NCBI GenBank assembly: GCA_947175385.1 | Contig: CAMWMN010000004.1 | Span: forward strand, 1-51,674 | Length of the DNA stretch: 51,674 nucleotides | From: an uncultured Clostridia bacterium | GTDB lineage: Bacteria > Bacillota > Clostridia > Oscillospirales > Ruminococcaceae | Direction: 5' to 3' | Part shown: positions 1 through 51,674 of the stretch, piece after piece | Numbering within the stretch: the first letter of the stretch is position 1 | How the letters are laid out: the number at the start of each line of letters is the position of its first letter | The notes under the pieces: generated by a model | Told to the model about the DNA's origin: nothing | Databases searched by the model: none | The model's input: only the letters and a program-made list of their open reading frames with translations | Translations under genes and position numbers: made by a program

Positions 1-100
1 TTATAATACGAATGACACGGCGGGAAGTGTGTTAATCCACAAATTTTTGAAAAATCCAAATAAAATTTATGTGTAATCCCTATAAAATGTGGGGAAAATG

Positions 101-129
101 TTGACATTTTCGAGAAAATGTGGTATAAT
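101..129 (+). promoter_or_regulatory. Promoter of the HAD/FapA operon
   Basis: The -35 TTGACA (101-106) is separated by 17 bp from the -10 TATAAT (124-129), which carries the extended element TGG. This is a near-perfect vegetative promoter about 45 bp upstream of the HAD gene. I see no gene in bases 1-100. Confidence 0.85.
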
Positions 130-179
130 AAGAAAAAGAGTATGTTTTGGCAAATTTAGGTTCACTGTGAGGATTTTCA

Positions 180-821
180 ATGATCAAAGCGGTTATTTTC
201 GATATGGACGGGCTGATTCTCGATACCGAGAAGCTGTTGATTCGGTTCTGGATCCAAGCAGCGAACGAGGCAGGGTTCCCGATGACATATGAACAAGCTC
301 TCGGAATCCGCTCGATGCACCGAAAATTCGCTATTCCGCATTTACAGGAAATCTTCGGCGAAGAGTTCGACTATGTAAAAATTCGTTCGCGGCGAATGGA
401 ACTAATGAACAAATGGCTCAGCTCTCACGAATTGGAGCTTAAACCCGGCGTTGTCGAGCTGCTGAATCATCTGAACGAGCGGAAAATCCTCACGGCAATC
501 TGCACGGCGACCGATTATGAGCGCACGCGCGATTATCTTACACGCGCGGGAATTTTTGAGAGATTTGATAAAATTATCTGCGCGACAATGGTAGAATTTG
601 GAAAGCCTTGTCCCGATATTTATCTTTACGCAGCGGAGCAGCTAGGGATTGCCCCCTCGGATTGTATGGCTCTCGAGGATTCGCCAAATGGTGTGAGATC
701 CGCGGCAGCAGCGGGATGTGTGACGATCATGATTCCGGATCTTACAGAACCCGATGAGGAGCTTGACGGCGTGAATTTTACACGGGTAGGCTCATTGTTG
801 GACGTAATACATAGAATATAA
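180..821 (+). CDS. HAD-superfamily hydrolase (beta-phosphoglucomutase-like)
   Basis: A cytosolic phosphatase or phosphomutase of the HAD superfamily with a helical cap (subclass I). The 213-residue protein shows motif I DMDG at residues 8-11 (nucleophile D8, acid/base D10), the motif II Thr near 109-111, the motif III Lys at 142 (GKPCPD) and the motif IV acidic pair E166/D167 (ALEDSPNG). Length is normal for the family. The ATG follows a TGAGGA ribosome site. The fapA-like gene begins 22 bp later, so the two are probably cotranscribed from the promoter at 101-129. The substrate cannot be told from sequence; sugar phosphates are the usual ones. Confidence 0.88.
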   Translation: MIKAVIFDMDGLILDTEKLLIRFWIQAANEAGFPMTYEQALGIRSMHRKFAIPHLQEIFGEEFDYVKIRSRRMELMNKWLSSHELELKPGVVELLNHLNERKILTAICTATDYERTRDYLTRAGIFERFDKIICATMVEFGKPCPDIYLYAAEQLGIAPSDCMALEDSPNGVRSAAAAGCVTIMIPDLTEPDEELDGVNFTRVGSLLDVIHRI

Positions 822-843
822 GAGAACTTAAGGGGGTGACATT

Positions 844-2238
844 ATGGCTGATGGTAAACAACAGGTCAAAATGGACGGCAGAGCTGAAATCAGGCTCGAT
901 GACGGTTCTAAATATGCCAATCTTGTGGTTTTTCCGTCCAGAGGCGGCGGCAAGGACGTGACATTTCAGGACGTTATGTTGGAACTTAAGCGCAATAACG
1001 TTATTTATGGAATTGATGAGAACAGCATAAAAAAGGTGCTTAACGATCGGATATTTGAGGTTTCTATTTGCGTAGCTTCCGCGACACTGCCCAAAAAGGG
1101 TGCCAATGGCTATATCAACTTCCGTTTTGATAAAGAGCATAAGCTTAAACCTCACCAAAACGAATTCGGAATCGCGGATTTTCGCGAGTTGAACGCGATC
1201 GTTCCGATTCACAAAAATGATATAATTGCTGATATTGTGCTGCCCGAGGAGGGAATCCCCGGAACAGACATTTTTGGTAATCCTATACCAGCTGAACCCG
1301 GCGCGGCTACAAAGGTTTCATTGGGTAAAAACACACTGGTTACCACAGATGGAACTAAAGTTGTTGCGGCTTGTGACGGGCATATCGTATTCGGCAACGG
1401 CTCATTTCAGGTTGAAGAGGCTGTTACCATCAAGTCGGATTTGGATATTTCTGTCGGTAACATAAACTTCTTCGGCGATGTTCATGTGAAAGGCAACGTT
1501 ATGGAAGGATTTTCCATAAATGCCGGCAAGAACGTCAAAATCGATGGAAGTGTTTTCGGCGGAGAAATTACCGCAGGCGGAAATGTAACGATCGTCGGCG
1601 GCTGCATTAACTCCAAGCTCACTTGCGATGGTAACGCGGAAATCGGCTTCTGCGAGAATGCGGAGCTGTTTGTCAAGGGGGATTTAACCTCAAAACAGTT
1701 TGTTTTTTGCAACGCGTTCTGCTATGGCGCGCTTACCGCGAAAGGACCGCGGGGAGTCATCACGGGCGGAAAAATCACCTCAATGCACGATATTAACGCG
1801 AATACTATTGGTTCAATCAAATACACACCGACCGAGATTTACATTGGCGATGGTTCGGTGCTGTTTATGCGTCGGCGCGAGGCAGAGGCGGATTTGATGG
1901 AGTCGATTCGAATTTTCGATTTGGCAATTAAGAATCTGGCATTTCTGAAGCAGCGTAAGAAAGTTCAGGGGGAGCTTACCGAAGCTCAGCAGAAGATGTT
2001 CCGTACCGAAACGCAAAATAAACTGTTCCACTCAATGCGAAAGCAGGAAATCCAGGCTCAGATCGACAAGCTTGATGAGGACATCAAGAACAAAGATGCC
2101 TTAAGCGCCATCTGCTCCGGGACTATTTACCCAGGAGTTCATTTTTGCATTAACTTTCTGACGCTCGATATTTCCGATACGGTTATGCATTCCAAAGTCA
2201 CCATAGTTGATGACAGGCTTTTGGCTATACCATTATAA
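844..2238 (+). CDS. FapA-family protein (DUF342)
   Basis: A 464-residue protein of the FapA/DUF342 family. The central part (about residues 180-330) is a run of short Gly/Asn-rich turns such as GNINFFGDVHVKGNV, typical of a right-handed beta-helix. A charged, coiled-coil-prone segment follows at about 335-420 and a small beta domain closes the protein. In Vibrio a FapA homologue influences polar flagellar assembly, but homologues are common in non-flagellated Clostridia, and no flagellar gene lies in this window, so the role here is open. An AAGGGGGTG ribosome site precedes the ATG. Cotranscription with the HAD gene is likely. Confidence 0.82.
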   Translation: MADGKQQVKMDGRAEIRLDDGSKYANLVVFPSRGGGKDVTFQDVMLELKRNNVIYGIDENSIKKVLNDRIFEVSICVASATLPKKGANGYINFRFDKEHKLKPHQNEFGIADFRELNAIVPIHKNDIIADIVLPEEGIPGTDIFGNPIPAEPGAATKVSLGKNTLVTTDGTKVVAACDGHIVFGNGSFQVEEAVTIKSDLDISVGNINFFGDVHVKGNVMEGFSINAGKNVKIDGSVFGGEITAGGNVTIVGGCINSKLTCDGNAEIGFCENAELFVKGDLTSKQFVFCNAFCYGALTAKGPRGVITGGKITSMHDINANTIGSIKYTPTEIYIGDGSVLFMRRREAEADLMESIRIFDLAIKNLAFLKQRKKVQGELTEAQQKMFRTETQNKLFHSMRKQEIQAQIDKLDEDIKNKDALSAICSGTIYPGVHFCINFLTLDISDTVMHSKVTIVDDRLLAIPL

Positions 2239-2305
2239 TACGATTTTCCGCGCGCTTTACGCATAATTTCAAATCAGACGATCGTGGAATAATTCGGGGG
2301 AAAAG

Positions 2306-2905
2306 ATGAGGAAAAACAACAATATATTGATTATTATCGGGGTGACTATTGTCGCTGTCGGTGTTATTATTGCGGTTATCATAGCAAGCATTTCAAACAG
2401 CGGAGACAGCGAATCAAGCAGTGACTCTGAAAAACCTTTCGTTTCGAGTGATTTGCCTTATGATAATTCTGGTGTTACACCGCCGGACAACTCCGAAATC
2501 CCCTCAACGAGCGTTTCCGAACCGATTTCAGATACACCATCGGTCGTTGCTGAGGGAATCGTGGCGACTGCAAACTCGCTGATTGGCGTTCCGTTTGCGG
2601 AAAACGGCGCGGACACAAACGGATTCGATAATTCCGGGTTTATCTACTATGTGCTTCGTGAGAACGGGTATATTACTTGCCCGAGAACCACCCATGAACA
2701 GACGGAAATGGGCGCGAAGCTCGAGTATTCACAACTTAAAATCGGCGATTTGGCATTCTTTTCGGATGAGGGAATATTTGGAGGAATCTACATTGGAGGC
2801 GGCAAGATGATTGGCTGCCTAATGCCGGGGCAATCTGTGAGAATTATTGATATTACCACAGATTATTACAAGTCTAATTTCTACTGCGGTATCAGCTTGT
2901 CGTGA
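2306..2905 (+). CDS. Membrane-anchored NlpC/P60-fold protein, catalytic residues lost
   Basis: A 199-residue exported protein with an N-terminal membrane anchor (residues 7-28), a Ser/Asp/Pro-rich linker (31-80) and a C-terminal NlpC/P60 fold (85-199). NlpC/P60 enzymes cut peptidoglycan peptides with a Cys-His pair. Here the usual DCSG motif reads DNSG, with Asn109 in the place of the Cys. The usual HVGIYIG motif reads FGGIYIG, with Phe158 in the place of the His. The flanking framework (GxPFxxNGAD, IGDLAFF, GGKMIG) is intact, so this is a well-preserved fold without its active site, perhaps a cell-wall binding or regulatory protein. A GGGGG-type ribosome site precedes the ATG. Confidence 0.8.
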   Translation: MRKNNNILIIIGVTIVAVGVIIAVIIASISNSGDSESSSDSEKPFVSSDLPYDNSGVTPPDNSEIPSTSVSEPISDTPSVVAEGIVATANSLIGVPFAENGADTNGFDNSGFIYYVLRENGYITCPRTTHEQTEMGAKLEYSQLKIGDLAFFSDEGIFGGIYIGGGKMIGCLMPGQSVRIIDITTDYYKSNFYCGISLS

Positions 2906-2908
2906 AAA

Positions 2909-3033
2909 TTGAAAAAGCAATTCGCTCCTCCGATTAAAGGACGAGCGATGCGGAAGTTTTTCAATTTGTTACAGACAATTGTTGGAATATGCATAAATCA
3001 CGGCAGCGTTTCAAATCGTTGCCGTGACTTTTT
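2909..3033 (+). terminator. Tandem hairpins with U-run between convergent genes
   Basis: A first imperfect hairpin (arms 2909-2916 and 2957-2964, inner arms 2923-2927 and 2943-2947) follows the NlpC/P60 stop codon. A second, strong one (arms 2998-3008 and 3017-3027, one G-T pair) is followed by C and TTTTT at 3029-3033, an intrinsic terminator for the + strand. Confidence 0.75.
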
Positions 3034-3073
3034 ATATAGTGCTATACATAACGATTTCACAACAAATCGGAAA

Positions 3074-3538
3074 TTATATCAACTTGTCCAATTCCGAAAG
3101 CAACTTGCGTTTCATCTCTTCAAGCTCATTGCTGTTCGGGCGGTTATCATCGCTGTACATTTTATCCATAGGATAACACCAAACGGGTCCTTTGCCGTTG
3201 TTTCCATAGTTTTCGATATCCCCGCTTCTTCTGGGATACAAGTGCCAATGAAGATGCGCGTCACCCATTCCCAATAATTCATAGTTCATTTTCTCGGCTC
3301 CAAAAGCCTTTGAAACCGCCTCGGCAACTATCGACATTTCCTCAAGGAATTTCATTTTTTCGTCAAACTGAAGATGAAAAAGCTCTGTTTTGTTCTCGTG
3401 ATTTTTATACAGGAAAAGTGTATAGCCGTAAAAATGCTGATTATCTCCGATAACCACATATCCCGTTTCAAGCTCTTTGACAAAATATGGATTTTCGCCT
3501 TTTTTTATCATTTCGATTCTATCACATATCAAGCACAT
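3074..3538 (-). CDS. HIT-family hydrolase
   Basis: A 154-residue protein of the histidine-triad superfamily, which hydrolyses or transfers nucleotidyl groups from dinucleotide polyphosphates, phosphoramidates or AMP-lysine. The triad HLHWH (in GDAHLHWHLYPRR, about residues 94-98) is present, and the N-terminal MCLICDRI is typical of the family. The ATG follows an AAGGAGGAG ribosome site. The gene stands alone with its own promoter and is more AT-rich than its neighbours. The substrate is unknown. Confidence 0.85.
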   Translation of the reverse strand: MCLICDRIEMIKKGENPYFVKELETGYVVIGDNQHFYGYTLFLYKNHENKTELFHLQFDEKMKFLEEMSIVAEAVSKAFGAEKMNYELLGMGDAHLHWHLYPRRSGDIENYGNNGKGPVWCYPMDKMYSDDNRPNSNELEEMKRKLLSELDKLI

Positions 3539-3571
3539 GGATACTCCTCCTTAAATATAACATATAGTAAA

Positions 3572-3600
3572 ATTGTATCACATTTCAAAATGAAATTCAA
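3572..3600 (-). promoter_or_regulatory. Promoter of the HIT gene
   Basis: On the minus strand, TTGAAT (3595-3600), a 17-bp spacer and TACAAT (3572-3577) with extended TGA. The -10 ends 34 bp before the start codon. Confidence 0.6.
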
Positions 3601-3713
3601 TATGCTGATATATTCTAATTTCGCATATCGTACATCAGTGTTTTATATATCAAATTGTTCAAAATATTCGCCCAATGTGGCAAAATGTTTGTGTTGAAAA
3701 GTTGAAAATCCCC

Positions 3714-3742
3714 TTGAAATTGTGAATAAAATGTGATATAAT
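3714..3742 (+). promoter_or_regulatory. Promoter of phosphoglucomutase gene
   Basis: TTGAAA (3714-3719), 17 bp, TATAAT (3737-3742) with extended TGA at 3734-3736. The start codon lies about 90 bp downstream. Confidence 0.8.
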
Positions 3743-3830
3743 ATTACTGTGTGGATTTTTCTGCGTACTCAAATCGAGCGGCAACGCGGGTTCGCACCTT
3801 AAAATGCATTTAACCGGGAGGATTCGGATT

Positions 3831-5546
3831 ATGAGAGATATTAAGGAACTATATGATTTGTGGCTGGAAAAGGCAACCGCCGACCCCGACCTTAAAACCG
3901 AGCTGGAGAGCGTTTCGGGCGATGACGAGGCAATCAAGGATCGCTTTTACCGCGATCTGGAATTTGGTACGGGCGGACTGCGCGGCGTAATCGGCGCGGG
4001 AACCAATCGTATGAACGTTTACACCGTAAAGCGCGCAACACAGGGCTTGGCGGAGTATGTCCTTGAAAGCGGATCGCCGAAAAGCGTTGCGATTGCTTAC
4101 GACAGCCGCATAAAGTCGGATTATTTTGCGCGTTGCACTGCCGAAGTGCTTGCCGCAAACGGTATCAAGACCTACATTTATAAGGAGCTTATGCCCACAC
4201 CAATGCTTTCGTGGGCGGTTCGCAAGCTGAACTGCGGAGCGGGTGTAATGGTTACCGCGTCACATAATCCCGCAAAATACAACGGTTATAAAGCGTATGG
4301 TCCGGACGGTTGTCAATTAACGCTTGAAGCGGCAAATACCGTTTTGGACAAAATTAACAATATCGATATGTTTAACGGTACGAAATCTGTGGATTTCAAC
4401 AAGGCTGTATCTGATGGAATGGTATCTTATATTGAGCAGCCCGTGATTGATGAGTACATCGCAAAGGTGCGTGAACAAGCAATCTACTCTGATGTTGTTG
4501 CCAAATCGGGGCTGAAAGTAGTGTACACCCCGCTGAACGGTACGGGAAACAAGCCAGTGCGCCGAATCCTCGCGGAAATCGGCGTAAAAGACGTTGTTGT
4601 AGTGCCCGAACAGGAACTGCCCGATGGGAATTTCCCGACCTGTCCGTTCCCGAATCCCGAGATTCGGGAGGCTCTGAAGTGTGGTCTGGAGCTGTGTGAG
4701 CGTGAAAAACCCGATTTGCTGTTGGCGACCGATCCCGACTGCGACCGCGTTGGAATCGCCGTTCCGGACGGGGACGGATACGAGTTGTTTACCGGAAACG
4801 AAACAGGTGCACTTTTGTTGGACTACATCTGCAAGGAGCGTATAAATTTGGGCAAAATGCCTAAAAATCCCGTTGCAATTAAGACAATTGTAACAAGCGA
4901 CATCACCAAGGCAATCTGCGCGAAGTACGGTGTGGAGCTGCGCGAGGTGCTGACGGGCTTCAAGTTCATCGGCGAACAGATTGGACTGTTGGAGGCAGAC
5001 GGCGAGGAAAATCGCTACATATTCGGCTTTGAGGAGAGCTACGGCTACCTCGCGGGTGCGTATGTACGCGACAAGGACGCGGTTGTGGCATCAATGCTGA
5101 TTTGCGAGATGGCGGCATTCTACCGCACCCAAGGAATCTCGCTGATTGAGGCGCGCAAGCGGCTCTACGATGAGTTTGGTGTGTATTTCAACAAGCTCGA
5201 CAATTTCACTTGTGAGGGTGCCTCGGGAATGGAGCGTATGAACGAGATAATGACGAGCCTGCGGAATGACGCTCCGAGCGCGCTCGGCGGACTTTCTGTG
5301 CTGTCGGTAACTGATTACGCAAGTTCCGTGAAAACCGCGTCGGACGGCTCTAAGAGCGAGGTTGCGTTGCCCAAGTCGGACGTTATTACGTTCAATCTTG
5401 AGGACGATGCAAGCGTGATTATTCGTCCATCCGGCACCGAGCCGAAAATCAAGGTTTACTACACTACCAAGGGCGCAACACGTGATGAGGCGGTTGCCTT
5501 TGAAGAAAAAATCTCGGCAGATTTCACAAAATTGCTGGGATTTTGA
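3831..5546 (+). CDS. pgcA: Alpha-phosphoglucomutase / phosphomannomutase family
   Basis: Interconverts glucose 1-phosphate and glucose 6-phosphate (or mannose phosphates), feeding glycogen and cell-envelope sugar synthesis. The 571-residue protein has the phosphoserine loop TASHNP (Ser144), the Mg2+ loop DPDCDR, the sugar-recognition motif GFEESYG and the phosphate-binding loop RPSGTEPKIK near the C-terminus, in the usual four-domain order. Length matches Bacillus PgcA. The start at 3831 is preferred over the in-frame ATG at 3804 because GGGAGG (3816-3821) lies 9 bp before it. It is a single-gene unit from the promoter at 3714. Confidence 0.93.
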   Translation: MRDIKELYDLWLEKATADPDLKTELESVSGDDEAIKDRFYRDLEFGTGGLRGVIGAGTNRMNVYTVKRATQGLAEYVLESGSPKSVAIAYDSRIKSDYFARCTAEVLAANGIKTYIYKELMPTPMLSWAVRKLNCGAGVMVTASHNPAKYNGYKAYGPDGCQLTLEAANTVLDKINNIDMFNGTKSVDFNKAVSDGMVSYIEQPVIDEYIAKVREQAIYSDVVAKSGLKVVYTPLNGTGNKPVRRILAEIGVKDVVVVPEQELPDGNFPTCPFPNPEIREALKCGLELCEREKPDLLLATDPDCDRVGIAVPDGDGYELFTGNETGALLLDYICKERINLGKMPKNPVAIKTIVTSDITKAICAKYGVELREVLTGFKFIGEQIGLLEADGEENRYIFGFEESYGYLAGAYVRDKDAVVASMLICEMAAFYRTQGISLIEARKRLYDEFGVYFNKLDNFTCEGASGMERMNEIMTSLRNDAPSALGGLSVLSVTDYASSVKTASDGSKSEVALPKSDVITFNLEDDASVIIRPSGTEPKIKVYYTTKGATRDEAVAFEEKISADFTKLLGF

Positions 5547-5582
5547 GGACAAAGTTTGTCTATTTTGACACGCTGAAAATGC

Positions 5583-5611
5583 TTGCATTTTCGAGGTAAG
5601 TGTGTTATAAT
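5583..5611 (+). promoter_or_regulatory. Promoter of rpmE
   Basis: TTGCAT (5583-5588), 17 bp, TATAAT (5606-5611) with extended TGT at 5603-5605. The -10 ends 42 bp before the rpmE ATG. Confidence 0.75.
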
Positions 5612-5653
5612 TAAATAGTATGATTATGCAATACGGATTTGAGGTGACATAGA

Positions 5654-5857
5654 ATGAAAGACGGAATTCATCCCGCATATGAGGCGACAACCATCAAGTG
5701 TGCTTGTGGAAACGTTATCGAAACACGTTCCACTAAAAAGGACATCAAGGTGGAAATCTGCTCGAAGTGCCACCCGTTCTTCACCGGCAAGCAGAAGCTG
5801 GTTGACAGTGGCGGACGTGTAGACAGATTCAAGAAGCGCTACAATCTGGGCAAATAA
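5654..5857 (+). CDS. rpmE: 50S ribosomal protein L31
   Basis: A small ribosomal protein of the 50S subunit that bridges to the 30S head. At 67 residues it is of normal length. It is the zinc-binding (C+) form, with Cys pairs CAC (16-18) and CSKC (36-39) and the conserved HPFFTGKQ segment after the second pair. C+ L31 is usually the zinc-replete version, and no C- paralogue is seen here. It is a monocistronic unit with its own promoter and a strong terminator. Confidence 0.97.
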
Positions 5858-5916
5858 TCGAGGGCAATTGTTCGGTTCCGCGAATTTTATGGAGCTGTTT
5901 GGTGTGCTTTCAAAAC

Positions 5917-5947
5917 AAAAACTCACGCATTTTTTGCGTGAGTTTTT
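5917..5947. terminator. rpmE terminator
   Basis: A 13-bp perfect stem (5917-5929 and 5935-5947) with A-tract and T-tract ends, so it can work in both directions. It stands 60 bp after rpmE. Confidence 0.9.
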
Positions 5948-6077
5948 GTCATCTAATTTCGCGAAATTTGTCGTTTCGCTGCAAAATGATGTGCGATGTA
6001 ACCTTACAGCGAAAACGCAAAATCTACAATAAATTGCTTATTGGGAATTGGGAGCGGCGGCTCGCCGCTGGAGGAAA

Positions 6078-6698
6078 ATGGAGTACAAAACAATCGCCGA
6101 GCGCTGTGAGGCGCGGTTTGTCGAGAAAAAGTCGGAGTTCATAGGTTATCTCGCACCCGTTTCGGACGAGGAGGAAGCTATTGCATTCATTAACGAAATT
6201 CGTGCTGAACACCGAAAAGCAACACACAACTGTTATGCGTATATCCTGCGCGAGAACACAATATGCAGACATTCCGATGACGGAGAGCCATCGGGAACTG
6301 CCGGCGTACCCATTTTCGAGGTGTTGCGAAAAGCGGAGCTGACGGACGTGGCATGCGTGGTTACGCGCTATTTTGGGGGTGTTATGCTCGGTGCGGGTGG
6401 ATTGATTCGCGCATACACACGCGGAGCGCGTGACGCGGTTGATGCAGCGAAAATTCGCGTGATGGCGATGAGTGTTGAACTCCGAATTTCGCTTGATTAC
6501 GCGCTTTATGGGCGATTGCCTCAAATTTTCGCGCAGTTTGACACGCGAGTGGAATCCGAGGAGTTCTCCCAGAATGTGGAAATCGTGCTCCGCGTTCGCG
6601 AGGAACTGGCAGAATCCCTGAAATCTGCGCTGATTGACGTGTGCAACGGGAATATAGTTGTGGATTTTGTACAAAAATCGTGGTTTGATTTTGCATAA
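6078..6698 (+). CDS. yigZ: YigZ/IMPACT family protein
   Basis: A 206-residue member of the UPF0029/IMPACT family, related to eukaryotic IMPACT (a Gcn2 regulator); the bacterial role is uncertain. Family motifs are clear: KKSEFIGY near the N-terminus, ATHNCYAY, the signature DDGEPSGTAG and the run VTRYFGGVMLGAGGLIRAY. The C-terminal part fits the associated DUF1949 domain. The ATG at 6078 is chosen because the family begins MEYKTI-like; a TTG ten codons upstream is less likely. The GGAGG is unusually close (3 bp) to this ATG. Confidence 0.85.
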   Translation: MEYKTIAERCEARFVEKKSEFIGYLAPVSDEEEAIAFINEIRAEHRKATHNCYAYILRENTICRHSDDGEPSGTAGVPIFEVLRKAELTDVACVVTRYFGGVMLGAGGLIRAYTRGARDAVDAAKIRVMAMSVELRISLDYALYGRLPQIFAQFDTRVESEEFSQNVEIVLRVREELAESLKSALIDVCNGNIVVDFVQKSWFDFA

Positions 6699-6767
6699 AA
6701 CGCTGAATTTCTCGAGAAAAAAGGATTTTTTCCGTCGGAAATTGTATATATTTACAGAGGTGATTTT

Positions 6768-7778
6768 ATGCTGCCACGCGAACGGATTATTCAAAATGAG
6801 CTCCTGACTCTCAGCCAATATGCTTGCAAGTCCGAGGACAGCCGCGGACGGCGCGTTTTTGAGCCGCCGTGTGACTTCCGGACGGACTTCCAACGTGACC
6901 GCGACCGCATTATTCATTGTAATTCTTTTCGCAGATTAAAGCGAAAAACGCAAGTATTCTTGATTCCGCACAGCGACCACTATCGCACACGCCTGACGCA
7001 CACGCTTGAGGTCAGCCAAATCGCGCGTACGGTCGCTTGCGCGCTAGGTCTGAACGAGGCTCTGACAGAGGCGATCGCACTTGGGCATGACCTCGGGCAC
7101 ACTCCGTTTGGTCACGATGGTGAGCGCGTATTGGACAAATTGATGGACGGAGGATTCGCGCACAACAAGCAGAGCAAGCGCGTGGTTGAGCGACTTGAAA
7201 AGGACGGAAAAGGTCTGAACCTCACGTTTGAGGTGATAGATGGAATCGTTGCGCACCGCGGAAGCTCTGCGCCGTCAATCACGCAAGAGGGTATGGTTGT
7301 GCGGTTTTGCGACAAAATTGCATACATAAATCACGATATTGAGGACGCGATTCGCGGTGAGGTGATTCGTCAGAGTGACCTCCCGGAATTTCCCGTGAGA
7401 GTGCTCGGAGAAACAAAATCCGAACGGATTACTTCGCTTGTGCGTTCATTGGTGAACAATTCTGCCGAGGAAATCAAGTTCGACCCGAAAACGCAATCCG
7501 CGTTCACGGAATTGCGTGATTTTATGTTCGAGCGCGTATACAGAGCCGAAAAAACCGTTGCCGAGAAGGACAAAGCGGCATTTATCGTGGAATATCTGTT
7601 CAATCATTTCTATAAAAATAAAGACGAAATGCCGCGCCTTTATGTGCAAATCGCCGAAGAGGACGGACTGGAAACAGCGGTCGGTGATTACATAAGCGGA
7701 ATGACCGATGAATACGCGGTGGACTATTTCACGCGGCTGTGCGTTCCGCACGGGTGGAACAGCGGGTATATCATCTGA
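6768..7778 (+). CDS. dgt: dNTP triphosphohydrolase (dGTPase-like, HD domain)
   Basis: Removes triphosphate from deoxynucleoside triphosphates, controlling dNTP pools. The 336-residue protein has the HD metal site: FRRLKRKTQVF, then RTRLTHTLEVSQIAR (His), then GHDLGHTPFGHDGE (HD pair) and a later Asp in YINHDIEDA. The shorter length fits the Gram-positive class. The GAGGTG ribosome site is 5 bp before the ATG. It precedes dnaG-rpoD, a neighbourhood commonly seen in Clostridia, which ties it to replication. Confidence 0.92.
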   Translation: MLPRERIIQNELLTLSQYACKSEDSRGRRVFEPPCDFRTDFQRDRDRIIHCNSFRRLKRKTQVFLIPHSDHYRTRLTHTLEVSQIARTVACALGLNEALTEAIALGHDLGHTPFGHDGERVLDKLMDGGFAHNKQSKRVVERLEKDGKGLNLTFEVIDGIVAHRGSSAPSITQEGMVVRFCDKIAYINHDIEDAIRGEVIRQSDLPEFPVRVLGETKSERITSLVRSLVNNSAEEIKFDPKTQSAFTELRDFMFERVYRAEKTVAEKDKAAFIVEYLFNHFYKNKDEMPRLYVQIAEEDGLETAVGDYISGMTDEYAVDYFTRLCVPHGWNSGYII

Positions 7779-7807
7779 TAAATCGATACAACGTTTGATT
7801 GATTAAT

Positions 7808-7919
7808 GCAAATCGCGAAAGCGAGCGGTGCGTTACACGCAAAGCGTGTAACGTGCCGCTCAGCTAGCACAGATGAAATTGGGCATTGCCCAATTTCATC
7901 TGTGCGGTTCGCGATTTGC
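7808..7919 (+). repeat. Structured palindromic element (copy A) before dnaG
   Basis: A closing stem (7808-7819 with 7908-7919, 12 bp) holds two long hairpins: 7823-7840 with 7844-7861 (18 bp, two G-T pairs) and 7867-7885 with 7887-7905 (19 bp, 1-nt centre), joined by a CTAGC-type junction. The distal end reads ATTTGCCATCAAGATAAAG and runs into the dnaG ribosome site. The same architecture recurs at five other places in the window. There is no U-run, so it is not a simple terminator. Confidence 0.85.
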
Positions 7920-7942
7920 CATCAAGATAAAGGGGGTAGCTT

Positions 7943-9688
7943 ATGCGCTTGAGCGAGGACTACATTCGCGCCATTCACGATGCGAACGACATAATCTCCG
8001 TGGCGCAGAGCTATGTCGAGCTGAAGCGTTCTGGAAGCACGCAATCCTGCCGCTGCCCGTTTCATTCGGAGAAAACGCCGTCCTGCCATTTCTATGAGTC
8101 CACGCAGAGCTTTTATTGTTTCGGCTGCGGCGCGGGCGGCGATGTGATCACGTTTATAAGGCTTATCGAGAACCTCGATTATATGGACGCGGTTCGATTT
8201 TTGGCGCAGCGCGGCGGACTTCCGATGCCCGATGAGCGCGACAGTGCCGAAACCGCGCGCCGCCGGCGTCTGTATGAAATGAACAGAGAGGCGGGGAAGT
8301 TTTTCCATCGGGCGCTGTTTTCGCCGGAGGGCGCGGCGGGACTGGACTATCTGCGCCGCAGAGGACTTTCCGACCACACGATAAAACGGTTCGGGCTGGG
8401 ATTCGCCGCAGACGATTGGCACAAGCTGCATTTTCATATGAAGAATTTGGGTTATTCGGATTTTGAACTGGCGGACGGTTCGCTTGTCGTGAACCGCAAC
8501 AACAGCTTTTACGACAAATTCCGCAACCGCGTGATGTTCCCGATTTTCGATACCCGCGGCAATGTCGCGGCATTCGGCGGGCGGACACTCTCCAAGGACA
8601 AAAACACCGCGAAATATCTAAACAGCGCCGAAACTCCGATTTACCACAAAAGCGATATGCTTTTCGCGCTGAACATCGCAAAAAACTCAAAATCGGATTA
8701 TTTCATCGTCTGCGAGGGATATATGGACGTGATTTCCATGCACCAGGCGGGATTCGACAGCGCGATTGCATCTCTCGGAACGGCGCTTACCGAACACCAG
8801 TGCAACATCATCTCGCGGTTGGGAAAGAAAGAAGTTGTGCTGTCCTATGATTCCGATGAAGCGGGGCAGAAAGCGACCGCCCGCGCGATAAACCTGATGA
8901 ACGATGTCGGAATGCGAACTCGCGTACTGAAAATCAACGGAGCAAAGGATCCGGACGAGTTTATCAAGAAATACGGTGCGGAAGCGTTTCAAGGTATAAT
9001 CAACAAGGCGGGAGGTTCGCTTGAGTATCGTTTGGACAAGCTCTCGGAGGGTTTGAGTCTTGAAAATGGCGATGACGCTTCCGAGTATCTCAAGCGCGCG
9101 GTGAAGTTCCTTGCGGAGGTACCATCGCCGATTGACCGTGAGGTTTTTATATCGAAAATTGCCCGGCGCACCGAGGTTTCGGCTTCCACGCTGAAAACCG
9201 CCGTGGAGCAGGAAATACGCCATAACAATTTTTACAATCACAAAAAGGAACAGCGTGAGCTTGCCCGCTTGCCCGAGGACAAAATCAATCCCGAGTCGCG
9301 TAAAATGCCAAAGGTTGAACGCGCCGAACGCGGAATTTTGTGCTTTATGTTCCACAACCCCGACTGCGTGGCGGAATTGTCCGGGAGTTTACCGAACGGC
9401 TTAGTCACCGAATTTGACAAGCGGGTATACATAAAGCTGCTGGATATGATAAAAAACGGGCAAAATCCCGATATTTCGGTGTTTAATGAAGAATTTAGCG
9501 CCGCAGAAATGGGTAGAATAACACAGATAATGGGCGATTCTCCGTTCGCGTATGACAAGGACGCAGTGAAAGAATATATAGAGGTAATAAATGAAAAGTT
9601 TAGCTCCGCAGTGGAAAAATCCGTTTCGGAAATGACCGAAGAGGAGCTTGAAAAATGGTTGAAAAGGCAAAGGGAGAGGAAAAAGTAA
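7943..9688 (+). CDS. dnaG: DNA primase DnaG
   Basis: Makes RNA primers at the replication fork and works with the replicative helicase. The 581-residue protein has the N-terminal zinc finger ([11 protein letters not shown] ... [11 protein letters not shown], about residues 38-65), the RNA polymerase basic patch and a TOPRIM domain with VCEGYMD (catalytic Glu) and SYDSDEAG (metal-binding Asp pair). The C-terminal helicase-binding domain is less conserved, as usual. AAAGGGGG precedes the ATG. The stop codon TAA overlaps the rpoD ATG, so translation is coupled. Confidence 0.96.
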
Positions 9689-10764
9689 TGATAGACAATA
9701 ATCCTTTGGAGGAGCTGCTTGAGCAGGGCAGACAAAAAGGCTCAATCACCGCTAAGGAAATCACCGATGCGCTTGAGGAAACGAATTTCGATGCCGATCA
9801 GATAAATCGCATATATGACAAGCTCGCGAATATGAATATCAAGATAATTGATAATTTTGACGCGGATTTCGATATCGACAACCTGCTTAATTTTTCCGAA
9901 AGTGATTATGATGATAGCTCCGATACGGACATAATGATCCCCGACGATTCCGTAAAGTCGTTTCTTAAGGACATCGGAAAGATTCCGCTGTTGTCCACTG
10001 AGGAAGAAATCGAGCTTGCTTCGCGTATGGAATCGGGTGATGAGTCGGCGAAAAAACGCCTTATCGAGGCAAATCTGCGCCTTGTGGTAAGTATTGCCAA
10101 AAAGTATGTCCGCCGCGGAATGCAGTTCCTCGACCTCATTCAGGAGGGAAATATGGGACTTATTAAGGCGGTTGACAGATTCGATTATACCAAGGGCTTC
10201 AAGTTCTCGACCTATGCCACTTGGTGGATTCGCCAGTCGATAACCCGCGCCATCGCCGACCAGGCGAGGACTATCCGAATACCCGTACATATGGTGGAAA
10301 CTATTTCCCGCGTGAAAAAGGCTCAAGGGCAGCTTTTGCATGATAACGGCTGCGAACCCACCGAAGAGGAAATCGCGGCGCATCTTGGAATGAATGTTGA
10401 ACGCGTTCGCGAGATTATCCGTATTTCGCAGGATCCCGTGTCGCTCGAATCGCCGGTCGGCGAGGAGGAGGACAGCCACCTCGGGGATTTCATACAGGAC
10501 GAAACTTCCCCCGCGCCCGCAGACGAGGCTTGTAACGCGATGCTGAAACAGATGCTCGGAGAGGTGCTCGATACGCTCACCGACCGCGAAAAACGTGTAA
10601 TAATTCTCCGTTTCGGATTGCTTGACGGTCAGCCGTGGACGCTTGAGGACGTTGGGCAGGAATTTAACGTAACCCGTGAGAGAATCCGTCAGATTGAAAC
10701 CAAGGCGCTCAGGAAGCTGCGTCACCCCACCCGAAGCCGCAAGCTGAAGGACTTTCTGGAGTAA
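9688..10764 (+). CDS. rpoD: Housekeeping RNA polymerase sigma factor RpoD/SigA
   Basis: The primary sigma factor, directing RNA polymerase to promoters of the type seen throughout this window. The 358-residue protein has an acidic region 1.1 (about 1-85), region 1.2, region 2 with [13 protein letters not shown] and the -10 reading [14 protein letters not shown], region 3, and region 4.2 [18 protein letters not shown]. The start at 9688 is preferred over the upstream in-frame ATG at 9655 because GGGAGAGGA lies just before it and it overlaps the dnaG stop (TAATG). Confidence 0.95.
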
Positions 10765-10804
10765 GAAAAATAGACCGGACAATCGCTGTGAAAGGATTAA
10801 CAAA

Positions 10805-11878
10805 ATGAGCAATAACGAAAAAACGATATTTAATGAGCTTCTTGAGCGCAGCAGAAACACGGGAAAAATATCCGCGAAGGAAATATATGACCTTATGGAC
10901 GAGGCGGATATCGACCCCGATAAGCTAAATGAGTTCCTTGAAAGTAACAATATCACCATAAACGATGATGACTACTCCCTTGAAAGTGATTTGGCAGACG
11001 ATTCCGATTACGGCGAAAATGTTGATAAAGGCTTGGGAACAGACGATTTCGTGAAGATACATCTGCGCGAAATCGGCAAAGTTCCGCTGCTCACTCCCGA
11101 AGAGGAGGTTGAACTGGCGCAGAAAATCTTCGAGGGCGACCAGGCGGCGCGCGACAGACTGATCGTCGCGAATATGCGCCTTGTGGTAAGCATTGCGAAG
11201 CATTATTCCGCGCAGCATTATGCCGGTCGCGGAATGCCGTTGCTTGACCTGATTCAGGAGGGATACAGCGGACTTATCAAGGCAGTTGAGAAATTTGACC
11301 ACACCAAGGGATATAAATTCTCAACCTATGCCACATGGTGGATTCGCCAGTCGATAACTCGTGCGATTGCCGACCAGGCGCGTACGATTCGCATTCCCGT
11401 GCATATGGTGGAAACCATCACACGCGTAAAGAAAGCGCAAGCGAAGCTCCTCAGCGTAAACGGTCACGAGGCAACGGTCAAGGAAATCGCTGCGGAACTC
11501 AGAATGACTCCCGAGCGCGTTCGCGAGGTTATGAGAATTGCGCAAGAGCCTACCTCGTTGGAATCTCCCGTGGGCGAGGAGGAGGACAGCGTTGTCGGGG
11601 ATTTCATCGAAGATGATATTTCTCCCGCGCCCATTGATATGGCGATGAAATCCGCGCGCGACCGGGAACTGGATAAGGCGCTTGATTTACTGCCGGAACG
11701 CGAACGTGAGGTGCTTAAATACCGTTACGGAGTTGGATACGAGCGCTCACATACTCTCGAGGAGGTCGGACTTAAGTTTAAGGTAACCCGCGAACGAATC
11801 CGCCAGATTGAGGCGAAAGCCCTCCGCAAGCTGCGTTCTCAAAGCAAGAGCAAGACATTAAAAGTATTTCTTGAGTGA
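10805..11878 (+). CDS. Second RpoD-type sigma factor (tandem paralogue)
   Basis: A 357-residue group-1/2 sigma factor lying 40 bp after rpoD and evidently a tandem duplicate. It keeps its own acidic region 1.1, an identical -10 recognition stretch ([20 protein letters not shown]) and a near-identical region 4.2. It differs by a 7-residue insertion in region 2.1 ([16 protein letters not shown] versus [11 protein letters not shown]) and by a diverged linker. With both DNA-reading helices kept, it should see promoters much like RpoD does. An AAAGGA site precedes the ATG, and it is likely cotranscribed with dnaG-rpoD. Confidence 0.93.
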
Positions 11879-11889
11879 CGATATACAAA

Positions 11890-11916
11890 AATCCCCCGAA
11901 CAGACTTCGGGGGATT
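11890..11916. terminator. Hairpin terminator between sigma gene and the small minus-strand gene
   Basis: An 11-bp perfect stem (11890-11900 and 11906-11916, GGGGG core). On the minus strand it is followed by TTTTTG, making a good terminator for the small gene. On the + strand the U-run is weak. Confidence 0.75.
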
Positions 11917-11935
11917 GGTATTTCAGAACGCATTC

Positions 11936-12100
11936 TCAGATGGAATCCATAAAGCTGCCGAGGACTTTAAGGGCTTTGGCGGCAGTGCGGCGCTTCATAC
12001 GGCGTCGTCCCGAAAGAGATTTCACCGCCATAAACGTAAGACCGCCCGTGATAACGCCCGCCGCCGCGCTTTTTACGTAGCGTTGTGTTTCACGTGTCAT
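11936..12100 (-). CDS. Small basic protein, function unknown
   Basis: A 54-residue protein I do not recognise. It has a hydrophobic, Gly-rich central stretch (about residues 9-27, AAAGVITGGLTFMAV) that could be one membrane segment, followed by a very basic SGRRRMKRRTAAK segment and a short amphipathic end. The ATG at 12100 is chosen because AAGGAG lies 8 bp before it; the frame stays open further upstream without a better site. It has its own terminator at 11890-11916 and a possible -10 (TATAAT on the minus strand at 12274-12279). It could be a membrane-anchored nucleic-acid-binding peptide, but that is only a guess. Confidence 0.55.
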   Translation of the reverse strand: MTRETQRYVKSAAAGVITGGLTFMAVKSLSGRRRMKRRTAAKALKVLGSFMDSI

Positions 12101-12323
12101 AAAATCAACTCCTTTTTGAAAGTTTACGCACCTAGTTTCTGCAAAATTCGGTACGATATTCCCGATTTGAAAGTGGGTAATTCTGTGGCTTTTGGGAAAT
12201 TCCGCCCTGTCCGTCAAACTCATACGGTAAATAATTCCGCGTTTGGCACGGATTTTCGTGATGTTTGTGAAATATTATACAATTAACACATATTTTAACA
12301 TTGATTTTGGTGAAAACCACAAA

Positions 12324-12353
12324 TTTGCAAGTTTTTATAGAAAAACTTGCAAA
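12324..12353. promoter_or_regulatory. Inverted repeat just upstream of the amt promoter
   Basis: A perfect 13-bp inverted repeat (12324-12336 and 12341-12353, centre ATAG) ends 5 bp before the -35. No transcript is expected to cross it on the + strand, so a protein operator is more likely than a terminator. The rest of the 12101-12474 gap holds only the amt promoter and leader and the possible minus-strand -10 at 12274. Confidence 0.5.
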
Positions 12354-12358
12354 AATGC

Positions 12359-12387
12359 TTGACAAAAACGACAAAAGGTAGTATAAT
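12359..12387 (+). promoter_or_regulatory. Promoter of the ammonium transporter gene
   Basis: TTGACA (12359-12364), 17 bp, TATAAT (12382-12387). Transcription should start near 12392-12394, so the first ANTAR hairpin forms at the very 5' end of the RNA. Confidence 0.85.
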
Positions 12388-12392
12388 AAGAA

Positions 12393-12449
12393 CATAGCAA
12401 CGAGGCTATGATATATGCGCAACGACGCGCGTATATCATAGCCTTTTTT
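12393..12449 (+). promoter_or_regulatory. ANTAR-type antitermination leader of amt
   Basis: Hairpin P1 has arms 12393-12398 and 12405-12410 with hexaloop AACGAG. Hairpin P2 has arms 12411-12420 and 12427-12436 with hexaloop AACGAC. Both loops have A at position 1 and G at position 4, the known signature for RNA bound by ANTAR response regulators. P2 can be extended by the 3' arm of P1 (12404-12410 pairing with 12437-12443) into a 17-bp stem followed by TTTTTT (12444-12449), an intrinsic terminator. P1 and the terminator are mutually exclusive, so an ANTAR protein holding P1-P2 would let RNA polymerase read into amt. The ANTAR gene is not in this window. Confidence 0.82.
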
Positions 12450-12474
12450 GCACAAAAGAAAGGAGCGGTCTTAG

Positions 12475-14274
12475 ATGGACGCAGTTTTAACGGCATTGTG
12501 TGAAGCGGGAGCGGTGCAGAGTGCCGAACAGGTCGTCAACAATACGATGTTTAACACGGGTGACGGCAACGGAATTTGGTATTTGATAGGAGCGGCACTG
12601 GTATTCTTTATGCAGGCGGGCTTCGCGATGGTGGAAACCGGTATGACAAGGGCGAAAAACGCCGGCAACATCATAATGAAAAACTTGATGGATTTTTGTA
12701 TCGGTACGGTGGTGTTTATCGCTATCGGATTCGGGCTTATGCTCGGCGAGGACGCGCTTGGCGGACTGCTCGGTCTGCCGACCTACGGAATCCTCGGCAA
12801 TCTGAATGACTTCGGCAGATGTGCGGAGTTCGTGTTTAACCTTGTGTTCTGCGCAACAGCGGCGACGATTGTTTCCGGCGCGATGGCAGAGCGCACCAAG
12901 TTTATAAGCTATTGCATTTATTCGGGCGTAATCAGCGCGATTATCTACCCGATTGAAGCTCACTGGGTATGGGGCGGCGGCTGGCTTTCAAAGCTCGGCT
13001 TCGTGGATTTCGCAGGCTCTGCAGCGATACATATGGTCGGCGGAATGTGCGCGATTATCGGCGCGGCGGTTGTCGGTCCTCGTATCGGCAAGTTCGACAA
13101 GGATAAGAAGCCTCGCGCGATTCTCGGTCACTCAATGACGCTCGGCGCGTTGGGTGTGTTTATCCTCTGGTTCGGTTGGTATGGATTCAACGGCGCGGCT
13201 GCGGACAATGTTGAGCATCTCGCGAATATATTCCTTACCACAACAGTTGCCCCTGCTGTTGCTACATGCACAACCATGATTTTCACGTGGGTAAAGAACG
13301 GCAAGCCCGATGTGTCAATGTGCTTGAACGGTTCACTGGCGGGACTTGTCGGTGTAACAGCGTCTTGCGCGGACGTTGACTGTCTTGGCGCGGCGGCAAT
13401 CGGTCTGGTTTCGGGTCTGTTGGTTGTATTCGGCGTATGGCTGCTTGACTACAAGCTCCACATTGACGATCCCGTTGGTGCGGTTGCGGTTCACTTCTGC
13501 AACGGTATCTGGGGCACGCTGGCAGTCGGCTTGTTCTCCACGGGCAACGGTCAGAATGTTGGTGTTGGTGATGCTCCCGTTAAAGGTCTGTTCTACGGCG
13601 GCGGATTCGCTCAGCTCGGAATCCAAGGGCTTGGTATTGTAACGATTCTCGCGTGGACGGGTGTTACGATCTGGATTACGTTTATGGTAATCAAAAAGAC
13701 CATCGGTCTACGTGTTTCCCGTCACGAGGAAATCGTTGGTCTGGACGCTACGGAGCACGGTCTGCCCAGTTCTTATGCGGACTTTATCCCCTCTATGCAA
13801 GTCGAAACCACCGCTTCCGGCAAGGAGAAAGAGGTCGATACTCTTGCAAAGGTCGAGGCTGCTTCCAACGAGAAGGAAGTTCCCGTGGTTCACAAGAAGT
13901 ACACTCCAAGCGAGGGCGCGCGTATGTCCAAGGTGGTTATCATCACTAAGCAGGAGCACGCGGAGGAGCTTAAGAACGCGATGTCCAAGATTGGTATCAC
14001 CGGTATGACGGTAACGAACGTTCTCGGCTGCGGAATGCAGAAAGGCTCTACCGAGTACTACCGCGGTGTGCCCATCGAAACACATCTGTTACCGAAAATC
14101 AAGATGGAAATCGTTGTGTGCAAGGTTCCTGTGGAGGCGGTTGTGGATACCGCAAAGAGCGTTCTCTACACAGGAAAAATCGGCGACGGAAAGATTTTCG
14201 TTTACGATGTGGTTGATGTAGTAAAGGTTCGCACAGGCGAGAGCGGCTATGACGCGCTTCAGGACAGCGAATAA
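12475..14274 (+). CDS. amt: Ammonium transporter fused to a P-II (GlnK) domain
   Basis: Carries ammonium across the cytoplasmic membrane. The 599-residue protein has an Amt domain (about residues 20-430; markers include FFMQAGFAMVETGMTRAKN, GSAAIHMVGG and the twin-His HFCNGIWG region) with about 11 membrane segments. A hydrophilic linker of about 60 residues leads to a C-terminal P-II domain (about 482-585). That domain has the T-loop (KGSTEYYRGVP, with the usually modified Tyr) and the B/C-loop signature TGKIGDGKIFVYDV. P-II normally is a separate protein that plugs the transporter, so a covalent fusion gives built-in gating by ATP and 2-oxoglutarate. AAAGGAG precedes the ATG. Confidence 0.93.
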   Translation: MDAVLTALCEAGAVQSAEQVVNNTMFNTGDGNGIWYLIGAALVFFMQAGFAMVETGMTRAKNAGNIIMKNLMDFCIGTVVFIAIGFGLMLGEDALGGLLGLPTYGILGNLNDFGRCAEFVFNLVFCATAATIVSGAMAERTKFISYCIYSGVISAIIYPIEAHWVWGGGWLSKLGFVDFAGSAAIHMVGGMCAIIGAAVVGPRIGKFDKDKKPRAILGHSMTLGALGVFILWFGWYGFNGAAADNVEHLANIFLTTTVAPAVATCTTMIFTWVKNGKPDVSMCLNGSLAGLVGVTASCADVDCLGAAAIGLVSGLLVVFGVWLLDYKLHIDDPVGAVAVHFCNGIWGTLAVGLFSTGNGQNVGVGDAPVKGLFYGGGFAQLGIQGLGIVTILAWTGVTIWITFMVIKKTIGLRVSRHEEIVGLDATEHGLPSSYADFIPSMQVETTASGKEKEVDTLAKVEAASNEKEVPVVHKKYTPSEGARMSKVVIITKQEHAEELKNAMSKIGITGMTVTNVLGCGMQKGSTEYYRGVPIETHLLPKIKMEIVVCKVPVEAVVDTAKSVLYTGKIGDGKIFVYDVVDVVKVRTGESGYDALQDSE

Positions 14275-14285
14275 TTAAAATTATT

Positions 14286-14349
14286 AATAATCCCCTTGAT
14301 TTTCTCAAGGGGATTATTGTTACTCGGTTCAGTCGGGTTAAATACCCGA
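14286..14349. terminator. Terminator between amt and the convergent kinase gene
   Basis: A 14-bp perfect stem (14286-14299 and 14305-14318) directly after amt, then a small hairpin (14333-14338 and 14344-14349) nearer the minus-strand gene. Confidence 0.7.
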
Positions 14350-14378
14350 TAAATTGGAATTTATTGCCCTTACATTGC

Positions 14379-14945
14379 TTAAAAACCAAAAATGGACTTG
14401 AATACTTGTTCCCTGTTGTAAGACGTATCATAATATGGCAAATTATATATTTTGCATTGTTCTTTCAAATCTTTACTTATCTTTACAATGCTTGCACAAT
14501 TCTCTTTATTTTCTTCTTCAGATTTATAATAGGTATAGTCCTTTGGTGTGTCGTACTTTTTCAAAAGTTCATATCTTTCTTCAGGAGTTACTTCTGATGT
14601 GCCGAAATAATAAATTTCACAAACAGAAGGATCTATATGTTGAATATAATGCTGTGGCAATAATTGAAATATATCAATCACCATCCCATAACCACATTCA
14701 TTATATTCTCCACTTTCTATCATTGCGCAAATGAATAATGCCATCTTAGAACTGATATATTGAATATTTTCCCAAAGGTCTGTATCTGCATCAGAATTAA
14801 TGCCTGTTTCAGGAAAACTTCTTTCAATTCCTGCGATTATTGAGTCCATGCTTATATGCTGATACCCCCAATTATTCGCTATTTTTTGAGAAATTGTGCT
14901 TTTCCCTGACCGCGGCACGCCTGCAACTATAATGTGTTTCTTCAA
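14379..14945 (-). CDS. P-loop kinase (adenylate-kinase-like, AAA_33 type)
   Basis: A 188-residue small-molecule kinase of the P-loop superfamily. Walker A is GVPRSGKST (residues 9-17). A DxxI segment (HISMDSII) follows, as in nucleoside or antibiotic kinases, and the C-terminal half is Glu/Lys/Tyr-rich. The substrate cannot be told. The gene starts with TTG, 6 bp after GGAGGG; no ATG has a comparable site. It is markedly more AT-rich than its neighbours and has an isolated, perfect promoter, suggesting a recently acquired single-gene cassette. Confidence 0.72.
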   Translation of the reverse strand: MKKHIIVAGVPRSGKSTISQKIANNWGYQHISMDSIIAGIERSFPETGINSDADTDLWENIQYISSKMALFICAMIESGEYNECGYGMVIDIFQLLPQHYIQHIDPSVCEIYYFGTSEVTPEERYELLKKYDTPKDYTYYKSEEENKENCASIVKISKDLKEQCKIYNLPYYDTSYNREQVFKSIFGF

Positions 14946-14999
14946 AAGTTTCCCTCCACAGATAAATACCGATTTATCGAGTAGTCCTCAAGTAAAATA

Positions 15000-15028
15000 A
15001 TTATACCATAAATGAGTCGAAATGTCAA
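15000..15028 (-). promoter_or_regulatory. Promoter of the P-loop kinase gene
   Basis: On the minus strand, TTGACA (15023-15028), 17 bp, TATAAT (15000-15005) with extended TGG: a full-consensus promoter. Confidence 0.85.
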
Positions 15029-15043
15029 CCTCGCAACTAATAT

Positions 15044-15451
15044 TTACCGCAGCATAATCCTTGCCGCGAATGCCGCCATAATATCGAAATCGGACGCGTC
15101 CTCGGGGAGCGGCACGGGAAGCTCCAACGGGTCGCAAACTCCACTTGTGGTGCGAATTGAGCGGGAGAGAGCGATAGTGATTTTGTCCTCGGTGCGCGAG
15201 GTTATAAAGACTGTACTTTTTTGCGACAGTCCGCAGTCGATAAGCTGAATCCCGCGCGGAACTTTTCCGCAAAATGTTTCGCCGTCAACGATCACACCAA
15301 GCGCGGAGATGATTTCCGCATTTGCGGACTCGCCGAGAATCACCGCCGCGTTGTCGCAGTTTATTTCAGCGTGATTCAGTGATTTGATCACTGAAAAATC
15401 CGTCAAAAACCGCTCCGCGCGGCAATTCCCGACAATTACAGCCAATTGCAT
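15044..15451 (-). CDS. Hypothetical protein, 135 residues
   Basis: Not recognised. The frame has the codon use of its neighbours and a GGAGGCGG ribosome site before the ATG, so I take it as real. It is a compact, mostly beta-predicted protein (LAVIVGNCRAERFL..., AVILGESANAEII, GIQLIDCGLSQKSTVFITS) with no signal peptide or membrane segment. The phrase IDCGLSQKSTVFITSRTEDKI recalls small ligand-binding or regulatory domains, but I cannot place it in a family. It is divergent from the Rieske oxidoreductase gene, 83 bp apart. Confidence 0.62.
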   Translation of the reverse strand: MQLAVIVGNCRAERFLTDFSVIKSLNHAEINCDNAAVILGESANAEIISALGVIVDGETFCGKVPRGIQLIDCGLSQKSTVFITSRTEDKITIALSRSIRTTSGVCDPLELPVPLPEDASDFDIMAAFAARIMLR

Positions 15452-15534
15452 TTTCCGCCTCCAAAATGTAATATGTGTATTTTATGCGCTTTTTCGCAAA
15501 TAATACAGACAAACTACGTTTAGGAGTTGCTAAG

Positions 15535-16833
15535 ATGGAACACAATTCGATTTGGCAGGAAATAAAGCTACCGGAATTTCAAGTGGCGGTCGGGAATATC
15601 AAAACGGACGTTCTGATAATCGGCGGCGGAATCGCGGGATTGTTGACCGCGTACAAGCTGAAAAAAAGCGGTGTAGATTGCGTGGTTGTGGAGCGTGGAC
15701 GGATTTGCCGCGGTGTCACCGGAAACACTACCGCGAAAATCACCGCTCAGCACGGGCTTATCTACTCGAAAATCGCGAAAATGTACGGCAGAAGCCGCGC
15801 CGCGATGTATCTCCATGCGAATTTAAGCGCGGTGAAGAAATACGCAGAGCTTTCGCGTGAAATCGACTGCGATTTCCGCCGCGCGGACAGCTATCTGTAC
15901 TCGTTGGATAATCGCGCGGCATTGGAATCCGAGCTTGCCGCCCTGGAATCCATCACGAAAAAGGGCGTTCGGTTCAGCGAGGTGAAAGAGCTTCCGTTAA
16001 ATACAGTCGGAGCTGTAGTGTTTGAAAATCAAGCGATGTTCAATCCGCTGAAGTTCCTTGCGGCAATAGCGGAAAAGCTGAAAATTTATGAAAATACCCA
16101 CATCATCGAGGTGAATTGTAAAACCGCGCTCTCCAAAAGCGCGAAAATCACCGCCGATAAAATCATAATTACCACGCATTTTCCGTTCATCAACCGTTGG
16201 GGGAGCTATTACCTGAAGCTGTATCAGAGCCGTTCTAGCGTGGTCGCGCTGGAGAACGCGCCGACTCTTCCGGGGTATTATATGGACGAGAACGTAAACG
16301 GGTTCTCATTCCGAAATTACGGGGACTTGCTGTTGATTGGCGGGGGAGCGCGAAAGACTGGCGAGCCGTGCCGCTCCAGGGAGCTTATGGATTTCGCGAA
16401 GAGAGCATATCCGAACGCGTCTCTGCGGAATTTGTGGAGCGCACAGGATTGTATCACGCTGGACGGAATCCCGTATATCGGAAATTACTCGCCGTTCACG
16501 CCCGATTTGTATGTAGCAACAGGGTTCAACAAGTGGGGAATGACAACCGCGATGGCTGCCGCGGAGATTCTGCGCGATAAAATCCTCGGTAAGGAGAATG
16601 ATGTTGCTGAGGTGTTCGACCCGTCACGCTCAATCTGGCACAAGCAACTCCTGGTGAACGGAGGAAATGCCGTGAAGAACCTGCTCACTCCCACTGCGCC
16701 GCGCTGTCCGCATATGGGGTGCGCGCTGAAACGAAATGCCTTGGAGCACACATGGGAGTGTCCGTGTCACGGTTCGCGTTTTACCGATGACGGCAAGCTG
16801 TTGGATAATCCCGCCAATCGCGACTTGGAATAA
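15535..16833 (+). CDS. FAD-dependent oxidoreductase with C-terminal Rieske domain
   Basis: A 432-residue protein of the DAO (D-amino-acid-oxidase-like) FAD family. The dinucleotide-binding motif IIGGGIAGLLTAYKL is at about residues 25-40, followed by a GD/ATG-type motif (YVATGFNKWGMTTAMAAAEIL). A Rieske [2Fe-2S] site sits at the C-terminus, with ligands in CPHMGC and CPCHGS. Electrons would pass between FAD and the cluster; the substrate is unknown. There is no signal peptide, so it is cytosolic. The start at 15535 is chosen because AGGAG lies 8 bp before it. Rieske centres are uncommon in strict anaerobes. Confidence 0.9.
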   Translation: MEHNSIWQEIKLPEFQVAVGNIKTDVLIIGGGIAGLLTAYKLKKSGVDCVVVERGRICRGVTGNTTAKITAQHGLIYSKIAKMYGRSRAAMYLHANLSAVKKYAELSREIDCDFRRADSYLYSLDNRAALESELAALESITKKGVRFSEVKELPLNTVGAVVFENQAMFNPLKFLAAIAEKLKIYENTHIIEVNCKTALSKSAKITADKIIITTHFPFINRWGSYYLKLYQSRSSVVALENAPTLPGYYMDENVNGFSFRNYGDLLLIGGGARKTGEPCRSRELMDFAKRAYPNASLRNLWSAQDCITLDGIPYIGNYSPFTPDLYVATGFNKWGMTTAMAAAEILRDKILGKENDVAEVFDPSRSIWHKQLLVNGGNAVKNLLTPTAPRCPHMGCALKRNALEHTWECPCHGSRFTDDGKLLDNPANRDLE

Positions 16834-16838
16834 AATCA

Positions 16839-16863
16839 ACACCGCACAATAATTGTGCGGTGT
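16839..16863. terminator. Bidirectional terminator between convergent genes
   Basis: A 12-bp perfect inverted repeat with a 1-nt centre (16839-16850 and 16852-16863), flanked by a T-rich stretch on both sides, between the Rieske oxidoreductase and feoB. Confidence 0.8.
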
Positions 16864-16868
16864 CGCTT

Positions 16869-18989
16869 TTACATTCTGATAATCCTCGCCACTCCCGTGA
16901 TAACGGCGCAAAGTAACAGTCCGCAGATGGTCGGGATTACCGCCGCGAGAACCGCCCATTTGACGCTGCCGGATTCCTTTTTTATGGTCAGCAGGGAAGT
17001 GGAGCACGGGAAATGCATAAGCGTGAAAATAATCACACACACTGCTGTTACAACCGTCCAACCGTTCGCGGTGAACAGCTCCAACATTTGCGCGGAGGCG
17101 ATTTCTGTCAGCGCACCCGTTTGTGTATACATCATCGCTATTAGCGGAATTACGATTTCGTTGGCGGGCAGTCCGAGCAGAAATGCCGTCAAAATCACAC
17201 CGTCCATACCGACTATTTGCGCAAACGGGTCGAGGAAGTCCGTGATATAATTGAGAATTGGTGCTCCGCCAATGGATACGTTCGCCAGAATCCAGATGAT
17301 TGCTCCCGCAGGAGCGGCTACCGCTGCCGCTCTGCCGAGCACGAACACGGTTCTGTCAAGCAGCGACCGTACCAGAATCGTGCCGATTTGCGGCTTGCGG
17401 AACGGCGGAAGCTCCAATGTAAAGGAGCTTGGCTCGCCTTTGAGCAGAGTTGCTGAGAGTATCCTTGACACGAGGAACGTCATCATAATCCCGAGAAGAA
17501 TCACCACCGTGAGAATTGCCGCCGAGAGCACGCTCGCCGCGAATCCGCTTGACACACCGATTCCGCTGACAATAAACAGCGAAATCAGCGTGATTATCAT
17601 TGGAAACCGCCCATTGCACGGAACGAATACATTTGTAAGCATCGCAATCAGCTTTTCCCTTGGGCTGTCAATGATTCGGCAACCTACGATTCCAGCTGCA
17701 TTGCAGCCGAAGCCCATACACATTGTAAGTGACTGTTTTCCGCAAGCCTTGCATTTGCAGAATGGCTTGTCGAGATTGTAGGCTACGCGTGGAAGATACC
17801 CGAGGTCTTCAAGCAGCGTAAACAGCGGGAAGAAAATCGCCATCGGCGGTAGCATTACCGATACCACCCACGCGAGCACACGGTACGCTCCATCAACAAG
17901 TATACCCGACAGCCACCACGGCGCGGACAGGAAGCTCATAAAGTCCGTGAGTCGGTCGCCGACCCATGACAACCCCGCGCTGAGCCATTGGCTCGGGTAA
18001 TTTGCGCCGACTATCGTGATCCAGAAAATCACCATCAGCGCAGCTATCATAATTGGGAACGCGAGGAACTTGTGCGTGAGGATTTTGTCCGCGCGGGAGG
18101 ATTTTTGCTCGTTCGAGCGTTCAATCGCCGTCCGCGCCGCCTCCTCGGCATTCTGTATCAAATTTGATACAATTTTGTCCTTAAGCGCGTCCGCAGTAAT
18201 TTCATTCGCTGCAAGAATCGCTTTTGCGCGCTCCACGCAATCGGCGATTTCGGGAATCTCGAGCGGATTTTCGCCGTAAAATTCCCCTAACCTCTCAGTC
18301 ATCGAGGAATCGCCGTCAATCAGCCGCAGCGCCGCAAATCGCGTTGAAACACGCTCTCCGAAACGCTTGCGCAGTGACGGCTCAACGATTGAGATTGCCT
18401 GTTCAATGGGTTGAATGTATTGCAGTTTTCGCGGATTTGTGCGGGAAAGACCCGCGCATAATTCGTCAAGTTTTTCGGTCAGCGTGTTCAGAGACTTCTT
18501 ATCGTGTGCGGACGTTCCCACCACGGGAACCCCCAGATCCTCCGCAAGTCGTTCGAGATTCACGGAGATTCCCCGCCGCTTTGCCTCGTCCAGAAGATTT
18601 ACGCAAATCAGTGTATTCGGGCATATTTCCATCACCTGTAATGCCAGATTCAGCGAACGTTCAAGGCAAGTCGCGTCACATACGACTACCGCCGCGTCCT
18701 GGGGGCAAAAACAGATGAAATTCCGCGCGACCTCCTCCTCTTGGGAGTGCGCCAACAGGGAATATGTGCCCGGAAGATCTACAAGCGCATAGGAAAACTC
18801 CTTGGACTCAAATTCCCCGCAAGCCGTGGAAACGGTCTTTCCGGGCCAGTTTCCCGTGTGCTGATGAAGTCCCGTCAAGGCGTTGAAAATGGTGCTCTTG
18901 CCGACATTCGGGTTGCCTGCAAGCGCGACCGTCTTGTCCGCGGATTTCACTACTGCGGCAAAATCCGTTGGGAGTTCTGTAATCTCCAT
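16869..18989 (-). CDS. feoB: Ferrous iron transporter FeoB
   Basis: Takes up Fe2+ across the cytoplasmic membrane. The 706-residue protein has the N-terminal G domain with G1 GNPNVGKST (25-33), G3 DLPGTYSL, G4 NLLD and G5 SAHD. A helical insertion-domain region follows, then the membrane part with two Gate motifs, the Cys-containing CNGRFPM segment and the FGCNAAG region. The start at 18989 is chosen because AGGAGG lies 8 bp before it. It overlaps the feoA stop by one base (TGATG), so the two are translationally coupled. No FeoC is seen. Confidence 0.95.
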   Translation of the reverse strand: MEITELPTDFAAVVKSADKTVALAGNPNVGKSTIFNALTGLHQHTGNWPGKTVSTACGEFESKEFSYALVDLPGTYSLLAHSQEEEVARNFICFCPQDAAVVVCDATCLERSLNLALQVMEICPNTLICVNLLDEAKRRGISVNLERLAEDLGVPVVGTSAHDKKSLNTLTEKLDELCAGLSRTNPRKLQYIQPIEQAISIVEPSLRKRFGERVSTRFAALRLIDGDSSMTERLGEFYGENPLEIPEIADCVERAKAILAANEITADALKDKIVSNLIQNAEEAARTAIERSNEQKSSRADKILTHKFLAFPIMIAALMVIFWITIVGANYPSQWLSAGLSWVGDRLTDFMSFLSAPWWLSGILVDGAYRVLAWVVSVMLPPMAIFFPLFTLLEDLGYLPRVAYNLDKPFCKCKACGKQSLTMCMGFGCNAAGIVGCRIIDSPREKLIAMLTNVFVPCNGRFPMIITLISLFIVSGIGVSSGFAASVLSAAILTVVILLGIMMTFLVSRILSATLLKGEPSSFTLELPPFRKPQIGTILVRSLLDRTVFVLGRAAAVAAPAGAIIWILANVSIGGAPILNYITDFLDPFAQIVGMDGVILTAFLLGLPANEIVIPLIAMMYTQTGALTEIASAQMLELFTANGWTVVTAVCVIIFTLMHFPCSTSLLTIKKESGSVKWAVLAAVIPTICGLLLCAVITGVARIIRM

Positions 18990-19228
18990 CACGAATCCCT
19001 CCTGACAAGTACATCGCGGCAGTCGGTTTCTCGAATCGCGATAACCGCGCCGCGAATCAGGTATGCCGCCGGATCGCCGAGTGGACTTCTCCCAACGCAT
19101 TCCACGTTTGTGCCTTGAATAAGCCCTATATCAAGCAGTCTGCGCCTCATTGAACCGTGTACTCGGAGCGTTTCTACCACAGCCCGCTCACCGATTCCCA
19201 TTTCGTTTAATCCGCATATATTTCCCAT
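18989..19228 (-). CDS. feoA: FeoA, ferrous iron transport accessory protein
   Basis: A 79-residue SH3-like protein that supports FeoB. It has the family segments GERAVVETL, MRRRLLDIGLIQGTNVECV and DPAAYLIRGAVIAIR. It precedes feoB with overlapping stop and start codons. A palindromic AT-rich site upstream (19255-19266) is a candidate iron-regulator operator. Confidence 0.93.
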   Translation of the reverse strand: MGNICGLNEMGIGERAVVETLRVHGSMRRRLLDIGLIQGTNVECVGRSPLGDPAAYLIRGAVIAIRETDCRDVLVRRDS

Positions 19229-19254
19229 AAGATAACCCCCAATTACGCTATTTG

Positions 19255-19267
19255 ATAATTAATTATA
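19255..19267 (-). promoter_or_regulatory. Candidate -10 with overlapping palindrome before feoAB
   Basis: A perfect 12-bp palindrome ATAATTAATTAT (19255-19266) overlaps a TATAAT -10 (minus strand 19262-19267), 27 bp before feoA. The extended sequence resembles half of a Fur-type GATAAT box. No good -35 is visible, so the promoter may need an activator, or the assignment may be wrong. Confidence 0.35.
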
Positions 19268-19282
19268 TGCGGGAAAATAAAA

Positions 19283-19321
19283 AGTGTGATTCTCCCCTGT
19301 ATCAACAGGGGGAGAACCACA
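19283..19321 (-). terminator. Terminator of the TraB/GumN unit
   Basis: An imperfect stem of about 15 bp with one bulged G (arms about 19286-19300 and 19305-19320), followed on the minus strand by CACTTTTTATTTT. Confidence 0.75.
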
Positions 19322-19328
19322 AGTCATA

Positions 19329-20231
19329 TTACATTTTTGTCACTGTATAACCCTCGTCCTCAAGAAAATCTATTATATCGGGAGTCGCGTAGTAGTGCAT
19401 TGCTCCGACCGCGATAAACGCTTTTTTGCCGCCCCGGAGCGTTTCCAGAGCGTAATCCGCCATTTTTCGCTGTCGGGATTCGTACATCGAGAAATAGTAC
19501 TTTGCGTATTGTTCGGACAGCTCTTCGGGAACGCCCTCATCGGAGAGCATTTGTTCTATCGCCTCCGAATCCGCCGTGCTCCACACGCGGTACAGTTCTT
19601 TCATCTGCTCCTTTTGAAGTTCGTAATCCGTTTCCACAGCGGATTTCAGCAGATAACACTGAAGTTCGCGCGGCTCGGACGCGTTCATACGGTACTGTTC
19701 AGCGGCACTTTCTATTTCGTGGATCACGATCCCGTTCTTTTTTGCGTAGGCGAGAAGCACGCGGTCCGTGCCGTATTCCGAGGAATAACCGCAATCGGCG
19801 GCGAGTTTGTTCGCCAGTGTGGAACTCCACACTGCGGGAATATACCAATTCAGATTCACGCTGTAAATCCGTTTTTTCACGAAGAAATCCTTGATTTCCG
19901 CGTAATCATCACCGAGGAAATCCTCCGCGCTGTCGCATCGGAGCAGTTCCATAGCGGAGAGAAGCTCCTCAGTGTTGGATTCCAGAGCTTGAATGTCTAG
20001 TTCTACGGCAAGTGTTTCGCATTCGTCCAACGCTGTGAACACCTCATCGGGATAAACCGTGTCCGGTAGTCCCACATGCATGGTTCCCAACAGATACACC
20101 ACGCCGCCCGTTTCCGAATCCGTAACCGTGAAAAACGGCGGAGAAACGCGGTTTTCGGATTTTCCGCACCCAACCGACAGCGTGATAATCAGTACAACAA
20201 GTATTGGTAAAAGTCGTTTTATTACTTTCAT
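19329..20231 (-). CDS. TraB/GumN-family lipoprotein
   Basis: A 300-residue protein with a lipoprotein signal (hydrophobic residues 7-20, lipobox LSVGC, Cys22), so it is anchored outside the cytoplasmic membrane. The mature part is a TraB/PrgY/GumN domain: VYLLGTMHVG with the conserved His near the N-terminus, LAVELD, and a C-terminal FIAVGAMHY with the second conserved GxxH. The Tiki-like fold suggests a metal-dependent peptidase, but activity is unproven for bacterial members. The ATG overlaps the stop of the upstream phosphatase gene, so they form an operon. Confidence 0.88.
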   Translation of the reverse strand: MKVIKRLLPILVVLIITLSVGCGKSENRVSPPFFTVTDSETGGVVYLLGTMHVGLPDTVYPDEVFTALDECETLAVELDIQALESNTEELLSAMELLRCDSAEDFLGDDYAEIKDFFVKKRIYSVNLNWYIPAVWSSTLANKLAADCGYSSEYGTDRVLLAYAKKNGIVIHEIESAAEQYRMNASEPRELQCYLLKSAVETDYELQKEQMKELYRVWSTADSEAIEQMLSDEGVPEELSEQYAKYYFSMYESRQRKMADYALETLRGGKKAFIAVGAMHYYATPDIIDFLEDEGYTVTKM

Positions 20232-20839
20232 TATGCCAATCTCCCCGAAATTTCAAATGTCGGACCTTTTTGCCACAAAAACGGCGTAAGGATTATCTCA
20301 AATCCGCTTCCCGGCGCACAGAGCCAGTCTGCGGGTCTGCCCTTGGGAAGTCCGTAGCCGCACAGCAAATTTGTAATCACCCCCGCGTGCGTGACACAGG
20401 CGGCGCGGGTAATGTCATTGTTCATCATATCACTGAAAACGGAATCCAGCCCATCGATACAGCGCAGCATAAAATCCCCGTATTTTTCGCCGTTCGGCGG
20501 CGCGGACTCCACTCCGCCCTTGATCCACTCGGTATATTCGGGCAAGTTTTGAAGCTGTTCGGTGGTTTTTCCCTCAAAATCCCCGAAATCCATTTCGCGC
20601 AGCTCGTCAATAATCATCAGCCTCTGTTCGGGATAGATAATCTTGGCGGTTTCCAGACAGCGCAGTAGGGGACTTGAATACAGCTTTCCGACTTCGGGGT
20701 AAATTCCCGTGGAGCAAAGTTCCTCGATTCTGCGTTTTCCGTCCGCGCAAAGCGGCAAATCGGTCTGCCCGATATATTTTCCGTCAAGATTTCCTTGCGT
20801 AATTCCGTGGCGGATAAGGTACAGGTAGTAGTTTTTCAT
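20231..20839 (-). CDS. Histidine phosphatase family protein (phosphoglycerate-mutase-like)
   Basis: A 202-residue branch-1 histidine phosphatase. The catalytic motif LIRHGITQGN (His11) is present, followed by QTDLPLCADGKRR, YSSPLLRCLETA (Arg/Glu pair), MDFGDFEGKT and the second catalytic His in VTHAGVI. Family members range from alpha-ribazole phosphatase (CobC) to broad-specificity phosphatases. No cobamide genes are near, so I leave the substrate open. The GGAGG site precedes the ATG, and the stop overlaps the TraB/GumN start. Confidence 0.88.
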   Translation of the reverse strand: MKNYYLYLIRHGITQGNLDGKYIGQTDLPLCADGKRRIEELCSTGIYPEVGKLYSSPLLRCLETAKIIYPEQRLMIIDELREMDFGDFEGKTTEQLQNLPEYTEWIKGGVESAPPNGEKYGDFMLRCIDGLDSVFSDMMNNDITRAACVTHAGVITNLLCGYGLPKGRPADWLCAPGSGFEIILTPFLWQKGPTFEISGRLA

Positions 20840-20913
20840 ATAAATTCCTCCAACATACTGTGGTATTATTAATTATGCCGAAAAGGCGGTCGAATTTTTG
20901 GTTATTATGCCGC

Positions 20914-20942
20914 TTTACAAATCGGAATAAATAAGGTATAAT
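20914..20942 (+). promoter_or_regulatory. Promoter of the XRE regulator gene
   Basis: TTTACA (20914-20919), 17 bp, TATAAT (20937-20942). The start codon is about 48 bp downstream. Confidence 0.7.
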
Positions 20943-20990
20943 ATACAATATGATTTTTCATTTATAAATAAACAATTTGGGAGAAATGGT

Positions 20991-21659
20991 ATGAACAAGG
21001 ATTTTCCGAGAGTAATTAAGCTGCTGCGAAAGGAGCGCGGCTTGCGTCAGAAAGAGGCTGCGGAGCAGATGGGGGTTGCGCAGGCTTTGTTGTCGCATTA
21101 TGAGAATGGAAAGCGCGAATGCGGATTGGATTTTCTCGTGAAAGCTGCGGATTTCTACAATGTTTCGGTGGATTATCTGCTCGGACGCACCAATTCACGC
21201 ACGGGCACGGTGGTTTCCGAGGAGGAACTGCCCGAAAGCACTGTTTCTGAGAAGTTTGAGGGAAATCCCGCCGGAATGGGAATCATGCTCCGCAAGAAGT
21301 TGGTTACCAATTCTCTGGAAATTATATATTCACTGTTGATGAAAACGCGGAACAATAGGCTCGCTAAGGCGGTTACATCGTATCTTCAAACCGCTGTCTA
21401 CCGCGCGTATCGAATGGTGTATTCGGCAGGCGGCGAGAATGACGAGAACTGCTTTGCGGTGTCGGTTGAGGACGTTGCTGGAGCAAGTGCGGCGAAGATG
21501 TCCATTGACGATATTCACGCGAAATCCGCCGCTAAGGACGGAACCGCAGACGAGCGTATCACGGACAAGCGTATCGAGATGGAGTTCCCCAAACAAAGCG
21601 CGGCGCTGTTCAACGTGATTTCAAGCGCGGAGAAAGATATTCGCAAATACGATGATTGA
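20991..21659 (+). CDS. XRE-family transcriptional regulator
   Basis: A 222-residue DNA-binding protein with an N-terminal helix-turn-helix of the Cro/CI type (residues 5-60; RVIKLLRKERGLRQKEAAEQMGVAQALLSHYENGKRE in two segments). The family ending FYNVSVDYLLGRT follows. The remaining 150 residues are helical and unrecognised, with no peptidase or ligand motif. A GGGAGAAA site precedes the ATG. It is an isolated gene with its own promoter, so its targets are not evident from the neighbourhood. Confidence 0.85.
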   Translation: MNKDFPRVIKLLRKERGLRQKEAAEQMGVAQALLSHYENGKRECGLDFLVKAADFYNVSVDYLLGRTNSRTGTVVSEEELPESTVSEKFEGNPAGMGIMLRKKLVTNSLEIIYSLLMKTRNNRLAKAVTSYLQTAVYRAYRMVYSAGGENDENCFAVSVEDVAGASAAKMSIDDIHAKSAAKDGTADERITDKRIEMEFPKQSAALFNVISSAEKDIRKYDD

Positions 21660-21667
21660 ATACTCAC

Positions 21668-21695
21668 AGCCGATAAGTGTCACAGCTTATCGGCT
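21668..21695. terminator. Shared terminator of the XRE gene and era
   Basis: A 10-bp perfect stem (21668-21677 and 21686-21695) between the convergent genes. The era stop codon (21680-21682) lies in its loop. Confidence 0.7.
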
Positions 21696-22594
21696 ATATT
21701 GTACTCATTGATGATGTTCTCGCGGTTTCGCCAGTCCTCTTTAACCTTTACAAAGATTTGCAGATTCACCTTGCAGTCGAGCAGCTCCTCAATATCCTTA
21801 CGCGCAAGACTTCCGATTTGTTTCAGGCGTTCGCCACCCTTGCCGATTATCATACCCTTGTGAGAGCTTTTCTCGCAGATTATCACCGCGCCGAGGTCGA
21901 TGATTTCCTCGCCCTTGGGATTTGTACGGGATTTGAAGCTCTCGATCTCCACAGCCGTGCCGTGTGGGATTTCCTGCTGCATTGTCCACAGAATCTTCTC
22001 GCGGATTATCTCGCCGCACATAAATCGCTCGGTGCGGTCGGTAGCGATGTCATCGGGGAAAAAGTGCTCGCCCTCGACTGCATATTTTTCCAGAATCGGC
22101 AGGATTCTGTCGGTATTTACACGGTTTTTCACGCTTATCGGGATAATCTCCGCAAAGTCGTAAAGCTCACTGTATTGAGCGATAATCGGCAGCAACGCCT
22201 CCTTATCGCGGATCAAGTCCACCTTGTTCAGCAACAGGACAACCTCCGTGCCGTTCTGCGCGAAAGAGCGTATCAGCTCCTGTTCCACAGGGGAGATTTT
22301 TTTTGTTGCATCCGCCATCAGGATCGCGCAGTCCACATCGTCCACTGATGTGCGTATGGACTTCACCATATGTTCGCCGAGCTTTGTTCTCGCGCGGAGC
22401 ATTCCGGGCGTGTCAATAAACACAAACTGCGTATAACCGCGCGTAAGAACGCCGTTGATGCGGTTTCGTGTGGTCTGAGGCTTGTCGCTGACGATGGAGA
22501 TTTTCTCGCCCACCAGCAGGTTTGTAAGAGAGGACTTTCCCGCGTTGGGACGTCCCGTAATCGCTATAAATGCATTTTTCTGTAATTCACTCAT
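21680..22594 (-). CDS. era: GTPase Era
   Basis: An essential GTPase in 30S ribosome maturation that binds the 3' end of 16S rRNA. The 304-residue protein has G1 GRPNAGKSS, G2 TTR, G3 DTPGM, G4 NKVD and the C-terminal KH domain with the motif GMIIGKGGERLKQIG. The length is normal. The start at 22594 is preferred over the in-frame ATG at 22609 because AAGG lies before it and the family begins at this point. It is the last gene of the minus-strand operon. Confidence 0.96.
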   Translation of the reverse strand: MSELQKNAFIAITGRPNAGKSSLTNLLVGEKISIVSDKPQTTRNRINGVLTRGYTQFVFIDTPGMLRARTKLGEHMVKSIRTSVDDVDCAILMADATKKISPVEQELIRSFAQNGTEVVLLLNKVDLIRDKEALLPIIAQYSELYDFAEIIPISVKNRVNTDRILPILEKYAVEGEHFFPDDIATDRTERFMCGEIIREKILWTMQQEIPHGTAVEIESFKSRTNPKGEEIIDLGAVIICEKSSHKGMIIGKGGERLKQIGSLARKDIEELLDCKVNLQIFVKVKEDWRNRENIINEYNIADKL

Positions 22595-22605
22595 ATTTTC
22601 GCCTT

Positions 22606-23346
22606 TCATAAAATCGGAGCATTTCCGTAAATCAATATCCTGAATATCCCTATAATGACAAGATGCGCGGGATAGTAAATGTAGAACAGCCATTTCGTCC
22701 ATTTTGCCTTTCCGCGTTCGCCGTTATATGTTTTTATGAGCGGATAGACCAAAATCACACCAAGCTGTATCAAGCCCTGAACCTTGTTCATACAGAAGAA
22801 TATCACCGCCGCGTAAACGGCGACCCATATCATCATATCGCGTGTTTGCTTTTCGGGATTTCCGCGCCTTTCGTACATTGCAAGAATAGCCATTACCGCA
22901 ATGCAGCTCCAGTCCGATGGAAATGTCACAACATCAATCAAAATAAGGAGAGCGTATTTTTGCCACTTTTTGAGAGAGTTTTCGCCTTTCATCACCCAAA
23001 GCGCGCAAAGTCCTCCGCAAAGCGGAAGAATAACGCTTGTCTGATTAAGAACTTCGCCTTTGGAAAACGGAATAAAGTTTATCCCAAAAGCAAAACAATA
23101 CGCGAAGTGCGAAATAACCGCGAAAATCAACATTCGGAATATGTACTTTTTCAGGTTGCGAGTGTATTGGAATCCCTCGCAGATGAAAAACCACATTATC
23201 GGCGCGGTTATTCTGCCAATCAAGTGAAGTACGATTGCCGCAGGCTCGGCGGGGAATTGCGGAAACATCAGATCCGCGATATGGTCAACGGTCATTGCGG
23301 CAATTGCAATGAATTTCAGATGATTAGAGTTAAGTCCCTTGGTCAT
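22606..23346 (-). CDS. TraX-family membrane protein
   Basis: A 246-residue integral membrane protein with about 7-8 hydrophobic segments. The N-terminus LKFIAIAAMTVDHI followed by IGRITAPIMWFFICEGFQYTRN is typical of the TraX family; F-plasmid TraX acetylates pilin. In Firmicute chromosomes TraX-like proteins probably acylate or modify other envelope components. The start overlaps the trmD end by 17 bases and era follows 11 bp later, so it sits within a housekeeping operon. Confidence 0.82.
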   Translation of the reverse strand: MTKGLNSNHLKFIAIAAMTVDHIADLMFPQFPAEPAAIVLHLIGRITAPIMWFFICEGFQYTRNLKKYIFRMLIFAVISHFAYCFAFGINFIPFSKGEVLNQTSVILPLCGGLCALWVMKGENSLKKWQKYALLILIDVVTFPSDWSCIAVMAILAMYERRGNPEKQTRDMMIWVAVYAAVIFFCMNKVQGLIQLGVILVYPLIKTYNGERGKAKWTKWLFYIYYPAHLVIIGIFRILIYGNAPIL

Positions 23347-24112
23347 TCTTTTCCTCTTTTTTCCTACGTCTTTGCAGCTTTTTGCGGCGTTTTTCCTCTT
23401 CCAGAACTATTTCCTCTATGTGATCGAGAAGATACTGCTCATACATATCGCGCCGCTTGATCCGTGTAACCTCAAGGGCGGCTTTCTTCTGCCACTCGGC
23501 GATTTTTTTGTGGTCGCCCGTGAGCAGCACGGGAGGCACTGCACGCCCGCGCCATATCTCCGGGCGCGAATATTGTGGATATTCCAGCAGTCCTGCGTAG
23601 TGGCTCTCAATGGCGTAAGCGTCCTCGTTCGGGAGAACTCCCTCCTGTAACCGCGCTACTGCGTCTGCGATAATCAGCGCGGGCAGCTCTCCGCCCGTCA
23701 ACACATAATCCCCGACCGAGATTTCCTCAACGTTTAGTTCCTCAAGAACGCGGTTATCCACGCCCTCATAATGCCCGCACAGCAGGATTAAACCTTTTTC
23801 CGCGGCAAGCTCGCGCACCTTGCCTTGCGTGAGCGTTTCCCCCTGCGGCGACAGGTAAATCACGCGCGGAGCAACGCTATAAAACGCTTTGATCGCCGTT
23901 ACACAGTCATAAATCGGCTGTGCCTGCATAACCATTCCCGTGCCGCCGCCGTAGGGCTTGTCGTCCACGTTGTTGTGCTTGTCCAGCGTGTAATCGCGGA
24001 TATTGTGCGTGTAAATTTCGATACAGCCGTTCTTGATTCCGCGCCCCAGAACGCTGGTATGCAGAACCGTTTCGCACATTTCGGGGAACAGCGTTGCTAT
24101 GTCGATTCTCAT
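23330..24112 (-). CDS. trmD: tRNA (guanine-37-N1)-methyltransferase TrmD
   Basis: Methylates G37 of tRNAs that read CNN codons, using S-adenosylmethionine and preventing +1 frameshifting. The 260-residue SPOUT protein begins MRIDIATLFPEM. It has the knot motifs LSPQG, LLCGHYEGVDNR and GDYVLTGGELP, plus ESHYAGLLEYPQYSRP. The C-terminus has an extra basic tail of about 25 residues. The start overlaps the rimM stop by 4 bases. Confidence 0.97.
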   Translation of the reverse strand: MRIDIATLFPEMCETVLHTSVLGRGIKNGCIEIYTHNIRDYTLDKHNNVDDKPYGGGTGMVMQAQPIYDCVTAIKAFYSVAPRVIYLSPQGETLTQGKVRELAAEKGLILLCGHYEGVDNRVLEELNVEEISVGDYVLTGGELPALIIADAVARLQEGVLPNEDAYAIESHYAGLLEYPQYSRPEIWRGRAVPPVLLTGDHKKIAEWQKKAALEVTRIKRRDMYEQYLLDHIEEIVLEEEKRRKKLQRRRKKEEKNDQGT

Positions 24113-24630
24113 TTTACCTCTTCCCAGTCCTCAAACAACCCCGGCAGAGGGCGAATTACTATCTCGCCTTTTTCGATGTCGATGGACTTCACAACCTCGT
24201 CAATGTACGGAAACATCAGCTCCGCGCCGTTCTCTTGTTTGATTGAGTACACATCGGACGCGCCGTTCTGGTACACATCTGTGATTTTCCCGTAGATTTT
24301 GCCCGAATCCACATCTTTGACAACAAGCCCGATTATGTCCTGAATGAAATAAGAACCCTCGGGAAGTTCCGCGTCATCGCGGTCGAGATAGAGCATTTTC
24401 CCGATGTATTTCTGCGCGTCCTCAATGGAATCGACACCATCGATTTTGAGGATCACCACGTTTTTGTGAGGGAAAGCGCGCGTGATGTGAACTTCCGTTT
24501 CGCCTTTGTTCAGATACAGCACGTCAAACTCGCACAGAACCTCGGGGGAGTCGCAGTAGTACTGACAGCGCACCTCGCCGCGGATTCCCTGAGTGGCAAC
24601 GATTTTCGCGATTTCCAAATACTTCTTCAT
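24109..24630 (-). CDS. rimM: 16S rRNA processing protein RimM
   Basis: A 30S assembly factor that binds S19 during 3'-domain maturation. The 173-residue protein has the N-terminal RimM domain (KIVATQGIRGEVRC, residues 8-21) and the C-terminal PRC barrel (YFIQDIIGLVVKDVDSGKIYGKI ... FPYIDEVVKSIDIEKGEIVI, in two segments). The ATG at 24630 has AAAGGA 11 bp before it; upstream extension lies inside the flippase gene. The usual neighbours rpsP and rplS are absent. Confidence 0.94.
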   Translation of the reverse strand: MKKYLEIAKIVATQGIRGEVRCQYYCDSPEVLCEFDVLYLNKGETEVHITRAFPHKNVVILKIDGVDSIEDAQKYIGKMLYLDRDDAELPEGSYFIQDIIGLVVKDVDSGKIYGKITDVYQNGASDVYSIKQENGAELMFPYIDEVVKSIDIEKGEIVIRPLPGLFEDWEEVK

Positions 24631-26048
24631 CTTTGGGGTGTTCCTTTCTTTTTCTTGTTGAGAACCAATCTTACCGCCTGAACACAGGATTGGAAATTCA
24701 ATGCGGAGATAATCAGGAAAATCACCGAGTTTATGATATTCTGCGTAATTCCGTATGGAATGAACATTACCGAGCAGCTCATTCCGACCAGAAGAATCAG
24801 ATTCACGATGATTTTCGCCCAATATACCTTCATATACAAGAACTTTTTCGTGTCAATAATGCGGTAAATAAACACGATTATGTAGCTCGCAAGCGTTGCC
24901 AGCGCCGCGCCGGCAATGCCTATCAAATGTATCAGAATGAGGTTCAGAACGATATTTGTTACCGCGCCGATTACCGAGGAGATCATTGAGTGAGTGGTTT
25001 TTCTGGCAGCCTCGTAGATGGACGAGAGGAAATTGTCCATTGCCTGGAAGATTGTCGCCCCCAACAGAATCGGAACATAGAAGAACGCGGGTTGAAACGC
25101 CTCGGATCCGAAAAACGGCATTATTATCGGGCGGAGAATCAGCATAATTCCGCCGCACCCAAGGAACATCACCGTTTGAATCATACTGAATGTCGTGGAG
25201 TAGAAGTTCGAGGTAGCGCGGGAATTTCGCTCGGTAATCGCGGACATTCGCCATGCCTGTGAGAAAATCCCGACAACGATAGTCACCAGATTCGGGAATT
25301 TATACGCAAACGAATACAGACCGTTTGCGTCATCGCTGATGAATCCCGCTACCATAAACAGATCCGAGCAATTGATTATCCACCACATAATCGCCGTGGG
25401 CATAAGCGGAATGCTGTATTTCAGCATCGCTTTGTACAGAGCCTTGCTGTTGTGGAGAGGGTGATACTGACGATGCAGGCGGCTTGCGGCGTTCAGAAAC
25501 ACGATTGACGTAATATCGCCCAATACCACGGATATGACATATCCCGTGACGCCCCATTTCAGCACGCCAAGCGTCAATAGGCTGTAAATTATCGTGGAAA
25601 CCGTGGTGACTATGCCGTCCACTGCATAGAGTGTCACGGAATAGCGCGAACGGACGTATATCGCGCTGACCTCTTTTATGCTTCCGGTGAATATGTACAG
25701 CAGAATCAGCCACTGATAGCCCTTCAGCATGGGAATCAGTCCCACCACCGGCACAAACGGAATAAACACCACGCACCCGACAATACAAATATTTATGCCG
25801 ATTGAAAACACCATTTTTCCGTTATTGCTTTTTTCGAGGGCAAACCGAAGTACGCCGTCCGAGATGGACAGCGTTACCACTGAAATCAACAGCGATGCGG
25901 CGCTTATAATGTTGTTCATAACGCCATAGCCGTCCGTGCCGAGCGTGTTCGTGTAGAATTTCAGCATTACATACACGAGCATCTTCGAGCTGAACTGCCC
26001 TATCGCCAAGACAATTGTATTACTTGCCAGTTTCTGGTACTTATTCAT
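24627..26048 (-). CDS. Polysaccharide flippase (MATE/MOP superfamily)
   Basis: A 473-residue integral membrane protein with about 12-14 transmembrane segments. It is of the oligosaccharide flippase type (Wzx/RfbX), starting with the familiar NTIVLAIGQFSSKMLVYVML and GYGVMNNI segments. It would move lipid-linked sugar units across the cytoplasmic membrane, for capsule, teichoic acid or exopolysaccharide. No glycosyltransferases lie nearby, so it is an orphan within a translation operon. The ATG at 26048 lacks a clear ribosome site; a TTG two codons upstream is possible. The gene overlaps rimM by 4 bases. Confidence 0.85.
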   Translation of the reverse strand: MNKYQKLASNTIVLAIGQFSSKMLVYVMLKFYTNTLGTDGYGVMNNIISAASLLISVVTLSISDGVLRFALEKSNNGKMVFSIGINICIVGCVVFIPFVPVVGLIPMLKGYQWLILLYIFTGSIKEVSAIYVRSRYSVTLYAVDGIVTTVSTIIYSLLTLGVLKWGVTGYVISVVLGDITSIVFLNAASRLHRQYHPLHNSKALYKAMLKYSIPLMPTAIMWWIINCSDLFMVAGFISDDANGLYSFAYKFPNLVTIVVGIFSQAWRMSAITERNSRATSNFYSTTFSMIQTVMFLGCGGIMLILRPIIMPFFGSEAFQPAFFYVPILLGATIFQAMDNFLSSIYEAARKTTHSMISSVIGAVTNIVLNLILIHLIGIAGAALATLASYIIVFIYRIIDTKKFLYMKVYWAKIIVNLILLVGMSCSVMFIPYGITQNIINSVIFLIISALNFQSCVQAVRLVLNKKKKGTPQR

Positions 26049-26130
26049 CGGCAATTAATCTCTCAATCTCTTAAAAAATCAGTTCCCATTATTACCTAAT
26101 TTCTGGTCGAACCTTTTCGCTGTACGGTTA

Positions 26131-26583
26131 CTACCTTCTGAGATTTTTGAAAAAATCCGTCAGTATATCTCCGCATCTCTGCTCCAGAATGCGGCTTCTC
26201 ACCATCGGAACGTGTGTGAACTTTTCGTCAAACAGCGTAACCACCGACGCACACGCGCCGTTTTTCTCATCGAAAGCCCCATAAACAAGACGCTTCAGCC
26301 CCGCGTTCATAATCGCGCCCGCGCACATCGGACAAGGCTCCAATGTTACGTACAGTGTGCAGTCCGTCAATCGCCGCGAGCCGATCTTTTTTGCGGAGCT
26401 TTCAATCGCGATGATTTCTGCGTGGGCAATCGGGGACTGCAGCTCCTCGCGGCGGTTATAGCCCTCGCCGATTATCTCGCCCTTCGCGTTTACTACGAGC
26501 GCTCCCACGGGGATTTCTCCGTGTTCCGCGGCGGTTTTGGCGAGAGCGAGCGCACGCTCCATCATTTCCTCATCGAATGTCAT
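26131..26583 (-). CDS. tadA: tRNA-specific adenosine deaminase TadA
   Basis: Converts A34 to inosine in tRNA-Arg(ACG), needed to decode CGC and CGA codons. The 150-residue protein has the deaminase zinc site: HAEIIAIE (His and catalytic Glu) and PCPMCAG (two Cys). The tRNA-binding framework GEIPVGALVV is present. The stop of the upstream 975-residue protein overlaps its ATG (ATGA), indicating coupling. Confidence 0.95.
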   Translation of the reverse strand: MTFDEEMMERALALAKTAAEHGEIPVGALVVNAKGEIIGEGYNRREELQSPIAHAEIIAIESSAKKIGSRRLTDCTLYVTLEPCPMCAGAIMNAGLKRLVYGAFDEKNGACASVVTLFDEKFTHVPMVRSRILEQRCGDILTDFFKNLRR

Positions 26584-29507
26584 AGGCGCTTGATAAACGG
26601 AAGTCCAACAGACAGCGCCGCGAATCCGAGATTATACAGAAGAATGATCATTGTATTGAACATCAGGTGATTGGAGAACAGCGTAAAAATAATCGCCAGA
26701 AGTATACCGAGAGCGATTCCGCCGACCTGAATTGCCGTCCCTAAGAATGCCCTCGCGCAGATAGCGCGCGCCGTGAATATCGATGCCGCAAATGATGGGA
26801 ACGAGCCTGTGCAGCAAACTGCCGCGCTTGCCGCAGAGGTGAAGCGTGTACACTGGTTGAACTCCTCGTGATTTTCAAACGGCAGTACGCGAATGCCACG
26901 CGCGTCTATTTCAAACAGGTGCGAAAGCTCCGATGGAGTGATCATACCGTCAACGGTTTTGATTACGAGTGAGATATCCGCAAGCGACAAATCCTGCGCG
27001 AAACGCTTTACCACGGGATTTGCGTGAAGCTCCACAAAGAACAGCAGGCACACTTCGCCGCCTACCGCGAGGTAGATCACCTCGTCATTGTTGACATTGG
27101 CGGCAGTTTCCTTTTTGCTGTTGGGAACGGAAATCTCATGGGACATCATATGCTTGCGGTTTCCAAGCAGAACGCGGCGGCGGTCGATCCAGCCCATTAC
27201 GCCGAGATTGTTCTCATAGACGCAGCCCGATACGGGCTTCAGCAGCTCACGCTTGTGGTTGAGCATTTCAAAAAATGCCTCGGAGAGTACGCTGTCGGAA
27301 GCCATCGCAAGACTTGCCGCAAGGATGATCGCCTCGTCGATATTGATTTTTCCCTCGCCGCGGTTGCGGGGCTTGTCATAGCCGCATATGTTGCTTATCT
27401 TCACGGAATTCGCGGGGAACAGCGTTTTCGTCTCAATAAGAACGGCGTTGGTTTCGGAGAGGCTTTCAGCCGCTTCGTATCCGAGAATCGCCGAGCCGCG
27501 TTTTTCGCTCTTGCGCGAGGAGAGGTACAGCGGCAAAGTAACAGCCATAGAGCTTGTGAACGAAGCCGTGATAGCGAAGATTCCCGTTAAGACAGTGACA
27601 GCCCAGTTTACGCGGTTCATTACAAATTCCGTTTCGCTAAGGGGCATAAAGAACGCCAGGATACCCGCGCCAAATGCCGCGATAATCGAAATCGGCACGA
27701 TTTTGTGATACATTCTGTCGGACAGATCCTCGCAATAGGTTGACACAATAAAGTCACACAGGATCTCGGTTTTGCGCATTGATGTCACGGTCGGGATCCC
27801 GCTTACCGTACCCTTAGCAAGCTGCTGCGCCGTGCCGTCCGAGGAACTTTCCACCGCATATCGTGCGCGGTCGGCGAATACAAATTCAAAGTTCTTCTGC
27901 GCGGTTCGAACGGTGAAGATTTTCGAGATCGTGTTGAAAATCAGCGCCCCCAACGATACGCACAAATAAACCTGCGAATATCTGAGCGAGATATATTCGT
28001 ACTTGGCAAGGTATGGAATCAGCGCGATGATCGCTGTGGTATGCGCGAACGCACACAGCGTATCTCCATCCGGGCGGAGCTTAAGCAGACGCATAAATCC
28101 GTTGGAAATAACGGATGAGCACGCGGAGAAGCTCAATATTCCGATTACAAGATGAGTGTACAAGTAGTTCTCGGTCGAACTTCTAAGGCTGATTATCGTA
28201 TTCAGCTTGCCGAGATTCAGGTTAAACAGGTTTACAATGGTAACAAACACTGTCACCGCAAACAGCGCACCGAGAATTATCAGTCTTCCGCGAAGCCCCT
28301 TAAGCGAGCGCTCCAGCTTGTCGCGGATCACGTTTTCATCGTTGATGTCTACCGGCTCGTCATCGTCCTCATCATCGTCATAGTTGTCATAATCCGCTTT
28401 TGGAGCGGCTTGTGGTTCTATCTCTTCGGTGTCGTTTCCCTCAAGGATAAAATTCGCGATTTTGCGTTTTTTCTTCTGCGCCATTTCGTCCGCTTGGCGA
28501 ATCTGCTCCACCGGGTCTATATCCACTCTCGTTTCATCGGTAACGGGTTCTTTCGCGGGATTTTCGGCGGCTTTTTTCTCCTCGGAGATTTTCTTGTTCA
28601 ACGCCTCGACAATGGTTTCGCCCACATGAAGGGCGGAATTTTGAATCCCCGTTGCCGAGAACAGAACATCATCAACGGAAGCGGGGGCTTCAGGCTCCTT
28701 GCGGCGTGTGGTGGGGTGATACTCCTTTACAGCTTCCTCGCCGCGCGCTATACGCTTCAGGTCGTTACCCGCGACAGCCAGGGTATCCGTAGTGTCCTTG
28801 GATTCTCCCTTGATAAGCTCCTCGGCTTTTTGGCGGGTTTCCATCGCGTTAAGTCCGGCACCCATCGCTTCGGGCTGAGCGGCTTCGCTGTCCGCCATCA
28901 GCAGCGCCTGATTTATGTCGTTTATCTTCTGCATTTTGCGGAGCTGCATGGTGTCTGTGGGGACGAAATCTTCAGCAGAGTGAAATTCGATATCATCGTC
29001 CTCTCCGGGAAGCTCCGCAGTATCGCCGAATGTAAGGGTGTCCTCAAAGGTGCGTGTGTCGTCATCGTCTGCGGACTTGTTCCGCTTTTCCCAACGCTTT
29101 ACCTCAGCGGCATAGGAAATATCGTCCGCCAAACGCGCTTCGGACTGCTCCTCTGTGAGCTGTCGTGCTACGAAAGGCTCATCGGAAACATCATTTTGCG
29201 CGGGTACAGAATTTCGCTTGTCGAACGCGGCTGCCAATTCGCGGCTTCGGCGCTCAGCGACTTCGTCCTCGGTGCGCTGACGGGCGATGCTTTCGTGTGA
29301 TACATCGCTGAGAATTTGTGTTACGGACAAGTCGGGTTTTCCGCCGGCGGAATTATCGCTTTTCTGCACACCGGTGAACAAATCGCCCAAGTCGTCCTTG
29401 CCCAGAATATCGTTTATATCGCTGTCGTTGACTTTGCGGCTTTTAACCGAACGACCCGTCTTAACTTCGTTCAGTATATCATCTACGCTGTATTTTTCGT
29501 CAGACAT
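26580..29507 (-). CDS. Degenerate P-type-ATPase-like membrane protein with long acidic N-terminus
   Basis: A 975-residue protein. Residues 1-400 are hydrophilic and probably disordered, ending in a poly-acidic run (371-390). Residues 405-665 hold three pairs of membrane segments, and the rest is cytoplasmic with a final membrane pair at about 918-975. The layout follows P1B-type ATPases: SDRMYHKIVPISIIAAF (596-612), then TLPLYLSSRKSEKRGSAIL before the phosphorylation loop. But the DKTGTLT motif reads ETKTLFP (692-698), so the phospho-Asp is Glu. CPC reads SSM or TLP, and no TGE loop is visible. An N-domain-like ENNLGVMGWIDRRRVLLGN is kept. It probably does not pump, and may sense or scaffold. 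The start at 29507 has AGGAGAGG before it. Confidence 0.75.
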   Translation of the reverse strand: MSDEKYSVDDILNEVKTGRSVKSRKVNDSDINDILGKDDLGDLFTGVQKSDNSAGGKPDLSVTQILSDVSHESIARQRTEDEVAERRSRELAAAFDKRNSVPAQNDVSDEPFVARQLTEEQSEARLADDISYAAEVKRWEKRNKSADDDDTRTFEDTLTFGDTAELPGEDDDIEFHSAEDFVPTDTMQLRKMQKINDINQALLMADSEAAQPEAMGAGLNAMETRQKAEELIKGESKDTTDTLAVAGNDLKRIARGEEAVKEYHPTTRRKEPEAPASVDDVLFSATGIQNSALHVGETIVEALNKKISEEKKAAENPAKEPVTDETRVDIDPVEQIRQADEMAQKKKRKIANFILEGNDTEEIEPQAAPKADYDNYDDDEDDDEPVDINDENVIRDKLERSLKGLRGRLIILGALFAVTVFVTIVNLFNLNLGKLNTIISLRSSTENYLYTHLVIGILSFSACSSVISNGFMRLLKLRPDGDTLCAFAHTTAIIALIPYLAKYEYISLRYSQVYLCVSLGALIFNTISKIFTVRTAQKNFEFVFADRARYAVESSSDGTAQQLAKGTVSGIPTVTSMRKTEILCDFIVSTYCEDLSDRMYHKIVPISIIAAFGAGILAFFMPLSETEFVMNRVNWAVTVLTGIFAITASFTSSMAVTLPLYLSSRKSEKRGSAILGYEAAESLSETNAVLIETKTLFPANSVKISNICGYDKPRNRGEGKINIDEAIILAASLAMASDSVLSEAFFEMLNHKRELLKPVSGCVYENNLGVMGWIDRRRVLLGNRKHMMSHEISVPNSKKETAANVNNDEVIYLAVGGEVCLLFFVELHANPVVKRFAQDLSLADISLVIKTVDGMITPSELSHLFEIDARGIRVLPFENHEEFNQCTRFTSAASAAVCCTGSFPSFAASIFTARAICARAFLGTAIQVGGIALGILLAIIFTLFSNHLMFNTMIILLYNLGFAALSVGLPFIKRL

Positions 29508-29532
29508 TATTTCCTCTCCTATTTTGATTTGA

Positions 29533-29593
29533 AATTCCGAAACCATTGAAATTGCCTTCGGCAATTCCAACTAGCCGAGCGATTTTCGGAATT
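29533..29593 (-). repeat. Structured palindromic element (copy F), short form
   Basis: Closing stem 29533-29542 with 29584-29593. Inside is the hairpin AATTGCC-TTC-GGCAATT, then a CTAG junction. Read on the minus strand it ends AATTTCAAATCAAAATAGGAG and so runs into the ribosome site of the 975-residue protein, as the other copies do for their own genes. A second hairpin (arms TTAAACAC and GTGTTTAA) lies between it and rlmB. Confidence 0.6.
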
Positions 29594-29646
29594 CCTTGCG
29601 TCATTATTGCGTTTTTTGAATTAAACACGCCAAATTCGGTGTTTAA

Positions 29647-30375
29647 TTATAAATTGCGTTGGCGCACGACCTCATACATCACGATCCCCGCCGAAACGGA
29701 GGCATTAAGGGAGTTCACCCTGCCCATCATCGGCAGGGAAACAACCCCATCACAGCTCTCGCGGACGAGTCTTCCCAGTCCGAATCCCTCCGAGCCGACA
29801 ACGATCGCCACACCGCCCGTAAAATCCGTTTTGTCGTGAGGTGAGCCGTCAGCCTCCATTCCATATACCCAAATATTGCCCTTTTTCAACAATTTTATCG
29901 TATCTACCAGATTCGCCACACGCGCGACTTTTATCCATGCCGCCGCGCCCGCGCTGGTCTTGAAAACCGTTCCGTTAAGCGATGCCGAGCGCCGCTTTGG
30001 TATAATCACACCGTCCGCGCCCGCGGCTTCGGCTGTCCTGATTATCGCGCCGAGGTTATGCGGGTCGGCGATTTCGTCCGCGATTACGATAAACGGCGGA
30101 GAGCCTTTTTCACGTGACACCGCGAGAATATCCTCCACCTCGCAGTAGGAACACGCGCATAGCTCTGCGGCGACTCCTCCGTGCTTGGGAGTTCCGCACA
30201 ACGCGGTCAGCTTTTCATCGGTGACGTCCTTAACCACAGCACCGTGACGCTTTGCGGCGGTAACTATATTCCCAATCGAGGTGTTCTTCTGAACGAATAC
30301 AGTGTCGATTTCTTGCCCGGATTCCAGCGCCTCAAGAACCGCGTTCCGCCCGAATATGATCTTATTTTCTTCCAT
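29647..30375 (-). CDS. rlmB: 23S rRNA 2'-O-methyltransferase RlmB (TrmH family)
   Basis: A SPOUT methyltransferase acting on the 23S rRNA peptidyl-transferase region; a tRNA target is possible for this family. The 242-residue protein begins IIFGRNAVLEAL (substrate-binding domain). Motif 1 is IADPHNLGAIIRTAEAAGADG, motif 2 is VGSEGFGLGR and motif 3 is LPMMGRVNSLNASVSAGI (knot with catalytic Asn/Glu/Ser residues). It is the first gene of the long minus-strand operon, with its promoter at 30453-30481. Confidence 0.93.
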   Translation of the reverse strand: MEENKIIFGRNAVLEALESGQEIDTVFVQKNTSIGNIVTAAKRHGAVVKDVTDEKLTALCGTPKHGGVAAELCACSYCEVEDILAVSREKGSPPFIVIADEIADPHNLGAIIRTAEAAGADGVIIPKRRSASLNGTVFKTSAGAAAWIKVARVANLVDTIKLLKKGNIWVYGMEADGSPHDKTDFTGGVAIVVGSEGFGLGRLVRESCDGVVSLPMMGRVNSLNASVSAGIVMYEVVRQRNL

Positions 30376-30452
30376 ATTTTTCCTTTTCAGAAATGCATCA
30401 TCTCGTTATTTATTGTCCTGTAATCAACAGGTAGTTTGAAACACTTATTTAT

Positions 30453-30481
30453 ATTATACCACACTTTCCCACCAATTTCAA
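30453..30481 (-). promoter_or_regulatory. Promoter of the rlmB-era operon
   Basis: Minus strand TTGAAA (30476-30481), 17 bp, TATAAT (30453-30458) with extended TGG. Confidence 0.8.
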
Positions 30482-30524
30482 CCGTCAAAAGTGATAATTT
30501 AGAAAAATTTATGTGTATTTGGCA

Positions 30525-30553
30525 TTGCAATTTCCACAAAAATATGATATAAT
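30525..30553 (+). promoter_or_regulatory. Promoter of the yifB-malQ operon
   Basis: TTGCAA (30525-30530), 17 bp, TATAAT (30548-30553) with extended TGA. It is divergent from the rlmB promoter. The transcript begins just before the three 68-bp repeats, giving a leader of about 235 nt. Confidence 0.75.
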
Positions 30554-30576
30554 TAGTTTAGAATTTCGGTGAAAAT

Positions 30577-30780
30577 ACAGAAAAGCATAATATGCATACA
30601 GTGAAAACGATTTTATTTCGATGAGCGTTTCATTGGCGATAAAAACAGATAAGCATAATATGCATACAACGAAAACGATTTTATTTTGATGAGCGTTTCA
30701 TTGGCGATAAAAACAGATAGGCATAATATGCTTACAGCGAAAACGATTTTATTCCGATGAACGTTTCATTGGCAACTAAA
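30577..30780 (+). repeat. Three tandem 68-bp repeats in the yifB leader
   Basis: Copies at 30577-30644, 30645-30712 and 30713-30780 with an exact 68-bp period and only a few substitutions. Each holds the odd palindrome GCATA-A-TATGC (its last base lost in copy 3), the block CGAAAACGATTTTATT and the block GATGAGCGTTTCATTGGC (GATGAACG in copy 3). The array starts about 24 bp after the -10 and ends at the yifB ribosome site. Each unit also carries an ATG-started frame of about 22 codons that closes at the next unit's ATG. The remainder of the 30376-30795 gap holds only the two divergent promoters. Confidence 0.95.
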
Positions 30781-30795
30781 AAAAGGAGTGACGGT

Positions 30796-32322
30796 ATGTT
30801 TAGCAGCGTAAACAGCGTGGGATTATTTGGACTGAACGCTTTCCCGGTGACGGTCGAGGCGGACAGCTCTCCCGGACAGCCGAGCTTTGACGTGGTGGGT
30901 ATGGTGGACATTGCCGTTCAGGAGAGCAAGGCTCGTATTCGCGCGGTTATGAGCAATATGGGACTGAAGATTTTCGGCGGTAAAATAACTGTGAATCTCG
31001 CTCCCGCAAGCGTCAAGAAAATCGGCTCGATGTTTGATGTTCCGATTTCAATGGCACTGCTGAAGATCGGCGGTGTTGTAGACGGCGATTGGTCGGACAC
31101 CGCGTTTATCGGCGAGCTGTCGCTGGACGGGCGGCTTGCGCCGATAAACGGTGTGCTGAGTATGACGCTCACTGCCGCTCAGCACGGAATCAAGCGGATT
31201 TTCCTGCCCGCCGCGAACGCAAAGGAGGCGTCCGTGGCAGACGGAATCGAGGTCTACGGTGCGGAGCACATCTCGCAGATAATCGAGTTTTTGACTCACG
31301 GAACGGGGCTTAAGCGTGAACCGCGCTATGTGCCCGCAGACGCACGGCACGTACCGCTTGAGGACTTTGCGGACGTGATGGGGCAGTTCGCGGCGAAAAA
31401 AGCAATTGAAGTCGCAGCGGCGGGTTCGCATAATATCCTGATGCTCGGACCTCCCGGTTCGGGAAAATCAATGCTCGCCAAGCGGATTCCGTCAATACTG
31501 CCAAAAATCACTTTTGCTGAGAGCATTGAAACCACGCAAATCCACTCGGTTGCAGGAATTATCGACCCAAATGAACCGCTTGTCACGGGGCGACCGTTCC
31601 GCGCAGTGAGTCACACGGCAAGCTCCGTGGGATTGGTTGGCGGCGGCAGTATTCCGCGCCCCGGCGAGATTTCACTGGCGCATAACGGCGTTCTGTTTCT
31701 GGACGAGCTTCCCGAGTTTGACCGCCGTGTTCTGGAAACACTCCGACAGCCGCTTGAAAACGGCGACATCACGATTTCCCGCGCAAGCGGCTCGGTGACG
31801 TATCCGTGCAATGTAATGCTTGTCGCGGCAATGAATCCATGCCCGTGCGGAAACTTCGGCAATCCGCTTAAGAAGTGCGTTTGCAGTGATAAACAGGTCA
31901 GCGGTTACCTCAACAAGATTTCTCAGCCTGTGTTGGACAGAATCGATATTCAGATTGAAGTCAAGCCTGTGAAATACGAGGAGCTTTCCAACCGCCGCCC
32001 GCAAGAATCCTCCGCGATAATTGCCGAGCGCGTTCAGCGGGCGCGGGATATTCAGGCGGAGCGTTTCAAGGGTACGCAAATCCGCGCCAACAGCGGGATT
32101 ACGTCCGATATTATCGCCGATGTCTGCCAGATGACGGACGATGCGGCGGAAATGCTGCGGCGCGCGTTCGACAAGTTGGGGCTTTCGGCGCGGGCATACG
32201 ACCGAATCCTCAAGGTGGCGAGAACCTGCGCGGATCTGGACAGCAGCGAGTATTTGCAGAAATCGCATATTTCCCAGGCAATAAACTTCCGCAGTCTTGA
32301 CAGGAAGTATTGGAGCCGATGA
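30796..32322 (+). CDS. yifB: YifB/ComM-family Mg-chelatase-like AAA+ ATPase
   Basis: A 508-residue AAA+ protein of the YifB/ComM family. In naturally competent Gram-negatives ComM is a DNA helicase that promotes branch migration during recombination. Residues 1-170 form the ChlI/Lon-like N-terminal domain (SSPGQPSFDVVGM ...). Walker A is GPPGSGKSM, Walker B is LFLDELPEF, and arginine-finger and C-terminal helical regions follow. A Cys cluster (CPCGNFG ... KKCVC) sits after Walker B, as in the family. The start at 30796 is preferred because AGGAG lies 7 bp before it; an in-frame ATG at 30757 lies in the third repeat. Confidence 0.92.
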   Translation: MFSSVNSVGLFGLNAFPVTVEADSSPGQPSFDVVGMVDIAVQESKARIRAVMSNMGLKIFGGKITVNLAPASVKKIGSMFDVPISMALLKIGGVVDGDWSDTAFIGELSLDGRLAPINGVLSMTLTAAQHGIKRIFLPAANAKEASVADGIEVYGAEHISQIIEFLTHGTGLKREPRYVPADARHVPLEDFADVMGQFAAKKAIEVAAAGSHNILMLGPPGSGKSMLAKRIPSILPKITFAESIETTQIHSVAGIIDPNEPLVTGRPFRAVSHTASSVGLVGGGSIPRPGEISLAHNGVLFLDELPEFDRRVLETLRQPLENGDITISRASGSVTYPCNVMLVAAMNPCPCGNFGNPLKKCVCSDKQVSGYLNKISQPVLDRIDIQIEVKPVKYEELSNRRPQESSAIIAERVQRARDIQAERFKGTQIRANSGITSDIIADVCQMTDDAAEMLRRAFDKLGLSARAYDRILKVARTCADLDSSEYLQKSHISQAINFRSLDRKYWSR

Positions 32323-32343
32323 ATACATAGGAGTTGATTATAT

Positions 32344-33819
32344 ATGAACAAACGTAGCTGCGGCATTTTGATGCACATCACCTCGCTGCCCTCTCCGTAT
32401 GGAATTGGAACACTCGGCGATGAGGCTGAAAAGTTCGCGGAGTGGCTTGAGAAAGCGGGGCAGCATTATTGGCAGATTCTGCCAATAGGGCCGACGGGTT
32501 ACGGCGACAGCCCGTATCAGCCGTTTTCGTCCTTCGCGGGGAATCCGCTGTTGATCGATTTGGACGAGCTGTGCGCGGGGGATTTGCTTTCAAAATCGGA
32601 TTGTGACGCTGCTGATTACGGTGCAGACCCCGAATATGTGGACTACGCGAAAATCATTGCCACGCGCGATACGCTGCTGAGAAAGGCATTCTCGCAGTTT
32701 GTGGACGATGTGGGGTACACATCATTCTGCCTTGAGGAGTCGGAATGGCTTGATGATTACGCGTTGTTTACCGCGTTAAAGCGTTTCTTCGGCGGAAAGC
32801 CGTGGACGGAATGGGAAGCGGACATAAAGTTCAGAAAACCGTCCGCAATGAAACGTTACCGCGAGGAGCTTAAGGACGAAATCCGCTTTGTGAAGTGGTG
32901 TCAATACATCTTTTTCCGCCAATGGAACCGCTTTCGCGGATTCTGCCGCAGCAAGGGTATCAAGCTGATCGGGGATATTCCGATTTACGTTGCACCCGAC
33001 AGCGCGGATGTGTGGGCGAATCCGAGGCTGTTTGAGCTGGACGAGAAACTTGTGTTTAAGCGGGTTGCGGGGGTTCCGCCGGATTATTTTTCAAAATCGG
33101 GGCAGTTGTGGGGTAATCCGCTCTATAATTGGGACGAGATGAAAAGATCCAATTACGATTGGTGGGTTAAGCGAATCAAGAAATCGGCGCTGTTGTTCGA
33201 TGTGGTGAGGATTGACCACTTCCGCGCGTTTGACTCGTATTACGCTGTGCCTTACGGACATAAAACTGCCGAGCACGGTACCTGGGAGCAAGGTCCCGGA
33301 ATGGCTCTGTGGAGCGAAATCAAGCGTCAGGTTACCAATGTGCGCATAATTGCCGAGGATTTGGGTAACGCTTTTGACAGTGTAAAGAAACTCCTTACGG
33401 ACACGGGATTTCCCGGAATGCGTGTGCTGCAGTTCGGCTTTAACGTTGACCGCGCCGACAACGAACAGCTTCCGCACAACTACCCGCGCAATTCCGTGTG
33501 CTACACCGGTACGCATGACAACGCGACAATCACACAATGGTATGATGAGGCGGAATCCGCGTCAAAACGCATGGCGCGCGGCTATCTCAATAAGGGGAGG
33601 TTGGAGCGGTTTTACAGAGCGGCGGTGCGCGGCGCGTATGCCTCGCCGTCAATGCTGACGATAATCCCGATTCAGGACGCGTTGGGATTGCGCGCGGATT
33701 CGCGTATGAATATCCCGGGTACGCCGAGTGGCAACTGGACATGGCGTCTGCAGAAGCATATGTTGAAGTCCAAGACCGCAGCGTGGCTCAAATTCCTCGC
33801 GGAGGACTACCTGCGATGA
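32344..33819 (+). CDS. malQ: 4-alpha-glucanotransferase (amylomaltase)
   Basis: Transfers alpha-1,4-glucan segments between maltodextrins, so it serves glycogen or starch breakdown. The 491-residue GH77 enzyme has GILMHITSLPSPYGIGTLG at the N-terminus and the conserved GDIPIYV, the nucleophile segment FDVVRIDHFRAF (Asp in RIDH), the acid/base Glu in IAEDLG and the stabiliser in TGTHDN. Length is normal for bacterial MalQ. The stop overlaps the next ATG (ATGA). Phosphoglucomutase at 3831 is in the same pathway. Confidence 0.95.
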   Translation: MNKRSCGILMHITSLPSPYGIGTLGDEAEKFAEWLEKAGQHYWQILPIGPTGYGDSPYQPFSSFAGNPLLIDLDELCAGDLLSKSDCDAADYGADPEYVDYAKIIATRDTLLRKAFSQFVDDVGYTSFCLEESEWLDDYALFTALKRFFGGKPWTEWEADIKFRKPSAMKRYREELKDEIRFVKWCQYIFFRQWNRFRGFCRSKGIKLIGDIPIYVAPDSADVWANPRLFELDEKLVFKRVAGVPPDYFSKSGQLWGNPLYNWDEMKRSNYDWWVKRIKKSALLFDVVRIDHFRAFDSYYAVPYGHKTAEHGTWEQGPGMALWSEIKRQVTNVRIIAEDLGNAFDSVKKLLTDTGFPGMRVLQFGFNVDRADNEQLPHNYPRNSVCYTGTHDNATITQWYDEAESASKRMARGYLNKGRLERFYRAAVRGAYASPSMLTIIPIQDALGLRADSRMNIPGTPSGNWTWRLQKHMLKSKTAAWLKFLAEDYLR

Positions 33820-34631
33820 ATCCGATTTACGAGAGTTTGCACGGTGATTTTGCAAGTTCGATCCATCGAAAATTCATAAAGGCGTTTGACGAGTATCGGC
33901 TGTTCAAAGCGGGGGATTGCGTTGCCGTGTGTATTTCGGGCGGCAAGGATTCGATGTTGATGGGCGCTCTCTTTCGGGAGTATGAGCGGCATGGGCGGAT
34001 TCCGATAACCGTGAAATATCTCGTGATGAACCCCGGATATTCGGACGAAAATTTCACGCTTATAAAGGAGAATGCCGCGCGTCTGGAGCTGCCGATTGCA
34101 AGTTTTGACACGGAAATATTCAAAAATACCGAACACCGCGACAATCCGTGCTTTCTGTGCGCGAAAATGCGACGCGGTCATCTCTACAACAAGGCGCGGG
34201 AGCTTGGCTGCAATAAAATCGCGCTTGGACACCATTTCGATGATGTCATTGAGAGTATTTTAATGGGAATGATTTACGGAGGTCAGGTTCAGACAATGCT
34301 GCCGCGAGTGAAATCTGCGAATTTTGAGGGTATGGAGCTTGTCAGACCGCTCTACTACGTGCGTGAGCGGGACATTGAGGCGTGGCGGGATTCCAACGAA
34401 TTGCGATTTCTGAACTGCGCATGCAGAGTTACCACGCGTGAGGACGGCTCTAAGCGAAAACTTATAAAGCGGTTGATAGCGCGGCTCCGCGAGGATAATC
34501 CGCAAATCGAGCAGAACATCTTCCGCAGCGTGTGCAATGTGCGGTTGGATCGTTTGATGTCGTATAAAATCAACAATGAGGTGCACGATTTTCTGGAGAA
34601 TTTTGGAGATGAGATGAATGAACAGAATTAA
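33816..34631 (+). CDS. ttcA: TtcA-family PP-loop tRNA thiolation protein
   Basis: A 271-residue adenylating enzyme related to TtcA, which makes 2-thiocytidine at position 32 of some tRNAs. The PP-loop reads CISGGKDSMLM. The Fe-S/thiolation pair CFLCAKMRRGHLY closely matches the CxxC motif of TtcA, and LGHHFDD follows. A further Cys pair (NCACRV) comes later. ATG 33816 overlaps the malQ stop with GGAGGA upstream. TtcA needs an iron-sulfur cluster, consistent with an anaerobe. A related PP-loop ATPase with another target cannot be excluded. Confidence 0.82.
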   Translation: MNPIYESLHGDFASSIHRKFIKAFDEYRLFKAGDCVAVCISGGKDSMLMGALFREYERHGRIPITVKYLVMNPGYSDENFTLIKENAARLELPIASFDTEIFKNTEHRDNPCFLCAKMRRGHLYNKARELGCNKIALGHHFDDVIESILMGMIYGGQVQTMLPRVKSANFEGMELVRPLYYVRERDIEAWRDSNELRFLNCACRVTTREDGSKRKLIKRLIARLREDNPQIEQNIFRSVCNVRLDRLMSYKINNEVHDFLENFGDEMNEQN

Positions 34632-36369
34632 AAACTTGCAAAATCTGATGAGGAAACGCGGAATCGACGCTTACATTATTCCTACCGAGGATTTTCACGG
34701 CTCGGAATACGTGGGTGCGCATTTTAAGCTGCGCGAGTACCTCAGCGGGTTTACGGGTTCTGCGGGGACGCTGCTTGTAACGTTTGATGGCGCGTATCTC
34801 TGGACGGATGGCAGATACTTTCTCCAAGCGGCTCGGGAACTTGACGGAAGCGGAATTACACTGATGAAATCCGGTGAGCCGAACGTTCCCGAAATTACGA
34901 AATTTTTGCAGGATTTTCTCTCTGAAAATTCAGTTATGGGATTCGATGGACGAGTTCTCAGCGCAGATTTTGCGTTGAGGTTGAAAAAGTCGCTCCCGAA
35001 TGTCAAATTCAAGTCGGACGAGGACTTGGGGGATTTGGTTTGGGAGAATCGTCCGCCGCTCTCGGCACAACCAGTGTACGAGCTGCCGGAGCGGGTTTGC
35101 GGGTTTTCACGAACAGAAAAGCTGTCGCAGATCCGCGCGAAAATCACGGAACGAAAGGCGGATTATCTTGTCACCTCAGCACTGGACGAAATCGCGTGGA
35201 CGATGAATTTTCGCGGCTCGGATGTGGATTTCAATCCCGTGTTTCTCGCGTTTATGATTGTGGGGCAGGGCAGCGCACGGATTTTCGCTGAGCCGCGGAT
35301 TTTCAGCTCCGAAATCCTCGCGAGGCTTAACGCGGACGGAGTTGAGGTGCTGCCGTACGGGGAGTTCTACTCTGCGTGTTCGGGGCTTAGCGGTGCGGTA
35401 ATTGTGGATTTGAAGTCGCTGAATTTCGCCGCATACTCCGCAATAAAAAACGCGGAAATTTTCAAGTTTCCGTCGCCGATTATGCAAATGAAAGCGGTGA
35501 AGAACTCTGCGGAGATTCTCGCCGAGAAGTCCGCGCACATCAAGGACGGAATCGCCGTTACGCGGTTTATGAGGTGGCTCAAAACCTTTGTACAAATCGA
35601 AAAAATCACCGAAATCTCCGCCGCCGAAAAGCTGGAGGAGTTCCGCAAAACAGGCGCGGATTACCTCGGGCAGAGCTTCGAGCCGATTATGGCTTACGGC
35701 GAACACGGCGCAATCGTGCATTACTCCGCAACAAATGCCACGAACTCTCTCATAAAGCCGCGTGGGCTGTTGCTGTCCGACACGGGCGGACATTATCTTG
35801 ATGGAACAACTGACATCACGCGGACGTTCGTGCTCGGGGCATTATCTGACGAGGAGAAACACGCGTTCACGTTGGTGTTGGCGGCGCATTTGGAGCTGCT
35901 CCACGCGCGGTTTCCCAAGGGGGTACGCGGGTCTACGTTGGACGGCATTGCGCGGCTCCCTTTATGGCGCGAGGGGTTGGATTTCAACCACGGCACGGGT
36001 CATGGAGTGGGCTTTCTGCTGAACGTTCACGAGGGACCGCAGCGTGTTTCGTGGCGCGCAGTGAACGATGCGCCGCTTGAGGCGGGAATGATTACCTCGG
36101 ACGAGCCGGGGCTGTATGTTGCAAACCATTTCGGTATACGGCATGAGAGCCTTTTGTTGTGTAAGGAATCCACGCGGTTTGACGGATTTCTCGAGTTCGA
36201 GCCGCTTACTTGCGTTCCGTTTGACCGCGATGGAATTGCAAGTTCGCTGTTGTCCGACTTGCAAAAATCGTGGTTCAACGAGTATCAGAAATGGGTGTTT
36301 GATACACTCAGTTTCCACCTTGACACGGACGAAATCAAGTGGTTGGAAGAAGTTACCAAGCCGATATAA
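34618..36369 (+). CDS. Xaa-Pro aminopeptidase, M24B family
   Basis: Removes N-terminal residues before proline. The 583-residue protein has two creatinase-like N-terminal domains (1-300), the M24 pita-bread domain (about 305-530) and a short C-terminal domain, the three-domain architecture of eukaryote-like aminopeptidase P1. The metal ligands are visible: Asp in LSDTGGHYLDGTTD (two), His in GTGHGVGFLLNVHEG, Glu in IRHES and Glu in FEPLT. It is cytosolic, with no signal peptide. It overlaps the ttcA-like gene by 14 bases, so it is the end of this operon. Confidence 0.92.
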   Translation: MNRIKNLQNLMRKRGIDAYIIPTEDFHGSEYVGAHFKLREYLSGFTGSAGTLLVTFDGAYLWTDGRYFLQAARELDGSGITLMKSGEPNVPEITKFLQDFLSENSVMGFDGRVLSADFALRLKKSLPNVKFKSDEDLGDLVWENRPPLSAQPVYELPERVCGFSRTEKLSQIRAKITERKADYLVTSALDEIAWTMNFRGSDVDFNPVFLAFMIVGQGSARIFAEPRIFSSEILARLNADGVEVLPYGEFYSACSGLSGAVIVDLKSLNFAAYSAIKNAEIFKFPSPIMQMKAVKNSAEILAEKSAHIKDGIAVTRFMRWLKTFVQIEKITEISAAEKLEEFRKTGADYLGQSFEPIMAYGEHGAIVHYSATNATNSLIKPRGLLLSDTGGHYLDGTTDITRTFVLGALSDEEKHAFTLVLAAHLELLHARFPKGVRGSTLDGIARLPLWREGLDFNHGTGHGVGFLLNVHEGPQRVSWRAVNDAPLEAGMITSDEPGLYVANHFGIRHESLLLCKESTRFDGFLEFEPLTCVPFDRDGIASSLLSDLQKSWFNEYQKWVFDTLSFHLDTDEIKWLEEVTKPI

Positions 36370-36373
36370 ATCA

Positions 36374-36399
36374 AACGCTCCCGAACTTTCGGGAGCGTT
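36374..36399. terminator. Bidirectional terminator between convergent operons
   Basis: A 12-bp perfect stem (36374-36385 and 36388-36399, core CGCTCCCG) between the aminopeptidase and telA stops, followed by TAATTTTA on the + strand. Confidence 0.85.
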
Positions 36400-36403
36400 A
36401 ATT

Positions 36404-37579
36404 TTATGACTTCATCTTCTTTTTGTAATCTTCCTTGATTTGCTCAAGAGCTTTTGCGTCCTCTTTGCGCTTTGCGCGTGCCTGCTCCTGAATCTGATTT
36501 ACCTCATCGATACCGTTTACAATGGTCTGCCAGGTCTGTTGGAGCGTTTCTACCTTAATCGAGGAGTTCGCCGACATACTAGCCACCATTTTGGACTGGT
36601 CAACTGTGTTCTGCGCGTTTCTCAGCAGCAGCTCGTTGGTCTTTTCGTCAAGCGCGGCAAGGCTCTCCGCTTGGATTTTCTGCCGCTTCAGCATAATCGC
36701 CTGAGCCAGCGACTGCTTGAATACCGGCATTGTAATGATAAACGCGGAGTTGATTTTCCGAATCAGATTAAGGTTGGAGTACTCCATCGTTTTCAGCATC
36801 GGCACGGACTGCAGAGCCACGTTCTCGGCGATTTTGAGGTCCATAACACGTTGGTCGAGGATTTCGCGAATCTGTTGAAGATTGGACAGATCCATACGGA
36901 TTGTTCCGTCTTCCGGGTTTGCCTGAACCTTTGCTTGATACTCCTCAATATAAGCGTCAAGCTCTTTGACAGCCTGTTCGCCCGCCATAATGTATTTCAC
37001 GAGCTGCTGATAATAGCCGATGTTCGCGTCATACATGTTGTCGAGCTTGGCGTTAGCCTGGTCGATTTCGGTTTCGTATTGCTTGAGCTGCACATAGATT
37101 TTGTCGATTTCCTTGCCCATGGTGTCGTACTTGTTGAGGATTTTCTCGATGTTCTTCTTCATCTTCGCGAAGAATCCGGGCTTGTCTTCAAGCTCCTTGG
37201 CATCGAACTGATCCATAATTGCGGCAAGGTGCTTTAACATAACGCCCGTGTCGTTGATTTGCTGAATGCTCATCGAATTGAGCACTTGATCCGATGCTTG
37301 CGAGATCTGATCCGCTGCCTCGGCGCCAAACTTCACGACAGTTGAGGGGTCGTTGACATTGATGGTGGAAACCAGATTGTCGATTTCCTCAGATGTCGCA
37401 AGCTGCTGCTTGATTTCATCGGTCTTGACCATAATGTTGAAGTTTTTCGCTTCCTCCATCTTGACCTCGAGCTTTGCGTCATCGGTTACTGGAACCGCAG
37501 TTACGGTCGCCGTAGCTTCAATCTCGGTGGCGGGCTGGGGCTGCGCTTGCGCCGCGCCGGGTGTAAATTTCAATCCCAT
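36404..37579 (-). CDS. telA: TelA-family (toxic anion resistance) protein
   Basis: A 391-residue soluble, mostly alpha-helical, coiled-coil-rich protein of the TelA family (KlaA / Bacillus YceH). After an Ala/Pro-rich N-terminus (1-30), residues 60-380 form long helices (KNIEKILNKYDTMGKEIDKIYVQLKQYETE..., KLDNMYDANIGYYQQLVKYIMAGEQAV). TelA is linked to tellurite, phage and antibiotic stress phenotypes; its mechanism is unknown. It is the last gene of the Ter operon, 15 bp after yceG. AAAGGA precedes the ATG. Confidence 0.93.
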   Translation of the reverse strand: MGLKFTPGAAQAQPQPATEIEATATVTAVPVTDDAKLEVKMEEAKNFNIMVKTDEIKQQLATSEEIDNLVSTINVNDPSTVVKFGAEAADQISQASDQVLNSMSIQQINDTGVMLKHLAAIMDQFDAKELEDKPGFFAKMKKNIEKILNKYDTMGKEIDKIYVQLKQYETEIDQANAKLDNMYDANIGYYQQLVKYIMAGEQAVKELDAYIEEYQAKVQANPEDGTIRMDLSNLQQIREILDQRVMDLKIAENVALQSVPMLKTMEYSNLNLIRKINSAFIITMPVFKQSLAQAIMLKRQKIQAESLAALDEKTNELLLRNAQNTVDQSKMVASMSANSSIKVETLQQTWQTIVNGIDEVNQIQEQARAKRKEDAKALEQIKEDYKKKMKS

Positions 37580-37594
37580 TTCAAAAATCCTTTC

Positions 37595-39793
37595 TCAGTG
37601 TTTGCCGAACAGCCTTCCGAAAAAACCGCCGTTCTTTTCATCGGAGGGTACTTTCAGCTTCGGAACCTCCACATCATATAAGAATTGATTCATTATATGT
37701 TCTTCAAACGCGTCATTTGACACGAATGTTTCGATGTTCTTATAGCCCGTGGGCGTGTAAACCAATACATCAAACCCGATAAGATTGCATAACACGGTCT
37801 GTACACATTCCGCAACGGTGAACGTGTCCTCTACCGCATCAATGCAGACAATCTTGGGAATAGTCCGCGTGAAGTCGAACTGCTGAATCAGCCGCAGATA
37901 ATCTTTGTTCAGATTCATTCCGAAATGAAGAACCGCACACATCAGCTCATCGCCATTCAGCTTGATAAAACCCGATGAAATCGTTTCTTGCAGCTTGTAA
38001 AACAGCATATCCTGGATTCGGTCGGGCAGAAACCCGTAACGGTTAAGCGTTGACGCTTTCAGTCGCTCGGTGTCTATTTCATCATTTCGGTAGAACTGCC
38101 TATACGCGGAAATATCTACTTGCTCCGCAGGGGGATTCTCGATGTGCTTTTTTATCATCAGAATCGTTTCGGGAGTCAAGCGGCTTCGCACGTCCTCCCA
38201 ATAATTCGCAAGATTCCCGTTTTCCACACCGCTTATTTTCGCGAAGATATTCGGCACGGAAACCAGATTCCCCGCCGTGGTGAATCCCGTGCGGAATCGC
38301 GCCTCCTGTTTCCACAAAATGCCGATTTCCTCAAACGTGGTCTTAAGCGTAACGCTCTGGCTGTTCGGAAACTGGAAACTCCTGTAAATCCCCGTATCGC
38401 CGCCGTACAGCATAGTGTCCAAATCGCGCTCGGCGGAGTATGCCACTGTCGCTACCTTCATCTTCATCGCTTTTGTTGGATATGCGCCGCTCGGCTTGGA
38501 TTGCGGCAGCTCAAAAACCTGCATTCTCCCGTCAATGTTTTTGTCTATGGTTTGCGCCAGATTGCTCTTATTCGGCGAGATGTAAATCACGTCAAATCCG
38601 CACCGCGACATAAAATTCAGGAAATACAGCTCGGATTGCGAAATATCGCCGTAATACAAAATCACGGGAATATCCTCGTATTGAACCGAGTATTTCCGCG
38701 CCTGTGTGCAGCGGTAGATCCATGTAATCAGCTTGTTCGCGTAGTTCATTACCACCGTCTGATTGCCCGTATTGAGCGTTTTCAGAAGTTCACTGAGCGT
38801 TCTCCGCGCGAGAGCCGTGAGGGTGTTGTCGCCCGTCAGCGTGATTTTCAGCGCGAGAGAGTCAATCATCTCGGCGGTGGACGTTCTCGGAACTGTCCCC
38901 AGTGCGCGAACCTCGTCCGCATTGGGGTTGTCCAGCGGCTTTTCAATAAAGATGAGCTGCTTTTTCAGCCCCGAAAAGCTCTCCTTGAATTTGACGAGCA
39001 TATTCGTGTACACGGTTTCGTCATCAAACCCAATCAATGCCGCGCAATAGACGGGAATCGGGCACGCCTCGGAATCCACACCCTCGGAGTAAATCCCGCC
39101 GTTTTTGATTACGCGCGTCTTGCGATCCTTGAGAATGTCCTCAAAGATTCCCGCAGCCGTGGTATCCAGCCTCTTTACGATATTGGAAACCCGTTCGCCC
39201 TCGGCGCGCATTTCGGCAAGTTTTTTCTCCTTGGAGAGGTCAATTCGCTCGAAATCAACCTGAATCGGCGCGGAGAGCCGCCCCGTCTTTACTGTCACCA
39301 TATCCTTGGTTTGCAGCCGCGAGAAGTCCGCGTCCAGACCGTAGGTTACCAGTGTGACTTTAACCCCCGCGGCGCTCATCATACACAGGAAATACAACTC
39401 CCTCAGCGTTGCGCTGCCAACAAATACCAGTGATTTAGGTCGCGCACCGAGATACTTAATCAGCCAACAGAGAACCACAAAATACGTGTTTTTCTTGTTC
39501 GCGCCGCAATCTGCGGTGGCTTTTGCCATTATTTCGGCAAGGGGAGCGGCGTCGCACGGAATGTTCGCCGCGTGCAACCACATCTCCAGTACCTTTTTTA
39601 TATCGGCGGCATTGTCGAAGCTTGACGCGGTATATTGCGCTGCTGCGGCGATTTCGTCGGTGCCCGCCATCGGCAGATGATCCCGCACGAACATTCCGCC
39701 GTTTCGCGCCGCGACAAACTGTTCAATTAAGAATCCGCGAAAGCTGTCGGAATTTTCGTACCCGACATATCGTGTAAATTCTGCTTGTGTCAT
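37595..39793 (-). CDS. yceG: YceG-family protein of Ter systems
   Basis: A 732-residue soluble protein of the YceG family (Bacillus yceCDEFGH operon), a regular partner of TelA in Ter loci. It is built of repeated Rossmann-like alpha/beta segments (SLVFVGSATLRELYFLC, IPVILYYGDISQSELYFLNF, VYISPNKSNL, FDVLVYTPTGYKNIE). Computational work on Ter systems placed it in a putative biosynthetic or nucleotide-linked module, but no activity is proven. No catalytic motif stands out by eye. AAGGAG lies 11 bp before the ATG, just after element B. Confidence 0.85.
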   Translation of the reverse strand: MTQAEFTRYVGYENSDSFRGFLIEQFVAARNGGMFVRDHLPMAGTDEIAAAAQYTASSFDNAADIKKVLEMWLHAANIPCDAAPLAEIMAKATADCGANKKNTYFVVLCWLIKYLGARPKSLVFVGSATLRELYFLCMMSAAGVKVTLVTYGLDADFSRLQTKDMVTVKTGRLSAPIQVDFERIDLSKEKKLAEMRAEGERVSNIVKRLDTTAAGIFEDILKDRKTRVIKNGGIYSEGVDSEACPIPVYCAALIGFDDETVYTNMLVKFKESFSGLKKQLIFIEKPLDNPNADEVRALGTVPRTSTAEMIDSLALKITLTGDNTLTALARRTLSELLKTLNTGNQTVVMNYANKLITWIYRCTQARKYSVQYEDIPVILYYGDISQSELYFLNFMSRCGFDVIYISPNKSNLAQTIDKNIDGRMQVFELPQSKPSGAYPTKAMKMKVATVAYSAERDLDTMLYGGDTGIYRSFQFPNSQSVTLKTTFEEIGILWKQEARFRTGFTTAGNLVSVPNIFAKISGVENGNLANYWEDVRSRLTPETILMIKKHIENPPAEQVDISAYRQFYRNDEIDTERLKASTLNRYGFLPDRIQDMLFYKLQETISSGFIKLNGDELMCAVLHFGMNLNKDYLRLIQQFDFTRTIPKIVCIDAVEDTFTVAECVQTVLCNLIGFDVLVYTPTGYKNIETFVSNDAFEEHIMNQFLYDVEVPKLKVPSDEKNGGFFGRLFGKH

Positions 39794-39819
39794 AATGCGC
39801 GAAACTCCTTATCTAAATG

Positions 39820-39994
39820 GCAAATTCCGCACCGTTCAGACGGGCATCAGCCCGTCTGAACTCGCTAAGCGACCCGGCACACCGCTACACGGTATGCCGC
39901 GCCGCTTGCGTGCGAAAATTTTTAATTTTAATAGCAAATTGCGAGCCACAACGCCACTTTGTGGTGTTGTGTCCCACTCGCTTTCGCAATTTGC
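39820..39994 (-). repeat. Structured palindromic element (copy B), double unit
   Basis: Two units in tandem. The unit at 39934-39994 has closing arms 39934-39944 and 39984-39994 around a 10-bp hairpin (ACAACGCCAC-TTT-GTGGTGTTGT). The unit at 39820-39933 has a 12-bp hairpin (GTTCAGACGGGC) and a CGGCACACCG-type hairpin, with a weaker closing stem. On the minus strand it ends AATTTGCCATTTAGATAAGG, leading into the yceG ribosome site. Confidence 0.75.
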
Positions 39995-40054
39995 ACTAGT
40001 CACCAAAAATTTGCTTTGTAATATTACTTGTCAATCCGGACAGTTAATACACTC

Positions 40055-41290
40055 TCAACCCTCTACCTCAATCCCATAGCAGTTGCAGAGCTTTGCCATA
40101 CCATCGTTATAGCCCGCGCCCACGGCGGATATTTTCCACTCGCCTTTGTAGAGGTAAAACTCCAGAGCGATTACCGTGGATTCGCGCGTTAAGCCGTCCA
40201 TAGCGAACGAAACGCGCTCTGTGTCATCATCGAATATAGCCACCCGCGGATTTCTCACCGCAGAAAAGCTGTGACTTGAGTTACCCGCGTAGATTGAGTA
40301 GGCGAGTGCGATTTTCCGCACGCGGTAGTCAATGCGCGCGATGTCGATTTCAATGTGCCCGTCAGCGGGGAAGTAGGTTACCTCGCCCTTTGGAGAGCTT
40401 TCGTTGCCGAAGAACACCAGCCCCTCATCGCCGAGGGAGTGCTCCTTTTCATCAAGCAAGAACGCGTATGGGTCGATTTCCATTCCAACGGGTTTTTCGC
40501 AAGTGAAACGGATTTTTAACTTTGTCCCGAGGTACTTGTCCAGCGGAACACGCTGCCCGCGGCTCATTTCCAACACGGATTGAGGCGCGTCCAATGAGAT
40601 CACGTCCGTTTTCGGCGCGGAAACAGGTTCCGGCGGTGTCGGGGATTGAACCCCCACAGCCGACTGCACTGTCCGTTCAACAGCGGTGTAGATTCGTTTG
40701 TTGTCCGCTCTCACAGCGTCTGACTTGGGTCTTCCGGTCAGATAAATCCTCCGCCGAAAACGCGATTTGAACAGCACCTCCGCATAAAGGAGCGTTTGCG
40801 CCGAAATCCCGGAAACCGTTATCAAAAGCTCGTTTCTGCCCGATTTCAGAGTGCTCGGGGAGAATTTTACCCCTCTTGCCGCGCACTCAATTACGGTTTC
40901 GGCGGGAACATTTACGATAAGAGAAAATGTGTTCTCCGCATCGCTTTGGAACGCGCCCAGCTCGATTGTTCGCGGCACATCAAAGTGCCCGTCCTCCTCG
41001 CCGAATCCGCGCACCTCTCCCAGAACCTCCACACCGTTCACCGCAACGGGCGCGGACGCGATTATCGCCGCAGATTCAAGACTCCCCTCGGTAATCTCCG
41101 CGCGAAGATTCTCCAGAGTTGCTCCCGCAGCGCGCACCTCAATAACCGCGCCGCTTTTCGCCCAGATGGTGGTGTTATTTCCGATAAGGCGCAGCGGCTT
41201 GGTCACAATCAGCGGACCCTCAAACTCGCCGGAGGGTAGCGTAATACACCCGCCCGCCAAGCTTTGCGCGATAAGCCGATTTATGTCCAT
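40055..41290 (-). CDS. TerD-domain protein with beta-helix-like N-terminal region
   Basis: A 411-residue protein. Residues 240-410 are a TerD domain (SRGQRVPLDKYLG, PYAFLLDEKEHSLGDEGLVFF, YLYKGEWKISAVGAGYNDGMAKLC). Residues 15-100 show the short-strand pattern of a parallel beta-helix (ITLPSGEFEGPLIV, LRLIGNNTTIWAKSGAVIEV). Residues 105-190 look like a beta sandwich, and a Pro-rich linker (212-240) follows. Compared with TerD next door, several calcium-binding Asp residues are lost (EIDPYAF versus DFDLDACV). It may be an adaptor rather than a calcium sensor. AGGAGG lies before the ATG, right after element C. Confidence 0.82.
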   Translation of the reverse strand: MDINRLIAQSLAGGCITLPSGEFEGPLIVTKPLRLIGNNTTIWAKSGAVIEVRAAGATLENLRAEITEGSLESAAIIASAPVAVNGVEVLGEVRGFGEEDGHFDVPRTIELGAFQSDAENTFSLIVNVPAETVIECAARGVKFSPSTLKSGRNELLITVSGISAQTLLYAEVLFKSRFRRRIYLTGRPKSDAVRADNKRIYTAVERTVQSAVGVQSPTPPEPVSAPKTDVISLDAPQSVLEMSRGQRVPLDKYLGTKLKIRFTCEKPVGMEIDPYAFLLDEKEHSLGDEGLVFFGNESSPKGEVTYFPADGHIEIDIARIDYRVRKIALAYSIYAGNSSHSFSAVRNPRVAIFDDDTERVSFAMDGLTRESTVIALEFYLYKGEWKISAVGAGYNDGMAKLCNCYGIEVEG

Positions 41291-41314
41291 AGCCGCTGTC
41301 CTCCTATTTAGATG

Positions 41315-41415
41315 GCAAATTCAAAACCGCGCAATACTCACTCCGTTCGTTTGCGCTAACTAAGAGTTACCTCGGTCGCTTCACTCCCTCGGCAATGCTT
41401 GCGTTTTGAATTTGC
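41315..41415 (-). repeat. Structured palindromic element (copy C)
   Basis: A perfect 13-bp closing stem (41315-41327 and 41403-41415). Inside, a GCGCAA/TTGCGC hairpin and a less regular arm are joined by a TTAGC junction. On the minus strand it ends ATTTGCCATCTAAATAGGAG, so the element leads directly into the ribosome site of the TerD-fusion gene. Confidence 0.78.
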
Positions 41416-41444
41416 GTGCTTTGCAATAATGTTGCTAATATCTG

Positions 41445-42029
41445 TCAGACGTTTACACCGTATGCTCTGCAAAGTGCTTCCAGACCGCCCTGATAGCCCG
41501 CCGCAACAGCGTTGAACTTCCAGTCGCCGTTGTAGCGATAAATCTCGCAGACAACAAGCGCGGTTTCAATCGAGAACTCCTCAACCAAGTCAAAGCGCAG
41601 AACCTCCTCGCCGTTCGCGTCATCGGGATTGTCAATCTTTTCCACACGAACATAAGAGTTGGAAACCTGTCCGAAGTTTTGATTCTTCTGCTGAGCGTCG
41701 AAAATCGTTACTGTAACCGCTATTTTCTCAATTTCATCGGGAATTTTCGTGAAGTCAATGATGATCGTTTCATCATCGCCCTCTCCGTCACCCGTGCGGT
41801 TATCACCCGTGTGAACTACCGCGCCGTTACGCGCCGTAAGGTTGTTGTAGAACACGAAATCCTCGTCTTTCAGCACCTTGCCGTTCGCGCCCAACAGGAA
41901 CACGCACGCGTCCAGATCGAAGTCCTGACCGCCGTCATAGCGGTTGGTGTCCCAACCCAGACCGATTCTTGCCATTGTTACCGACTTGTCGAGAGATACT
42001 CTCTGACCCTTAGAAAGATTTACTGCCAT
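41445..42029 (-). CDS. terD: TerD-family calcium-binding stress protein
   Basis: A 194-residue canonical TerD protein. The calcium sites are intact: WDTNRYDGGQDFDLDACVFLL in the first half and DNRTGDGEGDDE in the middle. TerD proteins bind Ca2+ and are induced by tellurite, oxidative and phage stress; some localise to membranes. The ATG at 42029 is chosen because GGAGGA lies 8 bp before it and MAVNLSKGQRVSL is the family start. It is downstream of the calcium ATPase gene. Confidence 0.95.
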   Translation of the reverse strand: MAVNLSKGQRVSLDKSVTMARIGLGWDTNRYDGGQDFDLDACVFLLGANGKVLKDEDFVFYNNLTARNGAVVHTGDNRTGDGEGDDETIIIDFTKIPDEIEKIAVTVTIFDAQQKNQNFGQVSNSYVRVEKIDNPDDANGEEVLRFDLVEEFSIETALVVCEIYRYNGDWKFNAVAAGYQGGLEALCRAYGVNV

Positions 42030-42056
42030 AATTTTCCTCCTTATTTTAAATAGCTC

Positions 42057-42202
42057 GCAGTCGGGAGAATTTCTGCGAAATTCCCCCTCGCCGAACTCAG
42101 TTGCCTCCGCTTCGCTGCGGCAATCGGGCTCGCCTGCTCGCTTTTTTATTTGCAAATTGCGAACTGAGCGGCACGTTTCACCGCTTGGTTTCACAATTCG
42201 CC
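42057..42202 (-). repeat. Structured palindromic element (copy D), degenerate
   Basis: Partial copies of the family. The region contains GCAAATTGCGA next to an AGCGG/CCGCT hairpin (42151-42202), a CCGCTTCGCTGCGG hairpin and a GGGAGAATTT/AAATTCCCC hairpin near 42063-42086. No single closing stem spans the whole. It lies between the ATPase and terD; the 42030-42260 gap holds nothing else. Confidence 0.5.
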
Positions 42203-42260
42203 TTAGTTATATTGAGCTTTGAAAGCTCCCAACTGTGTCGCCACATCACAGCAGTTAGTT

Positions 42261-45023
42261 TTACGTCTTGGACATTGAATTTGCAATAGCTTTTCTTATC
42301 AAGTCTATCGGGATTATCGAAATTGCGGGAACCAACACCAATACCCATTCGGTAAGGTTAAGACCCCAACCGTTGAGGATTCCGCGTCCCAGATACGTCA
42401 TAAGAATCTGCACAACAGCAATGATTCCGAATACCGTCAAAAAGCCCTTGTTCTTGCCCAGATTGTCGAACAGATTCACGCGGTCGGTTCTTGCGTTGAA
42501 TGCGTTGAATACTGCAACGAAGATAAAGAACGCGAAATATGCAGTGTGCAGAATCGCGTGCGGCTCTCCTTCGATTACACCGTTTCTGAGGAATCCCCAC
42601 TGTTCAAGGTAACTAAGCGTATCCGCCGCGCCCTCTGCGGGTTTCGGGAATGTTCCGAGAACCAACATCGCAAGCGACAAAATGAATGTCCATGCCGCGC
42701 CCACAACGATTTCGCTCATCATATAGCGGCTGATAATCGGTTCGTTGCGGCGTTTGGGCTTTTCATGCATAAAGCGCTCCAACGGAGGCTCTCCGCCAAA
42801 TGCCAGAGCCGCGAGAGTATCCATAACGAGGTTGACCCACAAAATCTGGATTACGTTAAGCGGACTTTCGAGGTCGAGCAGCGGGCAGATAAACGAAATC
42901 AGCACCGCCGCGACATTGATAGTCAACTGGAATATAATGAACTTGCGTATCGAGTTGAAAATTGTGCGCCCGTAAAGAATCGCGCGGTCGATGGAGTTGA
43001 AGTTGTCGTCAAGAATAACAATATCCGACGCTTCCTTAGCGACTTCCGTACCGCCGCCCATCGCAAACCCAACGTCCGCTTTCTTGAGGGCAGGGGAGTC
43101 GTTTACACCGTCGCCCGTCATACCCGCAACGAGGTCAAGTTCTTGCGCGATACGCACCAGACGGCTCTTGTCGGAGGGCAGAGCGCGCGCGATTACGCGA
43201 ATGTCCTTGAGTTTGGACTTGATTTCATCATCGGAGAGCTTCGCAAGCTCGTCCGAGGTAAGCATAATGTTGCTGTCGGAGTCAACAAGCCCCGCCTCTT
43301 TCGCGATTGCAACTGCGGTTTCCTTGCGGTCGCCGGTAATCATTACGACCTGAACTCCCGCGCCCTTAACCTCTTTAATAGCGGTTACGGATTCGGGGCG
43401 AACCTCATCGCGGATTCCCAAGCACCCGACAAGCGTCCAGTTGTTGCCCGCAGGGAGAGCGTCCTCGCCGAGAGCGTCCTCGCTTGTTGCCAGTGCCAAC
43501 ACACGGATCGCGCGGTTAGCAAGCTCGTCAATCTTCGCGTTGAGCGCTTTCATATCAAACGGCTGCTTTTTGCCGTCCTTGTCATAGTAGTGTGAGCAGC
43601 GCTGAAGGATCTTCTCGGGCGCGCCCTTGATAAGCGACAGGTCATATTCGCCCTTTACCTGCGTTGCGGAGTACTTATTCGTTGAGTTGAACGGGATATT
43701 GCCGACCGCCTCCACAACAGCGTCACATTTCACGTCCGCCGCATAGCCAAGAATCGCACGTTCTGTTGCGTTTCCGCCAAGAACGCGGCGTTCCTTGCCC
43801 TCGCCCGAAATCATCGACAGAGTGTTCTTGTGAATTGACAGGCAGAGCAGCTCTCCGAGCTTTCCGCCAACATCGTTGAATGTCTTGTATTCGTTTACAC
43901 TGCCGTCAATGAAGTTAATTGCTTCGAGTTTGCCTTTGGTGATTGTTCCTGTTTTGTCTGAGAAGAGAATATTCAACGAACCTGCTGTTTCGATTCCGGC
44001 AACCTTACGCACAAGAACGTTGTCCTTAAGCATTTTGCCCATATTCTGCGCGGAAACAATCGCAATCATCAGCGGAAGTCCCTCCGGAACCGCCATTACA
44101 ATGATGATTACCGCCAACATTACCGCTTCGATTACAGCCTTGACAAGTGACGCCCACTGGAACACACCGCCGACCATCAGGAATCCGCCCATAATATCGC
44201 CGCTTGTGTCAATCAGCATGGTCTTTACAAGCATTGCCACCGCAATCGCGATACCGCCGATATATCCGAACTTGGAGATTCCGTTCGCCAGTTTGCCGAG
44301 CTTGAGCTTCAGCGGAGTGTCGCGGTCATCATCGGTCTGAAGTTCGCTTGCAATCTTGCCATATACGGACTTGTCGCCCACCACGGTAACCTGCATAACC
44401 GCGTTGCCGGAGCATACCACCGCCCCACGGAACACCTTATGCTCGTTATCGAAATTTATATTTTCATCGGTATCCTTCCAGCCATCGGGAATCGCAAGCT
44501 TTTTCGCCTCGCGGCTCTCGCCGTTCAGTACCGACTGGTCGACTTTCAAATCACCGTCAATGATGATTCCATCTGCGGGGATTTTGTCGCCCGACTGCAA
44601 CAGAATTGCATCGCCGACTACAATATCGTTGATTGCGACCTCGGAGATAACGCCGTTGCGGTAGGTTTTGACCATAATCCGCGACGCTTCTTCCTGCAAT
44701 TTCTGGAACGCGTTTTCGTTACGGTACTCCGAAAATGTTGAAACCAGTGTCGCGAGGCAAATCGCGATAAAGATTCCAAGCGGCTCATACCATTCGGGAG
44801 CGCCCTCTACGAACGGCTGACCCTCCGAGTTTTTGACAATTCCGAGAATCGCAAGCACAACGTTTATCAGCAGCGCGACGATCAGGATTTTGATCATTGG
44901 GTCGCCGAGGTTGCCCTTGAGCTTATCCCAGAAGCCCTCATGAGCTTGCTCCGTCATGGAGTTGTCGCCGTACTTTTGTTTGCTTTCGGCAACTTCCTTG
45001 TCTGTAAGTCCAAAAGATTTCAT
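42261..45023 (-). CDS. P-type Ca2+-transporting ATPase (type IIB-like)
   Basis: A 920-residue cation pump of the plasma-membrane type. It has membrane segments around residues 40-110 and 245-340, an M4 PEGLP motif, the phosphorylation loop SDKTGTITKG, the hinge TGDGVNDSPALKKADVG and a six-segment C-terminal domain. The actuator loop reads NGES instead of TGES, keeping the essential Glu. M4 PEGLP and the M6 segment WVNLVMDTLAA fit Ca2+ extrusion. It sits between the kinase and terD genes, where other Ter loci have TerC. AAAGGA precedes the ATG. Confidence 0.92.
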   Translation of the reverse strand: MKSFGLTDKEVAESKQKYGDNSMTEQAHEGFWDKLKGNLGDPMIKILIVALLINVVLAILGIVKNSEGQPFVEGAPEWYEPLGIFIAICLATLVSTFSEYRNENAFQKLQEEASRIMVKTYRNGVISEVAINDIVVGDAILLQSGDKIPADGIIIDGDLKVDQSVLNGESREAKKLAIPDGWKDTDENINFDNEHKVFRGAVVCSGNAVMQVTVVGDKSVYGKIASELQTDDDRDTPLKLKLGKLANGISKFGYIGGIAIAVAMLVKTMLIDTSGDIMGGFLMVGGVFQWASLVKAVIEAVMLAVIIIVMAVPEGLPLMIAIVSAQNMGKMLKDNVLVRKVAGIETAGSLNILFSDKTGTITKGKLEAINFIDGSVNEYKTFNDVGGKLGELLCLSIHKNTLSMISGEGKERRVLGGNATERAILGYAADVKCDAVVEAVGNIPFNSTNKYSATQVKGEYDLSLIKGAPEKILQRCSHYYDKDGKKQPFDMKALNAKIDELANRAIRVLALATSEDALGEDALPAGNNWTLVGCLGIRDEVRPESVTAIKEVKGAGVQVVMITGDRKETAVAIAKEAGLVDSDSNIMLTSDELAKLSDDEIKSKLKDIRVIARALPSDKSRLVRIAQELDLVAGMTGDGVNDSPALKKADVGFAMGGGTEVAKEASDIVILDDNFNSIDRAILYGRTIFNSIRKFIIFQLTINVAAVLISFICPLLDLESPLNVIQILWVNLVMDTLAALAFGGEPPLERFMHEKPKRRNEPIISRYMMSEIVVGAAWTFILSLAMLVLGTFPKPAEGAADTLSYLEQWGFLRNGVIEGEPHAILHTAYFAFFIFVAVFNAFNARTDRVNLFDNLGKNKGFLTVFGIIAVVQILMTYLGRGILNGWGLNLTEWVLVLVPAISIIPIDLIRKAIANSMSKT

Positions 45024-45085
45024 TGATTTTTCCTTTCGTAAGAGAGTTTATTTCTTGCGTTTCCCACAAAGTGGGAAAACGCGGG

Positions 45086-46555
45086 TTAACTTATCATAAC
45101 CTCGCACAGCAGCCCGTTTTCACGGTTTGTCATAAGAAAGACCGCTCCGTCTTTAAGCTCGATGGCTCTGCCCTTTGGAACGGGCATTCCCGATGGCGAG
45201 ATCATTCCGTCAATGCCGCTGTTCACGAGAATCCACCTGCCATTATAATAGGAAACATACCCCCGCATCGCGGAGTCCGCTTTTTCATCGTTATAGATGT
45301 TTGAGAACACGTGCCAGTCATACAGCGGAAGTCCGTCAAACACCGTAAGCTCGCTTTTGTCGCGGTAAATGCCTTTCTTTCCGCGAAGCTCGCTCTTAAA
45401 GACCAGTTGAATTACGTTGTTCGTAATTTTAGTGCCGCAGAACGGGCAGACAGGGCTTTTCGGATCGCGCAGAATGAACCATTTCTTTTCGCACCGCGGA
45501 TTGGCGCATGGAATAAGCTTATCCCACGCGGCAAGCAGTTCGCGCTCCCATTCCATTGCGGTCGGGCGCTCCGACGGGTTGTGCAGCCCGTCCACGAACG
45601 CGCGCAAAAACAAGCGTTCCAGTTCCTCGGAGAGCGCGCTTATTGTTACGTCCAAATCAGGCGGGCGATTGGAGGTATCGTGCGGATTCTCGATGAACGT
45701 TGCCTTAGCCCCCAGCGCAAGATGGTCGTCCTCCTCAGCGCTGTTCGCGCTGTAAATCTTCGGTCCGAGCAAGGGGTGCCGACAGAACAGATACTCGTAA
45801 ATCAGTACGGGCAGCGCGTGCAGGTCGGTCAGCACGTTCGGGAGCGCGCGATTCGGGTCGGATATGTTCAAATCCAGTGTTGCGAGAACCTCTGGCGCGA
45901 TGTAGCCGCGCGTACCAACAACTTCCGGTGCATACTTGTTCGGAACTACCAGTGAATCTATGTCGATAACCACCGCGCTGCCGGACTTCGGGTCGATAAG
46001 CACGTTGTTACAGGACAGATCCGAATGAGCAAGCCCCGCTTGGTGCATTCGCCGAATCGTTCTTGACAGCCCGATCGCCACGCCCAACATCGTGCGGAAA
46101 TCCCCGCGCTCTGCGGGATTGAGGTACTTGCGGTTTTTTCCCGTGAACCAGTTGGATTTTTTGTCCTTGCCCTTAAGGTTCAGTACCGATGATGCCTCGC
46201 CGTCAAAGAAGAAGTTCTGCGGATAAGTCGGACAAACGATCCCAAACTCGGGACTTCGCACGATCGCCACAGGCCAGCAAAACCGCTGCCTGAAATACTC
46301 GGCGGTCTTTTCGGTATTGCCGAGCGCACCCCCGTTCGCCTCCGAAAGCGTTGGATTGTAGATGGTCGTAATCGTTCGGATCCGATCCTGAAGACGTGGA
46401 TTAAGCGCGTCTTTGGGATCGTTAAAAAACTGCACTGCAAACCGTTTATCGGGTGTGAAAAACGTGTGTTTCATACCACCGCGCGGCGCGTTCAGGTCAT
46501 ACACATATTCAATTGTGTCGCCGCTTTCCAACACGGCGGTAAGAATTTCGCTCAT
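45086..46555 (-). CDS. Protein kinase with C-terminal zinc ribbon (Ter triad type)
   Basis: A 489-residue eukaryote-like kinase. The catalytic loop is HSDLSCNNVLID, the metal loop is DIDSLV in place of DFG, and the APE segment is GTRGYIAPE (about 215-265). The glycine loop is poorly conserved. A zinc ribbon follows at about 362-390 (CANPRC ... CPFC), then a beta-rich tail. This is the kinase of the TerY-PP2C-kinase triad. The start is unclear: the ATG at 46555 has no ribosome site next to it. Element E lies just upstream, GGAGGT stands on the far side of it (46676-46681), and the frame stays open through it to a GTG at 46672. Confidence 0.85.
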   Translation of the reverse strand: MSEILTAVLESGDTIEYVYDLNAPRGGMKHTFFTPDKRFAVQFFNDPKDALNPRLQDRIRTITTIYNPTLSEANGGALGNTEKTAEYFRQRFCWPVAIVRSPEFGIVCPTYPQNFFFDGEASSVLNLKGKDKKSNWFTGKNRKYLNPAERGDFRTMLGVAIGLSRTIRRMHQAGLAHSDLSCNNVLIDPKSGSAVVIDIDSLVVPNKYAPEVVGTRGYIAPEVLATLDLNISDPNRALPNVLTDLHALPVLIYEYLFCRHPLLGPKIYSANSAEEDDHLALGAKATFIENPHDTSNRPPDLDVTISALSEELERLFLRAFVDGLHNPSERPTAMEWERELLAAWDKLIPCANPRCEKKWFILRDPKSPVCPFCGTKITNNVIQLVFKSELRGKKGIYRDKSELTVFDGLPLYDWHVFSNIYNDEKADSAMRGYVSYYNGRWILVNSGIDGMISPSGMPVPKGRAIELKDGAVFLMTNRENGLLCEVMIS

Positions 46556-46564
46556 ATTTTGATG

Positions 46565-46670
46565 GCAAATTCTGCACCGCACAAATATCGGGCAAAGCCC
46601 GATATTTGTGCTAGCCTCGCCGTGAAAGCTCCGCTTACGCTGCGCTTTCGCGGCGGCTTGCGGAATTTGC
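46565..46670 (-). repeat. Structured palindromic element (copy E), between ribosome site and kinase start
   Basis: Closing stem 46565-46576 with 46659-46670 (one G-T pair). Hairpin 46579-46593 with 46597-46611 is a 15-bp perfect stem with loop AAA. Hairpin 46618-46629 with 46644-46655 is 12 bp with one G-T pair. CTAGC lies at the junction. It has the same plan as copy A. On the minus strand it ends AATTTGCCATCAAAATATG, where ATG is the kinase start. Confidence 0.85.
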
Positions 46671-46740
46671 ACTTACCTCCAATAACTTTATGCTGGTTTT
46701 TACGATTTTGACGGCAAATCCAATAGGCTGCCGCATGTTT

Positions 46741-48138
46741 TTAAGAGTTGCGAAAAATCCTTATGCAGACCAACGTTCGGTCGTCAAAGCTCCCGCGCTC
46801 GTTGTAGTTATCCAACCATACGCACAGACGCTCCTCCGGGGTATCGCCGATGTTGATCCGGAATGCCTCAAGCGAATGGCACTTCAGCGCATCGCGTTTG
46901 TCCCACAGCGCTCTCATTTCGTCCTCGGATTTGCTCGACAAAAGCTGTTTGGTGTACTGAAGTGCCACGCTCTGCTGCGATTGACTCACGCACTTGAATC
47001 GAATCGGCGCGGGATCCTCGCTCGGCGGGATTTTTCCCTCAATCGGAATAATCCCGTTCATCTGCAAATCGAGGTAAAGCCGTTCCATCATTGGATTGGC
47101 GGGGAAGTAATCGTCCGCAACTCCGTCCGACATCAGCAGAATCGTATCCGAGCTTCCGCGGGAAATCCGCGTTTTCGCGCCCAGAACATCGGGTTTGACG
47201 GTCTTTTCGGAGAGAAAATCCGTTTCGCCGGAGAATGCGCCGCTGTCCGCCTCGCCCATCAGGCGCAGGCATTTTGCGCTGTCTGCGGAACTGTCAAGCG
47301 CACAGATACAGCCGTCACCGACCTGCACACACGCCATAAACGTTTCGCGGACGCCGTTCACCGTCACGGGGATCACCACCGCCGCCAAGAACGTTGTGGA
47401 CAAGTCCGAGAGCGTTGGAGCGCGTCCCAATGCGGTCTGATACTTCTCGTCTGCGGAAATCCGTGTCAGCTCCTCGCGCTGCGCCTTGAATGCCTCTTGC
47501 GCGGACTGCCGGATCAAAGGCGCGATTCTACCGCAAGCCGCCATAAATTCCGCTGAGCTTAAATCCGCAGAAAGTCCGCTTTTCAGCTCGGGCATCTGCA
47601 TGAACAGTTCACTCAGTGACTTTTTCAAGAACGAAACGGCTGTTTCGGCGGAAACTCGCGAACCGATTCTCGAAAGCGGCTTAGAGCCTGCTCCGTCACA
47701 TACCACCGCGACCGCAAAATCTTCGGTGACAGCGGTTTCAAGGTAGTCGTCACAGTTCGTACCCTCGTGCTTGTGTTTCTTGCCGCGGACTCGTGCACCG
47801 ATTACCTCGCCGAACGGCGCGGCAGTGTGCTTTTGGTGAGATTCGGTATGCATTTCCGTGCCGTTGTCGATAATATCCATATAATGCCAGATTCCCGCCG
47901 TGTGCTCCATAACCTCCATGTCGGAAAGTGGGGCAGCGGGTTTTCGCACCACGGGATTCTGCGGCAGCTTAGGCAGCGGAGCTTTTTCCGGAGTTTCTGC
48001 GGACTCTTTGGGCTGTTCGCTTGGAACAGGTTCCTTGGTAAGCTCGACCTTATTTGCCGGTGGTAGAATCTCATCAATTTTCATGGTGAGCTGTTGCTCG
48101 TGAATCTCCTCGGAGGAGAGGTTAAATTCATTAGTCAT
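46741..48138 (-). CDS. PP2C-family protein phosphatase (Ter triad type)
   Basis: A 465-residue phosphatase. A Pro/Glu-rich N-terminal region (1-110) precedes the PP2C domain with its metal-binding motifs GTNCDDYLE, VCDGAGSKP, VQVGDGCI, LLMSDGVADDYF and FDDRTLVCI. It would reverse the phosphorylation made by the kinase next door, with the vWA protein as partner. The long tail after the main domain (about 340-440) before the last motif is an insertion. ATG 48138 has a weak AGG site 8 bp upstream; a TTG one codon earlier is possible. Confidence 0.88.
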   Translation of the reverse strand: MTNEFNLSSEEIHEQQLTMKIDEILPPANKVELTKEPVPSEQPKESAETPEKAPLPKLPQNPVVRKPAAPLSDMEVMEHTAGIWHYMDIIDNGTEMHTESHQKHTAAPFGEVIGARVRGKKHKHEGTNCDDYLETAVTEDFAVAVVCDGAGSKPLSRIGSRVSAETAVSFLKKSLSELFMQMPELKSGLSADLSSAEFMAACGRIAPLIRQSAQEAFKAQREELTRISADEKYQTALGRAPTLSDLSTTFLAAVVIPVTVNGVRETFMACVQVGDGCICALDSSADSAKCLRLMGEADSGAFSGETDFLSEKTVKPDVLGAKTRISRGSSDTILLMSDGVADDYFPANPMMERLYLDLQMNGIIPIEGKIPPSEDPAPIRFKCVSQSQQSVALQYTKQLLSSKSEDEMRALWDKRDALKCHSLEAFRINIGDTPEERLCVWLDNYNERGSFDDRTLVCIRIFRNS

Positions 48139-48200
48139 CAAAATTACCTATAATTCAGTGTAAATGGGATTAAATCCCACCCAAAACCGTTATAACCCGC

Positions 48201-48842
48201 CTACGGAACAATCACAAATCCCTGAGGAGGCGGCGGAAGCTGCACGGGCGCGCCGGGAGCGGCATCAATGCTTCTGGAGGACGCTTTGATGGAGCCGGAT
48301 ACCCACGCGAAAAACTGCGCCATATCGCCCGCAGTGAGGTTGTTCATCATAAGCACATTGTTTGTAATTTTTTTAAGACAGTTGACATTGGCGTTTGCTC
48401 CCGCAGCGCACGCAATAATGTTTCCAACGGAAACATTATTAATCGCGTCAACACCCTCGTCAATGTTATCGGTGGGCGCGCCGTCCGTCATAAGAAAGAC
48501 AAGCGGTTTCCAGTCGCCTTTTTGCGTAGCGGTGGAGGTGCGTACTTCATTGCGAACACAGTCCGCGAGAATCTTAAGCGCCCCGCCGAGAGCGGTCGCG
48601 CCGCCCGCCTGAAGCGGCGGCTCCTTAAACAGCATAAGCTCGGTAAGCGGCATAAGCTGTCGCGCGGAGCTGTCAAACGTTATAATAGACAGAAACGCGG
48701 TTTCCAACGCTTGCGGGTCGCCGCGAAGCTCCGAAAGAAGCGTCTTGATGCCCTGTTTAACGGCTTCTATCGGCTCGCCCGACATAGAACCGCTGCAGTC
48801 CAGCAGCAGATACACGGGAAGTCTTCTGATGTAATCGGACAT
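48201..48842 (-). CDS. vWA-domain protein (TerY-like)
   Basis: A 213-residue von Willebrand A protein and the first gene of the Ter operon. The MIDAS metal site is DCSGSMSGEP at about residues 15-24, with the later Thr (GGATALGGAL) and Asp (LMTDGAPTDN). It has no signal peptide and is cytosolic. TerY proteins probably use the metal-dependent vWA face to bind partners, here perhaps the phosphatase and kinase. The C-terminal Pro-rich tail (PGAPVQLPPPPQGF) may bind other proteins. The start at 48842 is chosen because GGAGG lies 8 bp before it. Confidence 0.92.
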   Translation of the reverse strand: MSDYIRRLPVYLLLDCSGSMSGEPIEAVKQGIKTLLSELRGDPQALETAFLSIITFDSSARQLMPLTELMLFKEPPLQAGGATALGGALKILADCVRNEVRTSTATQKGDWKPLVFLMTDGAPTDNIDEGVDAINNVSVGNIIACAAGANANVNCLKKITNNVLMMNNLTAGDMAQFFAWVSGSIKASSRSIDAAPGAPVQLPPPPQGFVIVP

Positions 48843-48889
48843 TTTATTTTCCTCCATATGGATAGTTTTCCGGCTTGTATAAATTTCTT

Positions 48890-48935
48890 TGGATACTCTA
48901 ATATCCATTATACCTCAAATTTTGGATATTGTCAA
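48890..48935 (-). promoter_or_regulatory. Promoter and candidate operator of the Ter operon
   Basis: Minus strand TTGACA (48930-48935), 17 bp, TATAAT (48907-48912): full consensus. An inverted repeat TGGATA-N6-TATCCA (48890-48907) covers the expected start site, another TGGATA (48923-48928) lies in the spacer, and a palindrome TCCATATGGA (48853-48862) overlaps the ribosome site. Together they look like operator sites for an unknown repressor. Confidence 0.7.
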
Positions 48936-48973
48936 TAGTTTTGGACAAAATTTACAACTAAGATGGCACAGGG

Positions 48974-49002
48974 TTGACAATTGGGGAATAAAATGGTATA
49001 AT
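48974..49002 (+). promoter_or_regulatory. Promoter of the gtrA-clpC unit
   Basis: TTGACA (48974-48979), 17 bp, TATAAT (48997-49002) with extended TGG. It is divergent from the Ter promoter, with the two -35 boxes only 38 bp apart. Confidence 0.85.
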
Positions 49003-49024
49003 GATAAAATCAGAAGTCTAAAGA

Positions 49025-49615
49025 GTGAAATTGAAAGTTGGGATTGAAATTAAAATCAAGATTAATATCAAAGAGTTGACCGAATCCTTGAAAACCAAGG
49101 ACGGCCGCCGCGAGTTCTACCGAAATCACAAGGAAATCATACTGTATTTTGTATTTGGTATAGGCACAACCATTATTTCGATGGTGAGCTACTATCTGGT
49201 GCGTGTGATTTTCCCCGATGAGGAAAGTGTTCCCGTGTGGTTGGCGTGGATCTTCAACATCACTTCGGTATTCGGCATTGAGAGCAACACGGCGCTCCCC
49301 GTGATCATATCGTGGTTTTTGTCGGTAACATTCGCGTTCCTGACCAACCGCGTGTATGTGTTCAACAGCCAGGTGAAATCGTTTGGCGGATTTATCCTCG
49401 AAGCGCTGAGGCTGTACGCGTCACGCATTGCCACGCTGTTTGTGGATCTGCTGATAATGTTCTTGCTTGTTGATCTGCCGGGGATTCAAAACGCGTTGTA
49501 CGAGTTTGCGGCTAAGATTTTTTCCAATGTTATCGTACTTATTATCAATTATATCCTCAGTAGAGTATTTGTATTCCGCAAAAAGAAGCCGAAAAACGAC
49601 ACGGATATTTCCTAA
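49025..49615 (+). CDS. GtrA-family membrane protein
   Basis: A 196-residue integral membrane protein with four hydrophobic segments (about 40-60, 93-115, 130-150 and 162-185) and the GtrA-family motif FLTNRVYVF. GtrA proteins help move undecaprenyl-linked sugars across the membrane for envelope glycosylation. The start is assigned to GTG at 49025 because the frame opens there, but no good ribosome site is visible; a TTG at 49031 is possible. The N-terminal 25 residues are Lys/Ile-rich and unusual. The clpC-like gene follows 70 bp later. Confidence 0.82.
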   Translation: MKLKVGIEIKIKINIKELTESLKTKDGRREFYRNHKEIILYFVFGIGTTIISMVSYYLVRVIFPDEESVPVWLAWIFNITSVFGIESNTALPVIISWFLSVTFAFLTNRVYVFNSQVKSFGGFILEALRLYASRIATLFVDLLIMFLLVDLPGIQNALYEFAAKIFSNVIVLIINYILSRVFVFRKKKPKNDTDIS

Positions 49616-49685
49616 TAATATGTAATTGTGAACGAATAAAACCCCATAAATTTCCAATACTAACCGCAAAGGAGAGTGGGAATTT

Positions 49686-51674
49686 ATGGCAAGTCAAAAG
49701 AACGCCCCGGGATTTTCGACCGAAGCAGCAGAAGCATTGGGCAATGCGATCGCCATTGCGGCGCAGATGGGGCATACGTATGTCGGCAGCGAACATCTGA
49801 TGTGCGCGCTCGCGAAAAATTCCGAAAGCGCGGCGGGAGTGCTGCTGGCGCGTCAGCAGGTAACGTTCCGCGAACTGGTGCTGCGGCTTAAGGAGCGCGT
49901 TGGCGTTGGCAGTGCAACGAGGCTTTCGGAACGTGATTTCTCGCCGCGGCTCACAAAGCTCCTCGGAAACGCGCGGAACATCTCCGCAACGCGTGGCGAG
50001 GGCTATGTCGGCACGGAGCATATGTTGCTTGCGCTGCTGACCGACCGCGAATGCACCGCTTACGCTATACTGTGTGAGTTCGACTCAAACAACGTGATAC
50101 CGCGCCTTTACGGAAGTGTAAACGCGCAGAAATACACACCTCCGCAGTTTGACAATCCCAAGAAACCCGCGCGGAATGATTTTCAGGCGCTGTCAAAATA
50201 TTCCAGAGAACTGACCGCCGAGGCGCGCGATGGCAAGCTCGACCCGGTAATCGGGCGTGACACCGAGATTGAGCGCGTTGTGCAGATCCTGCTACGGCGG
50301 AGCAAGAACAACCCGTGTCTTATCGGTGATGCCGGAGTCGGCAAAACCGCTGTGGCAGAGGGATTCGCGCAGCGTTTAGCCGCCGGGACGGTTCCGCCCG
50401 AGCTTGCCGAAAAGCACGTTTTCGCGTTGGATTTATCCGCAATGTTAGCGGGAGCGAAATACCGCGGCGACTTCGAGGAACGGCTCAAATCCGTGCTTGA
50501 CGAGGCTTCCGAGAACCCCAACGTGATTTTGTTTATTGACGAAATCCATATGATTGTGGGAACGGGCGCGGCAGAGGGCGCGATTGACGCGGCAAGTATC
50601 CTTAAGCCTTTGTTGGCGCGGGGGAAGATATGCCTGATTGGCGCGACAACTACCGATGAGTACCGCAAATTTATCGAGAAAGACAGCGCGTTGGAGCGGC
50701 GGTTTCAGCCGATAAACGTTATTGAACCCGATGAGAATCAGACGTTGCGGATTCTCACGGGCTTGCGCGCGCGGCTTGAGGAGCATCACCATGCGGTTAT
50801 CACCGATGACGCGATAAAAGCGTCGATTCACTTATCTCAGAGGTATCTGAATGATAGGAAATTGCCCGACAAGGCAATCGACTTGATTGACGAGGCGGCG
50901 GCTCTCGCGCGGATTGAATCCACCGAGCGCAAGGCATTGTTTCGTAAAGAACGCATAGTCGTGAACGAAGACGAGGTAGCCCGCGCTGTGTCAGCGATTA
51001 CGGGGATTCCCACAACGCGAATGTCTTTGGACGAGGGAACGCGTCTTGCAAATCTTGAGAATGTTCTGCGGGTGCGCGTAATAGGACAGGAAAACGCGGT
51101 CAAATCTGTTTCCAACGCGGTTCGGCGCGGACGTGCGGGGCTGCGCGACCCCAAGCGCCCAATTGGGTCATTTTTGTTCTTAGGGCAGACCGGTGTAGGA
51201 AAAACCGAGTTATCCCGAGCGTTGGCGGAGGGTGTTTTCGGGGATGAAAACAGACTAATCCGATTTGATATGTCGGAATATGCCGAGCCGCACTCCATTT
51301 CCAAGCTGATCGGTTCTCCTCCCGGATATGTAGGTTACGAGGAACAGGGCAGACTGATTCGCGAGGTGCGCTCAAACCCGTATTCCGTGGTGCTTTTTGA
51401 CGAGGTGGAAAAGGCGCACCCCGAGGTGTTGACGATACTTTTACAGATTCTGGAGGATGGACGTTTAACCTCCTCGGACGGACGCTTGGCGGACTTTAAG
51501 AATACTATCGTGATAATGACTGGCAACATCGGCGCGGAGGAATTGCAGAAAAATTCTATCGGATTTGGGGAATTTGTGCATAATGACGAAAAATCTCGTG
51601 TTATGACGGAACTGAAAAAACAATTCCGCCCGGAGCTTTTGGGCAGAATAGATAGTATAATCGTGTTTGAAAGG
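49686..51674 (+). CDS. clpC: ClpC-like ATP-dependent Clp protease ATPase subunit (partial, runs off the window)
   Basis: An AAA+ unfoldase that feeds proteins to ClpP; 663 residues are visible and the 3' end is outside. The Clp N domain is a double repeat (8-145). D1 has Walker A GDAGVGKT (214-221) and Walker B LFIDEIHM (282-289). D2 has Walker A GQTGVGKT (500-507), the SPPGYVGY pore motif and the sensor region. The D1-D2 junction (about 405-440) is very short: the UVR/M coiled-coil middle domain typical of Firmicute ClpC is missing, and in this it resembles ClpA. AAGGAG lies 11 bp before the ATG. Confidence 0.92.
   Translation, partial: MASQKNAPGFSTEAAEALGNAIAIAAQMGHTYVGSEHLMCALAKNSESAAGVLLARQQVTFRELVLRLKERVGVGSATRLSERDFSPRLTKLLGNARNISATRGEGYVGTEHMLLALLTDRECTAYAILCEFDSNNVIPRLYGSVNAQKYTPPQFDNPKKPARNDFQALSKYSRELTAEARDGKLDPVIGRDTEIERVVQILLRRSKNNPCLIGDAGVGKTAVAEGFAQRLAAGTVPPELAEKHVFALDLSAMLAGAKYRGDFEERLKSVLDEASENPNVILFIDEIHMIVGTGAAEGAIDAASILKPLLARGKICLIGATTTDEYRKFIEKDSALERRFQPINVIEPDENQTLRILTGLRARLEEHHHAVITDDAIKASIHLSQRYLNDRKLPDKAIDLIDEAAALARIESTERKALFRKERIVVNEDEVARAVSAITGIPTTRMSLDEGTRLANLENVLRVRVIGQENAVKSVSNAVRRGRAGLRDPKRPIGSFLFLGQTGVGKTELSRALAEGVFGDENRLIRFDMSEYAEPHSISKLIGSPPGYVGYEEQGRLIREVRSNPYSVVLFDEVEKAHPEVLTILLQILEDGRLTSSDGRLADFKNTIVIMTGNIGAEELQKNSIGFGEFVHNDEKSRVMTELKKQFRPELLGRIDSIIVFER

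Follow-up and report, generated by a model that had tools for sequence, protein, structure and literature searches.

Repeat copies in the window

The window, i.e. the whole 51,674-nt stretch of DNA analysed here, carries copies A to F of a structured repeat, which lie before genes such as dnaG, terD, a YceG_bac-domain gene and a kinase-like gene. The copies were scored with the covariance model R1, which includes copy A among its training sequences, and with the broader model R2. We distinguish a class I layout, in which the junction formed by the repeat is followed by the Shine-Dalgarno (SD) sequence and the start codon, from a class II layout, in which the SD precedes the junction and the start codon follows it. 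SDs and start codons in the list were read in the sequence.

7808..7919, + strand: copy A, class I, before dnaG (DnaG domains by Pfam); R1 102.4 bits (training sequence), fold -84.4 kcal/mol
7931..7936, + strand: SD (AGGGGG) of dnaG, 11 nt past the stem of copy A; ATG at 7943
29531..29595, - strand: copy F, shortened, before the gene at 26580-29507 (ATG at 29507); R2 37.6 bits
39805..39810, - strand: SD (AAGGAG) after copy B; ATG at 39793
39820..39922, - strand: gene-proximal unit of copy B, class I, before the YceG_bac-domain gene (37595-39793; Pfam); R1 75.5 bits
39934..39994, - strand: second, small upstream tandem unit of copy B; parsed stem and 61-nt fold, sense tail TATTAAAATT
41300..41304, - strand: SD (GGAGG) after copy C; ATG at 41290
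41315..41415, - strand: copy C, class I, before the TerD-domain gene at 40055-41290; R1 33.6 bits, empty site in the sister species
42049..42201, - strand: copy D, two degenerate units before terD (41445-42029); R1 22.0 and 14.1 bits
46553..46555, - strand: start codon ATG, 9 nt past the stem of copy E
46565..46670, - strand: copy E, class II, between SD and ATG of the kinase-like gene at 45086-46555; R1 57.4 bits
46676..46680, - strand: SD (GGAGG), 5 nt before the stem of copy E; also based on the class II statistics below

An earlier note had described these copies as single elements with a GCAAAT closing stem and a common tail. All of them were matched, A to E by R1 and F by R2 alone (with R1, no match appeared there at E ≤ 1), and B resolved into two tandem units, the smaller of which gave a weak R1 match (22.6 bits) on the opposite strand. 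Copy D is indeed degenerate, with matches on the - strand at 42049-42145 (22.0 bits) and 42152-42201 (14.1 bits). The GCAAAT stem does not extend to copy F, which is shortened and starts with another closing stem. The tail is shared loosely as ATTTGCCATCAAAATA and has no strict form (A CATCAAGATA, B CATTTAGATA, C CATCTAAATA, E CATCAAAATA, F AAATCAAAATA).

A dispersed family of three-way junctions

Direct reading and the covariance models revealed a real family of structured elements, beyond chance and more extensive than first noted. Its members are dispersed three-way junctions of ~100 nt, formed by a closing stem and two arms. This fold was obtained for 143 of 164 parsed copies, with a median of -66 kcal/mol; among the 164, copy B is counted twice and one stem or more is spurious. 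Arm and loop sequences vary from copy to copy, a conserved stretch is also present upstream of the closing stem, and tandem as well as nested copies occur. With up to two mismatches, the ATTTGCCATCAAAATA tail was found 82 times in the window's own genome, compared with two occurrences of the reversed pattern. An intrinsic terminator or attenuator would have a T run after a GC-rich hairpin; as read in the sequence, the stem here is followed by a YATTAAAATA-like tail and no T run. Rfam gave no match above the gathering score in the window, and in 19 loci the sole such match was the SRP RNA in L019, outside the element. Judging from a literature search and Rfam, the family is apparently undescribed; the placement terms searched for do not occur in PMC2267715.

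A covariance model that omits the tail matched 85 places across 778 kb of the sister species G018 and gave at least 91 matches in the own genome. The per-genome counts of 88 and 91 come close to the number of candidates scored in each genome, are therefore lower bounds, and may include both strands of one copy, as seen in G033. Of the 41 genomes in the genus, 15 had matches, whereas none occurred in 40 other genera of the family or in 344 genomes from the rest of the order, where a shallow scan scored 10 candidates per genome. Restriction to two species, as read from an exact motif, was rejected once R1 and then R2 matched divergent relatives in the genus. The exact motif had no match in viral_contigs and single matches in 11 other organisms, presumably by chance.

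Orientation and two layouts at the translation start

The copies had been claimed to face a downstream start site with a fixed orientation, and this was supported. In 350 kb of the own genome, an SD with a start codon lay on the sense side of 41 of 56 places and on the antisense side of one, and in G018 the counts were 64 and 0 of 85, so that orientation toward the start is nearly absolute there. Among random places, 776 of 20,000 (3.9%) had an SD and start. Before classing, 16 of 100, 19 of 75 and 22 of 107 rows were dropped because they repeated a place, either on its weaker strand or from a second locus, and the orientation leftovers (own genome/congeners and G018) were reread by eye. Placement at a start is not universal: in congeners, whose loci were chosen by model score and not randomly, 42 of 84 places face an SD and start and 36 have neither. 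Among the congener places that do not face a start, many run into another repeat unit and at least two are followed by a terminator-like hairpin. Both in the own genome and in congeners, the distances to the start cluster at 20-23 nt.

In the class I copies A, B and C, the SD follows the element; copy E differs in kind, having its SD before the element and the ATG directly after it. Each of the 16 class II copies has a strong SD 4-6 nt upstream of its stem, while a strong SD before the stem is present in 14 of 120 class I copies (p=5.6e-13), the class II set being defined by an absent downstream SD, drawn from two species and counting three genes in both. The short class II-like copies L051 and L124 fell under the length cut-off and were left out. 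The AUG of the class II genes follows the stem by 8-11 nt in 14 of 16 copies and by 17-18 nt in two. Three congener copies (L292, L357, L365) also have the order SD, junction, ATG, with no start codon between SD and stem, and in total the class II layout was found in five species. Congener class II genes include accA and prfB, the latter at L292, for which an assignment as prfA was rejected. In the window species, accA (88% identical) shares this start, which an SD directly precedes, i.e. class I. One class II gene encodes a bile salt hydrolase whose family match begins at residue 1, with MCTA at the AUG after the element. As Cys2 is the nucleophile of this family, the start is fixed at that AUG.

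In all 16 class II copies and the three congener copies, the SD is too far from the AUG in sequence, and the predicted intervening structure would bring the two near. By analogy to genes 25 and 38 of phage T4, class II may thus be read as a split ribosome-binding site.

Covariation and mismatch asymmetry on the sense strand

In a set of 21 copies, 33 of 52 pairs showed double changes, and 97.2% of cells were paired, compared with 82.0 ± 0.7% in shuffled and 33-45% in slid controls; double-change cells numbered 175 versus 51.1 ± 6.5 after shuffling. This set is a subset of all 25 distinct 112-nt copies, four of which are out of register (scoring 0.55-0.59) and which, aligned ungapped, gave 33 of 51 pairs with double changes, 90.7% paired cells versus 75.7 ± 0.7%, and 200 double-change cells versus 62.6 ± 6.8. 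Across species, 47 of 51 pairs had double changes in an alignment that was fitted to R1, so that its counts lean to structure. The covariation therefore goes beyond self-duplication. Moreover, G·T and A·C mismatches on the sense strand stood at 182:39 (111:31 by unique context), whereas a ratio of ~0.8 was expected from transition counts at unpaired positions, with a C>T control of one position (117 cells).

Strong covariation together with the excess of G·T over A·C suggests that pairing of the sense strand is apparently selected, in line with the selection on structure that the earlier note had proposed. A palindromic DNA element that spreads by copying shows covariation too, and single-stranded DNA of the sense strand would yield the same asymmetry.

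Sites and occupants in the sister species

Most sites are common to the window species and G018, with occupants swapped between copies. The orthologous-site test covered 48 and 75 elements, with 9 and 7 poor anchors and 0 and 25 elements without an ortholog; the rest was partly reread by eye, and at least one "both" call was false (dnaG, where G018 has the right end only), an error that also enters the comparison of swapped occupants. Orthologous sites that are empty in one species and occupied in the other were seen for copy C of the window and for C1:5683 and C3:67741 of G018, the element ending at the native SD. The site of copy F holds a 102-nt element in G018, and only the upstream unit of copy D is seen there (L166). 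Copy E is 96% identical in G018 with an unchanged layout and shows a loop inversion between the species, so that DNA-level events do shape the arms. An empty-site comparison of dnaG and terD with distant congeners was uninformative, as full-length DnaG is 63-76% identical outside G018 and the loci are not all gene-oriented.

Retrotransposition by the genome's own reverse transcriptase (RT) was considered and rejected for G000, in which the sole RVT_1 match is a defence RT of the UG5-nitrilase type. An RT-like frame interrupted by a stop is additionally present in G018.

A model of folded cassettes at gene starts

We consider it fairly probable that the elements are non-coding repeat cassettes which would be transcribed at the 5' end of genes and fold as an RNA three-way junction. 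Closing ~100 nt in this way would place the two ends side by side and keep the adjoining signals suitably spaced and free of pairing. The closing stem of class I ends ~21 nt before the start codon, about where the initiating 30S subunit has its upstream edge, with an ordinary SD next. In class II, the closed stem would leave SD and AUG ~14 unpaired nt apart, and initiation would proceed across the junction of a split ribosome-binding site. Pairing would be kept by selection to hold the signals near and free, since a copy that failed to fold would push them apart or bury them. The main function would then be tolerance by the ribosome and not regulation. The RNA-level role in translation raised by the earlier note gains support from the G·T/A·C asymmetry and from the layout of class II; its other option, insertion at that exact spot, may apply alongside.

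A regulatory RNA family appears rather unlikely to us. Here, the junction would bind a protein, nuclease or small molecule and set the translation or mRNA half-life of a regulon, e.g. through 5' protection or RNase III processing. A fold that is kept as the sequence changes, the fixed start distance and the conserved stretch upstream of the stem would all suit it. However, the genes examined are diverse (dnaG, kinase-like, TerD, YceG_bac, Methyltransf_4, bile salt hydrolase, shikimate kinase, P-type ATPase, prfB, accA), arms and loops differ between copies, sister species have swapped occupants, and the element stays below the gathering score of every Rfam family. We give still less weight to a DNA-level mobile element that targets the SD/start region and whose structure serves single-stranded transposition, as in IS200/IS605 or REP, and not an RNA. 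The empty and occupied sites ending at a native SD, the tandem and nested copies and the congener copies before terminator-like hairpins speak for such an element. Against it, the Y1 family, which was the transposase family searched for (Y1_Tnp, PF01797), had no match in G000 (97% complete) or G018 (99%), while 9 of 43 genus genomes have one. In addition, a single target sequence would hardly fit junctions that lie at ATG in class II and at AAGGAG in class I, and the partition of SDs between the classes is unexpected from DNA targeting.

The class II layout might also be explained if these genes started before or inside the element, at a GTG by the stem, and thereby encoded leader peptides or N-terminal extensions. 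Of the 16 class II copies, 13 have a GTG or ATG that overlaps the start of the stem, and this codon is in frame and open in copy E, its G018 ortholog and L123, so that an N-terminal extension through the element is possible for copy E as judged from its in-frame, open GTG. Yet in 10 of the 13 the codon lies in another frame or runs into a stop, the three congener copies lack it, and for its Cys2 the bile salt hydrolase depends on the AUG that follows the element, which makes this explanation of class II very improbable.

Beyond the model of tolerated cassettes, one could imagine, more tentatively, a genus-wide layer of translation initiation built from mobile three-way-junction RNA. Some species would carry interchangeable cassettes by the hundreds at a fixed distance from the start, a subset of them as true split sites where ribosomes initiate across ~100 folded nt, also at core genes such as prfB and accA, and swaps of occupants would shuffle translation strength or response.

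Relation to known systems

The repeats resemble REP/BIME elements (associated with RAYT transposases) and IS200/IS605-derived palindromes in being palindromic, non-coding, intergenic and of high copy number. They differ in that the two genomes searched gave no Y1 transposase match and in that both their orientation and their position relative to the translation start are fixed. For Correia and ERIC, we know of no fixed spacing to an SD or AUG. Both are transcribed repeats with orientation-dependent effects on mRNA processing, according to the accessible portion of PMC3049150. The same text presents BOX, RUP and SPRITE of pneumococcus as small interspersed repeats, possibly transcribed in untranslated regions, with BOX being modular. 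Our family likewise consists of small interspersed repeats, but its placement is linked to the SD, for which those parts of PMC3049150 hold no described counterpart. The family offers a case in which repeat placement is tied to the translation start and not to intergenic space in general.

A layout of SD and AUG split by folded RNA is known to us mainly from phage T4. There, an RNA structure between SD and AUG shortens the spacer from 22 to 5 nt in gene 38 and from 27 to 11 nt in gene 25, and destabilising it lowers initiation (PMC3014915, as far as its text was accessible). Class II shares this intervening structure, which here is predicted. The orthologous class I and class II accA genes and the swapped occupants at one site offer test cases for leader structure near the 30S edge. 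In contrast to the short phage structures of T4 in the accessible text, the repeats form a family of ~100-nt three-way junctions in bacterial chromosomes, before prfB and accA among others, and thereby provide natural, replicated comparative evidence that SD and AUG are separable by ~100 folded nt.

Anatomy of the element and its copies in the window

The window is one entire contig out of the 171 that make up a 2.47 Mb genome. Sequence reading and covariance models both confirmed the elements that the earlier note had named in it. A first covariance model (R1), built from 21 equal-length copies including copy A (7808-7919, plus strand, before dnaG), ranks the window copies A > B > E > C > D, and copy F was recovered by a broader model (R2). 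The individual copies are present but their description needed amendment: B consists of two units, F is a shortened copy without the GCAAAT start, and copy E (46565-46670, minus strand) has a layout unlike the other window copies.

The closing stem comprises ~12 pairs (GCAAATTCAAAA.../...TTTTGAATTTGC; other sequence types also occur). The first arm (~19-22 pairs, with one bulged base) is followed by a short junction, and the second arm (~10-18 pairs) by a tail near YATTAAAATA. Among 164 parsed copies (74 from the own genome and 90 from the sister species G018, with one double count of B and at least one spurious stem), 143 hold two branches within the closing stem, 17 none and 4 more; the median predicted fold energy is -66 kcal/mol. 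A conserved ~33-nt stretch (near GTTATAACYCAAAACAACTTATTGGTGACTAGT) lies 5' of the stem and is often repeated.

Many elements are preceded by one to three units of ~45-50 nt (TTTAGCGCGTTATAACYCAAARCAACCTATTGG..., e.g. at loci L018, L027 and L055), accompanied by a further GGGTTATAACCATAATCCACTGTTTGG-like unit; these upstream units may be promoter-like or a remnant. At three G018 loci (L099, L106, L131) a second repeat, a hairpin of ~65 nt (GACACGAAGTCGCAAGGTGACCGCCC...GGCGGTCACTC), is nested within the first arm. Elsewhere in the window, three head-to-tail 68-nt units (30573-30776; identity of the other two to the first, 93% and 87%) lie just before and overlap the start at 30757. Locus L019 holds both an element and, at 1063-1161, a Bacterial small SRP RNA.

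Pairing is maintained along the sense strand

The proposal that structure is under selection was borne out, as double changes lie far above shuffled controls. Of 25 distinct 112-nt copies, a first set of 21 has standard pairs in 97.2% of pair cells (shuffled, 82.0 ± 0.7), both sides changed at 33 of 52 pairs, and 175 double-change cells against 51.1 ± 6.5 after shuffling; with slid structures, pairing dropped to 33-45%. All 25 copies, taken ungapped with four out of register, are 90.7% paired (shuffled, 75.7 ± 0.7), with 200 double cells (shuffled, 62.6 ± 6.8) and double changes at 33 of 51 pairs. Genus-wide, 77 matches show double changes at 47 of 51 pairs in an alignment fitted to the model.

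Folding with G-U pairs forbidden, which treats G·T and A·C alike, gave a G·T to A·C ratio among single stem mismatches of 182:39, or 111:31 by unique context. Transitions outside the stem, in the upstream stretch (C>T 16/117, A>G 133/1170, G>A 83/468, T>C 87/702), predict a ratio of ~0.8, with the C>T rate coming from one position. The G·T excess thus argues that the sense strand, and not the double helix, keeps the pairing, which fits RNA.

Elements face the next start in two leader layouts

Two layouts were distinguished: class I, in which junction, Shine-Dalgarno sequence (SD) and start follow one another, and class II, in which the SD precedes the junction and no SD-like sequence lies between stem and start. 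Our placement model excludes the tail, and an automatic rule called an SD plus the start of a frame of ≥50 codons within 45 nt. By this rule, 41 of 56 own-genome places (350 kb) face an SD and start, 6 a start without SD and 9 neither; inspected by eye, these 15 leftovers resolved into two class I copies whose SD or start had been missed, five class II copies and eight running into another element. The 85 G018 places (778 kb) comprise 64 with SD and start, 5 of class II, 3 with a start but no SD, 9 followed by another element and 4 others. By eye, an SD-like stretch precedes the stem in two of these three starts and a further unit follows three of the four others, so that 2 of 85 stay unplaced. 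The antisense side faces an SD and start at 1/56 and 0/85 places, and the control gave 776 of 20,000 random places and 116 of 2,133 places outside long frames. In the own genome and congeners alike, stem-to-start distances cluster at 20-23 nt.

Among 84 congener places, selected by score, 42 face an SD and start (antisense side, 1/84), 5 a start without SD and 36 neither, and one is cut; many of those facing neither lead into the next repeat unit, and two elements (L302, L338) sit before terminator-like hairpins. Placement before starts is thus strict in the two sister species but looser elsewhere.

In 14 class II copies the start lies 8-11 nt past the stem; in the other two the distance is 17-18 nt. 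As the class is defined by the absent downstream SD, its upstream half alone is an independent result: a strong SD ≤14 nt before the stem occurs in 16/16 class II versus 14/120 class I copies (Fisher p 5.6e-13, three genes being counted in both species). For the 16 nt preceding the stem, predicted anti-SD pairing energies have medians of -10.6 (II) and -2.8 (I) kcal/mol. Three congener copies, with genes assigned by NCBIfam above cut-off, share the layout:

L292 (genome G028): AGGAGG-cgcat-junction-aaattataat-ATG, prfB
L357 (genome G024): GGGGGGG-acat-junction-...-ATG, accA
L365 (genome G066): AGGAGGA-gcat-junction-...-ATG, accA

The few nucleotides separating SD from stem hold no start codon in these three. 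In L274, a fourth congener start without SD, the upstream SD is weak, and L335, the fifth, does not fit class II. The accA of the window species, 88% identical to that of G066 over the whole length, has its own junction and then AAGGAG directly before the same start; the gene is thus class I in the window species and class II in G066. A class II bile salt hydrolase aligns to its family from residue 1 and begins ATG TGT; as Cys2 is the nucleophile in this family, initiation is fixed at the AUG after the junction.

Most sites persist while their occupants are exchanged

The sister species are ~93% identical beside elements. By eye, 2 of 38 usable own-genome sites look empty in G018 and 4 of 43 usable G018 sites look empty in the own genome; at dnaG, the right end of the element alone remains in G018. 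In the alignable class I empty sites (window C, G018 C1:5683 and C3:67741) the native SD remains intact, and the element ends at that point. The empty counterpart of the class II site G018 C1:222243 lacks an SD, so that here the SD arrived within the inserted block.

Where both species were scored as occupied (21 sites, dnaG falsely included), median element identity is 0.66, versus 0.68 for random non-orthologous pairs, while the 200 nt downstream are 0.93 identical; 6/21 orthologous occupants share the stem type, against 15% at random. Sites are thus mostly retained and their occupants exchanged, through gene conversion between copies or loss and regain. Copy E is exceptional, with an identity of 0.96 to its ortholog (window 46565-46670 versus G018 C27:209746). 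Its second-arm loop is GCTTTGC in one of the two species, GCAAAGC in the other (GGGCTTTGCCC versus GGGCAAAGCCC in otherwise 96% identical orthologs), and element arms can thus invert.

A Y1 transposase had no match in either genome, and a reverse transcriptase search of the own genome returned a sole match, a defence enzyme:

L267:4502-7642 (own-genome contig C104): UG5-nitrilase defence reverse transcriptase (DRT), 1046 aa

A reverse transcriptase frame of like size occurs in G018 C25.

Matches to the models fall within one genus

The exact motif is at chance level (0-3) in each of 35 other same-genus genomes; a restriction to the two sister species on this motif proved wrong, as R1 and R2 match further genomes of the genus. 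R1 matches occur in 12/43 genomes and R2 matches (E ≤ 1e-4) in 15/41, being absent from the other 26. R2 counts, which may take in both strands of one copy and for which no more than 92 candidates per genome were scored, are at least 91 in the own genome, at least 91 in G018 and at least 90 in G033, then 62 (G023), 36 (G031), 33 (G006), 24 (G028), 14 (G063), 12 (G026), 11 (G021), 9 (G024), 6 (G066) and one each in G013, G014 and G020. No match was found in 40 further genera of this family or in 344 other genomes of the order (two of which are this genus; best 10 candidates each scored). The G018 density, 85 per 778.6 kb in four contigs chosen for length and presence of matches, would, if uniform across the genome, correspond to ~300 copies.

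Discussion

The most economical account is that the repeat spreads as DNA and acts as RNA. The closed fold would render the element nearly invisible to the initiating ribosome: in class I it would lie outside the 30S edge, and in class II it would be looped out between SD and start. A serious alternative is that the junction has a regulatory role, and the kept sense-strand pairing may belong to single-stranded DNA instead of RNA. An in-frame GTG reads open through the element in L123, in copy E and in the G018 ortholog of E, so that an N-terminal extension is possible at these three.

A search of the text of PMC2267715 found none of six placement terms. The nearest interspersed-repeat kind in our literature search is that of the pneumococcal repeats (PMC3049150). 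On the account of spread as DNA and action as RNA, class II ribosomes would initiate across the junction, much as they do at the split ribosome-binding sites described for T4 genes 25 and 38 (PMC3014915).
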